64,000 bases of DNA from Simmondsia chinensis. Its lineage: Eukaryota; Streptophyta; Magnoliopsida; Caryophyllales; Simmondsiaceae. Below, one piece after another: positions 1 through 64,000 of this stretch. The DNA is taken from assembly GCA_018398585.1 (NCBI GenBank), contig JAGTTD010000022.1, positions 8,843,501 through 8,907,500 of the forward strand. The letters are read 5' to 3'. Position 1 is the first letter of the stretch; each line of letters opens with the position of its first letter. A program made the translations under genes and the position numbers. Below the pieces are notes generated by a model. It made no database searches, was not told where the DNA came from, and was given only the letters and a program-made list of their open reading frames with translations.

Positions 1-282
1 TTGGGTGCTAAACCATTGTAAAAGGTTTAGACTTGGGCACGTCTAGTTAAATATTTGATTATTTAATTTGTTTTTCCTTTATTTTGTTTATTCTACAAAA
101 TTTGTTTATACTTGTTTTATATGGTATTTTTCGATTGTCATATTATGAACCTGCAAGAGTAAGATCTAGATCTAATTAAATAGTTTGATTAGGTAAAGGT
201 TTTAGATATAAAATTAAGAATTTTTCATTCATTTTTCTAATGTGCCTGCTGTAGGAAATATTTTTGAAATATGTTCCTAACA
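1..282. repeat. AT-rich flank, possible end of an LTR
   Basis: No coding potential seen. The stretch ends in an imperfect inverted repeat (AGGAAATAT ... ATGTTCCT, about 253-278) followed by TAACA at 278-282. The LINE-like sequence begins at once after it. That is how the 3' end of an LTR would look if an LTR element had inserted into the LINE, but the rest of such an element lies outside the window, so this is inference from the junction only. Confidence 0.3.
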
Positions 283-856
283 CCACCAACCTAAGATAAC
301 CGCACAACAAGAGGCGTTGAGTCGACCGTAGCCATGGTGCTCTAGAAAAAGCAGGACAAAACAGCCTAGAAAATTAAGAAAATAAAAAACACCAGTCGAA
401 AACCACCATAACAACCACCACATATGGCTGCTACAGCCACATGAAACCGCCCAAAATTATCAAAAAAAATACGAAAAAATAACCAATAAGGGAAGGGGCA
501 TGAATCCACATCTAGATCCTAAAAAATCCACTCTTTCAAAAACTTACACAATCAACAAATATTTGTAGAATATTACCGAATATAGCTCTAAAGAGAAGAA
601 AAAAAAAACAAGCCCCAGCCGAGCCACAAACCACCACCAACGACCACCAAGACAAAGCTGATGCAACCGGGGAGTTTGTCCAGATTCCGATGAGAAAGCA
701 TTGGAATGAAAAGTCCCACGCTATCCACCACCGCCACCTTCAAACGCCTTCTCTTACTTGTGTTTCACCCTCAAAGCGATGATCGGAGAGGTGCCCCAAC
801 CATTCCCCGTGAAAGAGGACATGATATGGATTCCAACGTTATATGGATTCCAGGAC
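283..856 (-). mobile_element. LINE 5'-end fragment, left part (split by Copia C1)
   Basis: Read on the minus strand this resembles the 5' region of the LINE at 13,018-16,027. Matching blocks include the run around ACTTGTGTTTCACCCTCAA (about 747-766 here, 15,762-15,780 there) and several ACC/CCA-rich stretches. The copy is cut at 857 by Copia C1 and resumes at 43,118, where the last part of the LINE 5' end (GTTTCTCTCTAGAAG) is found. The LINE body and its poly-A are not present on the left, so something else truncated it at about 283. The alignment was made by eye and is diverged. Confidence 0.45.
852..856. repeat. Target-site duplication of Copia C1, left copy
   Basis: AGGAC directly precedes the TGTTG start of the LTR. 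GGGAC directly follows the other LTR end at 43,113-43,117. Four of five bases agree, as expected for an old 5-bp duplication. Confidence 0.6.
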
Positions 857-2702
857 TGTTGAAGCTAGTGTCACAGGGAAACCAATTTCTGGGAATATTT
901 TTATTAAGTGAATAAAAGTTGTTTATTGTTGCCTATATGTTTACGAGTTTTTGTGCATGTGATGTTGTTTAATTTTCAAAGCCTGTACCAAAGATGGACG
1001 TAATACGTAAATGGCACTTGGTATATCTGTTTTAGTCGATAATGAGACTATACCACGGGTAGACTAACAACCAATAAAATATTGTTTGGTATAAAATTAG
1101 TAGTCAGTGATGAGTTTGGACTACTTTTCTGCTGAATATAATGTAACATTTAGATAAATTATCTTAGTTATGTGGATCATGATCTCCAATTTTATGTTAG
1201 TGTATTGTAATGTGATTCTTACATTGAATGAGCCATATGATATGCTCGTCTTTGCCTACTATCGGTAGTGAGCAATTCATATATATTTTGTTTATACAAT
1301 GACTCTAAATCTGATACATAGTCTGGACTCGTGCATGAATGTTAATTGCTTTGATGCGCTAAAAGGATCGGGTTATTATCTGTAACGAAGATCTTATGCT
1401 CTTTGGGTAATTGCATGAAGTCCACCGGGAAAAGATATTTTGCTAGGAATCTACCTAGAGTTATGTCCCCTTAATAGATTCGCAGGTATTTGAATTGATT
1501 CCAAGGAATTTTACCAAAGCATTCCTTATGTTTGACATTTGAATTAATACAAAAGTGTTTTTCTATGTCAGTGAATTATTCAAGAAGGGTGAGTTGCGAA
1601 CTAAGAAGGTAAAATGACAAAGCATCACAATAATAATTTGAGTTATTTTTCTAATGGAGATTTAGTAAAGGGGTCAATTGTGAGTAAACTATTACACAAA
1701 AATTTATCGAGTAACTATATTTATTACTTGAGCGTGGTAAAACATTTTAAATGAAATTAAATTTTACTAAATTGTAATCAATTGTTATCATTAGTTGATA
1801 ATCAGATTTGACCTATTTGCAGCTTGGAATAAATTTTCCCTGAGGTCCCTACGCAAACCTTTATTTTTTACACCTAAAGAAATCAAAAGAATTTATGTAA
1901 TGAATTATTTGTTCCAGAGTTGAATTAATTATTTTTGTTAAACCTCAAAATTCATGACATGAATTTGCACAAGAAAAAGTAAAAAAAATAAAAATAAATA
2001 ATAAATAAATACAAAAAACATCACACGATGTCTCACGCTAACTGGCATATAGAGGGACGATCCACGTTACTCCCCTTATGCCAATCAGTGCGAGACTGCC
2101 GATAAGGAGCTTGATTCACACCTCACCATGTGGACCCATAAGGGGATTAAAACTGTGCGGTAGTTTTGTTTGTATTCATATTTGGATAATTTTTTTGGAG
2201 TTTTCAGCTATCAAAAATACAATTTTATTTTTTTTTTATTTTAAATACTATTAGCCAGTTTTGAGCTTTTATTAATAAGGGAACATGACTCCTTAGGTGA
2301 TAATAATTCCTTCTAAGTTTTTCTCCTAATTAATTAGAAAATTAAAAAAAAGAAAATCAGACTTCCAATTAATTGTTGAAATTTTTTTTAAGAATTACTT
2401 GACTTCATGATGTCCACAAGTTCAGTGCCTAAGGGGAATTGGGCAAAAGATCTCAAAGGTATCGTTGGAGCATCTTCTCACTTATGGTCTATAACGAGGT
2501 ATGAAACTTCTAGACTTATACTTTAAATTCGTATTTAATTAAATTTTATGGGCATCCCATTTATGCTATGCATTGTTATGTCTAATTAGGGTTGAAAACT
2601 TGTATGTATTTGAAATTGCGAATTTTATAATATGATTTCTTTGTGCTAGATACTATCATTGTTCCAATTTTATTTTGTGAAATTAAAATTGTGCGCCCAA
2701 CA
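857..2702 (+). repeat. 5' LTR of Copia C1
   Basis: Starts TGTTGAAGCTAG and ends GCCCAACA. It aligns along its length with the split second LTR: ATTTTTATTAAG near 896 matches 19,817; TATGTTTGACATTTG near 1,530 matches 41,999; AAAATTGTG near 2,687 matches AAAATTTCC near 43,094. Length is 1,846 bp; the split copy sums to about 1,790 bp. It contains AT-rich stretches and no coding potential. Several substitutions and short indels separate the two copies. Confidence 0.85.
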
Positions 2703-2704
2703 AT

Positions 2705-2716
2705 TGGTATCAGAGA
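2705..2716 (+). other. Primer-binding site of Copia C1
   Basis: TGGTATCAGAGA begins two bases after the LTR end. It matches the consensus TGGTATCAGAGC, complementary to the 3' end of plant initiator methionine tRNA, with one change at the last base. It fixes the plus-strand orientation of C1. Confidence 0.85.
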
Positions 2717-3154
2717 TGGACTTTGATTATTCATGATATGCAGGATATCAATTTGCTTAATTTAAAAGCCTTTTTTAGATGCAACTTTATGATGAGATGA
2801 TATAAAAGTATATAGTAATCATTGTTGAATATGTTCATGTAATTGTTATATGTTTAATTGATTGTTTAAATTGTTTAAAACTCAATGAAAGAAAAAGTAT
2901 TCATCAACGTTTACTTTGTTTATCGTTTTTGGTTGTGAAAATAGGATTTTCATGACTACTTAAATTCTTCATGTAATTATCTAATTGGATTAGATAACTT
3001 AATTGATATAATAAGATTATAGTCAATTAAAATACAAAACAATTTATTTCAAATCAAAAACAAAATCTAGGCAATGCATGTCAGCTCACACCACCATAAA
3101 TAAAAAAAATTTATTTATTTATTTTATTTTAAAATGAGATTCTAAATAGAATTA
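2717..3154 (+). other. Copia C1 leader (untranslated)
   Basis: AT-rich sequence between the primer-binding site and the insertion of element D. No open frame is seen. The leader should continue after D, at about 12,851-12,940, up to the gag start codon. Confidence 0.5.
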
Positions 3155-5150
3155 TGTGATAACCTGTAATTTTTTAAAAGAGTTTAGCAAAATAACTAAG
3201 TCTTATTTTGAGTTAAATTGGTGTTATTGAAAGACTTTTAATGAAATGTTTAATTTGAGTAATTTATATAGTCCAAATTGGACTAGGATAATAATTTTAA
3301 TTATTCTACTGTACCAAATTAAATAGGCTATGAGATAACCTAAGGTAATTAATTTGTTTTAAAAGATCAAATGTGAGCGAGGTTCAACGGTTGAAAACTC
3401 ACAGTCTCCATTGCTAGTTTAACAGTATAGTGGGTTTGCATTACTCCCCAAGGAGGATGTTGATCTGTGGAATACAAGGTCGGACTTCTGTAAGAATGAA
3501 TTGAGGTACAAGTAAATGAATGCAGCCACGTCGACCTTGAGTACTTTGTGACCTTGTATGAATGTTCAAGTAATGGTTTACACTTCACTAAAATGCCACA
3601 TCAGCCTCCCCAAGACTAAGGATGAGGTGGTGAGTTATTAATATTTAGTAAAGAGTTTACAAGAAAACATAATAATAAAGAATTGTTCTCAACCAAGCTA
3701 AGCTCGTTGCGGCCTTGTCTACAGGGAGTAGCTTGTGGGTAGTTCGGATCATCATTGTTTTCGTTGTGTTTGGTGTAGTGGATGCCTAAGTAATAATATG
3801 TTTACACCCTCAATTCGAGAGAGTTAAGACGATGCCATTTTGATGAAAATGCAACATACTTAAGGCTTGAGGTCCTCCTTGAGAAGAATTAGGCATTTAG
3901 GTGTTGAAGTAAGGGTGTCTTAGGCCCAGCATCCCGAGAAGATTATCACCTTAAGAAGGGTATAAACTCGAGGCACGAGATGGTTGAAGGATAAAGGGAG
4001 CTCGAGCTCATGGGATTCCCATGAAGGCTGCAAGATAGGTGGTTTCCAAGCTCAAGACAGTTTCTTGGAGCGCTCTTAGATACTTGGGCTCTAGGCTTAA
4101 TCCAAGAGAACATGTGGTTTCTAGAGGGAACTTTAGCTTGAAAATCGGACATGGGCCCCAAAGAATTCCCTCCAAAACTGAACGATGGACACGTTCATTG
4201 GTCATTCACACATAAGAAAGAGCTTAATAGATTGACAAGGGGAGAAAATGCTTTAGAATTACATGGCAGCCATTATTTTGTGTTTTTATAAACAAGAGAC
4301 TTTATGAAAGTCCAACACGTTCACAAACCCAGTATAGAACTTCTTCAAGTTTTCTTTATAGTGTACTTGTGTACTTTTTCTTAGGAGTAGCATAATTTGA
4401 CGTAGCTGAGCCTAGAAGTCTTTTGGGCTTTAGATATGAACTCCCTGTTTTAATCTATTCCCAAATTCTAACGAGTTAAGAATTGAGGCTTTAGTTTAAG
4501 GCTTTAACGATCAAGGCTTGACCTTGATTCAATTGGTCTTAACCTTACTGTCATTGCTTAATAAGTCAGGCAAACTTAGGTTCGCGTCACTGATTAGGGA
4601 TTTAACATTCAAGGCTTGACCTTGATTGCATTGGTCCTAGTCCAGTTACCTGAATACGGTTTACTCCACCTTAATCTTGTAACACCTAAACACATTCGAG
4701 TTATTATAAGTCAAGGGCTCCAGACAGAAAATCCTAGTTGACTTGGGCTTGTAGGTGGACTGTGGAGCTCTTGGGTTTGTCTCCGCCCCAATTCCTGACT
4801 TTTAAGTTTACGAGGAAAGGTGTTTGTGGGCCTTGCTCTATTACTATAACTACCACATGAGTTAGGTCTATATCATTTCATTTTCTGTCAATATACATAT
4901 ATATGTATAGAAATATCTACAAAACCATTTAACCAAGTCTTCTTAATCGAAGCATAAGCTGAACTCACGATATAACCGAAGTTAGATACACAAAAATATC
5001 CCAACCTTTTCTCCAAAAACGGTGAGTGCTTGAGGTTAAAGGCTTGCGGTTCGAATTTAGGCTCACTCCTTAGTCGCGGTGAGTTCGTTTTGCATTTGTT
5101 TTTGTTTAAGGACGACATCACACTTAATTACACACGAAATAAAGCAAACA
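3155..5150. repeat. Left LTR of element D
   Basis: About 2.0 kb, starting TGTGATAACCTG and ending near AAAGCAAACA. The segment from about 3,995 onward has a clear counterpart at 11,672-12,850. The first 0.84 kb has no counterpart, because the right copy is truncated beside the chromovirus. It also contains a small imperfect repeat: AAGGCTTGACCTTGATT occurs at 4,512 and again at 4,612. No gene is seen. Confidence 0.6.
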
Positions 5151-6529
5151 CACCTTAGCGCGAATTAGACTTATTTACACGAGTCCGGACTATTTCTCTG
5201 ATTTAGAGTTGTTGTCTTAAAGAATTAATTGTTTTTGATAATAATTAAAGATACAAATTCAGGTGGTCATGCTCAGTGTTCCAATCTTATTTGAAACACC
5301 AGCATGACACTCCTGGATCCCGATCCAAATGATCAAGACAAGTCATCAAAAGTATCACACTATAGTCCTATCATATAAGTTGACCAAACATGTCATCATC
5401 CATCTCATGGAACGTTTTTAGAAAAAAAACAAATTCACGCTTGTTTGACTTGTAACATATAATAAGAAAATAATTGAATAATACAATTTTATTTATTTAA
5501 TATTTTAAACTATCTAATTGGGATTTTTCTAGGACAACTATTCCAACACTTTGAGCTCATGATTACCGGTTGCTTAGGTTGACTACATTGTCCCTGAGCG
5601 AATGAAAAACCTAGTTATGGCCAACCCAAGTGTCACACACTTGAAATTCGGCCATAGGAAGGACAGTGTGCCCCTTAGGGTTACTGGACCCTAAAATCAG
5701 GGATTTTCTCGGGCTTTAAGGAATCTTAACACCAATGCGCCAGTGTTACTTATCTCTAAGATAAGGGCATAATAATTTATACACTCCTCAGGTAGTAGAG
5801 GTTACCTCGAGGCCCACTTAAGGCCTTGAAATAAGAGTGCAAGGATAGGTACCCACTTCTAGGAGCCAGCCTCTCCTTTCAAGACCTCTTCATACTAACA
5901 CACCAAGGGGCAAGTTGACCACTCATTTCGTCAAGATCATGACCTTGGGATTGATCAAATGACGATGAACCAATAGCTTGCTAATATCGGTGTGCTTTCA
6001 GGCATGCGATATGACCCAGGTCTTGCTGGAAGATTATTCGTGGCCAACCACGCGCATGGCCAAATTGATCAATGGAATTACCCTGGGTTTGGGGTGCAAC
6101 AACCATTCACACACCAGATTGTGATGGGTGCTTAAGCTTATCTTGTGGATCCCACTAGAGTTCCTCATCCACTTGGGGGGCAATGGCGGGTAACCATGTG
6201 CCTGACCTACCAATGCAAGACTAATTGGCTACCCTCATCGAGCTGATGTATGAGCTAGTCCTCACAAGGGTTAATAGGCTCTTGTATATTAAACCTTACC
6301 CAGAATACAAGGATAGGGACTACCCTTTTCCGCTTAAGAGGGCCTAATTAAGCTAGTATCGAGCAAAGTCCTTCGCCAAGCTGACTTCTTCCATGGCTGC
6401 CTCCTTTTATGAGTTCGAGTAAGGCTAGAGGGACTAACGTCCTCTTGATTAAGGTGATTCCTCCTCCAGCCGTTATCGAATAAAACCTCAGAACACTATT
6501 TTTCTAACTTTTGTGGTCACTGACTAGTG
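5151..6529. other. Element D interior, weak coding-like remnants
   Basis: From about 5,540 to 6,480 the sequence is less AT-rich and reads in broken plus-strand frames with stretches such as YPGFGVQQPF and PYPEYKDRDYPFP, which look protein-like but match no domain I can name. They may be remains of a retroelement gag. No frame stays open for more than about 60 codons. 5,151-5,540 is non-coding AT-rich sequence. Confidence 0.3.
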
Positions 6530-7800
6530 TCCACATCAAATGCTAATTTCGAGTATCAAGATGCCTTGGAGAGGTGCTCAACACATTTTGTGGTGCTTTC
6601 ATTGTTACTACAACAGTAACATCCACTTCCCCAGTAAAAATCAGAGGTTCGGCTGTAACCGACCCTGGTATACTAGCAAATACATCGATAAAATCAGGAT
6701 CTTGAGTTAGTTCTTGTTGATCATCAAGCATCCTAGGCGGAAACACAACCTCTTGCTTCAATTTCAGCTTTGCCAACTTCTTTTTACCCCAAAAATCATT
6801 CAACGCTTTATTTAGATGGTTCCTCTTCACTTTACTCTTTGCTTTCTTTATCATTCCCAAGATATATAAATCGTACTCCCATTCCGGAAACATATCTTGT
6901 TGTAGTTCAACATTGTTAAGGTAATCAAACTCTAGCAAAGAGTCTTCATAATGATCAACTTGCTCAAACTCAGGTTCTTCGAACTTGTGTTCATCAATTT
7001 CGGCATTATCGTGGCTGAATTCATCTTCAACAGTAACATATTCAATTTTCTCTTTTTGCTCAACATTGAACTCTTGTTGTCTAATGCTATCCACTAGCTC
7101 CGGAAACACCAGCACCTTCTCGACCGATGTTTACAAACGGATGAGTTGAACATTGTCAATCCATAATTAGCTGACGCACTTCCTGCAAAAAACTCTCTCG
7201 TAATTGCTTCTTTTTCTCCAAAATATACCTTGCCAAGAATTGACAAGAGCCATCATCAACCATACCAGCCATATTTGCAATTTTAAGCAACGTTTCGAAA
7301 CGAACCAAACTCTGGTCGCAGATGTATGAACCAACTCAGTTCGCAAAGGAGCAATTTCGATTCGAACCACTTCACTAGATGTTTGCTTAAAGGAATTATA
7401 CTCCTTCGCTCGCACAAACAATCACTTGCTAACAGCTCTTCAATCATCACTGAGTACAAACCCTAATACGCAGATTTTCGCACATAGAGAATTCGAGCAA
7501 ACCCTAACTGCGATGCTTCTTTGAATAATTCAGACTAAGAATCTGAAATAGGTTCAATTCCTGTCTGTAGTGATGATTTAAACACATGATTCACCACGAC
7601 CTTTAAGAACGAAGTCGGATTTCAACACTTTCGGTGCTCAGTTCAATGTCAGATTTTCGCCTAAGCAAATCTTAACTTAATAACATATAATTCATAAGAA
7701 TCAAATGTAGATTCTGATGAATTCTCACCAATTCTATGCTTATCAACACAATTTCATCACAATTCAGCAGCAAAAGCAGATTCTGATTGAATTGTAACAA
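6530..7800 (-). mobile_element. Inverted fragment of the A/F non-autonomous family
   Basis: On the minus strand this matches the first third of the interior of element A (about 35,860-37,270): the leader with TGATGAAATT...GTTAATAAGCATAGAA, then the acidic ORF. It ends at about 6,530, just past the block that reads CTTCTCCAAGGCA in A, and at about 7,800, where the chromovirus protease starts on the opposite strand. It has no LTR of its own. The fragment is therefore a truncated, inverted piece of an A/F-type element joined to the chromovirus. Confidence 0.7.
6543..7115 (-). CDS. Acidic/basic ORF of the A/F family, best-preserved copy
   Basis: Unbroken 190-codon frame. Residues 10-65 are very acidic (VEQKEKIEYVTVEDEF, AEIDEHKFEEPEFEQ), followed by a strongly basic block (KKAKSKVKRNHLNKAL, about 90-105), then DFWGKKK. 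The same order is found in element A (36,620-37,150) and, more decayed, in element F (57,340-57,900), so it is a conserved feature of the family rather than a chance frame. No zinc knuckle, protease or polymerase motif is present. An acidic then basic layout can suit nucleic-acid or protein binding, but I do not assign a function. The true start probably lies upstream, as in F, where a MADGER-like start is seen about 60 codons earlier. Confidence 0.5.
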   Translation of the reverse strand: MLVFPELVDSIRQQEFNVEQKEKIEYVTVEDEFSHDNAEIDEHKFEEPEFEQVDHYEDSLLEFDYLNNVELQQDMFPEWEYDLYILGMIKKAKSKVKRNHLNKALNDFWGKKKLAKLKLKQEVVFPPRMLDDQQELTQDPDFIDVFASIPGSVTAEPLIFTGEVDVTVVVTMKAPQNVLSTSPRHLDTRN

Positions 7801-8240
7801 GATCGTTCTGACCAAGAGTCACCAAAGGAAGTTATTGATGATGAAATTGAAATCTCCATGAAGGCACTCAATGGGAATGGAGTGCACAACACCATAAGAA
7901 TCAAAGGGAAGGCTGGCAAGAGATCAATCATTGTCCTAATTGATAGCGGAAGTATTCATAGTCTTATTAATCCTAAAGGGGTAAAGAAAGTGGGACATGA
8001 GGTGATCAAGACCCATCCCTTGGCAGTGACAGTTGCAGATGGGAATTCCATCCTCCCTCAGAAACAAATACCAAGCATTTTAGTGGTCTATGCCGGAGCA
8101 CCAGTTTACTTATGATTTCAGGATTCTTCCCTTGGGTGGATGCGATATGGTGTTAGGAGATGAATGGATGAGGTACTTCAGCCCAGTAATTTTTGATTTT
8201 GCAAAACTAACATAGACTTTTGAGATTTAAGGTTCTAAGG
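7801..8240 (+). pseudogene. Aspartic protease relic, element E
   Basis: Encodes a retropepsin-like domain that would cut the Gag-Pol polyprotein. The active-site triplet D-S-G is visible at 7,942-7,950 within VLIDSGSIHSLI, and the second conserved block, GCDMVLGDEWM, follows at about 8,137 after a frameshift. The frame 7,858-8,115 is open for 85 codons; the start there is only the first Met in a fragment of polyprotein. Its C-terminal part continues towards the reverse transcriptase with stops. Confidence 0.75.
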
Positions 8241-8389
8241 TTGTCTTACAAGGCATGTCAGATCAAGCCCAGCTGTGGTTGATTAAAGACAAGAGCTTAC
8301 AAGGTGGATTCAGGAAGAGTGCCTATCAGTGGATTGGCCAACTATTTACAATCTCTCGAACTAATTTAGGAGTCATTCCTCAGCTTGAG

Positions 8390-9260
8390 CTGCAATCATT
8401 GATTTAGGAGTTTGAAGATATATTTGAACAGCCCAAGACCTTACCTCCAAAGAGGAACCTTGATCAAGCCATTCCTCTTAAGTCTAATGCTGAGCCAATA
8501 AAGCTAAGGCCTTATAAATATCCTCATGCTCAGAAGTACGAGATTGATAAGCAAGTAGAGGAGTTGCTCAAGACATGTTTCATCAAAACAAGTATTAGCC
8601 CTTTCGCTTCTCCAATGATATTAGTCAAAAAGAAGGATGGATCAGCTAGGATGTGCATCAATTATGGGCAACTCAATTCATTGACAGTAAAGCATAAGTT
8701 CTCTATTCTTGTCATAGATGACTTGTTATATGGGTTATATGGAGCACATTTCTTCGCCAAACTTGATCTGAGGCAGGGTTATCATCAAATCAGAGTTCTT
8801 GAGCATGACATATAAACGAATTCTTTCAAACTCATCATGGGCATTATGAATTTGTGGTGATGCCATTTGGGTTAACCAATGCTCCGGCTACTTTCCAAGC
8901 TGCCGTGAATGATGTCTTCAAACCATTCTTGAGAAGATTTGTGTTGGTCTTCTTTGATGATGTCCTTATTTACAGTCCTTTTTTTGAAGATCATCTCAAG
9001 CATTTGAGGGAGGTATTTCTGGTATTGCGATCACAAGTTCTATGCAAAATTAACTAAGTGCTCATTTGTGCAGACACAATTAGAGTATTTAGGCCATGTG
9101 ATATCGCACAAGGGAGTTTCTACAGATCCATCCAAGATTCAAGCCATGAAGGAATGGCCCATTCCAGTATCTCTAAAGTAGCAGCGGGGGTTCTTGGGTT
9201 TGACAGGCTACTACCGAAAGTTTATAGTTGGATTTGGTCTTATTGCCAAGCCCTTAATAG
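8390..9260 (+). pseudogene. Reverse transcriptase relic, element E
   Basis: RNA-dependent DNA polymerase of the Ty3/Gypsy type. Visible motifs in order: PFASPMILVKKKDGS (about 8,597), FAKLDLRQGYHQI (about 8,756), [14 protein letters not shown] (about 8,857) and the catalytic box FFDD at 8,950-8,961, followed by VLIYS. A stop at about 8,812 and frameshifts at about 9,050 and 9,190 break it. The linker block GLTGYYRKF at about 9,197 leads to the RNase H. Length and motif spacing fit the family. Confidence 0.85.
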
Positions 9261-9770
9261 AACTACTTAAGAAGGATGCATTTATATGGACATATAGCGC
9301 TCAGGCAGCATTTAAGGCTCTGAAATCAGCTATATGCGAGGTTCCAATCTTAGCAAGGCCAAACTTTGCTGAGGAGTTCATTCTTGAAATAGATGCAAGT
9401 GGAACTGTCATTGGAGTAGTCCCTATGATAGAATGGGAGGCCAATTGCCTACCTCAGTCAGGCCCTAAGTCTCAAGCATCAAGCAATGTCTACTTATGAG
9501 AAGGAATACTTGGCGATAATTCTAACTGTAGACAAGTGGAGACATTATTTGGATGGGCACAGGTTTGTTATCAATGATCATCCAAGTTTAAAGCATCTTC
9601 TAGAGAAAAAGATTACTACAAGAATTCAGAAGAAGGGGTTAATGAAGATGTTGGGCCTTGACTATGTCATTGAGTACAGAAAATGGAAAGAGAACATAGC
9701 TGCAGATGCATTATCATGCATACTAGAGGACTATGAGCAAGGATTTTGTAGAGTTGCGTCCATTGTTCTT
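9261..9770 (+). pseudogene. RNase H relic, element E
   Basis: Removes the RNA strand during reverse transcription. The first catalytic-region block reads [11 protein letters not shown] (about 9,385), followed after a frameshift near 9,480 by [11 protein letters not shown] (E of the active site) and by the end block ENIAADALSC (D of the active site, about 9,700). These are the usual Ty3/Gypsy RNase H signatures. Confidence 0.8.
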
Positions 9771-10660
9771 CCATCTTGGGTAGAAGAGGTGTACAAATCC
9801 TGTGAAGATGACTCTTTTGCACAAGAGTGTATTACAGCCTTCAATGTGAAGGGATCTAGCAATGTTGTTACAGATGCTGAGGTCTCGGTGACAAAAGGGA
9901 TAATCAGATTGAAAGGGAAGCTGTACATAGGCTCCTCCACTAATTTGAGAGATCAGATTGTTAGTGCTTCTCACGTTTCTGCTTGGGCGGCACACTGAGG
10001 GGTTGAAGGCACTTTATTAAAGAATCAAAGCTTGCTTCAGTTTGCCTGGATTGAAAAAGACAGTGGTAGAATTTGTTCAAGCTTGCGAAGTTTGTCAACA
10101 AACCAAGCTCAGATATCATAGGTATCATGGTCTATTACAACCTCTTCCGGTTCCTGAAGGAGCTTAAGTGACCATAAGTATAGATTTCATCCAAGGATTG
10201 CCCAAGTCAGAAGGCAAGGAGGTGATTTGGGTAGTGCTTAATCATTTCACTAAGTTTAGTCACTTCATTGCATTGGTCCAGGCTGTTACAGTAGAGAAGT
10301 TGGCTAGGTGCTTCTTGGACAACATTTACAAATTACATGGAGTACCTCAATTCATTGTATCTGATTATGATAGGATCTTCACCAGTCACTTTTGTAGGGA
10401 GTTATTCAGCTTGTTGGGGACAACTTTGGCTTTTAGCTCGTCCTGCCATTCTCAGATAGATGATCAGACAGAAAGAGTCAATTAGTGCATCGAACAATAC
10501 CTCAGAAACATGGTGTTCACTTATCCCAAGGAGTGGAATAAGTGGTTGTTCTTAGAAAAGTACTGGTATAACACCCATGCTCATGCTTCTATTCGGACTA
10601 CTCCTTTCAGGGCACTTTATGGTCATGAACCTCCAAATCCCTTTATGCTGTAAAAAGTAG
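9771..10660 (+). pseudogene. Integrase relic, element E
   Basis: DDE integrase that would insert the cDNA. The CxxC of the zinc-binding domain is seen in CEVCQQTK (about 10,087). The catalytic triad is intact by eye: D in IDFIQGLPK (10,183), D in VSDYDRIF (10,363) and E in QTERVN (10,471). The last two are exactly 35 residues apart, the spacing of this superfamily. Stops at about 9,996, 10,168 and 10,483 break the frame. The YGHEPPNP block at about 10,620 marks the end of the core. Confidence 0.85.
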
Positions 10661-11243
10661 CATCCCCAGTTCCAGAAGTATCTGATTTAGTGCAGCAAAC
10701 AAGGCAATTGATACAATTATTGAAAGATAATCTTCATCAAGCCCAAGCAATAATGAAGATGCATGCTGACAAGAAACGCGTGGACAAGAATTTTGATGTT
10801 GGAGATATGGTTTACCTCAAACTCCAATCACATAGGCAATCCACCGTAGCTGCGAGGAAGAATGTCAAACTAAGTGCTCGATTCTTTAGTCCACACAAGA
10901 TTATGGAAAGGATTGGCAAAGTAGCATATAAACTCGAGTTACCTCCTAACTCATACATTCACCTGGTTTTCCATGTGTCATTGCTTAATAAATAGGTGAA
11001 GAAGGGTTATAAAAGCACAAAGGAACCACCAGAAGTTAGTTCAAATAGAGCAATGTTGCCGCAACCTTCTGCTCTGTTAGCTGCCCGGGAGTTAAAGGTC
11101 AATGGCTGGTCAATTCAAGAAGTATTGGTGTAATGGATTAGTCTGGACAAGCAATTTGCAAGATGGGAAGAATTTTGACTTTTGAAGAGTCAATGTCCCA
11201 CATTTTCGTCTTGAGGACCAGAAGGTTTACAAGAGGAGGGAAG
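10661..11243 (+). pseudogene. Integrase C-terminus and chromodomain-like tail, element E
   Basis: The frame 10,690-10,995 reads through the GPY-type region (DVGDMVYLKLQ, then a hydrophobic stretch ending FHVSLLNK). After a stop at 10,994 the sequence continues in the same general frame with VLVQWISLDKQFARWEEF, which has the aromatic/acidic W-E pattern of a chromodomain, and ends LEDQKVYKRRE just before the LTR. In chromoviruses this tail guides insertion to chromatin. The assignment of the chromodomain rests on pattern only. Confidence 0.65.
11231..11243 (+). other. Polypurine tract of element E
   Basis: AAGAGGAGGGAAG directly precedes the TGTTATG start of the 3' LTR. It would prime plus-strand synthesis. 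The same sequence also codes the last residues of the pol frame. Confidence 0.7.
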
Positions 11244-11666
11244 TGTTATGATCTGGCTGTTAAGGCTCGTTGCTGCTGCTTGTTGCTGCTGTATTGGGCT
11301 TAGAGTGGTTATCTTAAAGGCTAGTAAAGTGCTTCATTTTGTTAACTGTTTTGTTTTGCTGTTAGTTCGGCACACAGCTTTTATATGTTAGTTTAAGTCG
11401 GTTAGCTGGTCAAGGTTGGGTGAATTGTGGTGGCTGGCTCTTGTAAGTTGGTTAGAGCTTTGTCTTGATGCAATGTCTTTAGACTTCTATAAATAGCTTG
11501 GCAAGTGTAAATTTGATTCATTCAATGAAAATTCATAATATCTTCTGAGATATTTTCTCTCTAACTTTGATCTACTTCTCTAATCTCTCATCTAACTTTC
11601 AATTCTCTTCTCATCTAATCTCTCTCTTTCACTAGTTAACTTCAATCTTTGGATTGAAGCTTAACA
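11244..11666 (+). repeat. 3' LTR of element E
   Basis: 423 bp from TGTTATGATC to GCTTAACA. It carries CTG/TGC-rich stretches (TGCTGCTGCTTG) in its first half, a TATA box at 11,488-11,495, the block TTCATTCAATGAAAATTCATAAT and a CT-rich 3' third (TCTCATCTAACTTT). The layout is shared with the LTRs of A, F, G and the solo LTR. No 5' partner is present in the window. Confidence 0.75.
11488..11495 (+). promoter_or_regulatory. TATA box in the LTR of element E
   Basis: TATAAATA lies about 245 bases into the LTR, in the position expected for the retroelement core promoter. Confidence 0.55.
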
Positions 11667-12850
11667 AGGTAAAACGAGCTCGAGCTCAAGGGATTACCAC
11701 GAAGCCTGCAAGACAGGTGGTTTCGAAGTTCGAGATAGTTACTTGAAGCATAATCTAAGATAGTTGGGCATTAAGCTTAATCCAAGAGAACATGGGGCTT
11801 TTAGAAGAAACTTTGGCTAGAAATTCAGACGTGAGCTTCAAGGAATTCTCTCTAAAACAGAATCATGGACACTTTCATTGATCATTCACGAGCAAGAAAG
11901 AACTGAGTGCCATGGAATTATGGGTGACCATTATTCAATTTGTTTTTTGTTTTTTTAAACAAATAAGAAACTCTGTGAGAGTCGAAAAAAGTACGTACAC
12001 TCAATATAAAACTTCTTCAACTTTTCTTTAAAGCACACTTGTGTTCTTTTCTTAGAAATAGCGTAACTTTACATAGCCTACCTTAGCATAGAACTTGTTG
12101 TGCTTGCTTCTTTGGTAATACAGTATTTCAGGCTTCAAGTGCGAACTTCCTTTTTTTAATATGTTCCAAAATTTCTGTAAGTTAAGAATTGAGGCTTTAG
12201 CATAAGGCTTTGATGGCCAAGGCTTGACCTTGAATGCGTTAGTCTTAACATTACTGTCACTGCTTGATAATTCAAGTGAACTTAGATTCACGCTGATTAG
12301 GGCCTTGACAGCCAAGGCTTGACCTTGATTGCATTGGTTCTAGTCCAGTGGCCCGAACATGGTTGCTCCACCTTTATTTTGTAAAATCTAAACTCATTCG
12401 AATTATTATAAGTCAAGGGTGCCAAGCTTAAAAACATGATTGACTCGGGCATGCAAGTGAACTACTGAGCTCTAGGATTTGCCTCTACCCCACTTCCTGA
12501 CTTTAAAGTGTACGAGGAAAGGTATTTGTGGGCCCTACTCCTTCACAGTAACTTCCACTTGAGTTGGGCCCATATCTCTTTATTTTTTTGTCAATATATA
12601 TACAATATCCATCAAAATATTTAACTAAGTCTTCTTAATTGATACATAAGCTAAACTCATGGTATAACCTAAGTCAAATACACCAAAATATCACTACCTT
12701 ATCTACTAAAAAGGTGAGCATTTGAGATCAAGGACATGTGTTTCGAATTTAAGTTCACTCCCTAGTCGCAATGAGTCCCTATTCATTTTTATTTTTTTAT
12801 TATTTTTTTCAGGCCGACCACATCACACTTAATAACAAACTAAATAAACC
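11667..12850. repeat. Right LTR of element D, truncated
   Basis: Matches the left LTR from about 3,995 to its end. The first 0.84 kb is missing because the chromovirus abuts it. The end at about 12,850 is fixed only by where the similarity to the left copy stops (AAATAAACCAAAAA against AAATAAAGCAAACA). Confidence 0.6.
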
Positions 12851-12940
12851 AAAAATAATGATTGCTAAATTTTGTATAAAATAACATCATTGTTAGATGC
12901 ATGACTCGTATGGTTCAATTTACATCGTTTTAGTGCAATC

Positions 12941-13017
12941 ATGACGGCTGCTGGTGTATTGAATTCAATACTAAAGGGTGACCTCCTTACTGGACCAAAT
13001 TAACCTAATTAGGATTG
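12941..13017 (+). pseudogene. Start of Copia C1 gag
   Basis: ATG at 12,941 opens MTAAGVLNSILKGDLLTGPN, the kind of start seen in plant Copia gag proteins, and then hits TAA at 13,001. The expected continuation (N-W/Y-L-N) is split by the LINE insertion at 13,018 and resumes at 16,028. Between 12,851 and 12,940 lies leader sequence. Confidence 0.6.
13004..13017. repeat. Target-site duplication of the LINE, left copy
   Basis: CCTAATTAGGATTG at 13,004-13,017 matches CCTAATTAGGGTTG at 16,028-16,041, 13 of 14 bases. One copy lies before the poly-T and the other beyond the LINE 5' end, so the element is complete between them. Confidence 0.85.
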
Positions 13018-13036
13018 TTTTTTTTTTTTTTTTTTT
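13018..13036 (-). other. Poly-A tail of the LINE
   Basis: Nineteen T on the plus strand, directly after the target duplication. This is the trace of target-primed reverse transcription of a polyadenylated RNA. Confidence 0.85.
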
Positions 13037-13276
13037 GATAAGTAAGCAATGCATATATCAAAAAGTGAAAACGTACAAAAGTACGAGGGGCATACCCCAA
13101 GACACGGCCGAGGCCTACAACGCAACTCAAAAAAGAAGCGAAACACGCAAAAGCAACACAAAGGAAATACAAAGGCATCACAAAGGAAACACCTAAGTAC
13201 AAGCCCAAAAACAAAGGAAATACAATGCAAACCCTAAAGAAGCAAGGTAAATCCCAAAGCACAGGGAGGAGCTCAG
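13037..13276 (-). other. 3' UTR of the LINE
   Basis: About 240 bases between the ORF1 stop and the poly-A tail. T-rich on the minus strand, with repeated TTTCCTTTG/TTTGTGTTGC-like words. The overlapping open frames here on both strands are low-complexity and not counted as genes. Confidence 0.6.
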
Positions 13277-15441
13277 TCAACGACGCCGCCTCCCCTTTTT
13301 AGGCGGGGGAGGATCCTGGATCTGCTTTTTTGAAGCAGCTCTAATTCTTCGAGGCTCGACAATGGGCTCTTCCTCATAACATGCATGACAAGTTATCCAA
13401 CCGAGTGCATTAGAGATGTCATAAAGAGACACAGGGAGGCGACCACCGTAGGAGTTATCAATCTGGCATTTCGGGCACGTTTCATGCTTGAAAGGCCTAG
13501 CCTCACTTGTATAAACCACAGAGCAGTCACTTGGAACACTGGCTTCCCTATTGAAGGCACACGACCCGAGCTCCATAAGCCCAACCAAACTCTCTTGAGC
13601 ATCGACCACTTCAGCAGGAACGATAGCACGACTCGAGTCTTCCTCTTCAGTAGACGAATCCGTATGCAATCCTGCACCCAAGTGGTCCAAAGGATCCCCA
13701 CTCCGGGCCGGTGACCCAGAAGTGGGGAGAAGCGACCCACCCGACTGGGGCCCGGGTTGTGACCCGGGGGTGACCCATTCGGGTGGGGTGGGACCAGCGC
13801 CACTAGGGCGCTGGCTCGGTGAGCCAACCGGGCCTAGATGCCCCATTGGCGAGGCACCCCCCGCCCCGCCAAAACATGGGGAGAGCAAAGGAGCCCAAAT
13901 GTGGGTCTAGAGGTAGGCCCAAGAGGTGGCCAAGATGAGGGGGAAAGAGGCCCAACCTCATCAATGCCAACACCAACCTCCAAACCACAATCGGGCCCAG
14001 GAAGAACCAAAGGCGGCCCACAGCTTGGCCCAGCAGCAAGATGAGGACCCAATACATTAGTTGGGCCCAAAACATTATCCTCATGAGGCCCAGCAGCAAA
14101 ATCACATCCAAGCCCAACACAGTCAAGCCCACCATTTGGTTCAGAAATAGTAGGCAGCCCACCACTAAGCCCAGTAGAAGCATGAGAGCCCAAATCAGTT
14201 GGGCCCACTATGTCATCACCAAGAAGCCCAGCAGCAACATTCTCAAGCCCAACACAAAAATCCATCCTTCAAGGACTTAAAGCCCCCTCCCCAACCGTGG
14301 GCCCAGCTAGCCCAAACCCTTCATCCCCATCCTCCCTTTGTGTTGGGCCAAGATCACTCCTAGGCCCACTTGCACCCACACAAGCCCCATCCTCAACAAC
14401 CCTCTCACCCACATCAAGCTCAAGGCTTGACCCAACATCCTCCCCTCCCCCTTGCGTGGGCCCAGGCGGCCCAGTAGAGTTCACCACCTCATTTGCACCA
14501 GCCTACTTCTTCCGGCGACTTTTCCGATGCCGGCGTTCTGCTTTTCCGGCCCCCATGGGCTGATTTTTTGCGGTGGGGTGGTTAACATTGGAAGCATGAC
14601 ACGAGTGGCCAAAAACATGACATTGACGACAAATTTTCTGTAATCCTTCATACTTCACCGTGACAGGGAGACGAGCACCATTGTAATCCACAAGCAATTG
14701 CTTGATCGGATCGTTTTTAGCATCAATCTCCACACAAACCCTTGCATAACCAACCATAGTCCCTTCACAAGTAGGTTTATCCATGTTGAGAGGACGACCC
14801 ACGCCACTAGCAATGGCACTAAGCGTCCTCTTTGTCCAAAAAGAAGCCGGAAAACCATGAAGTTGAATCCAAATCGGGATTGTAGGAAAGTCACGCATAG
14901 GAACAAGGTCTTGAGACCAACGTTGAAGAGAGAGAGAATAGCCTTTGAGGTACCAAGGGCCACAACGAAGGATATTCTCGGAGTCTTCAAAGGCTTTGAA
15001 TCGAAAGTGGTATACGTCCCCATTAGAGATAACACACTCAAGCCCTTTCGATCCCCAAAGTGATTTTGTTATGGCTACACAACGAGAGTATGCAACCCGG
15101 CCCCCAACCACTCGTCCCACAAGAGAACGACGCCATTTTTCAAGACCCAGAGCAATGTCCTCACCGGAGATAGACGCAACAACCTCACCATCAACAACGG
15201 AGGGGCGAACAAAGAAGAGGGAACTATCAGGTCCCGAGACCTCCGTGCCCGACGCCAAACCGCCATTGTCAACCCCCCCAGGTGACCCGGAGGTAACATT
15301 AACCACACCTTCACCAAGGGCAGGTGGCACCACGGACATGGCGCACAAAAAACGTGGGCAAAAAGGACAAGATGCTGAGTTTTTGTAGTTTTTTGACCAG
15401 AAACCGCCATCGAAACCACCAGTACAGCCACCTAAATTCAA
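13277..15441 (-). pseudogene. LINE ORF1 (DUF4283 and zf-CCHC_4), interrupted
   Basis: RNA-binding chaperone-like ORF1 of plant L1 LINEs. The frame 15,441-14,503 (312 codons) holds a DUF4283-like domain (SRCVAITKSLWGSKGL to FRFKAFEDSENILRCGPWYL, residues about 115-170), the PTIPIWIQLHGFP block (about 200) and a zinc knuckle of the C-x2-C type (ICRQCHVFGHSCHAS, about 272). A stop at 14,503 ends this frame, but the same phase continues through a Gly/Pro-rich linker (14,487-14,269 and 14,265-13,834). After a frameshift it goes on to 13,277, where a second Cys pair (CPKCQIDN) precedes a basic end (PPPKKGRRRR). The intact protein would have been about 720 residues. The basic end followed by 3' UTR suggests that this was the natural C-terminus and that ORF2 was never in this copy. 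Confidence 0.75.
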
Positions 15442-16027
15442 AAAAATTCAAAACCCACACCAGAAAAGGCAAGTGCATGATTTTGGGGAGAGATCCACAG
15501 TTTTCGCACCTTCCTAAACTGAACAAATCAGAGGAGATTCTATTGTAAACTTACCAAAAAAGAGGAAACCCTAGCTGCCACAAAGAGGAAGAAGAGAGAG
15601 ATGATGGACAGCCGCAAGCCACCACCCGATATCCACACTGGCAAGGACGATCAAAGGTGCAAAGGGAGGAGGAGAAGGCTTGTCAATGGAGTTTCCGGTG
15701 AAGACCACCAGGAAAACATGTCCTACGCAGCACCTCAACCACCCACACACAACTCCCTCGCTCACTTGTGTTTCACCCTCAAGCTAGTAATGCAATTAGG
15801 AAAATGACCATACCACGTGAAAGATCGCGAGTCGACGAGTCCAGAACTGTAAAGAACGCCACCGTTGGACACCAGACGCGCCCTCACGAGCGGCCTGAAG
15901 ATTCGCAGAAAAACCCACGTGCGCTCACATGCCGCCTGCGTGCGGTGGCCGAAAATCGCCTGAAAATCGCCCTTTAGAGAGAATCTCTCTCTTGTTTCTC
16001 TCTCTAGAAGTTTACAAATGAACTCCC
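15442..16027 (-). other. 5' UTR of the LINE
   Basis: On the minus strand this begins GGGGAGTTCATTTGTAAAC and is rich in CT/GA words. It resembles 283-856 and 43,118-43,262, which identifies those as a second LINE copy of the same group. No reliable reading frame is seen; the short open frames on both strands differ between the copies. Confidence 0.6.
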
Positions 16028-16800
16028 CCTAATTAGGGTTGTGCTAAACCACAAGGCACATACGTTTATGTTAACTGACCATGTCCTCCCACACCTGCTA
16101 ATAATTCCATCGCTGCTTTCGAGGAACATTATGAGAGTTGTATTAAGTCTAGTGATTTAATAGGGTGTTACATCTTGGCTTTTGTGTCTGACATTCTCAA
16201 GCATTAGATGCTTGAGATGAAGACAACAGTGGAGATGAAAAAACATCTTAAAAAATAGGCAAAAATAAAGTAGCATGACAGGACCTTACGAGGAAGCTTA
16301 TGTTTATAGACTTGTATGAAGTAAGTCTAGTTTCAAAACATGTTTTAAAAATGATGGCTTATCTAAACAAACTGGAATTCCTTGGTGTTCGGATTGATGG
16401 TCAATCTCAGCAAGACATGATTTGGCCCCTTGGCAGAGTTCTTCACTTCGGGCAAATTTATACAATGAATAACAAGGATTATTTGTTCCCTAATTTGACG
16501 AAGGAGTTGCAAGTAGCATAGAATGTGATGAGGGCTAAGGGGACTGTCCACTTCACCTAAGCATCATGGACGGGGAACTAAAAATAGTCAAAGAGAATGA
16601 CCGGAAAGAAAAACCAGGGCAAAGCTACTAGTGTAACAGCTAAGCCATTGAAAAAGAAGCCATCAAGTGAAAAGTGTTTCTTTTGTAGGAAGGAAGACCA
16701 CTTGAAGAGGAATTGCGTTAAGTACTTAGCTAATGCTTTTGCATAGGCGAAGAAACCATCAGGAAAAGGTTTGGAGATATCTTATCTAATTGAGTAATGT
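16028..16800 (+). pseudogene. Copia C1 gag, remainder, with zinc knuckle
   Basis: Continues gag after the LINE. Short frames in different phases give VLTDHV-like and LNKLEFLGVRIDGQSQQD-like pieces. A CCHC zinc knuckle is clear at 16,675-16,716 (C-FF-C-RKED-H-LKRN-C), the nucleocapsid motif that packages the RNA. Stops at 16,212 and 16,744, among others, disable it. Confidence 0.7.
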
Positions 16801-17320
16801 GTTGAGAGTGCACTAAGTTCCTAGTGTGTGGACTTAGGTTCAACTAACCATGTCTGCAATACATTGCAAGGACGAAGACTAACCTAAAAATTGCATGACA
16901 GAGAGTTTCACCTGACCATAGGAGACAGGAGGCATGTTTTAATCTTAGGAGTGGCAGACATTAGCTTAGTCTTTAAGAGTAGAGTTCTAATTTTAAAGAA
17001 CTATCTTTATGTACATGCATTATACAGGAATTTATTTCTGTGTGACGTTTAGTTGACGATTGATATTCAATTAGTTTTGGAACTGATTTTTTTCATTAAG
17101 CAAAATAAATTGTTTATTTGCAAATGTAGTGTCATGGATGGTTTTCTTAACTTTATACCTGATCAATACTCTACTGAATGCATGTTTAAATCTGACACTA
17201 GTAAACTAAGTGTACCTCCTAAAAGAAAAAGTCCTAAATCAGATAATGCTCTCAAATGTGGCACTAATGCCTTGGTCGCATTAATTCTAGCAGGATCAAA
17301 AGACTAGTAAATCAAGGATT
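16801..17320 (+). pseudogene. Copia C1 protease relic
   Basis: Reads VDLGSTNHVCNT at about 16,828. The expected active site in Copia is D-S-G, so the serine has changed to leucine (D-L-G). The flanking STNHVCN block is the normal family context. The frame 17,053-17,307 (84 codons) lies downstream and is part of the protease-integrase linker. Confidence 0.6.
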
Positions 17321-18090
17321 AATATTATCCTCAGACATTAAGTCCTTACCATTCTGCTAATTCTACATAGAAGGAAAGACAACCAAGTCTGTCTTTAAGA
17401 GTAAAGACAATAGAGTTGGTGACTTAATTGAGCTGGTGCATATAGATGTGTGCAGACCAATGAATGATCAAGTGAGAGCAGAGTACGAATTTTTATCACC
17501 TTTACTGATGATTGCTCTAGGAACGGCTATGTTTGCTTTATGAGACAGGAGTCTGACTCTTTCGAAAAGTTCAAGGAGTTTAAGGCCAAAGTTGAGAATC
17601 AAACGGGTAAACGTATCAAATTGCTTCAATCTGATCGAGGTGCTGAGCTCCTTTTCCGAGAGCTTTTATATTTCCTAACCACAAGTGGGATTATGTCTTA
17701 GCTTTTTACACCAGTTACACCGTAGCAGAATGGCATCAAAGTAAGGAAAATAGGACGTTGTTTGAGGTGGTAAGGTACATGATTAGTAGTGCTACTATAC
17801 TGATCTTTTTTTGGGGTTATGCCTTGGAAAAAGCAGCTTATGTTCTTAAGTTAGTTCCCAAGGCATATGTGGAGTTGTGAATTGGGTGCAAGCATGGGAT
17901 AGGATATCTTCATTTTTGGGGATGTCAAGCACATGTGTTGAGAAAGAACCCAGAAAAGTTGGAATCTTGAACAAAAGCGTGTTGGTTGTAGGTTACCCAA
18001 GGCGTACAAAAAGTGGTCTTTTCTATAGTCCTTCAGATCAAAATGTGTTTGTTAGCGTAATGCCAAATTTTTCGAGGAGGATCTTTTGAT
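17321..18090 (+). pseudogene. Copia C1 integrase relic
   Basis: LVHIDVCRPMN at about 17,434 is the first catalytic-aspartate block of Copia integrase. The block around LLQSDRGAEL at about 17,621 holds the second aspartate. Further pieces (GILNKSVLVVGYPR, about 17,964) match the end of the integrase region. It is broken into at least four frames. Confidence 0.65.
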
Positions 18091-18299
18091 GGACTTTGAA
18101 AGTAAGTGTCAAGTAGTGTTAGCAGAGTTAAAAGATATTGATGCTACTTTTGAACGGGTCGATAGGTCTCCAGATTGAGTGGGTGTATGGGATACACCTT
18201 CTCTTTGTTTTGAGACAGTTCCAAGCACATGACAGCCTCGACATAGTGGGAGGATTGTCAGGCAACCTGACATATACTTTGCTAGTCCCCTTGTAGTAG

Positions 18300-18970
18300 A
18301 GTAAGAGGATGTATCTGATCCTTTTAGTTATGATGAGGCACTCGAGGACAAGGCCGCTGACCAATGGCTTTTAGCATTGAATGCTGAGATAGAATCTACG
18401 TATTCTTATCAAGTCTGGGGTCTTATATAGGAGCCTCCTAGCATTAAACCCATTGGTTATAAGTGAATCTACAAGAGGAAGAGATGAGTGGACGGGAAGA
18501 TATAGACCTTCAAAGCAAGACGCGTTGCTAACGGTTCTAACTAAAAGGAAGCTGCAGACTATGACACGACCTTCTCATCAGTAGCCATGCTAAAATCCAT
18601 TACGATACTCTTGTCTATTGCAGCTTATTATGATTACCAAATGTAGCAAATGAATGTCAAGATAACTATTTTAAATGGCAGTCTTGATGAAGACGTCTAT
18701 ATGGTGCAACCAAATAGTATCATTAATGAAAATTAGGAGCATGTAGTACACAAACTAAAAAGGTATATTTATGGACTAAAATAAGCATCTCGCTCATAGA
18801 GTAAGAAATTCAATGAAGTAATAAAGTCTTATGGTTTTTTTCAAATAGTTGATGAACCATGCATGTACAAGCTCAATACATAGGAAGTAGTGACTTTCTT
18901 AGTATTATATATGTGGATGACACCTTACTCAGTGTGTCTTAGGCCACCTACATAGAGAAAATGTTGTTGG
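18300..18970 (+). pseudogene. Copia C1 reverse transcriptase relic
   Basis: Blocks in order: WLLALNAEIES (about 18,364), KARRVANGSN (18,512), DYDTTFSSVA (18,558) and the catalytic YVDD, intact as codons at 18,910-18,921 and followed by TLLSV. The usual stop-riddled decay is present (for example at 18,428, 18,466 and 18,739). Copia order places this after integrase, as seen. Confidence 0.75.
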
Positions 18971-19059
18971 ATTTTAACATGGCGGCCTCCCAGAAGCATG
19001 TATTGCCTTTTAAGCATGGAGTGCCTCTTTCTTTGAAATAATGTCCTAGGACATCTCAA

Positions 19060-19700
19060 GAGAAACAATATATGTGGAATGATCCATATGCTTCAGCGGT
19101 GCGAAGCCTTATGTATGCGATGTTATGCACTAGACTGGGTATTTGCTTTGCTGTTGGCATGGTTTGTAGATATTATTCTAATTAGGTATTATGCACTGGA
19201 ACACGGTAAAGCAAATTCTTAAGTACTTGAGAAGGACCGGAGATTATGTGTTAGTCTTTAATGGTGACGAGCTGTTACCACAGGGCTATACGTACTCGGA
19301 CTTTTAGTCAGATATGGATGCTAGATGTTCAATGTTGGGTTATGTCTTGACCCTTGGGGGTTGAGCCCTAAGTTGGAGGAGTATCAAACAGTCTTGCATT
19401 ACTAATTCCACCATGGAAGCCGAGTATATGGAAGCTTCGAAATTTGCCAAGGAACCTTGTTGGCTAATGAAGTTCTTTATGGAGCTGCAGGTTATTATGG
19501 AGGGGATTACACCTATTTCCATTTTTTGTGACAGCACTGGTGCGGTAGCTAACTCTAAGAAACCAAAAATGCACAATCAGTCCAAGCACTTCAAAGAAAG
19601 TATCATCTCATTCAAGACTACGTGGAGAAATAGGAAATTACAATTACATAGATTGATACCGCAAATAATTTTGCAGATTCTTTCACTAGGACTTTGACTC
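19060..19700 (+). pseudogene. Copia C1 RNase H relic
   Basis: SYMYAMLCTR-like and Y-S-D-F-Q-S-D-M-D-type blocks at about 19,108-19,320 precede the clear frame 19,413-19,697. That frame reads MEAEYMEASKFAKEPCWL and contains the conserved E of the active site and SKHFKE near the end. This is the C-terminal domain of the Copia polyprotein. Confidence 0.75.
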
Positions 19701-19763
19701 AAAAATTGTTTGTGTCATTTGGATCGGATGGGAATGCATTGTATGGCACACAGGGTTTAGGAT

Positions 19764-19774
19764 AAGTGGGAGAT
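19764..19774 (+). other. Polypurine tract of Copia C1
   Basis: AAGTGGGAGAT lies directly before the second LTR, in the usual place for the plus-strand primer. Confidence 0.6.
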
Positions 19775-20374
19775 TATTAGAACTAGTGTCTTAGGGAACT
19801 CAATTTATGTGAACATTTTTATTAAGGGAATAAAATTTGTTTATTGTTGTCTATATGTTTAAAAGTTTATATGCACGTGATGTTGTTTACTTTTTAAAGC
19901 ACATACAATGAGATGTACGTGGTCCTTAAATGACATTTGGTATGGCTATTTTAGTGGATAGTGAGATTATACCACTAATAGACTAATAAAAGGTAAAATG
20001 TTGTTTGATGTATCATTTATAGTCAGTGATGAGTTTGGACTATTTCTCTTCTAAGATTATAATGTAACATTTAGATAATATGTCTTGGTTATGTGGATCA
20101 CAACCTAGAATGTTATGTTCGTGCATTATAATGTGATTGTTATAGTGAATGGACCATGTGATTTTCTCGTCTCGACTGTACTATAGGAAGTGAGCAATTC
20201 ATATATATTTTATTCATACAATGACTCTAAATCCAAGAAATAGCCTGGAATTATGCATGGAATGTTAATTGGTTTGATGCGCTAAAATGATTAGGTTATT
20301 ATGTGTAACGGGGATCTTATGCTCGTTGGGTAATTGCATGAACTATAGCGGGGACATATATTTTGCTAAGAATC
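19775..20374 (+). repeat. 3' LTR of Copia C1, first part
   Basis: TATTAGAACTAGTG (TG changed to TA) matches the start of the 5' LTR at 857. The similarity runs to GAATC at 20,370-20,374, where the Tat-type element inserted. The LTR continues at 41,923. Confidence 0.85.
20370..20374. repeat. Target-site duplication of element B, left copy
   Basis: GAATC here and at 41,918-41,922, identical. The 5' LTR of C1 has a single GGAATCTACC at this place (about 1,446), which confirms the insertion point. Confidence 0.9.
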
Positions 20375-21358
20375 AGTTTGTGGTGTTTACTAAGTGCTTG
20401 GGAAGAAGTTAAACTCAAGTTATTTAAAGATTATTGAGATCCCCATTATCCCTTGGTTTTTTCCCTCTTCTTTCATTTCCCCTTTTCATTATTTATAGTG
20501 GTAGGATGATGTTTTTAGTGTATAGATAAGTGTCCCTTTCCTTTTCTTACAAATTAAGTTTTCTGTATTATTTTTTTTAAATGTACATTAAAAGAAGTGA
20601 AAATGGAAAAGTTTACTTTGTTTGGTCATTATATGGGCCAATGGTGTGGATTTTTACCCTATTGGGCAAATAATGTCATTATTTATCCCTACTGGGCGAA
20701 TGATGCTGTTTTTTTTACCTCTACTGGGCCAATTGTGTTGATTTTTCTCCTACTAGACGAATAACGTTGGTCTTACCCCTACTGGGTGAATAATGTTGTT
20801 TTTTACCTCTTCTAGGAGGGTTACGTTAATTTTTCTCCTACTGGCCGAATAACGTTGTTCTTTACTTGCCTCTACTGAGCAAATTGTGTTGATTTATCTC
20901 CTACTGAGCGAATAACGTTGTTCTTTACCTCTATTGGGCAAATAGTGTTTTTTATTGGCCTCTAAACTCGGCGAATTGTGTTCATTTTTCTCCTACTAGG
21001 CAAATAACGTTGTTTTTTACCTCTACTGGACGAATTGTTTTCATTTTTCTCCTATTGAGCAAATAGCATCGTACTTTACCTCTACTGGGCGAATAATGTT
21101 GTTTTTTCCTCTACTAGGCAAATTGTGTTGATTTTTCTCCTACTGGGCGAATAACATTGTTCTTTACCCATACTGAGCAAATAATGTTGTTTTTTACCTC
21201 TACTGAGCGGATTGTGTTGACGTCTCTCCTACTGGGCAAATAACGTTGTTATTTACCCCTACTGGGTGAATAATGTTATTTTTTTCCCTCCACTGGGCGA
21301 ATTGTGCTAATTTTTCTTATACTTGGCGAATTATGTTAATTTTTTTCAATTACAAACA
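20375..21358 (-). repeat. 3' LTR of element B
   Basis: 984 bp. Starts AGTTTGTGGTG (TGTTCGTGGTG in the other copy) and ends ACAAACA. Most of it (20,640-21,345) is a degenerate tandem repeat. Confidence 0.85.
20640..21345. repeat. Tandem repeats inside the 3' LTR of B
   Basis: About 23 half-units of roughly 30 bp of the type CTACTGGGCGAATAACGTTG, arranged as alternating variants (AATTGTGTTGAT and AATAACGTTGTT) that make a higher-order unit of about 60 bp. The same array is present in the 5' LTR at 41,160-41,890, so it belongs to the LTR. Confidence 0.85.
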
Positions 21359-21380
21359 TATTAGCCTCCCCCTTTTCGAA
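21359..21380 (-). other. Polypurine tract of element B
   Basis: On the minus strand AAAAGGGGGAGGCTAATA directly precedes the LTR start, which fixes the minus-strand orientation. Confidence 0.65.
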
Positions 21381-21779
21381 AAAAATTTGTTCTTTTGTTT
21401 GAAAAGTATTATCTTATTATTGTTCCTCTTTTTTTTTTTTTTTTTAATAAATGCCCCTCTTGGAGTGGTTATTTCTTTTGGATTTGCATGATACTCTCTT
21501 CCACTCTTCCTTTTAAAAATATTACCTTAATGTGATAATTTCTATTACAATTTTTACTTATAATGTTTGAGTTATTTCTTTTTCCTTTCTTTTATAAAAA
21601 CCACTTTTGATAGCTTTTCCCTTATTTTTAGTTTTCTTGCTTAGAGCATTTCAGGATGGAAATGTTTTGGGCAGATATTTTGTTTCTAATATTCTCGTGG
21701 TTGTCTGTTAAGGCCTTAAACTGATGTCATGCAGTTTCTCAATTTTGTCATCAGCTTTACTCATGAGTAAATTTTTTCA
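21381..21779. other. Element B spacer, T-rich
   Basis: Contains a T run at 21,430-21,445 and short AT-rich words. The 72-codon plus-strand frame at 21,273-21,491 spans the LTR end and the T run and is not credible as a gene. Nothing else is seen. Confidence 0.4.
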
Positions 21780-22990
21780 AAGATTAATCCATTAACTGCT
21801 TCCGGCATCCAGCAGATAATGTGCTTATCATAAATGGGCATCGACCTCCCTTTGGCGAACATGTGGAGATGCATCTTTACACTGGCCTTTTTTCGCACCT
21901 TTCCTTCTTCCCAGGTCCTTACATTTTTTTTATGGAGGATAAAGAAATCGTGGGGGTGAGTAGCGGATTAGCCTTTTGTCGAGGCATCTCTTTTTTGGGC
22001 CTATGGGCTTATCTTAAGTAAACCTGCTACCGGAACATATCTTCCATTCTTCTTTCCTAAAGAATTGCGCTATCTAAACAGTACTCTTAATGTGGTGCTT
22101 GTGTGTTCTGAAGATGTTTCTCTTGACCCTTTTAATTATCATATTTTCGTATTGGCTCTTAATCTCGAAGCCAACATGAGAGTCAACTCCTAGGCTGAAG
22201 GAGATTGGTATTCGGTTTTTTACTTTGATCGTGGTGTCTGGCGCTATTAGGCGGATGCCAATATTGGTGGGTGTAAAATAGATTTTAACCGTATGGTGTT
22301 TTGCGATGGGATACTGTACCTTTTATCAAAGCGTAGTAGTTATTTTACGCCAGACTCCCCATATTTTTATCCACATATAGTGTTGTGGGATATGAGGAAA
22401 GACTCTGCTACACTCCTGTCTCTTGCTCCGAATATTCGTGATGAAGTCGTTCGTAGTCAAAGTTTAGAAATTTTTTGTTGGCAGGGACATCTTGGTTTAG
22501 CTATGTTGCATGGCTTGGCTCTTTCTTTATGGAATCTTTTAGATTGTAGGGATGCGAATTCATGGGTTTGTTTCAAAATATCTTCTTCAATATCATTCAT
22601 CCAAGCGAGCAGGGAAGTGTAGGTGTGACAGGTTTTACAGCGACGGGCTTTCTTGTAATCTTTTAGACCGAGTTCAAGGTTTATAGTTATACTTTTTTTG
22701 GACCTGATCATGGTGCACTTCGGGTCATATGTCCTCGTGGTTACATGGAATGCGCATGTTTGTACGCATATTAGAGTTCACTTCATCCCTGTGGGGCTCC
22801 GATTTATGCTGGTGGGACACTGTGCAACTAGGGTGCGTACTAAACTTGATTGTATAATTTTGGTTGTAACTTATCAGTTAAGTGTGGTGGTGTTGTTTTA
22901 TTCTGATGACTTCCCGTGTATATTGGAGGTAGGTGCGGTAAATAAGTAACTCTGTACTTTGTCGGGGTTAGTCGAGGCCTATTGGATGAG
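21780..22990 (+). pseudogene. F-box-associated (FBA/kelch-like) domain relic inside B
   Basis: On the plus strand, antisense to element B, broken frames align in order with the layout of plant F-box proteins: GVSSGLAFCRG (the G-S-x-x-G-L block, about 21,955), then KPATGTYLPFFFPKELRYL (the N-P-A-T block, about 22,020), HIFVLALNLEAN (about 22,138), DWYSVFYFDRGVWR (the Y-S-x-x-x-x-W block, about 22,203), FCDGILYLLSK (the G-x-L-Y block, about 22,299) and PHIVLWDMRKDSATLL (about 22,370). The longest open part is 22,293-22,622. No N-terminal F-box is seen. Intact relatives bind substrates for SCF ubiquitin ligases. This copy has several stops and frameshifts. It may be a captured host gene fragment or part of the extra ORF of this element family. 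Recognition is by motif order only. Confidence 0.5.
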
Positions 22991-23339
22991 CTTGTCTTAG
23001 GTATGCCATGTAAACATGTTTGTATGAATGAAAAATAGTGTTTGGGTATGCTGCGAATGAAATAAGTGAATTGTGTGCATCAAGGATGTACAACTGTATG
23101 ATAATTTTTATTTAGGTACTTAATCGGGTAATCTATTTGTTTTATCCCCGTAAATAACTTGGTTACGAATTCTGTATATTTTTTAACGTGGGAGGTTATC
23201 CTTTAATTTATATATTAGTAAGCATTTTGCATAGCTCCTCAGGGCAGAAAACCATTTGTCATTTTAATTACTTATGTAATCCATTTGTTTAATGGTTGGG
23301 GTTTAACATAATTCCCAGTATATAAACTTATTTATGATT
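22991..23339. other. Spacer before the 70-bp array
   Basis: AT-rich with no coding potential. The last part (from about 23,260) has diverged words that resemble the array units (TTTTAATTACTTATGTAATCCATTTG), so the array may begin earlier in decayed form. Confidence 0.4.
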
Positions 23340-25990
23340 TCAACTACTTGTATCTCCATTTTTTTCCACTGATGGGCGTTTAATGTAGGCCCAAGCGTAT
23401 ACAATAATTTAAATCACTTATATTTCCCATTTTTTATACTGATGGATGTTTAACGTAGCCCCTAGTGTATAAAATAATTTCAATCACTTATAACTCCCAT
23501 TTTTTACATTGGTGGGCATTTAACGTAGCTCCTAGTGTATAAGATAATTTCAATTACTTATATCTTCTATTTTTTATACTGGTAGGCATTTAACATAGCC
23601 CCTAGCATATAAAATAATTTCAATAACTTATATCTCCCATTTTTTACACTGGTGGGTATTTAACGTAGCCCCCAGTGTATAAAATTATTTTCTAAGTTCA
23701 ACCACTCATGTCTTCTATTTTCACACTAGTGGGCATTTAACATAGCCCCCAGTGTATAAAATAATTTCAATCACTAATATCTCCCATTTTTTACAGTGGT
23801 GGGTGTTTAACGTCGCCCTCAGTGTATAAGAATATTTCAATCACTTATATTTCCCATTTTTTACACCGGTGGGCGTTTAACATAGCCCCCAGTATATAAA
23901 ATAATTTCAATCACTTGTATCTCCCATTTTTTATACTGGTGGGCATTTAACGTAAGCCCTAGTGTGTAGGATAATTTCGATCACTTATGTCTCTCATTTC
24001 TTACATTGGTGGACGTTTAATGTAGCCCCCAGTGCATAAGATAATTTCAATTACTTATATCTCCCTCTTTTTTAACACTAAAGGGCGTTTAAAGTAGCTC
24101 CCCAATGTATAAAATTATTTATAAATTCAACCCTTATGTCTCCCATTTTTACACTGGTGGGCATTTAATGTAGCCCCAAGTGTATAAAATAATTTCAATC
24201 ACTTATATCTCTCATTTTTTACACTGGTGGGTGTTTAATGTAGCCCCAGTGTGCAAAATTAATTCAATCGCTTATATCTCCCATTTTTTACACTGGTGGG
24301 CGTTTAACGTCGCCTCCAGTGTATAAAGTAATTTCAATAACTTATATCTCCCACATTTTTTGTGCTGGTGGGAGTTTATCCTAGCCTCCAGTGTATAAAA
24401 TAACTTCAATCACGTATGTCTCCCACTTTTTACATTGGTGGGTGTTTAAATTAGCCCCCAGTGTATAAGATTATTCCAATCACTTATGTCGCCTATTTTT
24501 CAAACTGGTGGGCACTTAACGCAGCTTCAAGTGTATAAACTAATTTCAATCACTTATATCTCCTAATTTTTACCCGCCTCCAGTATATAAAATTATTTAT
24601 AATTTCAATCACTTGTGCCTAAAATGTTTACACTAGTTGGCTTTCAACGTAGCTCTCAGTGTATAAAATAATCTCAATCACTGTTATCTCCCTTTTTTAA
24701 ATACTAGTGGGCGTTTCATGTAGCCCCTATGTATAAAATTATTTGAATCACTTATATCTCCCATTTTTTAAACTGGCGGGCGTTTAACTTAGCCCCTTCT
24801 ATCTAAAAAAATATCAATCACTTATATCTTCCATTTTTTATACTGGTGGGGGTTTAACGTAGAGCCCCAAGGTGTAAAATAATTTCAATAACTTATATCA
24901 CCCATTTTTACATTGGTGGGCGTTTAACATTGCCCACGGTGTATAAAACTATTTATAATTTTAGTTACTTCCATCTCCCATTTTTTGCACTGGTAGACTT
25001 TTAACATAGCCCCCAGCGCATAAAATTAATTCAATCGTTACATGTCCCTTTTTTTTACATTGGTGGGCGTTTAACATTGCCCCTAGTGTATAAAATAACT
25101 TCAATCACTTAAATCTCCCTTTTTTTTTATACTGGTGGGAGTTTAATGTAGCCCCCAATGTATAAAATAATTTCAATCACTTATATCTCCCATTTTTCAC
25201 ACTGGTGGGCGTTTAATGTAACCCCCAGTGTATAAGATTGTTTCAATCACTTATATCTCCTATTTTTTACACTGGTAGGCATTTAGCGCAGTATAGAATA
25301 ATTTAAATCACTTATATCTCCAATTTTTTAAACGGGTGGACGTTTAACGCCGCCCCCAGTATATAAAATTATTTATAATTTCAATCACTTGTGTCTCTCA
25401 TTTTCACACTGGTTGGCTTTGAACATAGCCCCAAGTGTATAAAATAATCTCAATCACTTGTATCTCCCTTTTTTAATACTGGTGGGCGTTTAACGTAGCC
25501 CTAGTGCGTAAAGTAATTTGAATCACTTGTATCTCCCTTTTTTACACTGGTGGGAGATAATTTCAATCACTTATGTCTCCCATTTTTACACTGATTGGCT
25601 TTGAACATAGCCCACAGTGTATAAAATAATCTCAATCACTTGTATCTCCCTTTTTTAATACTGGTGGGCGTTTAACGCAGCCCCAATGTGTAAAATAATT
25701 TGAATCACTTATATCTTCCATTTTTTCCACTGGTGGGCGTTTAACTTCTCCCCTACTGTCTAAAATAATTTCAATCACTTATATCTCCTATTACTTTTAT
25801 ATTGGTTAGCGTTTAACGTAGCCCCCAATGTATAAAATAATTTCAATAACTTATATCGCCCATTTTTTCATTGGTGGGCGTTTAAACTTGCCCCTTGTGT
25901 ATAAAATTATTTATAATTGCAATCACTTCTGTCTTCCATTTTTACACTGGTGGGCTTTAACGTAGCTCCTAAGGTATAAAATTATTTATA
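23340..25990. repeat. 70-bp tandem array in element B
   Basis: About 37 units of roughly 70 bp. Each unit contains ACACTGGTGGGCGTTTAACG, then TAGCCCCCAGTGTATAA, an AT-rich part (AATAATTTCAATCACTTA) and TATCTCCCATTTTTT. The two G/C-rich parts are inverted complements (ACACTGG-x-GGGC with GCCCC-CAGTGT), so every unit can fold into a hairpin with a loop around GTTTAACGTA. Some units carry an extra about 10-bp TTATTTATAA variant; two of these variants form a higher-order pattern. Units are diverged by substitutions, so the array is old. Confidence 0.9.
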
Positions 25991-25997
25991 ACAATGT

Positions 25998-26150
25998 TAA
26001 ATTTTTTTCCTTCTCTCTCTCTTTTTCTTTCTTTTTTCTTTCTTTTCTTTTTTCTTCTTCTTTTTTTTTTCTTTCTTCCTTTTTTCTCTTTTCTTCTTTC
26101 CTTCTCCCCTTTTTTTTCTTTTCTTTCCTTTTTGCACCGTTTTCACTTCT
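25998..26150. repeat. Polypyrimidine (CT) tract
   Basis: Almost pure C/T for about 150 bases (TTTCTTTC, TTCTTCTT words). The 70-codon frame at 25,994-26,206 is just this tract read as Ser/Phe/Leu and is not a gene. Confidence 0.85.
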
Positions 26151-26449
26151 CTCTCTGGTTCTTTCTTCCTAAGCTTTCCTTCATACTAATGCACAGTAGT
26201 TACTAGCTCGTTTTTCCTTTATTTTTTGTCATGTTGATCTGATTTTGACATTAGGTGTTGTGCCTTTTATCCTTTTTGCCCTAATTTCGTAGGGATAGAT
26301 GAGACTTTTACCATATGTTCAAATTGAAGTGGTTGGCAGTGATTTTCCATGATTTTTGCGTAGATTTGGTATTAATTTATGTTCTAATTTGGATTCTATC
26401 TTAGTTTTACTGAAAATTTCGCAGAAAAGTTATACCTATTTTCTCTTTA

Positions 26450-26885
26450 TCATGTTAACTTGCTAATACTTAATACCTTGGTTTACATGACCTTTGTTAA
26501 AATACTTACCATTTTGCTTTGTTTGTGATTGTGCCCTATCGCGCTAGTTTGTGGATGTTTTCAACTTTAGTTTGCATGACTTTGATTAAAACCTCCTTCG
26601 TCCATTGTAATGTATTCCCTGTCGTGCTGACTTCCGGATGTTATTAGCTGTTTGTGAATATTTTTAGCTGTTAATGTGGTCAAAGTCTCCTTTGTAACAT
26701 GTGCCATGTTGGCTTGCGGGTGTTAACAACTTTAGTTTACATGTCTTTGGTTAAAATCTCTCGTGTTCTAAGATACCATATGCTTTATTGTGCTATTTTA
26801 AGGATGTTATTAACAGTTTGTGGATGTTTTTAGCTATTTGCTCAAAGTCTCCTTTGTAACATGTGCCATGTTGGCTTGCAGGTTT
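26450..26885. repeat. Degenerate direct repeats of about 165 bp
   Basis: CAAAGTCTCCTTTGTAACAT with GTGCCATGTTGGCTTGC occurs at about 26,680 and again at about 26,844. Less conserved words (GTTTACATG, TTAAAAT, GTGGATGTTTT) recur with similar spacing back to 26,450. 26,151-26,450 holds nothing recognisable. Confidence 0.55.
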
Positions 26886-26899
26886 TAACTGCTTCATTT

Positions 26900-29220
26900 T
26901 GCTTGACTTCCTTATTGTGTCCTGCTCGTCTTAAAAGACATAAAGTTACTCTTTTTGTTGAGGTAAAGGTGGTTTTATTTGTGACAACGAGTTTGGGTGC
27001 CGACAGCCATAGTTCTTCTTACTATCAGCGTATTTTAGATAATCCTGCAGTTCCCAGTAGGCTAAAAGATATTTTTTTTCCCATGAATCAAGGATTGGTT
27101 GTTGCATCGCCTCTACCTTCTTTTCATATCTAGCAGGAGGAGCATTGCCTCTATGTGTGTATGTATATGTGTTCTTTGATTCATGCTGGACTTATTAGTG
27201 TGATTTTATTGTAGATTAAAAGTGGTTTAGGGTAGAAGTAGGAATCGAGACAATCGAGCCGAAGACCGGCCTTTCACTTCTGGTCCCGTGTCTAATCTTG
27301 CTTCCACTGTTATATCTTTTAATGAAGCTAGAGTGCGGGCCGAATTCCCACATATTGCAGATATTGGGCCCTTTAAACGATTTGTTCAATGTTATTCGAA
27401 TGTAGAGAAGATCGCTTTATTAGAGAGAAGTACTATTTTTCTTTGGAGCACGAAATATGAGCTCCAAAGGAAACTAACCGTATACTATTTCCCTCTCAGC
27501 ATGACTATTTTGCGGTGACACTAGAGTCCTTGAGTGCTGGGCATAGATTTCCACTTCTTTTTATTGGAGTGGTATACTTTGTGCCCTAGCCAAGTGACCC
27601 CTAATGGTCTTCGAAATGTGTTTTTTAATACTTCTTTTGTTAAGGGTTTTGCAGCTTTTGACAAGGCTTTTTACTCTTTATTTAATGTCAAAAAGAGCCA
27701 GAGCATCTTTCTTTTGAGAGTCGTGGGAGTTGCAGTTTTGTTGAGGATAATCCGTCCAACCTTAAGACTTGGTTGAATAAGTTTTTGTAGGTTCACCCGT
27801 CTACTCTTCCTAGTTATCCCATGCTGTGGCAAAACTAACCCGTGCTCCCAGACCACTTTTAGAAGAGTTGGCTCCCTCAGATTGGCACGAATTCTGACGA
27901 GGATCGCCTTGTAGCCACTCGCTCACTTCATAGTAAAGAGATAGTTCTTGCAAAGGCCGGGTTAAATAGGAGACCTTTTCAAGGTATATGAGTCTCGAAT
28001 GTTTGACTTTTTTTTTAAATTATTCTTTTTTTTTTATACTATATAACGGTAAGTGTTTATTGTTTTTAATTTTGCTACTGTTTCTTTTTTGTTTTTAATG
28101 CAGCCGAAGAAGTAGATAACTTGAATATTTTCTACTAATTGGTTTCGGACTCTCCTCAGGGCAGCTCGGAGCATACCGATGTGGGTGTTTTCGCTGAACC
28201 CTTAGTACAAACTCCCTTTGGGGATCCCCCTCTTCGAGTCACACAGCCGATTTCTGAGGGTGAATGCTCGGCTCAACGTCGCGTACGGAGTGGCATTACA
28301 GTGCTACCTCCTCAAAGTCAGTCTACTCAGTTAGGCTTACATCTTGAAGGGAAGAATGTTTGGGCATGTTTTGAGTTGGTGCAAAATCTTGCTGCACTGG
28401 ATGCTCCCGCTGTCATTCCTTTGCTGCCACCTCTTTTCGCTCCTCCTGTGAGAGATTTTCCTATAGACGAGACCGCGGTTCGTGGGAAGGATGCTTCTAT
28501 TTTTCCTCGTCCTCTAATAGATTTTGCATCTTTGCTAAGAGTTTTTGAAGAGTTGTCACCTCCTGGGACCATTCGTCCTCAGAGTTCTTTCACCTTGTCA
28601 GAGGTGATGGCTTGTGCTTAATTTATTCGTTCGTCTTCTTCTCTTTCTTCTTCCCAGTACTATTGCTTATTTGTGGTGTGATTGTATGGCTTATTTTTGC
28701 AGCAACTAGGTGTCCTGGGTTATTTGAGCCAAATGGCCTCATCTTATACAAACACCATGGCCTATTGTCAGAACCTTCATGAGCTCTAGGCCATTCAAAA
28801 TGCATCTCTGAGGCAACAAGAAGATTTTCATCGTGAAGTGGAACAGCTTCAAAGGAGGTTGGATGAGGTGCGGACTTATAACTCCCGTCCAGCAAGAGAT
28901 TTATGTAGTCAGGATGTGCAGATTGACGATCTTTGAGCTACACTTCTCCAAGCTTGCGAGGAGGCCATTGCAACCTTTAAGTCTAGCTCTGAATTTGAGA
29001 TCGCCCAACTTGACTTTTATTAGGTCAGTACGGATTCAGCTTTTGCTCACTTATCCAAGAAGCTTGGTGATGGTGGCCCCAACCTCACTCGACCTATGGT
29101 AGATTCCTTAATCTCTCAAATTACTAACGAGATTAATGAGGAGTTATTTCAGAGGGACGGTTCTCCCTCTGCTGAGGTAATGCTCATTCGCGAGCTTGGC
29201 CTTATGAGGTTATAGCTTTC
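26900..29220 (+). pseudogene. Antisense ORF remnant of element B (aORF-like)
   Basis: Plus-strand frames in succession, opposite to gag-pol: 26,861-27,133, 27,288-27,518, 27,534-27,776, 28,139-28,621 and a stop-broken stretch at 28,690-29,215. The first parts have a globular look (FNEARVRAEFPHIADIGPF, about 27,321; NGLRNVFFNTSFVKGFAAF, about 27,603). The 28,139 frame (160 codons) is Pro/Ser-rich and unstructured. The last part is coiled-coil-like (LRQQEDFHREVEQLQRRLDEV, about 28,812) and ends EEAIATFKSSSEFEIAQ (about 28,959). A globular part, a disordered linker and a coiled coil in antisense between pol and the 3' LTR fits the extra antisense ORFs reported for Tat-lineage elements. 28,018-28,100 is AT-rich with a T run and may be a former intron. 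Confidence 0.5.
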
Positions 29221-29469
29221 TTTCATTCTCTCTTCTTTTCCTGTTGATAGCATGATGGTTTTATTGGCTATATGATGGATAAATACGGGTGATGGTATCT
29301 TGGAATGTGAGACGCTTGTATGTTCAAATGGGAATTTTTTATTTATTTATTTTTTTTTGCAAGTAGGTATACTTGACTTTGTATGAGAATGTATGGTTGC
29401 ACTTTTAACAAATGTTGGATAGCCTTTTTAACAGGTGGAGAGCTGTGTTGTTTACTTAACAACATCATG

Positions 29470-30150
29470 TTGTTTTGTATCCTGGATAAGTGTATGGTAG
29501 TTCTCTCCTTTTAAAAGGTGAAGGGTTATATAATTGACAACTTAGTGTTGATTCAAAACGCCGACGAGTGTATGGTATCTCTCTTTTTAATAGGTGGAAA
29601 GCCATGTTGTGTAGTTTCGTGCCATTGGTAAGTGTATGATATCTCTCTTTTCAACATGTGAAGAGTCATGTCATTTGATTGACAATGTTGTGTTATTTCG
29701 TATTGTTGATAAGTGTATGGTATCTTTCTTTTTAATAGGTGGAAAGTCATGTCGTTTGATTGGCAATGTTGTGTTATTTTGTATCGTTGATAAGTGTATG
29801 GTATCTCTCTTTTTTAACAGGTGAAGAGTCATATCATTTGATTAGCAATATTGTGTTATTTCGTACCATTGATAAGTGTATGGCATCTTTCTTTTCAACA
29901 AGTGAAGAGTCATGTCGTTTGATTGACAATGTTGTGTTACTTCATATTGTTGATAAGTGTATGGCATCTTTCTTTTGAACAGGTGAAGAGTCCTGTCATT
30001 TAATTTACAATGATATGTTATTTCGTATTATTGATAGCTGTATGGTATCTCTTTTTTTAACAGGTGAAGAGTCATGTCATTTAATTGACAATATTGTGTT
30101 ATTTTGTATTGTTGATAAGTGTACAATATCTCTATTTTTAATTGGTGAAT
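29470..30150. repeat. 81-bp tandem array in element B
   Basis: About nine units of roughly 80-81 bp. The anchor word GATAAGTGTATGGTATCTCT recurs about every 80 bases from 29,482 to 30,115, followed by TTTTAACAGGTGAAGAGTCA and TTGACAATGTTGTGTTATTTCG. The unit is 27 codons long, so overlapping frames stay open through it; these are by-products. It lies between the antisense ORF remnant and integrase. Confidence 0.9.
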
Positions 30151-30262
30151 GGTTACACCTTTAATAGAAGAATGGTTGCACCTTCAATAGGTAAATGGTT
30201 GCATCTTTAATAGGTAAAGTGTTGCACCTTCACTAGGTGAAAATACGTAGTTGCATCTCCAT
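30140..30262. repeat. Short tandem repeats of about 26 bp
   Basis: TTTAATAGGTAAATGGTTGCA-like units, four or five copies, directly after the 81-bp array. The following 30,263-30,650 is AT-rich and shows no gene. Confidence 0.65.
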
Positions 30263-30756
30263 TTTCTTGTTTTATTATTTATGACTTTTTTACCTACGAT
30301 ACAAGAAGAATTTGATATCTGTCCACTGAAATTTGTGTTTCATAATTTAACAAAAAGAGAAAACCTTTACGTTTACATAACCACTATCCCATTTATTCAA
30401 TGTGTATTTAAAAATGTAAAAGGCAACTAACATAAATTTACACAAAAAGAAAGTTCATTACATGCCTAAGAATGTGGCATAGTTATGGGTAATATTTTCT
30501 TAAGGTTCTGCACATTCCAGCTTCTAGATATCTTGGTTCCATCTAAGCTGCATAGTTGATAACTTACCTCTCTTAGGACTTGGATTACTTTGTAAGGAAC
30601 TTCCCAATTAGGTGCGTGTTTTCCAAATTCGACCCCATTTCCTGCAGCTTCTTTGCATCTTAAAACAAAATCTCATACTTGGAATTGTCATGGTCTAACT
30701 TTACCGTTAAACTATTTCGCCATTGCTTGTTTTATGCTACCATGCGTAATAGAGGT

Positions 30757-31560
30757 TCAAATCGGACTTCTTCTACTAGATCTAGAGAGTTTTCCATTAG
30801 TTTCGTGTTTTCTTCTGGATGGTAGTATTTTACACGAAAACATAGGCTTCTGCATTTCTATCGGTAGGATAGCTTCTGCTCCATATGTCTGCATAAAAGG
30901 GGTTTCTCCAGTTGCTCTTTTGCAATGGTTCAATAGGACCATAGTATACTAGGTGGCGCTCCAACCCATAAACATTTTGCTTTATCTTGCCTTCTCTTAA
31001 TGCCCTTTACAATTTCCTTGTTAGTTGCCTAGATCTGTCCATTACTTTGTGGGTGGGCTATAGCAGAAAAATGAAGACTGATGCCCACTTCTTTGCAATA
31101 AGCTTGAAACCTGATTGAGTCGAACTGGAATCCATTATCTGCCAAAAGTATTCTGGGTACTCCAAGCCGGTAATAATATTTTTCCACAGGAAGTATTGTG
31201 CTGCTTGGTTTGTTATTTTTGCCACTGGTTCAGCTTCAACCCATTTAGTGAAGTAATTGATGGCTGCTATCGCGAATTTTCTTTGACCCGAGGCTAGAGG
31301 AAAGGCACCCAATATATAAATTCCCAATTGCGTAAAAGGAAGTGGACTAATCAATGTCTACAGAGTAGTGTGAGGTGCATGATAGATTGGGGCAAATCAT
31401 TGGCAAGCTTTGCAATGGCATACTAATTCTTCGGCATCTTTTTTCAAGGTGGGTCAGATGTATCCTGGTCGCAAAGTTTTATTAGCAAGTGCATGTCCTC
31501 CTATATGTTCTCTGCATTCGCCCTCACGAATTTCTTCTAGAATCTCTTTCCTTCATCTGT
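30757..31560 (-). pseudogene. Integrase relic, element B
   Basis: Minus-strand integrase. The zinc-binding part shows CHCKACQ at about 31,400. The core block GAFPLASGQRKFAIAAINYF lies at about 31,300 and is followed by TKWVEAEPVAKIT, highly typical of Tat/Athila integrase. The first catalytic aspartate of the core (D-I-x-G-x-F-P) reads Y-I-L-G here, so it appears lost. The C-terminal piece NHCKRATGETPFMQTYGAEAILP is at 30,938-30,860. Stops and frameshifts separate the pieces. Confidence 0.8.
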
Positions 31561-31770
31561 TTCGACACATTTAAGTAAGGGATGAGAATGAGATCGCTTA
31601 TAAAGCTAGTCCTCTATGTGCATAAAATCAAGAGGCCTGTCGTCTTAACTTCTTAGCTTCAAAATGATTAGAAGATTTTTTTTCATGACGGAGATATTCG
31701 ATTACTTGCTATGTCCAACCCGGTGGAGTTCCGAGATAATATATTCTTTTTACGACTTCCCCGAAACAAT

Positions 31771-32220
31771 CTAGGGTTGCATTTGTTTAATGATTATCTG
31801 GGTGTTTTCAGAAGCTGCCCGACATGAGTTAACTAATTTGCTCAACTCATCCTCTATATGATTATCATTCCTGTCGATGTATGTTTCCTCTGTCTGTATA
31901 AAGTTTGCAGCCAGTTCTTGAAACATTTTAAGGTATGTAAGCATGTTAGACTCCTTAGCTTCATATTCTCCGTTTACCTTGCTAGTTATTATCTGCGAGT
32001 CACTGTAAATTCTTACAAAGCAAGCTCCAGCGTTTTGCGCAAGACTAGCTCCATGCATTAAGGCCTCATACTCAATTTCATTATTAGTCAACGGGTAGTG
32101 GAAACGTAGGGCATAAGGATATGTCACCCCTTTAAGATCTCGAATGAAAATTTTGGCTCTGAAACCCACTTGGGATGAGGAACTGTCTACACATATATTC
32201 CATATCGGGAATTTTTCCAA
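31771..32220 (-). pseudogene. Second (archaeal-type) RNase H, element B
   Basis: 150-codon open frame. It has VDSSSSQVGFRAKIF at the start, the hallmark TNNEIEYEALMHGASLAQ (residues about 43-60) and YSDSQIITSKVNGEYEAK (about 72-90), followed by a D/N-rich end (DRNDNHIEDELSKLV). This is the additional RNase H of Tat-lineage elements, thought to compensate for or supplement the first. The domain is nearly complete and shows no internal stop, unusual in this decayed element. Confidence 0.8.
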
Positions 32221-32269
32221 CGGCTCAGCACTTGAATCTTCAATTTTTCCTTTTCTTTAGCAACATTTT

Positions 32270-32990
32270 CTGGCTTAGGAGTCAAGCTCTTCCTCGAAGT
32301 TGCATTCAGCACGGAAGTCTGCCACTGCTTGTTCTTTTGTGGCAGTTCGTGGGTGATAATGTAAGTCATATTCTGATAACTCTACGGCCCAAGCTAATAA
32401 TTGACCCGAGCATTCTAACTTTGATAATAGTTTCTTGGCTGGTTGATCTGTTAATACATTTATAGCATGGGCTTGATAGTAAGGTCGAAGTTTTCTTGAA
32501 GCCATTGTAATGGCAAAGACCATTTTTTTTGTAACGGAGGATATTTTAATTCGGCCTCTTTCAACACCTGGCTGACAAAATATATCGGGATTATCCTTTT
32601 AAGCGATTGGCTGCTAACATGGCGCCAATGGTCTTATTTGTGGCCGCTATATATAAAGTCAAGATCTTTCCTGGATTGGGCTTGGCCATAGAGGGAAGAT
32701 GTGCAAGATGCTCTTTGACATGTTGGAAAGCATATTCCACTCCTTATCCCATAGCTGACCCCTTTTCTTACTTAGCACTTGATAGAATGGGAGTGCTTTT
32801 TCGATGGACTTACTAATAAATATGTCAAGTGTGGCTAACTGTCCCGTAAGACATTGTACATCGTTCATCATTTTCCGAGTCCCCATTTATTGAATGGCTT
32901 TTATTTTCACCGGATTGGCCTCAATCGCTAGAGCACTAACAATGTAGCCCAAAACATTTCATTAGGTATACAGAACGAACACTTGTTGGG
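32270..32990 (-). pseudogene. First RNase H and connection, element B
   Basis: Ty3/Gypsy RNase H remains: MASRKLRPYYQAHAINVLTD (about 32,500), PAKKLLSKLECSGQLLAWAVE (about 32,435) and the frame 32,886-32,659 with the connection block MNDVQCLTGQLATLDIFISKS. Several frameshifts separate them. The domain lies between reverse transcriptase and the second RNase H, as expected. Confidence 0.7.
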
Positions 32991-33730
32991 ATTGAGTTTC
33001 ATTTGACATTCCCGCAAGGTTTGCAGAGTCTCTTGTAAGTCTTTTGTATGATTTTCTTTAGCGCGTGATTTGACAATTATATCGTCAACATAAACTTCCA
33101 TATTACGTCCAATTTGTTACACGAATACCTTGCTAACTAATCGTTAATATGTCGCATATGCGTTCTTTAAGCCAAAAAGGCTTCACCATGTAACAGTAGG
33201 TTCCTTCATTAGTATCAAATAACGTTTTCTCCTCATTTTGCGAATTCATTTTTATCTGGTGGTAGCCTGAGAAAGCATCCTTAAAACTGAATAGCTCATT
33301 TCCTACTGTGGAGTCTACCAGTTGGTCAATCTTGGGGAGGGGATAGGAATCTTTTTGGCAGAATTTGTTCAGATATGTGAAATCGATACACATTTGCGAA
33401 GTTCCATTCGGTTTTTTCACCAACACCACATTGGCTAACCATTCAGGATATCTAACTTCTCTTATAAATCCTGATTGTAATAGATTATTTACCTGGACCT
33501 TGATGGCTTCCCCTCTTTCAGCGCAAAAGTTTCTTTTCTTTTGTTTTATCGGGGAAGTTCCTGCTAAAACATTTAGTTTTTGAACCATAACGTCTCGATT
33601 AATTCCTATCATTGCATCGGTGTTGTATGCAAAGACATCTCGGTATTGCTTTAATAACAAAGCCTGTTCTTTCTTTATTTCCTCTGATAGCCAATACCCT
33701 ACTCTTATAGCTTTTCTCTCCTCCACTTCT
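32991..33730 (-). pseudogene. Reverse transcriptase relic, element B
   Basis: The frame 33,726-33,133 (197 codons) carries DVFAYNTDAMIGI, KVQVNNLLQSGFIREVRYPEW, VVLVKKPNGTSQMCIDFTYLN, SFKDAFSGYHQIKM and YCYMVKPFWLK. After a frameshift the catalytic YVDD is intact at 33,081-33,092 (complement), followed by IIVKSRA. Some conserved residues have changed (F-W-L-K for the usual F-G-L-K). Tat/Athila-type sequence. Confidence 0.85.
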
Positions 33731-33909
33731 ATCTCCTCTAATTTTCCCCAGTCATGATCTAAGTTTTTGGATTTGCATTTCCCAGAAAGGCTAAGTTCTC
33801 CTGTACCTACCCTGGATGTGACTTCTCAACTATCACTTTTCAATGAGGCGTAATAGCATTCACGAGCTCCCTTTTCTTTTCCTTGAATGGACGTTATTTC
33901 TCCGTTGTC

Positions 33910-34310
33910 TGATTAAAATTTCATCAGCAAGTGATAGGTAGAGATTACGGCTTGTATGCAATTTAAAGCAGGTTGACCAAGTATTACATTGTAAGGGGAG
34001 GATAAATCTATACCTAGGAATTCCATCCTAGTTATCTTAGTAGCCTTTTGTCCTTGAAATACAGCATTCATAGTAACTGCTCCTAGGGGATTAGTGAACC
34101 GGAGAAATTTCACTATCCGGCATTTCCATTTGTTTAAAACACTGGTAGAAGAGTACGTTCACTTCACTTTCTTGATCACTTCCTTGATCGACTAACACTC
34201 AGTGTACAAAATATTGGTCCATTTCAAGGGTGATAACTAGTGAATCATCATGTGGGACGCAAATATCACTCAAGTCTTCCTCATTACAGGTGATTTGCAA
34301 CAGAGGTCGG
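33910..34310 (-). pseudogene. Protease relic, element B
   Basis: The frame 34,113-33,913 contains MEFLGIDLSSPYNVILGQPAL, the second conserved block of the Tat-lineage protease. Upstream, at about 34,290-34,190, pieces such as CVPHDDSLVITLEMDQYFVH and VLVDQGS show the active-site region, with D-Q-G in place of D-x-G-S, broken by a stop and small shifts. Element A begins at 34,347, just upstream. Confidence 0.65.
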
Positions 34311-34341
34311 ATTATTTTTACTCATTCTTTTTCTGGTTTGG

Positions 34342-34346
34342 ACGAG
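34342..34346. repeat. Target-site duplication of element A, left copy
   Basis: ACGAG here and ATGAG at 39,482-39,486. Four of five bases agree. Joining the flanks restores continuous element B sequence. Confidence 0.7.
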
Positions 34347-34440
34347 TGTCATGTCCCGGGATTGTAATTGAATTTTGTGTTTTGGCCGGAAAAGTTGTTA
34401 GAGTCGGTTAGATCTTGTATTGAGAAGAAATGTGTAAGAC

Positions 34441-35015
34441 TGTTACGCTCATGATTGACTAACAAACGTAAGCTAAGTAAAATGGGGATACATAGAGAGT
34501 TTGAGATAAGAAAGAAGTGAAATTGGGATGAGAAAGTAGAGAAATTAGATGAGAAATAGAGAGAGTTAGATGAGAGAGAGAAAGTTGATCTCAAAAGAGA
34601 TTTTTGTTTGATATTATGCTTGAATGAATCAGATTTACACTAGATCACACTTATTTATACACAATACAAGGCATTGAATCTAGACCATCTAAGTAACCGA
34701 CTTAAGCTAGGAATGATCTAGAATAATTAGAAAATATCTCCAACTAACTAACACTAACTACCTCTAAGATATTTTTGGCGCCAAGCACTCTAACAGCCCT
34801 ACCCGAACCTGCTGCATAACTACCCCTGTAGCTTATTACATTTTAGCAGCTAGGACAACACAAGCAGCAGCTAATGCCAATACAAAGCAGCTACTAAGCT
34901 CACGGACAGCAACAGAACAATGCAGTAGTACCAACAGAACACAACAGCAGCCCAAACTGAACCAACCGCAACCCAGCCACCTCAAGCTCATGCCTCCGAT
35001 TCTCGGGACATAACA
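34441..35015 (-). mobile_element. Antisense solo LTR inside the 5' LTR of A
   Basis: 575 bp, TGTTACGCTC to GACATAACA, flanked by AAGAC (34,436-34,440) and AAGAT (35,016-35,020). On the minus strand it starts TGTTATGTCCCGAGAATCGG and has a TATA box at 34,652-34,659 and a CT-rich 3' half, so it belongs to the same LTR group as A and F. It is the youngest layer of the nest. No internal region is present: the two ends sit in one uninterrupted LTR, the product of LTR-LTR recombination. Confidence 0.85.
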
Positions 35016-35024
35016 AAGATCTTC

Positions 35025-35032
35025 TATAAAAG
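35025..35032 (+). promoter_or_regulatory. TATA box in the 5' LTR of A
   Basis: TATAAAAG, in the position matching TATAAATA in the LTRs of E and F. Confidence 0.5.
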
Positions 35033-35218
35033 GTGTAAGATTGTACTTCCTTAATCATTCAATGAAATTATACAACCATCCCTTATGAGATATTTTCTCT
35101 CCCTCATCTAACTCTCTCTCTATTTCCTCATCTCCTTCCCTTCTTTCTCATCTCATACTCTCACCTATCTTCAATTTACTTAGTTTACGATTTGTGATTC
35201 AATCACAAGCATAACAAT

Positions 35219-35230
35219 TGGTATCAGAGC
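35219..35230 (+). other. Primer-binding site of element A
   Basis: TGGTATCAGAGC, a perfect match to the plant initiator-Met tRNA primer site, two bases after the LTR end. Confidence 0.9.
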
Positions 35231-36339
35231 CTCGTTTGGCTTCCAATCGAGCTTGTAATTAAGAAAAGTTTAAAATCTGGTTGTCGTGCTGCATTAGATG
35301 CTTTGCATTTGATTTGGTTGAATCAAATTCAACTAAATTGGGTTGTATTGTGTCAAGCTTTGGTGCTAGTTGCAATTAATCAACAAAAATAAGTTTTTTG
35401 TGCTGATTTGGTTCAGTTTGTGTGATCAAGAATTTAAATCTGGATTCCAGCTTGAAGAGCTTGTGTGCATTGTTAATTACTTCACATCCTACACATTGTT
35501 CGGGGATTGATTTCGGTTGGGATTAATTGATTGAGTATCATTGATATAAGCTTGGTTGATCGATTATCTGTGGATTTCAATCATCATTACTGCAGAATCC
35601 GATTGAATTCAGTAACGTGGATCAAGTAGTAGCTGTTGAAGTTGAGTGTTGAGCATATTTGATCTGTTGAAGCTAAGTGTTGAAGCTTAATTGATCTTGA
35701 TCAAATATTCATCCAATCAGTTAGAGACGAAGTTAAGTGAGCTATTGGATCAACATTACACTTGATCATAATCAAAAGCTCAGAATAACAAGCTAATTTC
35801 AGGTAGTTCTGATTCTGGCATTCATGTGAGAAGTGCAGGTAACTGTTTTCTGAACTTCAAGTTACATACTGATCAGAATCTACTTTTGGTTGCTGAATTA
35901 TGATGAAATTTGTGTTAATAAGCATAGAAATGGTAAGAATTCAGCTGATTCTTAGAAATTATATGATGTTGAATTGAGATTTGCTCAAAAGAGGATCTGA
36001 CATTAAATTGAGAACCGAAATTGTTGAAGTCTGATTTTATTCTTGAAGATTGCCTTGAGTATTGTGTTGAGGACTTGATTGCAGTCTAGAGTTGAGCCTA
36101 ATTCAAAATTGTAAGTCTGTTACTCAAGAAGCATCTCAGTTAGGGTTTGGTTCGAGTTCTCTGTGTGCGAAAATCTGCATATTAGGGTTGTACTCTGTGA
36201 CGGTTGAGGAGCCGTTAGCAAGTGATTGTTTGTGCAAGCAAGGGAGTATAATTTCTTTAAACAATCATCGGATGAAGTGATTCAAATCAAATTTTGTTCC
36301 TCTGCGATCTGAGTTGGTTCATATCTCTACGAACTGAGT
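35231..36339 (+). other. Leader of element A
   Basis: About 1.1 kb without a usable frame. It is conserved in F (56,068-57,150) and in the inverted fragment (7,110-7,800): the words TTGCTGAATTATGATGAAATT and AATAAGCATAGAAATGGTAAG recur. Short AGGTAAGG/CAGGTAACTG-like words around 35,838 and 56,581 would suit a splice donor, but no acceptor could be chosen. Confidence 0.55.
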
Positions 36340-37160
36340 TTGGTTCATATTGAAACGCTGCTTAACATTGCAAATATGGTTGGTATGGTTGATGATGGCT
36401 CATGTCGGTCCGTGATGAGGGATATTTTGGAGGAATGGAGGCAAGAATGTAGACAAGAATGCGAGAAGTTTTTGCAGGAATTGAAACTGGCAGTGGACCG
36501 AGTGATGCAGCTAAGTATGAATCAATAAGATTCAACTCATCAGTTTGCAAACATCAATCGAGATTGCGCTAGTGTTCTTGATGCAAATGAGTCCTCTGAG
36601 CTAATGGATCGAGTTATACAACAAGAGTTCAATGTTGAGCAAAAAGAGAAGGTTGAAGTGGAATCTGTTGCCGTTGAAGATGAGTTAGACCACGGTAATG
36701 CCGAAATTGATGAACACAAGTTAGAAGAATCTGAGGTTGAACGCATTGATCATGATGAAGACTCTTTGTGAGAGTTAGATCATTTTGAAGATGTTGAGCT
36801 ACAACAATATATGCTTCCGGAATGGGAATACGATTCATATGTCAAAGGAATGATGAAGAAAGCAAAGAGTAAAGTGAAGAGGAACCATCTAAACGAAGCA
36901 TTAAAGGATTTTTGGGGTAAAAAGAAGTTTACAAAGCACAAATTGAAGCGTGAGGTTGTGTGTCAGCCTAAGGTGCTTGAGAGTTTGCAAGAACAAAACA
37001 ATAGACAACCGGTAATTGCTGTAATTGAGTCCAAATCAAGTAAGGGACATTGGGATGGTCCACTAGAAGAAGTTAGGCAACAAGAACTAACTCAATCTCT
37101 TGATTTATCAATGTATATGCTAGTATACAAGGGTCGGATACAGCCGAATCTCTGATTTCA
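36340..37160 (+). pseudogene. Element A ORF1: acidic/basic protein
   Basis: Equivalent of 6,543-7,115 (minus). The first part (36,340-36,528) reads MRDILEEWRQECRQECEKFL, coiled-coil-like. The acidic part (VEQKEKVEVESVAVEDELDH, about 36,629) is broken by a stop at 36,768 (TGAGAG where the fragment reads leucine). The frame 36,811-37,155 then carries PEWEYDSYVKGMMKKAKSKV and DFWGKKKFTKHKLKREVV. The three copies agree best over the K-rich block. Function unknown; it takes the place where gag would be. Confidence 0.55.
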
Positions 37161-37299
37161 ACTAGGAAAGTTGATGTTACTGCTGTAGTAACAATGATAC
37201 CACCACAAAATGTCTTAAGCACTTCTCCAAGGCAACTTGATACTCCAAACCGGCATCTGATTTGTGCTGGCAGTAATGTACTTGATACATTGCAAGGTT

Positions 37300-37567
37300 C
37301 TTGGAGTGGAGAAATGGTGTATTCAAATACACACTTCCATGACAAGTTAGCTGCTGATCTAGGAGAGGATACTCAAGGTTTAGTGAAGCTGAAAGAGTTG
37401 ATTCCTTGATGAAACGAAGTAATCAAGCTGCCAAAGTGCGTTTTAAGGTTCAACAAAGGCGAAGCATTGTTTTTGTATAAGCAATTGAGTTGATGGAGGT
37501 GTACAAATTCAGTAATGTGCTAGAGCAGAATTCTTTTCAGACCAATGGCAATACAGTGGGTGTTTGA
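37300..37567 (+). pseudogene. Element A, conserved basic segment
   Basis: Broken stretch whose translation includes RVDSLMKRSNQAAKVRFKVQ (about 37,397), matched in F by RVESLLKRSTRAARVRFKVH (about 58,271). The two elements thus share this segment in the same order after ORF1. Stops separate it from the flanking frames. Confidence 0.5.
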
Positions 37568-38041
37568 CATGGTTCTTGGGCTGAAAGGAAGGTATTTCGG
37601 CCTGCAACCTCTTACGATCAGCTTCCTCCTGATCCAGGAAAGGTAGATCAAGATCATAACAAGCTGGAACACGAGGCTGAGCGGGAGAAAAGAGTCAATC
37701 CAACTGCCAAGGTGAATAGGCAGAAGCTTAACTTGATTTCTGGAAGAATTTTGTACATGTTAGAAGCTCACATGATGGGCACTGATATGAGAATTAAGTT
37801 TGATCAGCCAACATCTGGAAGAATTAAAGGTATTTGGGTTATGTTTGATTTGGGAAGGCCCCCTGAAGTGTTGATCGAATCTAGGTTCTGCATTTGGGTT
37901 GGAATGACAGTGCTGGACAGTAATGAGGCAAGTGCATTGAGCTTCAAATTCAGGTTGTGCATTAATCAAGCTATGGGCAAAGAACAAGCTCCATTAGCGC
38001 AACCAAATGTGAGACCTCCTGAGTTTAAAGTGAAAGTGTAG
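37568..38041 (+). CDS. Element A ORF2, 157-codon frame, unknown
   Basis: Open from after a stop at 37,565 to 38,041; a first in-frame ATG lies only at 37,760, so the start is unclear and the frame may be a fragment. Contains RPATSYDQLPPDPGK (about 37,608), which F keeps as SSYDKLPPNPGE (about 58,208), then a basic stretch (EREKRVNPTAKVNRQKLN) and MFDLGRPPEVLIESRFCIWVG (about 37,840). The block F-[DE]-x-G-x-P-P-E reappears in F at about 59,450. No known domain is recognised. Confidence 0.4.
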   Translation, partial: HGSWAERKVFRPATSYDQLPPDPGKVDQDHNKLEHEAEREKRVNPTAKVNRQKLNLISGRILYMLEAHMMGTDMRIKFDQPTSGRIKGIWVMFDLGRPPEVLIESRFCIWVGMTVLDSNEASALSFKFRLCINQAMGKEQAPLAQPNVRPPEFKVKV

Positions 38042-38119
38042 TATTTGATGAATGGGACACATTGAAAGGTTAAAATTGAGTAGTTCAGCCAGGAAATTGA
38101 ATCTATTGACAGGAACTCA

Positions 38120-38959
38120 ATGCCAGCTCACTTAGAGCAAGATTGGTGGCTGGAAAAGCTGAGAATTCAAGTTGTTTTTGAAGGAGATAGCTACAACAAC
38201 CTATTTGAACATAGAAAGTTCAAGATGGTCCAAACAAAAGCTGAAAGATTTGTGAACCATCTGAAAAATGAAAGCTGCGGAATTAAATCTGTCAATTGGG
38301 TTGCTTTGAGAATGGGAGCTTATGGTGTAATCTATGCAAGAATTTTGAGAGAAGAAGCTGAGATTTCCATATTACTTAAGTTACAATTCAAGATGTTTAC
38401 AACAGAATTCAAAGTAGTTGCTGAAAAGGCTTGGAGAATTACAATTCCTTCACTATCAGCAGTAAATGAGTTGTTCAAATGGAGTGTGATTGGTGCTATT
38501 ATGGCTTTGGGAAGATGTGTTAACTTGTTTGCATCAAGAAGCTTCCATATGGACAAGAATGGAGCTGAAATCTGTCATATTCGCAACTATGTTGTGTATC
38601 GGTTTAACGTTGCTGAATTTTTGAAGTTTGCAGCACATCATGTGGAATTGGAAAACAATCAAGTGTTTGTTGAGTGTAGTTTGATATGGTTTAGTAAGTG
38701 GATGTCTAAGCATTATAAAATTTGGATAAGATCTAAGATGAAATGGTTGCAGCTGCATTCTTATGGGATCTCAAGGTGTTTTGTTACCAAGGATAGGATA
38801 ATGGGCTGCTTTAGCTGCACTTGGGAATGTCTAAAAGCAGATTTTGACACTAGGTTCACTTGGTTTGAGTTGGAAGACCTCCATATGAGTGTTCTTCGTC
38901 AGATGCAAGCTCTAGTAACAGGACTTGGGCTGGAATACTACAGAATCTGCATCCTCTAA
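38120..38959 (+). CDS. Element A ORF3, 279-residue conserved unknown protein
   Basis: Longest intact frame of element A. Residues about 95-145 (EKAWRITIPSLSAVNELFKW, SVIGAIMALGRCVNLFAS, RSFHMD) align with F at 59,018-59,150 (SISILSITVVKEMFNGNVIG, AIMTFGRCHNLFSSSSFHMD). The next 60 residues also align (HVELENNQVFVECSLIWFSKWM with SVHLESNQGFIGHVMSWVGRW). Two cysteine/tryptophan-rich stretches are found towards the end. It has no polymerase, protease, gag or transmembrane hallmark I can name. The conservation between two diverged elements suggests it was once under selection, or simply shares descent. Function unknown. Confidence 0.5.
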   Translation: MPAHLEQDWWLEKLRIQVVFEGDSYNNLFEHRKFKMVQTKAERFVNHLKNESCGIKSVNWVALRMGAYGVIYARILREEAEISILLKLQFKMFTTEFKVVAEKAWRITIPSLSAVNELFKWSVIGAIMALGRCVNLFASRSFHMDKNGAEICHIRNYVVYRFNVAEFLKFAAHHVELENNQVFVECSLIWFSKWMSKHYKIWIRSKMKWLQLHSYGISRCFVTKDRIMGCFSCTWECLKADFDTRFTWFELEDLHMSVLRQMQALVTGLGLEYYRICIL

Positions 38960-39181
38960 TGTTCTGCTGCTGCTGCAATATTTCAGTAAGCTGGAGGCTC
39001 TCTTCAGTTACAGATTCAGCAAGGAATCCTCTTGGTTCTGCTGCATTTCAGAGTCACAGTCGCAACCTGGTTAACTCTTCACATAAGAAGCTCATTCATG
39101 CCTCCCACATAAACATTGATCTTCAAGTTCAACTCTTTTCTTTGATTCTTGGGGACAAGAATCTTTTAAAGGAGGGAGTAT
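38960..39181 (+). other. 3' end of A interior with pol-end relic and polypurine tract
   Basis: The frame here ends ILGDKNLLKEG. The corresponding ends are ILEDKNVFKGKG in F, ILESKNL in G and LEDQKVYKRRE in E. The purine-rich part (TTAAAGGAGGGAGTA, 39,166-39,180) is the polypurine tract. Confidence 0.65.
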
Positions 39182-39481
39182 TGTCATGTCCCGGGATTGT
39201 AATTGATTGTAATTGAATTTTGTGTTTTGGCGGGAAAATTTGTCAAAGTCGATTAGAGCTTGCATTAAGAAGTAATGTGTAAGATCTTCTATAAAAGATC
39301 TGAGATTGTACTTCCTTAATCATTCAATGAAAATATACAACCACCTCTTATGAGATATTTTCTCTCTCTCATCTAACTCTCTCTCTATTTCCTCAACTCT
39401 TTCCCTTCGTTCTCATCTCATACTCTCACCTATCTTCAATATACTTAGTTTGTGCTTTGTGATTCAATCACGAGCATAAAA
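39182..39481 (+). repeat. 3' LTR of element A
   Basis: 300 bp, TGTCATGTCCCGGG to GAGCATAAAA (terminal CA changed to AA). It has no solo-LTR insertion. The TATA region reads TCTATAAAAGATC. Confidence 0.85.
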
Positions 39482-39486
39482 ATGAG

Positions 39487-40400
39487 CAAGAGTTTCCCGA
39501 ATTTAAGGTTCGTGATATCATGGCAATCGTCTTTTAAGGGTGTTCTATCAATTCTCTTAGAGTTACCGATATCAGTGCTTTACTACCTGGTTCCTTTGAT
39601 TGTATACTAGGGTTAGCCATTTAAGCCTGACTGTTTTGGGTTTGCTTAACACTCTTCCATGGTATGGCCGTATAATTGATGGTAGCTACACCATTTTGAC
39701 TTCGCTTGTGGATTGAAAGGTCCTTTTGACTTGTTAGACGTTCTCTTAAAAGGAAAGGTCGACGTGTCGCATTTTTCTGTATTTCATAAGCAAAATGCCC
39801 CGCAGGCCTTTACACTTGTATTTTTGGTTTTAAGGTCGCGTTTGGAATCCTTGGCCTCGTCAAGTGAGACGTTTCTAATTTTTCTCGTGGCTTCCAAGTA
39901 ACTCCCAGCCATACCCATCCTGCCGTAGTCATAACATCCTCAACTAATATGTATTTGTTGGCTTTGTTCCATAGCTAATCAATGGTTTCTGGTTGCTTCT
40001 TAGCCAAGGAAAATTTAAAGTCTAAATATTTAAGTCCGTTGACGAAGGCACCAATGGCGATTTTGTCGGCTAATCCTGGTATATCTATCATTTCTCAAGT
40101 GAATCGCCTAACGTAGTCTCTCAAAATTTCGGATTCCTTTTGTTGTAACAGTATCAACTGTGTAGCCGTCTTTCTCCTCCTTTTATTACTTACAAAGTGC
40201 CTAGAGAAGCGTTCTGCTAATTGGGCAAAACCATCAATTGAACTAGGAGGTGAGGAAGAAAACCAAGATTGAGCCACTCCCTTTAAGGTGGCTAGAAAAT
40301 ATTTACGCCACACTTCCTCTGAAGCGTTTTGTATATACATCCTAGACTTATAGCCTGACATGATGGTCTTCAAGATCTTGAGATCGGTCAAAGAGGTCTA
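39487..40400 (-). pseudogene. Gag relic, element B
   Basis: The frame 40,391-40,095 reads MTDLKILKTIMSGYKSRMYI and WRKYFLATLKGVAQSWFSSSP, then FAQLAERFSRHFVSNK and QKESEILRDYVRRF: the retrotransposon gag core. Downstream on the minus strand (about 39,710-39,660) WCSYHQLYGHTMEEC is the zinc-knuckle type seen in Tat elements (C-x2-H...GH-x4-C). The region 39,487-39,660 leads towards protease and was cut by element A. Confidence 0.8.
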
Positions 40401-40896
40401 TATTGGGAATCTTAACTTTTTATGCCGGTAAAGGTAGAATTCTTAATTAAAATGGAGAGTACATACCCGGGACTTCAGGAATTGAGTAGATCATTGTTTC
40501 TTCTGAAGCATGAGTAAAATCTGGCTGAAATTTATGTACGTCCTTGATGTTAGTTGTAGATTTGTCCTCCATACTATCCTGGTCCATCCCTAGGTTTTCC
40601 AAATTTTTGTTGTCACGATTGGGTTCACAGTGTTAAACTTTTTTTTTCCATATTTTTTCCTTTTGCTGAGGTTCATGGGCTTAATCATGCTTGACCCCTA
40701 GTAACCTTACTTTTTAGGGCCTGAGTTTACTTCAGGCCTTTGTATTATTAATTTTTTCACAAGTTGTTCTAAAACCGTTTGTATGTTTTGGAGTTGGTTT
40801 TTAAGAACATGTTCGATTTCACTATCTTGAGTTGGGGGATCCAGGGATCTCGATAATTCGGCCATATCGTGACTTTCCCAAAGAAGCCGCCAATTA
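40401..40896 (-). other. Leader and primer-site region of element B
   Basis: On the minus strand the LTR end is followed by TAATTGGCGGCTTCTTTGGG (40,877-40,896). TTGGCGGCTT... is in the position of a primer-binding site and resembles the TGGCGxC class, but I cannot name the tRNA. The rest has pieces of the gag start, including a polar stretch. No intact frame. Confidence 0.5.
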
Positions 40897-41917
40897 TGTT
40901 CGTGGTGTTTATAGGTGTTTCGGAAGAAGCTAAACTCAAGCTACTTAAAGATTATCGAGATCCCCGTTATCCCTTGGTTTTTTTACCTCCTTCCATTTTC
41001 CCGTTTCTCTATTTATAGCGGTAGGATAATATTTTTAATGTTTGGATAAGTGTCCTTTTCCTTTTCTTTCAAATTAAGTTTCTTTTATTATTATTTTTTA
41101 AATATATCTTAAAAGAAGTGAAAATGGATAAGTTCACTTTGTTTGGTCACTATATGGGTGAATTGCATGGATTTTTACCCCACTGTTGAATAATGTCATT
41201 ATTTACCCATACTGGACAAATAATTTTATTTTTTTTACCTCTACTAGACAAATTGTGTTGATTTTTCTCCTACTGGGTGAATAATTTTTTTCTTCCCCCT
41301 CTACTAGGCGAATTTTGTTGATTTTTCTCCTACTGAGCAAATAACATTGTTCTTTTCCAGGGCAAGTAAGTCTATTTTTTGCCTCTATTTGGCTGTGTTG
41401 ATTTTCTCCTACCGGGCGAATAACTTTTTTCTTTACCCCTACTGGGCCAATAATGTTGCTTTTTGCCTCTACTGGATGAATTGTGTTGATTTTTTTCATA
41501 CTGGGCGAATAACATTGTTTTTTCACCCCTACTGGGTGAATAATATTATTTTTTACCTCTACTTGGCAAATTGTGTTGATTTTTCTTCTACTGGGTGAAT
41601 AGCATTGTTCTTTACCCCTACTGGGCAAATAATGTTTTTGCCTGTACTGGGCCAATTGTGTTTATTTTTCTCCTATTGGACGAATAACGTTGTTCTTTAC
41701 TACTAGCGAATAATGTTGTTTTTTACCTCTGTTGGGCAAATTGTGTTGATTTCTCTCCTATTGGACGAATAACATTGTTCTTTGCCCCCTACTGGGCGAA
41801 TAATGCTGTTCTTTGTCTCTGCTGGACAAATAATGTTGTTTTTTACCTCTACTGGGTGAATTGTGTTGCTTGTTCTCCTACTGGGCAAATTGCAATAATT
41901 ATTCTGAATTGCAAACA
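40897..41917 (-). repeat. 5' LTR of element B
   Basis: 1,021 bp, TGTTCGTGGTG to TTGCAAACA. It holds the same tandem repeats as the other LTR (about 41,160-41,890). On the minus strand, the sense of B, the 60-bp unit equals 20 codons, so long repeat-encoded frames stay open (41,655-41,203 and 41,888-41,703); they are not matched by open frames in the other LTR. Confidence 0.85.
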
Positions 41918-41922
41918 GAATC
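41918..41922. repeat. Target-site duplication of element B, right copy
   Basis: GAATC, identical to 20,370-20,374. Confidence 0.9.
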
Positions 41923-43112
41923 TACCAAAAATAATGTCCCCATAGTAGATTCTCAAGTATTCGAATATATTTGAGAGATTTTGGCCAGAGCATTGCTTAT
42001 GTTTGACATTTGGATTTAATGCATAAGTGTTTTTCTATGTTAGTGAATTGTTCGAGAAAGGGCAAACTGGGAACTAAGAAGGTAAAATGAGAAATAATAA
42101 TAATCTTAGTTTGAGTTAGTTTTTAGATTAACATTTCATAGAGGGATTAATTGTGAGTAAACTATTGCAAATGAATAAATATAATTACCACTAGAGTGTA
42201 GTAAAACTTATTTAGCGGAATTAAATTTTATTAAATGGTAATCAAATGTTATCATGCGATAATAATCATATTTGACTCATTTGGAATTAGAAATAAATTG
42301 TCCCCAAGGTCCCTGCCCAAGCCTTTAATTTATTCACCTAAAGATATCAAGAAAATTCATGAGATGAATTACATATTTAAGAGCGGAATAAATTGTTTTC
42401 TTTAACACAAAAATCCATGAGATGAATTTGTACAAGAAAATTAAAAAAAAAATAAATACGAAAAATAATGGCATAGGCCCATCAAAGTGATAATGAGCGT
42501 GATCCGCGCCTCACGGCACGGATCACTTAGGGCTTGCCACATGATTTAAAACTGTGCAATTGTTTTATTTGTATTTGGATTTGGATAATTATTTTTTTTA
42601 TGTTTTGACCTATCAAAAATACAATTTTTTTTGTATATTATATTTTAAATTTTGTGGGTCATTTTTAGGTTCCTGTAAATAAGGGAGTTTGTTTAATAAT
42701 TTCTACTTAGTTTGTATTCCAATTAATTAGAGAATTAAAAAGGAGAAATTCACTCTTCAAAATAATTCTTGAAAATTTGTGTGTTTTTTTTTTTTTAATG
42801 AATTACTTGATTTCACGACATGCACACGTTTGGTGCCTAAGGGGAATTGTGGAGAAGATTTTGAAGGTATTGTTGGAGCATCTTTTCACTTGCGGTCTAC
42901 AATAAGGCATGAGATTTCTAGAGTTATACTTTAAATTCATATTTAATTATTTTTTCATCAGCATGTCATATATTCTATGCAGTGTTATATCTATTTGGAG
43001 TTGAAAACTTTTACATTTTTTAAATTGTGAATTTTAAATCATAATTCTGCTGCACTACTTATTATCATTGTATGTAACTTTATTTTGTTAAATTAAAATT
43101 TCCCAGCCAACA
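41923..43112 (+). repeat. 3' LTR of Copia C1, second part
   Basis: Resumes at TACCAAAAATAATGTCCCC, matching 1,450-1,470 of the 5' LTR, and runs to AGCCAACA. Together with 19,775-20,374 it restores a full LTR. No gene. Confidence 0.85.
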
Positions 43113-43117
43113 GGGAC
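43113..43117. repeat. Target-site duplication of Copia C1, right copy
   Basis: GGGAC, paired with AGGAC at 852-856. Confidence 0.6.
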
Positions 43118-43262
43118 AACAAGAGTCAACGCCATTCGAGCATGGATGCACCGCCATGCACCGGTCGGAAAGCTGCTGATGAGCCTCATGCGTCGCCCAC
43201 ATGGGCCATTTTCTAAGAGTTTCTCTCACTAGTTTCTCTCTAGAAGTTGCAAATGAGCTCCC
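43118..43262 (-). mobile_element. LINE 5'-end fragment, right part
   Basis: Continues the LINE-like sequence of 283-856. GTTTCTCTCTAGAAG and CAAATGAGCTCCCC match 15,994-16,026 of the intact LINE (GTTTCTCTCTCTAGAAG, CAAATGAACTCCCC). Its 5' end is at about 43,262. Confidence 0.5.
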
Positions 43263-43972
43263 CACTTTGTTGATCTTGCACATTTAACCCATAGTAAAAC
43301 TTTTGAGGAAGTTGCTACTTAGGGATAGAATGATGTGGATAAGCTCTCAAGGGTCCCTAAAATCCAGGCCAACTCCCATGAAACTAATCATTAGGAAGTT
43401 GAGAGAAGGTATTAATGGCTCTATTAGCTATGTTGGTCTTACTAATGGGGTAGAAGTTCTTAAGAAATTCTTGTTGCATTTTGGCCTATGTACTAGCATT
43501 CTCACTAGTAAAGTGACTAACCAATGCATCCTTCATAGAAAAATAAAAAAAGGGGAACTAGAAGGCATTATCTCTAACATCATGGAGCTTGAAGGTAAAG
43601 CAAACTTCCATGAAACTGCCGAATGTTTGTGTGGGTTTTCATTGCCTAAGCCTTAGATTGAAGGGAGCATTAGTATAGTGTTTGGCTTTAGCTCAAACTA
43701 TTAGGTCATGGGTGGCAACCTAATGCACGAAGGTGAGGCGTATGTAGTGAGAGTGAAGCACTCTATAAGGGCACTGCATTGTTGTTATTCGTCCATCATT
43801 GCCAAATCAGGGTTAGCATTGGCAGTTTATGACTCTAAAGTAAAGAAAACAATCAAATAAACAAAACAGAAAGCATAAAAACTAAGACAAATAAGAAGCA
43901 AAAACTGGAAAAGGTCCTACGCTAAAAATCGATAAAAAAATCATGAAATGAACCCCCTATATGTTGCTTAAT
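43263..43972 (+). other. Unassigned stretch with a 117-codon frame
   Basis: The frame 43,303-43,656 contains SRPTPMKLIIRKLREGING, which resembles the S/T-R-x-R/P-x-x-K-L-R/Q-E-x-x-N tail found at the end of some plant Gypsy gag-pol proteins. It is otherwise unlike any domain I know. The frame may be a retroelement remnant. 43,660-43,972 shows no gene. Confidence 0.3.
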
Positions 43973-44082
43973 CCCTGACAACATTGCCAAAATCTTTATG
44001 TGTTTTTCTATGTCAATCAGAATTTAATGTAAAACCCTATCCAGTAAACACATCTCAATTCAAGTCTGGGGCAAGAGGGTAT
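43973..44082 (-). repeat. Antisense Athila-like LTR end with primer site (remnant J)
   Basis: CCCTGACAACATTGCCAAAAT resembles the reverse complement of an Athila-type primer site (GGCAACGGCGCCAAAA), so an antisense LTR probably starts right after it. It is interrupted by element G at 44,083 and appears to resume at 46,560 (GTGTCGATCACAGGAACTAAG) and again after element H at 55,066. The opposite end of this LTR was not found. Confidence 0.35.
44078..44082. repeat. Target-site duplication of element G, left copy
   Basis: GGTAT here and GGTGT at 46,560-46,564, four of five bases. Confidence 0.65.
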
Positions 44083-44534
44083 TGTTATGATTGTGATGAT
44101 AGTGAAAGGTAGTAATTAATCTTTAGTAATGATCTAGTCGAATATGGTCTTGTATTGGTTTAGTACTTGGTCAAATGTTAGTTAAGTTGTTAGTATTAGT
44201 CTTTTTTTGCGGGCTTCGTTGAGAGCCGGTTAGTATTAGTCTTGGTGAGTCTTCCATGTATAGGTGAGTCTTCTCTTGTAATTGAAAGGATGAATAATGA
44301 AATGATCACTTCCTTCTCTTGATCTCTCAATTCTCTCTAAAGTCCTAACAAATATCTTCTCTTCTCAATTCTCTTCTTCAATCTCATCTCAATTCTTCTA
44401 TTATCTCTTCTCGATCTCATCTTATTTTTCTAGTCTCTTCTTAACCTCCAGATTCTCTCATCTAAATCTCTAATTCAAGTGCAATTCACCTTCAAACCCT
44501 AGGTTACGACTAACGTTGAGCTTGAATCATAAGA
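44083..44534 (+). repeat. 5' LTR of element G
   Basis: TGTTATGATTGTGATG to GAATCATAAGA. The TATA region reads CATGTATAGG, while the 3' LTR keeps TATAAATA, so this copy has lost the box. The CT-rich block TCTCAATTCTCTCTAAAG precedes the 3' end. Confidence 0.85.
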
Positions 44535-44536
44535 AA

Positions 44537-44550
44537 TCATATCAAAAGCC
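44537..44550 (+). other. Degenerate primer-binding site of element G
   Basis: TCATATCAAAAGCC stands where TGGTATCAGAGCC is expected; it differs by two G-to-C/A changes at the start, one further G-to-A change and one inserted A. Confidence 0.5.
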
Positions 44551-45003
44551 TTGATTTGCTTCCAAATCAAGTTAAATTGGTATCAAATTTTCATCAATTT
44601 GTGTTGATCAATTAAAAGAAAAATATAGATCAGCTAGTGCATAAGATCAAGTTCGGAAAAAAAAAAAAAAAAAAAAAAATTTCTTGCTGCAGTAACATTG
44701 AAGCTGAGCTTGGGTTGGTGTTGACCAAGGACTTGTTCAGTTTTGGTTCAGATCATGGTAGCAAACAGAATTCAGAACTGATCAAGCTCGAATTGAGCTT
44801 AGCACGGCAAATACCTACTATATAGAATCCAGAGCAAACAGAGTTGAATTCAGTTGATTTGTTCTAAGAAGTTCTAAATTGAAGTGTTGATATTGAAATT
44901 AATCAAGGTATTGAGCTGAAATGTTTAGGTTTTTCTCACTGCTACCTTGGTTTAGCTCACGTTTCTGACAGTGCAAATTGAAACTAAATTTTAAAGAATT
45001 CTG

Positions 45004-45870
45004 GTGCTAAGATCACTCGATTCAGCCCTTCGTCAAGCTAGGCGCTTGGATCCTCCACTGCCATGGCAGGTACAAGTGCAAGGTGTTCCGACGGTTGTGG
45101 CAAGAAGAGCTGAGTTTAGGCAGCCCAAGATTGATCTCGATACTTTTGATGGCACACATCCTCAATCATGGATAAGAAGATGTGAGTGATACTTTAGGTT
45201 CTATGACATTCTAAAGGAGGAAAAGGTTGAACTCGCCGCAGTTTATTTGAAAGGGGACCAAGAAGTTTGGTTTCATAGCCTAATCCGCGGTCATCGGACT
45301 CTAACATGGCAAGAGTTTGTGGATGAAGTGTGTGACAGGTATGGAGATGAAGATCCGAGGAGGTCGTGGACAATTTCAACAAAATAGCTCAAGTAAGGAA
45401 TGTCAAGGAGTACATGATCCAATTTGAAAATTTGAAAGCAAGAACGATTTCTATAACTCCGGAAGCAAGCAAGGCTTTCTATGTTTCAAGATTCATCAAT
45501 GGGCTCAAGCCCAAGATAAAGAATCTAGTCAACGCCCTCAGCCCTCCTACACTATCCAAAGCTTATGCGAGATTATTTAAGTCTGTCATTTTAGCCATGC
45601 CTGAAGAAGGTTAAAGAAGTTAGCTAACATCTTTCCTACCACAAGCTACATCTGGTGATTCGAGGACATTGAGTATGGAAGAAAAGAAGGTGCAAAATCT
45701 ATGCTTCAAGTGTAATCGCAAATACATCTTCGGTCATAAGTGCAATCCTCAACACTTAACGGCTGTCTTGGGAGCTAAAATTGATGGGAATCACGATAAT
45801 GACTTAGAGTATTATGATCTGGAAAGGACAGTGACCCACGACCTAGAAGCTACAGGGTGTGGATGAACCT
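45004..45870 (+). pseudogene. Gag relic, element G
   Basis: Three successive frames. 45,004-45,189: LDPPLPWQVQVQGVP, then PKIDLDTFDGTHPQSWIRR (gag N-terminal core). After a stop at about 45,189 the core continues to GDEDPRRSWT and, shifted, to 45,366-45,614 (VKEYMIQFENLKART, FYVSRFINGLKPKIKNLV), the retrotransposon gag domain. 45,669-45,866 holds the zinc knuckle C-FK-C-NRKYIFG-H-KCNP-type at about 45,693-45,740, with one residue more than the usual spacing. A capsid/nucleocapsid that would package its own RNA. At least two frame breaks. Confidence 0.8.
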
Positions 45871-46103
45871 AGGAAAGTACTGTGGGCTCTCTGCACCAGA
45901 TTGAGAATTCAGAAATCAAAACTTGAGTCGCTGCATCTGGCTGCTATTCCCGCATCATCACCACCCAGCAGCATCTGGTTGCTTTTCTTGCTGCAAAATC
46001 AGAATCAACCTCATTTTTAGCTACAATTTCAAAGTTTAAGCATTAATAAGTGTTCTTCAAGTCTCAATCCTCCCTAATAAGATTCTTGAGAGCAAGAATC
46101 TCT

Positions 46104-46117
46104 AAAGGGGGAGGTAT
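46104..46117 (+). other. Polypurine tract of element G
   Basis: AAAGGGGGAGGTAT directly before the 3' LTR. The sequence just upstream (ATTCTTGAGAGCAAGAATCTC) reads ILESKNL, the relic of a pol end. Confidence 0.75.
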
Positions 46118-46559
46118 TGTTATGATTGTGATGTTGCTGATAGGTAGTAATAAGTCTTTAGTACTGATCTAGTAGCATATGGTCTTGTATTCGTTGAGTA
46201 CTTGGTCAAATCTTAAGTCATTAGTATTAGTCTTTGGTGGTGGCCTTTGTGAGAGCTGGTTAGTATTAGTCTTGGTGAGTCTTTTATAAATAGGTGAGTC
46301 TTCTCTTGTAATTGAAAATATGAATAATGAAATGATCCCTTCGTTCTCTTGATCTCTCAATTCTCTCCAGAGTCCTAACAAATACCTTCTCTTCCAATCT
46401 CTTCAATCTCATCTCAATTCTTCTATTATCTCTTCTTGATCTCATCTTCTTCTTCTAATCTCATCTTAACGTCTAGATTCTCTCATCTAAATCTCTAATT
46501 GAAGTGTAATTCACCTTCAAACCCTAGGTTATGATTCAAGTTGAGCTTGAATCATAACA
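46118..46559 (+). repeat. 3' LTR of element G
   Basis: 442 bp, TGTTATGATTGTGATG to AATCATAACA, with a TATA box at 46,285-46,292. Confidence 0.85.
46285..46292 (+). promoter_or_regulatory. TATA box in the 3' LTR of G
   Basis: TATAAATA, followed by GGTGAGTC. The matching position of the 5' LTR is mutated. Confidence 0.5.
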
Positions 46560-46564
46560 GGTGT

Positions 46565-47067
46565 CGATCACAGGAACTAAGAGTACATGAATCTATTCAA
46601 TGACCTAAATTGACTAAAGAAAAATTGAGGGTTTTTTTGATAAATAATCAAAGGAAACTACAAAAGGAACTTCACTTCTAAAGGAAAAAGAAAAGGAATT
46701 GCAACCTAGGGTTTGAATCCGTCATTAGCCAATTACTCCTGCATTATCTCTTAAATTGACCATATTGATTATTCCACGGGTAGTGGTCTAGGCAATAAAC
46801 TTCTACTTACTAATTTGATATTATTAATTATGACATAATGACCTTATCTAACAAACACATAGGAATCCGCCTAACATATTATTAATTATCATGCATTGGC
46901 CCTATCTAAATAAAGTATAGCAAAATAGGGTCTACATAACAATTCTATGAATACTATTACTCCATCAATTAATCTTAAAGCTACAAGCAAAAAGAATTAA
47001 ATTGCATATATCAACATCAATGATTAAAAGTTACAAACTCAATAGTCAACTCCATTGAATTAATCAG
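46565..47067 (-). repeat. Antisense Athila-like LTR remnant J, middle part
   Basis: GTGTCGATCACAGGAACTAAGAGTA at the start resembles the antisense form of many Athila-type LTR ends. The remainder is AT-rich and has no gene. It is cut by element H at 47,073 and appears to continue at 55,066-55,291. Confidence 0.35.
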
Positions 47068-47072
47068 TAAAT
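47068..47072. repeat. Target-site duplication of element H, left copy
   Basis: TAAAT here and TAAAT at 55,066-55,070, identical. Confidence 0.85.
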
Positions 47073-49062
47073 TGATAAGTCTAAATTAGTGTATAGTTTT
47101 TATATTATTTGAATTTATTTTTAAGCATTTTACATCAATTTTTCATCACTTTTGCTTGGTTTCGCTCTGTTTTGACTATTTTGCTATTTTATTGCAAAAA
47201 CACCCATTTTATACTAAATCTTGCTAGATTTTATTATTAACATCAACAAGTAAAAGCAAGATACATCAAAACACACCAAATTTTATGGCTGTAGCAGAAA
47301 AAACTAAAAAATTACATATTTTTCACTTGCAACTTGCATTTGTGCAGCTCTTACTCAATTTTTTTAACAAAATTCATTGTATAAACAATACATTAGCATG
47401 TCCAAGTTGATGTGAACTTTGAATTCAAAGCTCAAAAATCTGAAGGAAATCAGCCAAAGAACAGCAAGAACAGAGAAGTGCAAATTGCTCAACCAAGCCA
47501 TTTCAACTTGCAATTTTGGGTGGCAAAATAGACAAATAACACGAAAGAACTTCTTGAACACTTCACTAACATGTTCAAGTTGATCTCAAAGTTAGTTTTG
47601 GGGGGTGCAAAGAAAGAAAAAATGAAAAAAATTGAGTTGAATGGCCATTGCAGAATCTAGGCGGCAGGTGCAGGTGGTTGTGCAATCAGATTCAAGCTTC
47701 TTTTTTGCAGCAAAAACTCAATAATTTTTACCCAAATTCATTTTATAAACATACTTTTACATGTCTTAAGTCATATGTTGCAAGATTTGGGCGGTAGAGT
47801 ACAGAAAAAAATGGAAAAAATGGGTGAAGAACACCACTTGCAGTTGTGGAAAATCAGAAATCTTTGCACAACTTGCTTACTTTCTTCACTTTGGACAGTT
47901 CTATTATGCAATATTTTGGCTCAAATTCATTGCATAAACCTTATATTGCATGAAAATGATGATTTTGAGCAGAATTTGGGTGGTGGAATGTAAAAACCAA
48001 ATTGAAGAAAAAGGAGCAAGAGCAGCAAATCAGAATCATCCTGCAGCAGCTAACATGAACGACCAATAAGGAGCATTTTTGTTGAGATTTTTTGCAATTT
48101 TTTATCCCAAATCAACTGGTATAAATATAGGATGGTATGGGGGTGTTTAGACATCAGATTTCAAAACAAAAATCACAAGATTTGAGGGAGAAAAGAGAGA
48201 AAAATCGTGAGAAAGAGGAAAGGAGAAGGAAGGAAGGAAGTTTTATTTGTAATTTTGTATTTTTAGTTCTTTCTATCCTTTTATCTTTCCTAAGTTCATG
48301 AAGTTTGTGTTTATAATGTTTAATATTAAGCTATCATGAACTAATTCTGTTATTCTAAGGCTACGATGTAGCCTAAGTTGTAATATACGCTTATTTCTAA
48401 TTCAAAATATTCAAAGTTTATGTTATTTTGTTGTTGAAGTGTTTATCATTGTTCTTTATGAGTTTTAAATTCTTGATCACCATTTAAGGCCTATAATGAT
48501 TCATAATGAGTCCATAAGGAGATTTATGATGATTGCTAAGGTGATAAGCACCACAAATTGGGCAAATGCTCGAGAGAGATTAATGCGATTTGTGTGGTTT
48601 TAAAAAGAAAATCATAGAACTTTTTAAAACTCTTTTCTTATTTAAATTCATGCACGAGAGTGATGGGCTAATATGCTAAAGAGTACGCCAAATGTTGCTC
48701 GAGAGAAAATATTCAGTAAATTAGGATTTCCAGCCATCAACATACAGTAACAACTTGAATATTGAGAATAGAAAAAGCGTATTGATGCAACTAAGGTGAA
48801 ATCGGATGCCTTAGACTTTATAAACTGATAAAAACCGACAAAAATCGGCTCACTCCAATCTCATTTTAACTTTTATTTCTTTTCATTTTATTTTACTTTA
48901 TTTTATATCAAAATCCTAAAGTTTTCGATCTTTCAAATAGTATCGAAGCTACTAATTTTGGTATTTACTCAATACAATCCTCGTGGGAACGATACTTTAC
49001 TCACTTCTATATTACTTGGTACGACTAGTGCACTTGCTAACTCATACGCAAAGTCTGTATCA
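47073..49062 (+). repeat. 5' LTR of element H
   Basis: TGATAAGTCTAAATTAG to TCTGTATCA, 1,990 bp. It contains about 740 bp (48,052-48,790) that are absent from the 3' LTR. Short frames in it (47,561-47,364 minus; 47,775-47,993 plus) have diverged equivalents in the other LTR but no recognised product. Confidence 0.85.
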
Positions 49063-49068
49063 AGTTTT

Positions 49069-49084
49069 TGGCGCCGTTGCTGGG
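49069..49084 (+). other. Primer-binding site of element H
   Basis: TGGCGCCGTTGCTGGG, six bases after the LTR end. This is the well-known Athila-type primer site. Confidence 0.85.
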
Positions 49085-49560
49085 GATTGTATCTATCTGA
49101 GTGATATCAATACCAACTAGTTTTGGTGCTAATTTAAAATTGTTAATAATTTATAAATTTTGTTAAATTTGAAATGTATATTTCTTTTCATTCATTTATT
49201 TTATTTATAAAGATAATTCTTAAAAAAATTTATTAAATAAAAATTCGTGTATAAAAAACAATTATTTTTTTTATTTTTATGCTAATTTTAAATTATTAAT
49301 AGATTGTAAATTTTTTTAAAAATTTTAAAAATTAATCTTCATTAATTTATTTATTTTATTTTAATTTATTTTAGATTATTGTATTTTTAAGTTTTTTGAT
49401 TAATTTTAACTTCATTTTGACTTTTCCACCTGGATAATTTTTTAGTTAGGTTTGTTATCTTTAAATTTTTCAAAACCTTTAGCATTCACCTTTTTTTTTT
49501 TGTAAAAAAAGGTGATGGCTTGCTGCTACTCTATAGGATCTTAATACCAAGCTTTATTTA
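49085..49560 (+). other. Leader of element H
   Basis: Very AT-rich, with TTTATTTTAATTTATTTTAG-like words; no gene. An A/T run at 49,493-49,512 may be a decayed homopolymer. Confidence 0.4.
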
Positions 49561-50174
49561 AATCATTATCTGCTCAACTTTCACTAATTGAAGGCAGGCT
49601 TGCTGCTAATGCTCCTAAGTGTGAATTTTGTGCAGGTAACCATGCTAGTATGGAATGTCAATTGTGTAATATCTTTTCTTCATCAGGTTTTGAGAAATAT
49701 AATTTTATGAGACTTCATTATCAAGGTGAACCGAGAAAAAAACTGAGCATTCATGAAATTAGTACAATATCTGCCCAAATTTCACAAATTCATGTATTAG
49801 GAGATGAATTAAATGCTATTGGTGCTCGTAGATGTAAATTTTGTGGCAGTAACTATGCTAGTAAGGAAGATCTATTAGGTAATAGCTTTTCCTCATGGAG
49901 TTTTATACAAAATTATTACATGTCAAATTTTAGCCAACCCCAGTACAATCCCTACTCTAGCCCTTATAGTCAAGAATGGATGGACCCTTCTTGGAATTAT
50001 CAGAAAGCATCTTGGTCACCCACTTATCCATCCCAAGAAAAGAGCTATAACTTAGAAGAATCATATAGGAAATTCATAGAAACCGTGAGTGACTTGAAAA
50101 AACAAAGAGCCTCCTTCCAAAATCCTAAACCTCAAGTAGGGATCACAATAGAGGAGCATTCTGAGAGATCTTAA
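49561..50174 (+). pseudogene. Gag C-terminal part, element H
   Basis: The frame 49,650-50,174 (174 codons) and the stretch before it hold a zinc knuckle CEFCAGNHASMEC (about 49,621-49,660), a second pair CKFCGSNYASKEDL (about 49,836) and a Tyr/Ser/Pro/Gln-rich spacer (PQYNPYSSPYSQEWMDPSWN). The capsid core upstream is missing. A stop at 50,172 follows EEHSERS. The next recognisable sequence belongs to the end of reverse transcriptase, so an internal deletion joins gag to pol here. Confidence 0.65.
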
Positions 50175-50179
50175 GAATT

Positions 50180-51113
50180 AAAGCCGAGCGATTACCACCC
50201 CCTGCTAATGTTAAAGGCATTCGGAGTTTCTTAGGACATGCAGGTTTCTACAGAAGGTTTATTAAGGACTTCTCTAAGATCGCTAAGCCCCTTTGCAATT
50301 TGCTGATGAAAGATGTCCCTTTTAACTTTGATAGTGACTGCATGCAAGCTTTTGAGACCCTGAAGAAAAAATTAGTGTCAGCACCTATGATCGTAGCACC
50401 TGGCTGGACCTTACACTTTGAACTTATGTGTGACACTAGTGACTACGCTGTAGGGGTTGTGCTAGGACAAAGAAGGAACAAAAATTTTCATATAATTTAC
50501 TATGCTAGTAGAACTTTGACAGATGTACAGATTAACTATGCTACTACTGAAAAAGACTCACTAGCTGTAGTGTTTGCATTTGATAAATTTTGTTCCTACC
50601 GGCTCAATTCAAAGGTAATCGTTTACACTGACCATTCTGCTCGGAAGTACCTTTTTGCAAAACAGGATTCAAAACTAAGACTGATAAGATGGATTCTCTT
50701 GCTTCAGGAATTTGATTTAGAAATCCAGGATAAAAAGGGTACAGAAAATGTTGTGGCAGATCATTTGTCACGTCTTGAACAAGAGGACAAAAGTCCCTTT
50801 ATCAGCAAAAACTTCCTGGATGAAAGTCTGATGATGGTAAGTGAGAATCCTCATTATCTGTGGTATGCTAACATTGTTAACTATCTGGTTGCACAGGAAT
50901 TGCCCCAAGACATGACTTATCAACAGAAGAAGAAGTTCTTCGCCGACTTACAGCACTATTTTTGGAAAGAACCATTCATATATAAGTATTGTGCAGACCA
51001 GATTATCAAAAGACGTGTCCCTGATGAAGAAATGGAGAACATTTTGCGCCACTGCCACTCTCTTGAAACTGGTGGTCATCATGGTGGGACAAAAACTGTA
51101 GCTAAGGTCTTAT
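50180..51113 (+). pseudogene. Reverse transcriptase end and RNase H, element H
   Basis: Starts with [20 protein letters not shown] at about 50,176 (reverse transcriptase thumb/connection), then [19 protein letters not shown]. The frame 50,300-51,115 (271 codons) is uninterrupted: [18 protein letters not shown] (first D of RNase H), [20 protein letters not shown] (E), [13 protein letters not shown] (D) and [12 protein letters not shown] (D). All four RNase H acidic residues are visible. The first part of the integrase zinc domain ([17 protein letters not shown]) closes the frame. Sequence is of the Athila type. Confidence 0.8.
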
Positions 51114-52142
51114 AATCTAGGTTTTATTGGCCTACACTCTTTAAAGATGCTTTTAAATTTGTTAGTAAATGTGATCGATGTCAATGAACATGTAACATTT
51201 CCAAGAAACATGAAATGCCCCTAAACAACATTTTGGTTGCTGAATTATTTGATGTTTGGGGGATTGATTTCATGGGTCATTTTCCCTCGTTATTTTCTAA
51301 CAGATTTATTTTGGTTACTGTAGATTATGTGTCAAAATGGGTCGAAGCAGCTGCTTTTTCGACCAATGATGCTGGAGTTGTAGTAAACTTTGTTAGAAAA
51401 AATATCTTCTCTCGATTTGGAACCCCTATTGCAATTATAAGTGATGGCGGAAAATATTTTCGTGACCACTAACTTAAAGCTTTATTGAGTAAGTATGGGG
51501 TCACACGCCATGTGGGTGCTCCATACTATCCTCAAACGAGTGGACAAGTGGAAGTTTCAAACCGAGAATTGAAAATTATTCTAGAAAAAATAGTTAGTGC
51601 CTCTAGAAAGAATTGTTAGAAAAAGTTAGACGACGAACTTTGGACATATAGAACAGCATTCAAAACACCTATTGGAATGTCTCCATATTGATTGGTTTAT
51701 GGCAAAGCATGCCATCTACTAGTAGAATTCGAACACAAAGCATACTGTCCATAAAAATCTTAAACTTTAATTTAGCAGCTGCAGGCAAAAAGAGGTTACT
51801 ACAAATCAATGAGATGGATGAGTTCAGAAATGATGCTTATGAAAATGCTCGAATTTACAATGACCGAACCAAAAGATGGCATGACAAGCACATTTTGAAC
51901 AAAAAATTCGTAGTGGGACAAAAGGTTTTACTGTTCAACTCCCGCTTACGACTTTTCCCAGGAAAGTTGCGCTCTCGATGGTCAGGACCCTTTATTGTGA
52001 CCCGTGTTTTTCCATATGGCACGGTTGAGATTCAGGATGAGAAAAAGGGTACTTTCAAAGTCAATGGGCAAAGACTGAAACCTTACATTGATGGAGAGGT
52101 CGAACCGCAGAAAACTTCCATTCATCTCAACAATGTCGAATG
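51114..52142 (+). pseudogene. Integrase, element H
   Basis: The zinc-binding CxxC is C-D-R-C at about 51,171. The catalytic residues are intact by eye: D in [10 protein letters not shown] (51,266), D in ISDGGKYF (51,443) and E in [10 protein letters not shown] (51,551), with 35 residues between the last two. The frame breaks at 51,471 and 51,618. The frame 51,688-52,143 covers the C-terminal part (KRWHDKHILNKKFVVGQKVLLFNSRL, then KLRSRWSGPFIVTRVFPYGTVEI). No envelope-like ORF follows. Confidence 0.85.
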
Positions 52143-52143
52143 A

Positions 52144-53815
52144 TCCACTTAGGGAGTCGAGCTAACGACTATAACAAAAGCGCTTTTTGGGAGGCAACCC
52201 AAGTGTTTCTATCCTTATTTATCCTATTTTTCCTTTCATTATTTTTATTTGTCTCATGTTTGTGTTTTTTTTATTCAACAGGTAGTTTGCAACAAGTTTG
52301 GGGGTAGGACAATGTCAACATGCACCATCAAAAAGCAATCCTCAAACCTGGGAAGTATCGCTCACCCAATTTATCTTTTTAGTTCTTTTTTTAAAAAAAA
52401 AAAGTTTTGGCAATAAATTAAAAAAAAATTTTACAAAGTTTATTTGAAAAGTTTTCATGCTTTATGTTTTAGAGTCGGCTTAAGTGTCTCCCAGAGTTCG
52501 GAGCCTTTGTATGGGGATGTAAATAGTGTTGGCCAATAAAAAAAATGTCTATTTCTACATTTTTAATCATTAGTTTAAAAAAACAATAAATAAATAAATA
52601 TAATTTAAAAAAAACCCCCGCATGTTTTAAAAACTTATCATCATGCTTTTTGGGGAATTTTCTACTTTTTCTTAGCTCGTTACTTTAATTTGATTTGAAT
52701 AACCTAATAACCAATTATTTTTGTGTTCTAATTGCGAAACAAGATCTAATTTAAGGCATTATCTTGATAGAACAGGGGTATTTGAGTTCAATTATTAGCA
52801 TAGTTGTTTTACTTTTCCTTTTTACTAAAAGATGCTCAAATTTGAATAGGTTGCATTAAAGATTATCATATTTATAATGAACTTTGAAGAGTTATGCCTG
52901 AATCTAAAGAAAAATATAATAAAAATAGAAGAAGAGAATAACTAAGCACCGCTATCCCTTTAAAAACGTTTGGATATGTGCTACGGTGTGATGGTTTCGT
53001 GCCTTGGTACCCCGAGCAAGTAGATCCGTAGGGGTGTTTCAACACCTAGTACCCTAGGCCAACTGGAACGGGGAGTTGTCGCATTGAAAGCTCGCTAGAA
53101 GGGGTACTTTGAAAGCTAACAAGGAACCAAGCACCAAAAAAAAAAAAAAAAAAAAAACGAAGAAAGAGGAAATCATCTCTAGCACCGCTATTCCATTTAT
53201 AAACAACTTTAAAATATATGCTACTCGTTAAGAGGGCGTCTCAGTGGTGGCTTCTCTTACTTATGGGTCATCGCTCAGGAATCGAAGCTTGATTCTCACT
53301 ATAGATATACTTGGGAAAGTCATAAAGAAGGAATCTCAATGGTGACTTCTCTTACTTATGGGTCATCGCCCAGGAGTCGGAGCTTGATTATCACTGATGA
53401 TGTACTCATGAGCCGGGAATGACTTGAGCAAATAAATTCCTCACAAAAAAAGTTCAAAAAACAAAAGAGAAAAATATAAGAGAATATTTAGTCTTGGGCA
53501 TACTTGATAAGCTTTGTTACAAGCGGTATTATTTATTGTCCTCTATTCGGTTTGAATGTCTTGAGATTTAAAAGAATGAGTAAACTTAATTTGCTGTCCT
53601 AACTTTTAAATCTCAGTTATCTAGGTAATTGACAGGTTTTTCCTTAGAAAAGATGATTTTGCCTTTAGAACCCTGGACATTGATTTTTGGTTGTTTTTTC
53701 TAAATTGAAGCACACTTGCTTTGAACTGTACTAAAATTCTTTAAAAGCATGAGATCTGGTACTGAAAAGTTCAACCTTGCTCGAAGACGAGCAAGATTTA
53801 AGTTTGGTGGTATTT
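52144..53815 (+). other. Post-pol region of element H (no gene)
   Basis: The first 60 bases carry AGCGCTTTTTGGGAGGCAAC, the standard sequence after Athila pol. The rest is AT-rich with a 22-A run at 53,136. A short direct duplication is present (GCTTCTCTTACTTATGGGTC at 53,239 and ACTTCTCTTACTTATGGGTC at 53,338, followed by matching CGGAGCTTGATT-type words); a weaker CGCTAT...ATATGCTAC repeat occurs at 52,938 and 53,189. The purine-rich AGTTTGGTGGTATTT (53,801) precedes the 3' LTR. Athila elements often have an envelope-like ORF here; none is seen. Confidence 0.6.
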
Positions 53816-55065
53816 TGATAAGTCTAAATTAGTATATAGTTTTTTATATTATTTGAATATTGTTTTTAAACATTTTACATCAATTTTTCATCACTTTTGC
53901 TCGGTTTCGCTCTATTTCAACCATTTTGCTTTTTTTATTGTAAAAACACCCATTTTAAGCTAACGCTTGCTAGATTTTATTATTAACATCAAAAAGTAAA
54001 AGCAAGATACATCAAAACACACAAAAGTTTACGATTGCAGCAGAAAAAACTAGAAAATTACATATTTTTCACTTGCAACTTGCATTTATGCAGCTCTAAC
54101 ACAATTTTTTAACAAAATTCATTGTACAAACAATACATTAACATGTCCAAGTTGATGTAAACTTTGAATTTAGGTAATGCAAAGCTCAAAAATCTGAAGG
54201 AAATCAGCCAAAGAACAGCAAGAACAGAGAAGTGTAACTTGCTTAACCAAGCCATTTCAACTTGCAATTTTGGGTGGCAAAATGGACAAATAACATGAAA
54301 GAACTTCTTGAGCACTTCATTAACATGTTCAAGTTGATGTTAAAGCTAGTTTTGGGCGGTACAAAGGAAGAAAAAAAATGAAAAAAATAGAGTTGAACGG
54401 CCATTGCAGAATCTGGGCAGCTGGTGCAGGTGGTGGTGCAATCAAATTCAAGCTTCATTTTTGCAGTAGAAACTCAATGATTTTTGCCCAAATTCGTTTC
54501 ATAAACATAATTTTACATGCCTTAAGTCATCTTTTGCAAAATTTGGGAGGTGAAGTACAGAAACAAATGGAAAAAATGGGTGAGGAACACCACTTGCAGC
54601 TGCAGAAAATCAGAAATCTGTGCACAACTTGCTTACTTTCTTCACTTTGAGTGGCTACATTATGAAATATTTTAGCTCAAATTTATTGCATACACCTTAT
54701 ATTACATGCAAATGATGATTTTGAGTAGAGTTTGGGCGGTAGAATGTAAAACAAATTGAAGAAAAAAGAGCAAGAGCAACAGCTCAGAATCATCCTGCAA
54801 CAGCTCGGATGCCTTAGACTGTATAAACTGATAAAAACCAATAGAAATCGGCTCACTCTAATCTCGTTTCAACTTTTATTTCTTTTCATTTTATTTTACT
54901 TTATTTCATATCAAAATCCTAAAGTTTTCGGTCTTTCAAATAGTATCGAAGCTACTAATTTTGGTATTCACTCAATCCGATCCACGTAGGAACGATACTC
55001 TGCTCACTTCTATATTACTTGGTATGACTTGTGCACTTGCTAACACATACGTAAAGTCTGCATCA
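53816..55065 (+). repeat. 3' LTR of element H, internally deleted
   Basis: TGATAAGTCTAAATTAG to CTGCATCA, 1,250 bp. It matches the 5' LTR but lacks about 740 bp; the break lies at about 54,800 (CAACAGCTCGGATGCC, against 48,048 and 48,793 of the 5' copy). Confidence 0.85.
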
Positions 55066-55070
55066 TAAAT

Positions 55071-55291
55071 CATAATACTTGACTATATTTCTTATAATCA
55101 AGCAATTCATGTAACACAATCAAATTATCTAAAAATAAGAGTAATACAATAGCAAAAGGACTGAGACTTTATCGTAACCTATATAGCAAGTTATCTTTCC
55201 ATCAAGGATGAACCAGTGAAGGAGGAGATGACTAAGCCTGTGTCAATCATTGCACTAATCTTGCTCATGTTTTGATGAGGAAAAAGGAAAA
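55071..55291. other. Flank between element H and Copia I
   Basis: Continues remnant J after the H insertion (CATAATACTTGACTATATTT...). No gene. The 3' side is cut by the LTR of Copia I at 55,292. Confidence 0.35.
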
Positions 55292-55621
55292 TGTTGGCCC
55301 TAAAGGCCACTTACATTGAAATTTTGATGATAAAAATCATTTAGTGAGTCATTACGTTTAAATTGTTGTAATCTTTTTAGTTAAGTGACTTGGGAGAAAG
55401 CTAGGAAAAACAAGACTAATCATGTTGATACAAAGCTTTCTAAGATGATAAATCAAGAGGAAAAGAGATCAAAGATGAAGAGAAGATTCATCTAAAATGA
55501 AGAAAATGAGATCTGAGTCCAAGCGCTTTAAGTCATTTATTTTTTATTTTCTAGGACTTAGGATCGGGATATATCAATTAATTCAAAATCTCAATATCAA
55601 TATGTGATGCTCCAATAAAAA
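55292..55621 (+). repeat. 5' LTR of Copia I, first part
   Basis: Starts TGTTGGCCCTAAAGGCC, with ATTTTGATGATAAAAAT near the start. It is cut by element F at 55,622 and continues at 60,612. Confidence 0.7.
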
Positions 55622-56053
55622 TGTTACAAACCGAGAATCCGAGGCTTGGGTTTAAATTGGAAATGACGGGAATATGAATTGGTGTTAAAATTCAGTTAAA
55701 TTCTGAACTGCATTTCACTCTGCTGCTGCTACGTGGTGCTGCTGGTTACTGCTGCTGTTAGTTACTGATTTTTAGGCAATAACATTAATACATTTAAATA
55801 CTAGTTAGTTAGAATATGTTCTAGATTGTTCTTAGTGGTTTGCCTTGCTTAGATTGTTATAAATAAGTGAAGGATGTAATGGTTCAAGCATTCAATGGAA
55901 AGTAAACAAAATCAATCTCATTTGAGATTAAACTCTATTTACTCATCCCCTTCCCTTCTTTCTCTCATCTAAACTCTATATTCTTTCTCAGCTCATATTC
56001 TCACTATCCCAACCAAGGTTAAGTTTCAAGACCTAATCTTCGAAACCTTAACA
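55622..56053 (+). repeat. 5' LTR of element F
   Basis: TGTTACAAACCGAGAATCC to AACCTTAACA. It has TGCTGCTGCTAC-rich words, a TATA box at 55,858-55,865 and a CT-rich 3' third. Confidence 0.9.
55858..55865 (+). promoter_or_regulatory. TATA box in the 5' LTR of F
   Basis: TATAAATA, 236 bases into the LTR, equal in position and sequence to the box of element E. Confidence 0.5.
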
Positions 56054-56055
56054 AT

Positions 56056-56067
56056 TGGTATCAGAGC
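56056..56067 (+). other. Primer-binding site of element F
   Basis: TGGTATCAGAGC, perfect plant initiator-Met type site, two bases after the LTR end. Confidence 0.9.
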
Positions 56068-57151
56068 CTTGATTTGGCTTCCGAATCAAGCTCATATCTA
56101 GAAAAAAATTATAAAATCTGATTAATTGTGCTGCAATTAATCAACAAAAGAAGGTTGTGCTGATTTAATTCAGATTGGTGATCAGAAATTTAAATCGGAA
56201 TTGATTAAGGAGTTTTGGCGATATTGCATCAGTTGCTGCTTAAACCTGGGAAGATTGCTTTCGGTTGGGACTTTGAGTGACCATATTATATTGAAGGAAG
56301 TTCAATTCATCAGTATTTGTTGAGTACAATCAACATCAAGTTGATTCAGATTGAAATTCAATAGCATCGATCAAGCATTTGCTGCATAAGTGGAGAAATG
56401 AAGTAGTTGCAGTGCTGAAAATTGATGCTGAGCCAACTTGATCGATCATCCATTGATCGGTTGAGAAAGAGGTTGTGAATTGAGCTATATGATCCACATT
56501 ATACCTAATCATCATCCAAATAGCAGAAATCATCGGAATGGAGGTGATTACAGATGTTGCAATTCGGATGTCGAAGATTAAGGTAAGGGTCTACTGAACT
56601 TCAAGTTGCAATTCATTGAAAATTCGTGCTTGTTGTTGGATGATGTCGAAATTATGTTGCTAAGCATAAAGTAGTGAGAATTCATCAGAATCTAAGGTGA
56701 TCTTTGAGAATTATATGCTGTTGAGTCGAGATTTGCTTAGGCGGAAAAAATTGTCAGCAAAGGCGAAATCTGACAGGAAAAGCGGAAGTGTTGGAACCCG
56801 ATTTTGTTCATTGAGATCGCTTGAGTGTTGTGTTAAGAACTTCATTTTGAGTTAGAGTCAAGCCTAATTCAGAAGTGTGAGTCGATTTACACGACTAAAA
56901 CGTGCTTGTCAGAATTCATTTGGGTTAGGGTTTGTTTGACGACTTGTTCGAAATTTATCAGATAGGGTTTATATTCGTTGGCGATCATAGAACCGATAGC
57001 AAGGGATGGTTTGTGCGAACAAAGGAGTATAACTTCATAAATCAATCGATTGTTGAAGAGTTGCAAAACAAGTTTGATACTTCTGCGAATTTCGCTATTG
57101 TACTCTGCGAAAGTGCTGATTCTAGATTGAAGTTGTTGTTCATTTGCAAAT
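56068..57151 (+). other. Leader of element F
   Basis: About 1.1 kb, alike in sequence to the leader of A (GATGTCGAAATTATGTTGCTAAGC at 56,641 is the counterpart of 35,900). The frame 56,932-57,159 lies in its last part and ends at the start of the next ORF. No product recognised. Confidence 0.55.
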
Positions 57152-57930
57152 ATGGCTGATGGAGAGAGAACTAGATCTGAAGTTGGTGTAAATGTTATGA
57201 TCGGATCTCAGAATGCTACTAAAGAAGACCTTCAAGATTTAAAGAAAGTTTTTGATCAAAAGATGGATCAAATTCTGTCATTGTTAATAGGCAAGGATGC
57301 AAAAGGAAACAAAGGGGCAAGGTCGGTTGCAACAAATTGAGATTGTTCCACCTACGGAAGTGGTTCGACCGCAAGAGTTCGTGGTTGAGCAAAAAGAGGA
57401 GGTACCATCTGTTGTCGTTGAAGATGAACTCGACCATGACAATGCCGAAATTGATGAACACAGGCGTGAAGAACCTAAGGCTGAACAAGATGATTCTTGT
57501 GAAGACTCTTTGTTGGAGTTAGAGTATCTTGATGACACTGAGGTAAAACATGACATGCATCCGGATGGGAATATGATTCACATGTCCGAGGAATGATTAA
57601 GACAACAAAGAGTAAGTCGAAGAGAAATCGTTTAGGTGAAGCATTGGAAGATGTTGTGGGTAAAAAGAAGTTGTCCAGGCCGTAATTGAAGTGAGAGGTT
57701 TTGTTTCAACCTATGATGCTGAATGATCAGCAAGGACTAACTCAAGATGCTGATCTTACCGATGTAAAGGCTGGTATACAAGGTTTAGGTGGTATACAAG
57801 GAGTGGTGACTGCGGAATTTGTGATTCCAACTGATGAGGTCAATGCTACTGCTGTGATAGCAATTAATACATCATCAAATCGGTTAGGAGATGCTCCATG
57901 TTCAAGTTTATATGCAGAACCATAGTATTT
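57152..57930 (+). pseudogene. Element F ORF1: acidic/basic protein
   Basis: The frame 57,152-57,340 starts MADGERTRSEVGVNVMIGSQ and has a coiled-coil-like segment (DLKKVFDQKMDQILSLL). Shifted by one base it continues in 57,297-57,596 with VEQKEEVPSVVVEDELDHDN and AEIDEHRREEPKAEQ, the acidic region also found at 6,543-7,115 and 36,620-36,780. After a stop at 57,594 the basic region is decayed (KSKSKRNRLGEALEDVVGKK-type, about 57,610); 57,701-57,925 is the next shared block (LNDQQGLTQDADLTD). Function unknown; it takes the gag position. Confidence 0.55.
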
Positions 57931-58073
57931 TCATTGCTGTGCATGGTTTTTCTGTTGAAGAACCTGTTGTGGTCACTGCAGTACCTACAAATACAGATTC
58001 AGGTATGTTCAAGTTCATCTTTGGGTGTGCTGTTGTGCTATCCCGGATCCAGAGCGCCATTATATAGGATGCC

Positions 58074-58415
58074 TTGCAAGGTCTCTTGTGTTGGGAGGTT
58101 GTTTATGCACTTAGAGCCGCTGAATTATACTTTCGGCATGCCGATCGGCAAGTTCAGCATGAGTTATTCCTTTATGTGAGTAGAATTATGACTTGTCCAA
58201 GTGCAAGCTCCTATGACAAATTACCGCCTAATCCGGGAGAAGGTTCTCGAGGCTATATGAAGCTGAGAAGAGTCGAATCCTTGCTGAAAAGAAGCACTCG
58301 AGCTGCGAGAGTGCGTTTCAAGGTTCACAACAAACAAAGCTTGTTTCCTTTTCTAGCAATGGAGTTGATGAATGTGCACAAAGGTTGTAATGTGGGAAGA
58401 CAGACCTCTGATTAG
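58074..58415 (+). CDS. Element F, 113-codon frame with conserved basic segment
   Basis: Contains YFRHADRQVQHELFLYV (58,127), SSYDKLPPNPGE (58,208) and RVESLLKRSTRAARVRFKVH (58,271). The last two have clear partners in element A (SYDQLPPDPGK, RVDSLMKRSNQAAKVRFKVQ), although in A the order is reversed. The first recurs in F itself at 59,907. No known domain. Confidence 0.4.
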   Translation: MQGLLCWEVVYALRAAELYFRHADRQVQHELFLYVSRIMTCPSASSYDKLPPNPGEGSRGYMKLRRVESLLKRSTRAARVRFKVHNKQSLFPFLAMELMNVHKGCNVGRQTSD

Positions 58416-58475
58416 ATCCACATCAATACACTGGGTGCTTTAAATGATGTAATTGATGATGGCAATGAATCACAA

Positions 58476-59378
58476 GTGATGGGAAAAGCTGGTCTGGTGC
58501 TGTTGTTTGATGAAGAACAATTATGTTCCAGTGCAAGCTATGATAAAAGTATGGTAATAGCTAGGGGTCAGGAAGAGGTTAGCATCAAAGTAAGCCTTGA
58601 GGGAAAGGATTATACATGTTATAGGCTGCAAAACTCAGATCGTGACACTGAAGTCTCACTTGTTCCGAAATGGGCGTTGTTTCGGCTCAAACACAAGCAT
58701 TTCCTTGAAGGGATGGAAGTTGTTGTTAGTTGGTGGTTTGAGAATATGTTGGGCTACTGGAATGATTGTAACAAGCTGGAGCATGGGGCCGAGCTGGGGG
58801 AAAGGTTCGAGCAAGCTGCTAAAGTCATTCTCCGAGTCCAATGTGGGCCAAGATTGATCACCGAAAGTTCAGAACTCTGGCAGCCCTACATCTCATTACA
58901 GACTTATGCAGTTGTGACCTGTGTGTGCTTAAGTTGTTGGGGCAAAAGTTCAGAACCTGAAGCAAAAGTCACAAGTGCTCAACTGTCAAAAAGGGGACAG
59001 CAAGAATGTAAGATTGTGGCTAAAAATTCTAGGAGCATTTCGATTCTTTCAATAACAGTAGTAAAAGAGATGTTCAACGGCAATGTGATTGGTGCTATCA
59101 TGACCTTTGGAAGATGTCATAACTTGTTCTCATCAAGTAGCTTCCATATGGATGTACACCGAGTTGCAATATGTCACTATGAGTTGCATCTGGTTTGTAC
59201 TGCTGAGCTTGTGGATTCTGCAACAACTTCGGTGCATTTGGAAAGCAATCAAGGATTTATTGGTCATGTCATGAGTTGGGTTGGTAGGTGGTTGTGTGAG
59301 CTGAATTTTTTGAAAATCATTGCAGAAGGACACATTAATTCATCAGGGAATCAAGTTCCAGTAGCAAATATGAAATAA
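58476..59378 (+). CDS. Element F ORF3, 300-residue conserved unknown protein
   Basis: Longest frame in the element and without stops. GTG precedes the first ATG at 58,479. Residues about 185-245 (SISILSITVVKEMFNGNVIG, AIMTFGRCHNLFSSSSFHMD) align with ORF3 of element A, as do the following 40 residues (SVHLESNQGFIGHVMSW). The N-terminal half has a Trp-rich stretch (VVSWWFENMLGYW) and no partner in A that I can align. No catalytic motif, membrane segment or zinc finger recognised. Function unknown. Confidence 0.5.
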   Translation: MMGKAGLVLLFDEEQLCSSASYDKSMVIARGQEEVSIKVSLEGKDYTCYRLQNSDRDTEVSLVPKWALFRLKHKHFLEGMEVVVSWWFENMLGYWNDCNKLEHGAELGERFEQAAKVILRVQCGPRLITESSELWQPYISLQTYAVVTCVCLSCWGKSSEPEAKVTSAQLSKRGQQECKIVAKNSRSISILSITVVKEMFNGNVIGAIMTFGRCHNLFSSSSFHMDVHRVAICHYELHLVCTAELVDSATTSVHLESNQGFIGHVMSWVGRWLCELNFLKIIAEGHINSSGNQVPVANMK

Positions 59379-59407
59379 TTCTATTTTAGAGCTGTTCAAA
59401 CTGCGTT

Positions 59408-60184
59408 TTGGAATGTTTTCAAGCTAAATTCAATAGTTGGTTCTCTTGGTTTGAGTTTGGAGGGCCTCCCGAACTGTTAAACGACTTCAAAAGCAATTTG
59501 GTATGGTTCATGGCATTCCAAGTCAGTTGTATAGCAATCCCCGAGCAGGAATATAGCAGTCCTGATATGCTTTGTGACACTCAGCAGGAAGATGGACTTT
59601 TGAGCTGTGTTAAGGGCAACGAGACGAGTTGTGGGTGTGTTGTTGACATGTGGTTGATCAATACAGACCTCAGGTACCTGCTGCATTACAAATCTAGCTA
59701 CAAGTATGCAATCCCAGAAGTTCTTGGAGTTCATCACCATCAGCTTCAACTTCTACCTCTACATCAAGAAGATTGTCCACGTCCTGTTTGTTTGAATGCT
59801 CAAACTCACAACATCCAAATGTTTGATAAAAATAATGTTGCAAGCTTTGTCATTGCTGCAGAGCACATTGGTTTAGCCAGAAATCAGATTCCAGTAACAA
59901 ATATGCAGTGTCGGCATGCCGATCGGCAAGTTCGGCATGATTTATTTCTTTTCTGGAAAAGAGATTTGATTAATATGGACCCTATCATGAGGCTATGCTA
60001 TTGGGAGGATGTTTGTGAATTGTTCATAAAGATATACTGCATTAACAAGCTCTCCTCAGCTGTAAGTTTACCGCAATCTCAGAAAATCAGTCAGTTGCAA
60101 TTCCAGCTTGAAGTCATCGCATCAACTTCAAAGTCTCATCGTCTTTCATTCTTGAGGACAAGAATGTGTTCAAGGGGAAGGGAA
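59408..60184 (+). CDS. Element F, 3' frame with W-F-E-x-G-x-P-E block and pol-end relic
   Basis: The frame 59,408-60,229 runs into the 3' LTR. FSWFEFGGPPELLNDF (about 59,441) is similar to MFDLGRPPEVLIES in A (37,840) and to FTWFELEDLHMSVL near the end of ORF3 in A (38,857). RHADRQVRHDLFLFW (59,912) repeats the block at 58,130. The end (about 60,150-60,184) reads ILEDKNVFKGKG in another frame, the pol-end relic and polypurine tract. Function unknown. Confidence 0.4.
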
Positions 60185-60611
60185 TGTTACAAACCAAGAA
60201 TCCGAGGCCTGGGTTTAAATTGGAAATGACGGGAATATGCATTGGTGTTAAAATTCAGTTAAATTCTGAACTGCATTTCACTCTGCTGCTGCTACGTGGG
60301 TGCTGCTGGTTGCTGCTGCTGTTAGTTACTGAATTTTAGGCAATAATATTAATACATTTAAATACTAGTTAGTTAGACTATGTTCTAGATTGCTCTTAGT
60401 GGTTTGCCTTGCTTAGATTGTTATAAATAAGTGAAGGATGTAATGGTTCAAGCATTCAATGAAAAGTAAACAAAATCAATCTCATTTGAGATTAAACTCT
60501 ATTTTCTCATCCCCTTCCCTTCTTTTTCTCATCTAAACTCTATATTCTTTCTCATCTCACACTATCCCAACCAAGGTTAAGTTTCAAGACCTAATCTTCG
60601 AAACCTTGACA
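60185..60611 (+). repeat. 3' LTR of element F
   Basis: 427 bp, TGTTACAAACCAAGAATCC to AACCTTGACA. It differs from the 5' copy by only a few substitutions and small indels. Confidence 0.9.
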
Positions 60612-61681
60612 AAAATGTTTCTGAATTTTGATTTCCAGATTTTGTTCAAAAAATATTCAAGTCAAATCCAAGCCACTCTGGTTTTTCAATAAAAATATTT
60701 TTCAGGATTGGCATTATGAAAAGCATGCTCAAATCAAATAAGATTAAATTTCAATAGGGTGATTTATTAGCTTGATTGAATCAATCGATTTTTAAAATGA
60801 ATGAGCAATATCATTGAAATTAATTCAAAAATTAAGCTAATATAGTAATTAATCAATCAATCATGCTAAATGGTCAAAAACATTCAAATCCACCGAAGCA
60901 TGCTGAGCGTTAACACACAGACATATAGTAGCCTTCTAGAGCTTCTGTGTGCCGACACACAAAGGCTATGTATCGACACACAAACCCTATGTGTCAACAC
61001 ATAGTCCAAAAAAGGCACCAAATGATTATTTTTTACTTAATTTCTTTCCTAATACTTTTTCTGACATTTTGAACCTCCCATAGGCTCTCATTTGCCTATA
61101 ACTAGGGCTTGAGTGCTTTGATTTAAATCATCCATTACTCTGTAAGAATTATTTGACTAAAAAGCTCTTACTCTCTTGTGCTTTAACATTTTAATTTCAA
61201 ATTTCATTTAAAGTTTTTCTTTAGCATTACTAGTTCTATTAATTGTTGATCATTCAGTATAACTGGCATATCCTTAGCTTTGGCTAAGCTTGATCGATTG
61301 TTAAATCATTATTGAAAGAGTGAAGAGTTTCAGTGGTTTAATTCTTTAATTGCATTATTTCAAATTCTAAGGTTGGATCTAGAGCTACTGTTACAAAAGG
61401 GTCAGTTACAAAGGTTGAGTCTCGAGGCTATGTACGAAAAGACATATTGTAACCGTTACATCCTGAGCCTCGTTTTAAAAAGGATCATCCAGCCCAGTTC
61501 AAGGCTCAAGTGACGAAGAGTAGTCACTTGAGGAGTGGACCAGCTTCTGAGTTGGAAGTGAACCACTATAAAAATCCTTGTGCATTATTTTTCTTTCCAT
61601 TATTTTTTTTTTCATTTCATATTCATTGTTTTATTTTCACCCCCCCCCCCCCCCCCCCCCCCCGATTGCTATTTGGGCCTT
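60612..61681 (+). repeat. 5' LTR of Copia I, second part
   Basis: Resumes at AAAATGTTTCTGAATTTTG. It contains a short tandem stretch, TATGTATCGACACACAAACC and CTATGTGTCAACACATAG-like words at about 60,940-61,010, and a run of 24 C at 61,640-61,663. It ends at about 61,681 before the primer site. The end has no clear CA. Confidence 0.6.
61640..61663. repeat. 24-nt poly-C tract
   Basis: Uninterrupted C at 61,640-61,663, next to the LTR end of Copia I. On the other strand it is a poly-G tract. Confidence 0.95.
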
Positions 61682-61683
61682 TA

Positions 61684-61697
61684 ATTGGTATTGGAGC
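61684..61697 (+). other. Primer-binding site of Copia I
   Basis: TTGGTATTGGAGCT resembles the TTGGTATCAGAGCT-type initiator-Met site, with two changes (C to T and A to G). Confidence 0.55.
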
Positions 61698-61739
61698 TAG
61701 TACTTTTTTTTTTTTTTTTTTGGTCTAACAATCTTAGAG

Positions 61740-62760
61740 TGATCCTACGGCAATATTCGCTCCCATCTTGGCCTTGGGTCAATCGACCAACGAGCCTCCT
61801 CTTCCCCTATTGGAAGCTTAGAATGAAACTTCATATTACATCCATTAATTTTGATTTATGGCTTATAATGAAAACTGGTGTTATTTACCTTCAAAGAAAC
61901 AAGGAGAAAAACTATTGAAAAAAGAAAAATGAACTTATGCAAGATGATAAAGAAAAACTTGCAAAAAATGCAAAAGCTCTTATTAACTATTGTGATGTCT
62001 TCAATCATGTGTTAGGTTTTCAACCAGCAAAAGATATTTCGAACAAGCTCGAGGCCATCTATGAATGTATGAATCAAGTAAAGTCATCAAAAATAAATAT
62101 GTGTGTAAGATCCTATGAGCTTTTTAGAATGAAATTGGAGGAATCAATAAAAGAAATGTGCAATAGATTTTTCGATATTACTAACAAACTCCAAGCTCTT
62201 GAGAAAATATATTTAGCAAGTTTGTAAAATGCTTAGATGTCCTCCTATTTCATGGCAAGGTGAGGTTACTACTATTCGAGAATCACGTAACCTCTCCACC
62301 TATAAACTTGATCAACTAATTGGAAATCTCATGACCCATGAGACTGACATGGAGGAATTTAAGGAAGAAGAAAAACACAAGAAACGTAATGACATAGCAT
62401 TTAAATCATCTCTAAGTGGCGAATGCGATAATAAATTTGTTATGTTGGTGAAAACGTTTTACAAACATCTTGAAAACAAAAGGTTTAAGAAAAATTTTAA
62501 AAAAGGTTCTTCTTCCTCCAAAGATGAGCCAACTTGCTATGAGTGTGGAGAAATCGAACATCTTAAGAGGGATTGTCCGAAGCCAAAAAAATAAGAAGCC
62601 CTTCGACAAATTCAAAAAGAAGGACAAAAAGGAAGAATGGAAGAAAGCATTTGTGGCTTGGGAAGATAGTGATGATGATTCAGATGAAGAAAGTGAAGAC
62701 GAAGAAGCCAACTTTTTCTCATGGCCATTGAAGATGAGAACATTAAAGAAGTTGAGGTAA
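61740..62760 (+). pseudogene. Gag, Copia I
   Basis: The start region reads LLFPYWKLRMKLHITSINFD (about 61,798), the UBN2-type gag N-terminus. The frame 61,937-62,227 continues with EAIYECMNQVKSSKINMCVR and FRMKLEESIKEMCNRFFDI. The frame 62,229-62,594 has the LDQLIGNLMTHE block and a canonical zinc knuckle at 62,535-62,576 (C-YE-C-GEIE-H-LKRD-C). The frame 62,470-62,760 ends in an acidic stretch after AFVAWEDSDDDS. Frameshifts at about 61,925, 62,225 and 62,590 break it. Gag packages the RNA. Confidence 0.75.
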
Positions 62761-63430
62761 CTGATCTATCCTATAATGAACTTGTTGTTGGTTTTCATGA
62801 TTGTATGACAAATATAAAAATTTGAAAAAATGACACAACGCTTTCATAAAGGCTCTTGAAAAACGGGTTTAGAAAAAGAGTCAAAACAACTTTTATGGCT
62901 TGAACTTGAAAATGAATTGCTAAAGAAAAAGAATGAGTCTTTAAATGATAAAATCATAAAACTAACCAATGAAAAACAATCATTGAAAGAAACACTTGAT
63001 ATTTTAAATGAAAATGAAAGAGGAAAATCCAAGGAATATGAATTACTCTTGAAAGAGAATGATCTTTAAACGATAGACTAGAAGAACTTTCCAAAATCTT
63101 AAACAAATTTTTCAAAGGGTAAGAAACACTTGGCAAAATTTTCTCATCTCAAAAACTGGTCCATAACAAGGAAGGAATTGGTTATAATTGAAATGTCCAA
63201 AAGAAAACTTTCAATGTTCTTTTTGTTAAAGCCTCTTCACCTCCAACAAACTCTATACGATGCCACTATTATGGTGATGGCATATCATGTACCAATGTCC
63301 TTTTAAAAGGAATTTGAGAATGACAAAGATGGTTTGGGTCCCAAAAGAATCTCGACCACCCAATGTCAAGGCTAACAATAAAGGACCCAAGGAAATTTGG
63401 GTACACAAAAGCATTTAAATTATGGTAGGT
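62761..63430 (+). pseudogene. Gag-protease spacer, Copia I
   Basis: A coiled-coil-like, Lys/Glu/Asn-rich region on the plus strand (about 62,860-63,120; the open frames on the minus strand here are its shadows). A second zinc-knuckle-like remnant, RCHYYGDGIS, occurs at about 63,249, and WVPKESRPPNVKANN at about 63,329. This spacer with a second knuckle is typical of SIRE-type gag. Confidence 0.6.
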
Positions 63431-64000
63431 ATGTATGAAAATTGGAAGCAAAAATCAAAAGTGGTATTTGGATAGTGGTTGCTCAAGACACATGACAGGA
63501 GATAAATCCAAGTTCACTTCTATAATGCCATGAAACAAAAATCTCACTTTTAACGACAACAAGAAAGGAAAAATTATCAGTATTGGTAATGTTGCTTGTA
63601 ACTCTTCTCCTTGCATTGAATATGTCCTACTTGTCGAAGGTCTTAAGCATCAATTATGTGATAAATGCTGTTGTGCGAACTTTGAGTCATCTAGATGCAC
63701 AGTTAAACATGCTACAAATGAGATTTTGCTTATTGGTCTACGATGTGAAAACATCTATATGATTGATCTTGATTGTGTAGATTCATTAAAGTGCTTTAGT
63801 ATCTTGGTTGAAAATGATCCTCGGATTTGGTATAGAGGATTTGGACATGCTAGTATGGGCATGATTCCAAAACTTCTAAAAAATGATCTTGTAGAAGATT
63901 AACAAAGCTAAAATTTGAAAAAGATCAGATTTGTGATGCATGTCAATATGGCGAACAAACTAGATCTTCATTCAAACCCAAAAATGTAGTTTCAACATCA
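63431..64000 (+). pseudogene. Protease and start of integrase, Copia I (partial)
   Basis: WYLDSGCSRHMTGDKSKF begins at 63,462, with the active-site D-S-G at 63,471-63,479 intact. INISIGNVACNS-type sequence follows (about 63,577). The integrase zinc domain is visible as FGHASMGMIPKLLKND (about 63,839) and ICDACQYGEQTRSSF (about 63,930), after a stop at 63,899. The window ends before the catalytic core. Confidence 0.7.

Follow-up and report, generated by a model that had tools for sequence, protein, structure and literature searches.

The interiors of large retrotransposon derivatives (LARDs) are described as non-coding, and the usual view of large non-autonomous LTR elements is that they are passengers without coding capacity. 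The defective RNAs of clover yellow mosaic virus and of coronavirus keep a long fused open reading frame (ORF), and their accumulation depends on coding capacity. TR-GAG elements, as outlined in the cited account, are non-autonomous and have two LTRs around one ORF that encodes a recognisable GAG (PMC9784723), and Retand elements are outlined as Ty3/gypsy elements with extra antisense ORFs between pol and the 3′ LTR, most of them with a TRP28 domain (PMC11963269). Here, we analysed a stretch of 64,000 nucleotides of the Simmondsia chinensis genome (the window), in which two elements, A and F, and a 6.5-kb fragment had been described preliminarily as an LTR family carrying conserved proteins. 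That wording is overstated: the conserved feature of the family is mainly an open frame, whose amino acids are weakly constrained.

Structure of the elements

Element A (34,347–39,483) and element F (55,622–60,611), both on the plus strand as are all their parts given below, are genuine non-autonomous LTR elements from a multicopy family in a genome of 831 Mb. The complete LTRs, primer-binding sites (PBS) and polypurine tracts (PPT) previously attributed to them were all found, with the reservation that the 5′ LTR of A (34,347–35,218) is split by a 576-bp insert at 34,440–35,015, and each element is flanked by a 5-bp target site duplication (TSD) with one mismatch, read by eye as ACGAG/ATGAG in A and AAAAA/AAAAT in F. 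In self-comparison, the 5′ LTR of A matches its 3′ LTR (39,182–39,483) in two pieces, at 81.6% and 92.1%, and the LTRs of F are 95.4% identical. The primer sites TGGTATCAGAGCC of A (35,219–35,232) and TTGGTATCAGAGCC of F (56,055–56,068), which we take to be of the tRNA-iMet type, adjoin the ends of the 5′ LTRs, and a purine-rich tract precedes the 3′ LTRs, that of A (AAAGGAGGGAGTAT, 39,168–39,181) lying immediately 5′ of TGTCATG. The 6.5-kb fragment (6,532–7,811, minus strand) had been placed in the same family, and self-comparison and tblastn confirm that it shares the gag-position block, with 190 unbroken codons at 6,543–7,115 (minus strand), but it holds the 5′ part of an element only.

The 3′ end of the family with its purine tract (CTTGAGGACAAG..GGGAATGTTATG; in F, CTTGAGGACAAGAATGTGTTCAAGGGGAAGGGA at 60,142–60,184) agrees at 33 of 41 bases with a chromovirus end in L031, a match to one neighbouring chromovirus 3′ end with E=8e-5 over the 41 bases. 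Judged by this terminal resemblance, a chromovirus (Ty3/gypsy) is the likely helper, and the family is best read as a non-autonomous one of Ty3/gypsy type, probably mobilised by chromovirus proteins.

One long frame across the interior

Three shared coding blocks had been proposed for the family. Self-comparison and tblastn establish homology at the DNA level for the gag-position block of A, F and the fragment on the minus strand and for the larger ORF of A and F; the three blocks are, however, not separate genes but parts of a single frame of roughly 850–990 codons, which extends from the gag position almost as far as the 3′ LTR. As laid out in L029, a gag-position coding part with an acidic and then a basic segment, the latter of which may be helical, is followed by about 640 codons of middle and tail.

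The frame is interrupted by stops and two frame changes in A and by several frame changes in F. The gag-position part of A (36,313–37,155) consists of three stop-free pieces in the same frame, with stops at 36,526–36,528 and 36,769–36,771, and shares 73% protein identity with another copy over 270 aligned positions (tblastn). Beyond it, tblastn with the L029 frame located a continuation past a frame change (37,104–37,409), and tblastn also located the basic block and the middle of the frame past the second frame change (37,358–38,041, in pieces separated by stops) and the tail, formerly called the larger ORF (38,084–38,959). A stretch of 177 bp (59 codons), present in roughly half of 20 other copies as read from alignment coordinates, is missing from this tail near 38,310. 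In F, the same search yielded a gag-position part (57,131–57,925) broken by frame changes into pieces at 57,131–57,340, 57,291–57,596, 57,554–57,685 and 57,695–57,925, the middle and larger ORF (58,068–59,378, composed of 58,068–58,415 and 58,416–59,378 in the same frame and separated by one stop), and a 3′ part that extends into the 3′ LTR (59,390–60,229).

Four other copies carry far fewer interruptions, with one in-frame stop in 874 codons in L029, three in 852 in L031, three in 986 in L072 and three in 890 in L074, against 45–85 stops when the same stretches are read in the other two frames. With L029 as the reference, stops make up 0.7% of codons in the long frame of 25 other sequences, whereas the two remaining frames of the plus strand have 6.6% and 9.0%. 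The openness of the long frame exceeds chance, and it is the sole open one among six; the remaining five carry 4–8% stops, which led us to reject a gene in antisense or overlapping position. The same frame is kept in different subfamilies, and it stays in phase from the gag position through to the chromovirus-like 3′ end.

Absence of recognisable relatives

None of 10 blocks from the window, 10 frames from other copies and three more had a Pfam match at cut-off, and gag, protease, reverse transcriptase (RT), RNase H and integrase are all without a match in the frames of the family, as had been stated for A and F; in other fragments, Pfam does find RT, RNase H or integrase. Long blocks lacking gag/pol similarity, in the same order in many copies, are borne out. 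A single run of a solved-structure search returned no relative (best E 0.28), nor did Rfam on the window, nor, for the frame, a large protein collection that may hold few plant proteins. No host-gene match outside the repeat family was obtained in that collection or in the plant's own genome, the latter scored for the best candidates only. Modelled by AF2 together with three window relatives, the gag-position protein encoded by the 6.5-kb fragment has a mean pLDDT of 52 and contains a helix pair at low confidence, with pLDDT of about 74 in part of the helices.

Stop depletion and phase

Copies L009–L028 and L052–L071 were chosen by DNA probe and the reference copies L027, L029 and L031 for their long frames; the L032–L051 pieces, like L030, L031 and the reference L029, were obtained by protein search, a method biased toward intact frames. 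L024 was excluded from most counts because its main copy repeats the match pattern of L023. L010, a near neighbour of L009, was kept for the stop percentages of 25 sequences, the first omega table and the random placement in 24 sequences, and excluded from the shared-stop test, the tree simulations, the all-size and long-indel counts, the context-mutation test and the replacement-radicality test. Alignment pieces below 80–150 bases and copies with few usable codons were excluded by script, and omega tables count only pairs above set codon numbers.

When the same substitutions were placed at random in 24 sequences, 293 stops were predicted, against 83 observed. When decay from an open root was simulated on a tree, the tail of 22 sequences, with 46 stops, was expected to hold 201±42 under the midpoint root and 108±17.5 under the most conservative one (minimum 72 in 60 runs), and the 20 F-probe copies plus F, with 5 stops in 5428 codons, were expected to hold 99±28 or, in the most conservative simulation, 59±12.6 (minimum 28 in 200 runs). 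The observed counts thus lie well below even the most conservative simulation in two subfamilies sampled by DNA probe. Projected onto 58,416–59,375, 15 of the 20 F-probe copies are free of in-frame stops and the other 5 contain a single one; read straight through, with frame shifts not followed, 14 of 20 have at most one. Two of the three references show a depletion that weakens toward the 3′ end (0.46, 0.63; 0.6, 1.67); the third, L029, shows no fading, with 0.22 in its last bin. Stops shared within one subfamily were rarer than other shared changes in six of seven tests, significantly in one. LTR pairs are mostly 3–8% different and interiors 6–28%, and therefore most of the divergence precedes insertion.

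Shared indels of at least 9 nt are divisible by three in 14 of 15 rows, compared with 22 of 37 single ones. Taken over all sizes, multiples of three are not enriched among shared indels (6/26 vs 20/86, p=1.0; 4/8 vs 7/37, p=0.085), and further all-size sets gave 3/6 vs 15/46 and 2/6 vs 6/31. Several small shared indels are neighbouring pairs that cancel out.

Constraint on amino acids

By maximum likelihood, omega (dN/dS) had a median of 0.54 in the gag-position block (16 comparisons) and of 1.16 in the larger ORF (23 comparisons); it was 0.85 for the middle and tail of the A type (139 pairs at 20–30% divergence) and 0.61–1.3 for F-type copies on DNA alignments, with a median of 0.76 and values below 1 in 12 of 13 pairs. 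The dN/dS below 1 once anticipated for many copies is therefore weakly seen in the gag-position block and hardly in the larger ORF. A chromovirus integrase of the same genome, used as a comparison standard, has an omega of about 0.05 and codon-position rates of 0.27/0.16/0.55, against flat rates of 0.240/0.251/0.249 in the family (20–30% divergence). Context-dependent mutation (CG, CHG) was rejected as the cause of this flatness by a context-corrected test, and once context is corrected the excess of second-position changes in the tail is small. Protein-guided alignments of F-type copies (omega 0.35–1.14) were discounted for distant pairs because parts of them are non-homologous, and were redone on DNA alignments; a first dN/dS for A, F and the fragment did not distinguish frames and was replaced by maximum-likelihood omega and random-placement tests.

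Tail replacements are near random in number and radicality, and it is mainly stops that are lacking (6 vs 44, 16 vs 89 and 1 vs 20 in three sets). Some amino-acid constraint nevertheless exists, because replacements were milder than random in one tail set (−0.31 vs −0.43±0.06) and in the middle (−0.26 vs −0.45±0.05), and fewer than random in deep pairs of middle and tail (702 vs 834). Codon-position composition is strong in the gag position of L029 (p=3e-13), absent from the L029 tail (p=0.34) and detectable in the L027 middle-tail (p=0.017), and it reaches p<0.05 in 10 of 12 F-type pieces, 5 of these at p<0.001, these being related copies and not independent.

Discussion

Stop depletion and amino-acid constraint are separate in the dozens of A/F-family copies examined. 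We give close to an even chance to the reading that selection keeps the RNA translatable, e.g., to escape nonsense-mediated decay (NMD), the protein being secondary. Selection would then see mainly the passage of ribosomes along the RNA to near its 3′ end; an early stop would leave a long untranslated 3′ part, a feature reported to set off NMD in plants, and such RNAs would not persist for packaging and copying, while the gag-position product may contribute a weak function of its own. In the NMD literature, as far as the cited accounts go, reporter constructs in plants were subject to NMD when their 3′ UTRs were long, and a virus with a single ORF evaded it (PMC6173133, PMC5031192), whereas transcriptome-wide studies are summarised as showing little trend for long 3′ UTRs (PMC6173133). 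More tentatively, a parasitic LTR lineage might keep its frame of about 900 codons as a ribosome path protecting the RNA, with the tail protein a by-product whose sequence hardly matters. Points against selection for translatability are the omega below 1 in many comparisons, the partial amino-acid constraint, the codon-position composition of F-type copies, the weak shared-stop test, the all-size indels and the lack of fading in the last bin of L029.

Several of these would suit a real, fast-evolving element protein, e.g., a polyprotein of Gag-like or accessory kind whose sequence requirements are loose, and from which stops are purged for the sake of a full-length product, a possibility that we take seriously while being inclined to doubt it. 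The coding composition and omega of about 0.5 in the gag position agree with such a protein, as do the omega of about 0.76 and some codon-position composition in F-type tails, a mild preference for conservative replacements in parts and the low-confidence helix pair in the model of one gag-position protein. The A-type tail, however, has an omega of 0.85–1.16, replacements are as radical as random in two sets, the libraries searched hold no homologue, and the integrase of the same genome shows what strong constraint looks like. It is improbable that the frame is an inherited relic, left to neutral decay since some open ancestor such as a worn-out gag-pol: shared stops hardly depleted within one subfamily and all-size indels that together lack a phase preference are what such a relic would predict, but even with the most conservative rooting the tail carries 2 to 12 times fewer stops than an open root decaying neutrally would yield, phase is preserved by the long shared indels and different subfamilies retain the same frame, and the stop simulation on F-probe copies largely contradicts this reading. 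Gene capture is known from other plant LTR elements, and the frame has no similarity to retroelement proteins; a captured host gene, as had been considered, is nonetheless very unlikely here, since genome searches with every probe return a multicopy repeat family and no relative was found in a protein collection that may hold few plant proteins, phase is unbroken between the gag position and the 3′ end of chromovirus type, and the L029 tail has no codon composition. Chance or a sampling artefact is scarcely credible, for although L027, L029 and L031 were selected for long frames and L032–L051 by a search favouring intact ones, the DNA-probe copies L009–L028 and L052–L071 also show stop depletion.

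On the more tentative ribosome-path reading, translatability would be selected without selection on the protein. The separation of stop depletion from amino-acid constraint gives a natural test of whether host NMD shapes parasitic retrotransposons. It also carries a caution: an open frame, however long, does not by itself prove that a repeat encodes a conserved protein, and a dN/dS near 1 is no proof against translation. Among the titles and abstract openings listed by searches of the open-licence literature, none described a non-autonomous element whose frame is depleted of stops while its amino acids vary freely.

Among known systems, chromoviruses have a 3′ end like that of the A/F family, in which gag, protease, RT, RNase H and integrase were not detected. 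Retand elements, as far as their cited description goes, are likewise of Ty3/gypsy type with unexplained ORFs, but the A/F frame is in sense orientation and replaces gag-pol. Defective viral RNAs resemble the family as parasitic RNAs whose accumulation depends on coding capacity, although they are RNAs of infected cells and A/F is a family of retrotransposons evolving within a genome over long time spans; the parallel is not a general one, because plant defective RNAs, according to the cited portion of a review, are made up mostly of noncoding stretches together with what is left of disrupted ORFs (PMC9786237). TR-GAG elements, on their published outline, share with A/F the non-autonomous state and one ORF between two LTRs, but the A/F frame has no Pfam GAG match at cut-off, spans almost 900 codons and is weakly constrained in its amino acids. 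With LARDs, the family has in common its LTRs, PBS, PPT, an interior of about 4 kb without gag/pol and dependence on a helper; unlike the non-coding interior by which LARDs are defined, that of A/F is mostly one stop-depleted frame of 850–990 codons.

Results

Self-comparison of the window recovered the LTR pairs of elements A (34,347-39,483) and F (55,622-60,611), together with the blocks they share, which confirms the preliminary description of both as LTR elements. In each, the primer site TTGGTATCAGAGCC adjoins the 5' LTR on its 3' side, a purine tract lies just upstream of the 3' LTR, and the flanking 5-mers, read by eye, have one mismatch. The long frame is interrupted in both by stops and frame changes, and A lacks 177 bp (59 codons) found in about half of 20 other copies. 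The 5' LTR of A contains a 576-bp insert (34440-35015), with inverted repeats around it (34,441-34,627 versus 35,055-35,216). Elsewhere in the window, tandem-repeat arrays at 20634-21344 and 41202-41890 have a common unit like TACTGGGCGAATAA, more arrays lie at 23,337-25,987 and 29,604-30,149, and a 312-aa minus-strand ORF (14506-15441) carries DUF4283 plus a weak zinc knuckle, features of plant LINE-type elements.

In the genome that contains the window (831 Mb, 35 contigs), taken to be a plant's on the basis of the preliminary description and the element types, a probe of 301 bases from the larger ORF of A gave at least 40 scored places (1334 candidates). Scoring 40 of the 1466 candidates for the F probe yielded at least 42 matches, and scoring 88 of the 3337 candidates for a 488-aa frame at least 127. 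The DNA-probe sets are free of bias towards intact frames; the reference copies were selected for long frames, and the pieces L032-L051 come from a protein search, which favours intact frames. Recognised LTR pairs are mostly 3-8% apart (9.7% in one piece of A) and interiors diverge by 6-28% between copies, so most of the divergence predates insertion and arose in active lineages. Three F-probe matches about 4.4 kb apart (G000:C35:18401930, 18406405 and 18410822) would fit a tandem array in which the elements have LTRs in common. In the copy L031 (reverse strand, 1300-1840), the 3' end of a chromovirus and a stretch resembling an LTR stand immediately ahead of the family interior, whereas the 3' LTR is of another type, so this element is possibly recombinant. 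The tails of the A-type and F-type subfamilies are mosaic-like in the alignment of L052-L071, L027 and L029, and frame ends seem to have been exchanged between them.

Three coding blocks had been described as shared by A, F and a fragment at 6.5 kb and had been taken for a conserved element protein or a captured host gene. We found all three (gag-position block, basic block and larger ORF) within a single frame, which spans 874 codons in L029, where it has one stop, and 852 codons in L031, where it has three. The F-type copies L072 and L074 agree, at 986 and 890 codons, respectively; the frame has three stops in each, and their remaining two frames have 45-85. The L074 frame starts just upstream of the gag-position start and stops 246 bases short of the 3' LTR, that of L072 extends into the LTR, and in L073 the final 553 codons are open, with a frame change upstream of them. 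One 460-aa copy runs from the gag position across an internal deletion into a chromovirus-like end. The absence of gag and pol from the shared blocks was borne out at the Pfam cut-off, which none of 10 window blocks reached, nor did 10 frames from other copies and three further frames; in other fragments, domains of RNase H, RT or integrase did turn up. Two queries found nothing at E 0.001 in a protein collection, an absence of little weight because the collection may contain few plant proteins, and one query of solved structures had a best E of 0.28.

Stops are depleted beyond neutral decay, clearly in the tail (the larger ORF) and modestly in the middle and gag position. In 25 further sequences read against L029, stops made up 0.7% in the long frame versus 6.6% and 9.0% in the others, and random re-placement of the same substitutions in 24 sequences, keeping base and CG/CHG context, predicted 293 stops where 83 were observed. 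Because that expectation assumes zero selection on every branch, neutral change was also simulated along the tree from an open root, placed either at the midpoint or at whichever internal node favoured neutrality most (60 runs each), for copies picked by DNA similarity to A only, with A, F, L029 and L031 added. In this set the tail had 46 stops versus 201±42 and 108±17.5 for the two roots (42 versus 174 and 89±13 without L029 and L031), the gag position 38 versus 74±17 and 58±11, and the middle 33 versus 65±14 and 60±13 (lowest single run, 26). F and 20 DNA-probe F-type copies had 5 stops in 5428 codons versus 99±28 and 59±13 (200 runs). A point against stop purging is that, within the A subfamily, stops were less shared in six of seven comparisons of shared and private changes, but significantly so in one (p=0.01; the rest 0.18-1.0).

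Long indels preserve the frame phase: 14 of 15 rows of shared indels (at least two copies, at least 9 bases) are divisible by three; for single-copy indels of at least 9 bases the count is 22/37. The 15 rows correspond to about 12 separate events, of which 11 keep the phase. At all sizes, multiples of three were not preferred among shared indels, with 6/26 vs 20/86 for L029 as reference and 4/8 vs 7/37 (p=0.085), 3/6 vs 15/46 and 2/6 vs 6/31 in further comparisons of shared with other indels. Several small shared indels consist of a neighbouring deletion and insertion that cancel each other.

The preliminary description had looked to dN/dS below 1 as support for a functional protein; median maximum-likelihood omega against L029 agreed weakly with this in the gag position (0.54, 16 copies) and hardly in the A-type tail (1.16, 23), and was 0.67 in the middle (19). 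Codon-position rates in 23 middle-and-tail pieces at 20-30% divergence were 0.240/0.251/0.249 (median omega 0.85, 139 pairs), and F-type DNA alignments gave omega 0.61-1.3 (median 0.76, 13 pairs); a chromovirus integrase control from the same genome, by the same method, gave 0.27/0.16/0.55 and a median omega of 0.05 (17 comparisons, of which several were saturated). For seven deep pairs, the tail core had near-random numbers of synonymous (137 vs 143) and replacement changes (402 vs 438), the latter being equally radical (BLOSUM -0.46 vs -0.47±0.07), but 6 stops versus 44; over middle and tail combined, replacements (702) fell below random (834). Synonymous/replacement/stop counts were 327/1064/16 versus random 350/980/89 for the tail in the L029 set (20 sequences: 18 DNA-chosen copies, A and F), 90/232/1 versus 88/255/20 for the F type, and 212/119/4 versus 87/266/20 for the integrase control. 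The L029 set had a synonymous excess in the middle (281 vs 234) and gag position (273 vs 222), and replacements milder than random in middle and tail. A coding-type base pattern was present in the L029 gag position (chi-square 71), slight in its middle and in the L027 middle-tail (p=0.02 each), and absent from the L029 tail (p=0.34); among 12 F-type pieces, which are related, 10 had it at p<0.05 and five at p<0.001. By its composition, the tail looks like a stretch in which a single frame was maintained stop-free; F-type tails also have some coding character.

Discussion

The missing enzymes are probably supplied by a chromovirus, given that none of them was seen and that the element has a chromovirus-like end. 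Precedents exist among viruses, where the accumulation of some defective RNAs depends on their coding capacity. The element RNA would carry a single frame along most of its length, and a stop would be harmful where a long untranslated 3' part remained, and harmless near the frame end. Stop depletion fades in the last bins with two references (0.46, 0.63; 0.6, 1.67), but not in the last L029 bin (0.22). In plant reporters, nonsense-mediated decay acts on RNAs whose 3' UTR is long (PMC6173133, PMC5031192; see also PMC12259633), and a single-ORF virus with a short 3' UTR evaded it (PMC6173133, PMC5031192). Studies at transcriptome scale, on the other hand, saw little trend with 3' UTR length (PMC6173133). 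We tentatively favour the explanation that stops are selected against because RNAs with a long untranslated 3' part would decay. Amino acids are hardly constrained, yet some constraint is present, and that the frame encodes a fast-evolving but required protein is a real possibility, which we rank somewhat below escape from decay.

The A/F family is a non-autonomous Ty3/gypsy-type LTR element, and such an element combined with such a frame was not found in the open-licence papers searched. It differs from TR-GAG elements in that Pfam gave no GAG domain at its cut-off, and, although of LARD-like size, it departs from LARDs, whose interior is non-coding.
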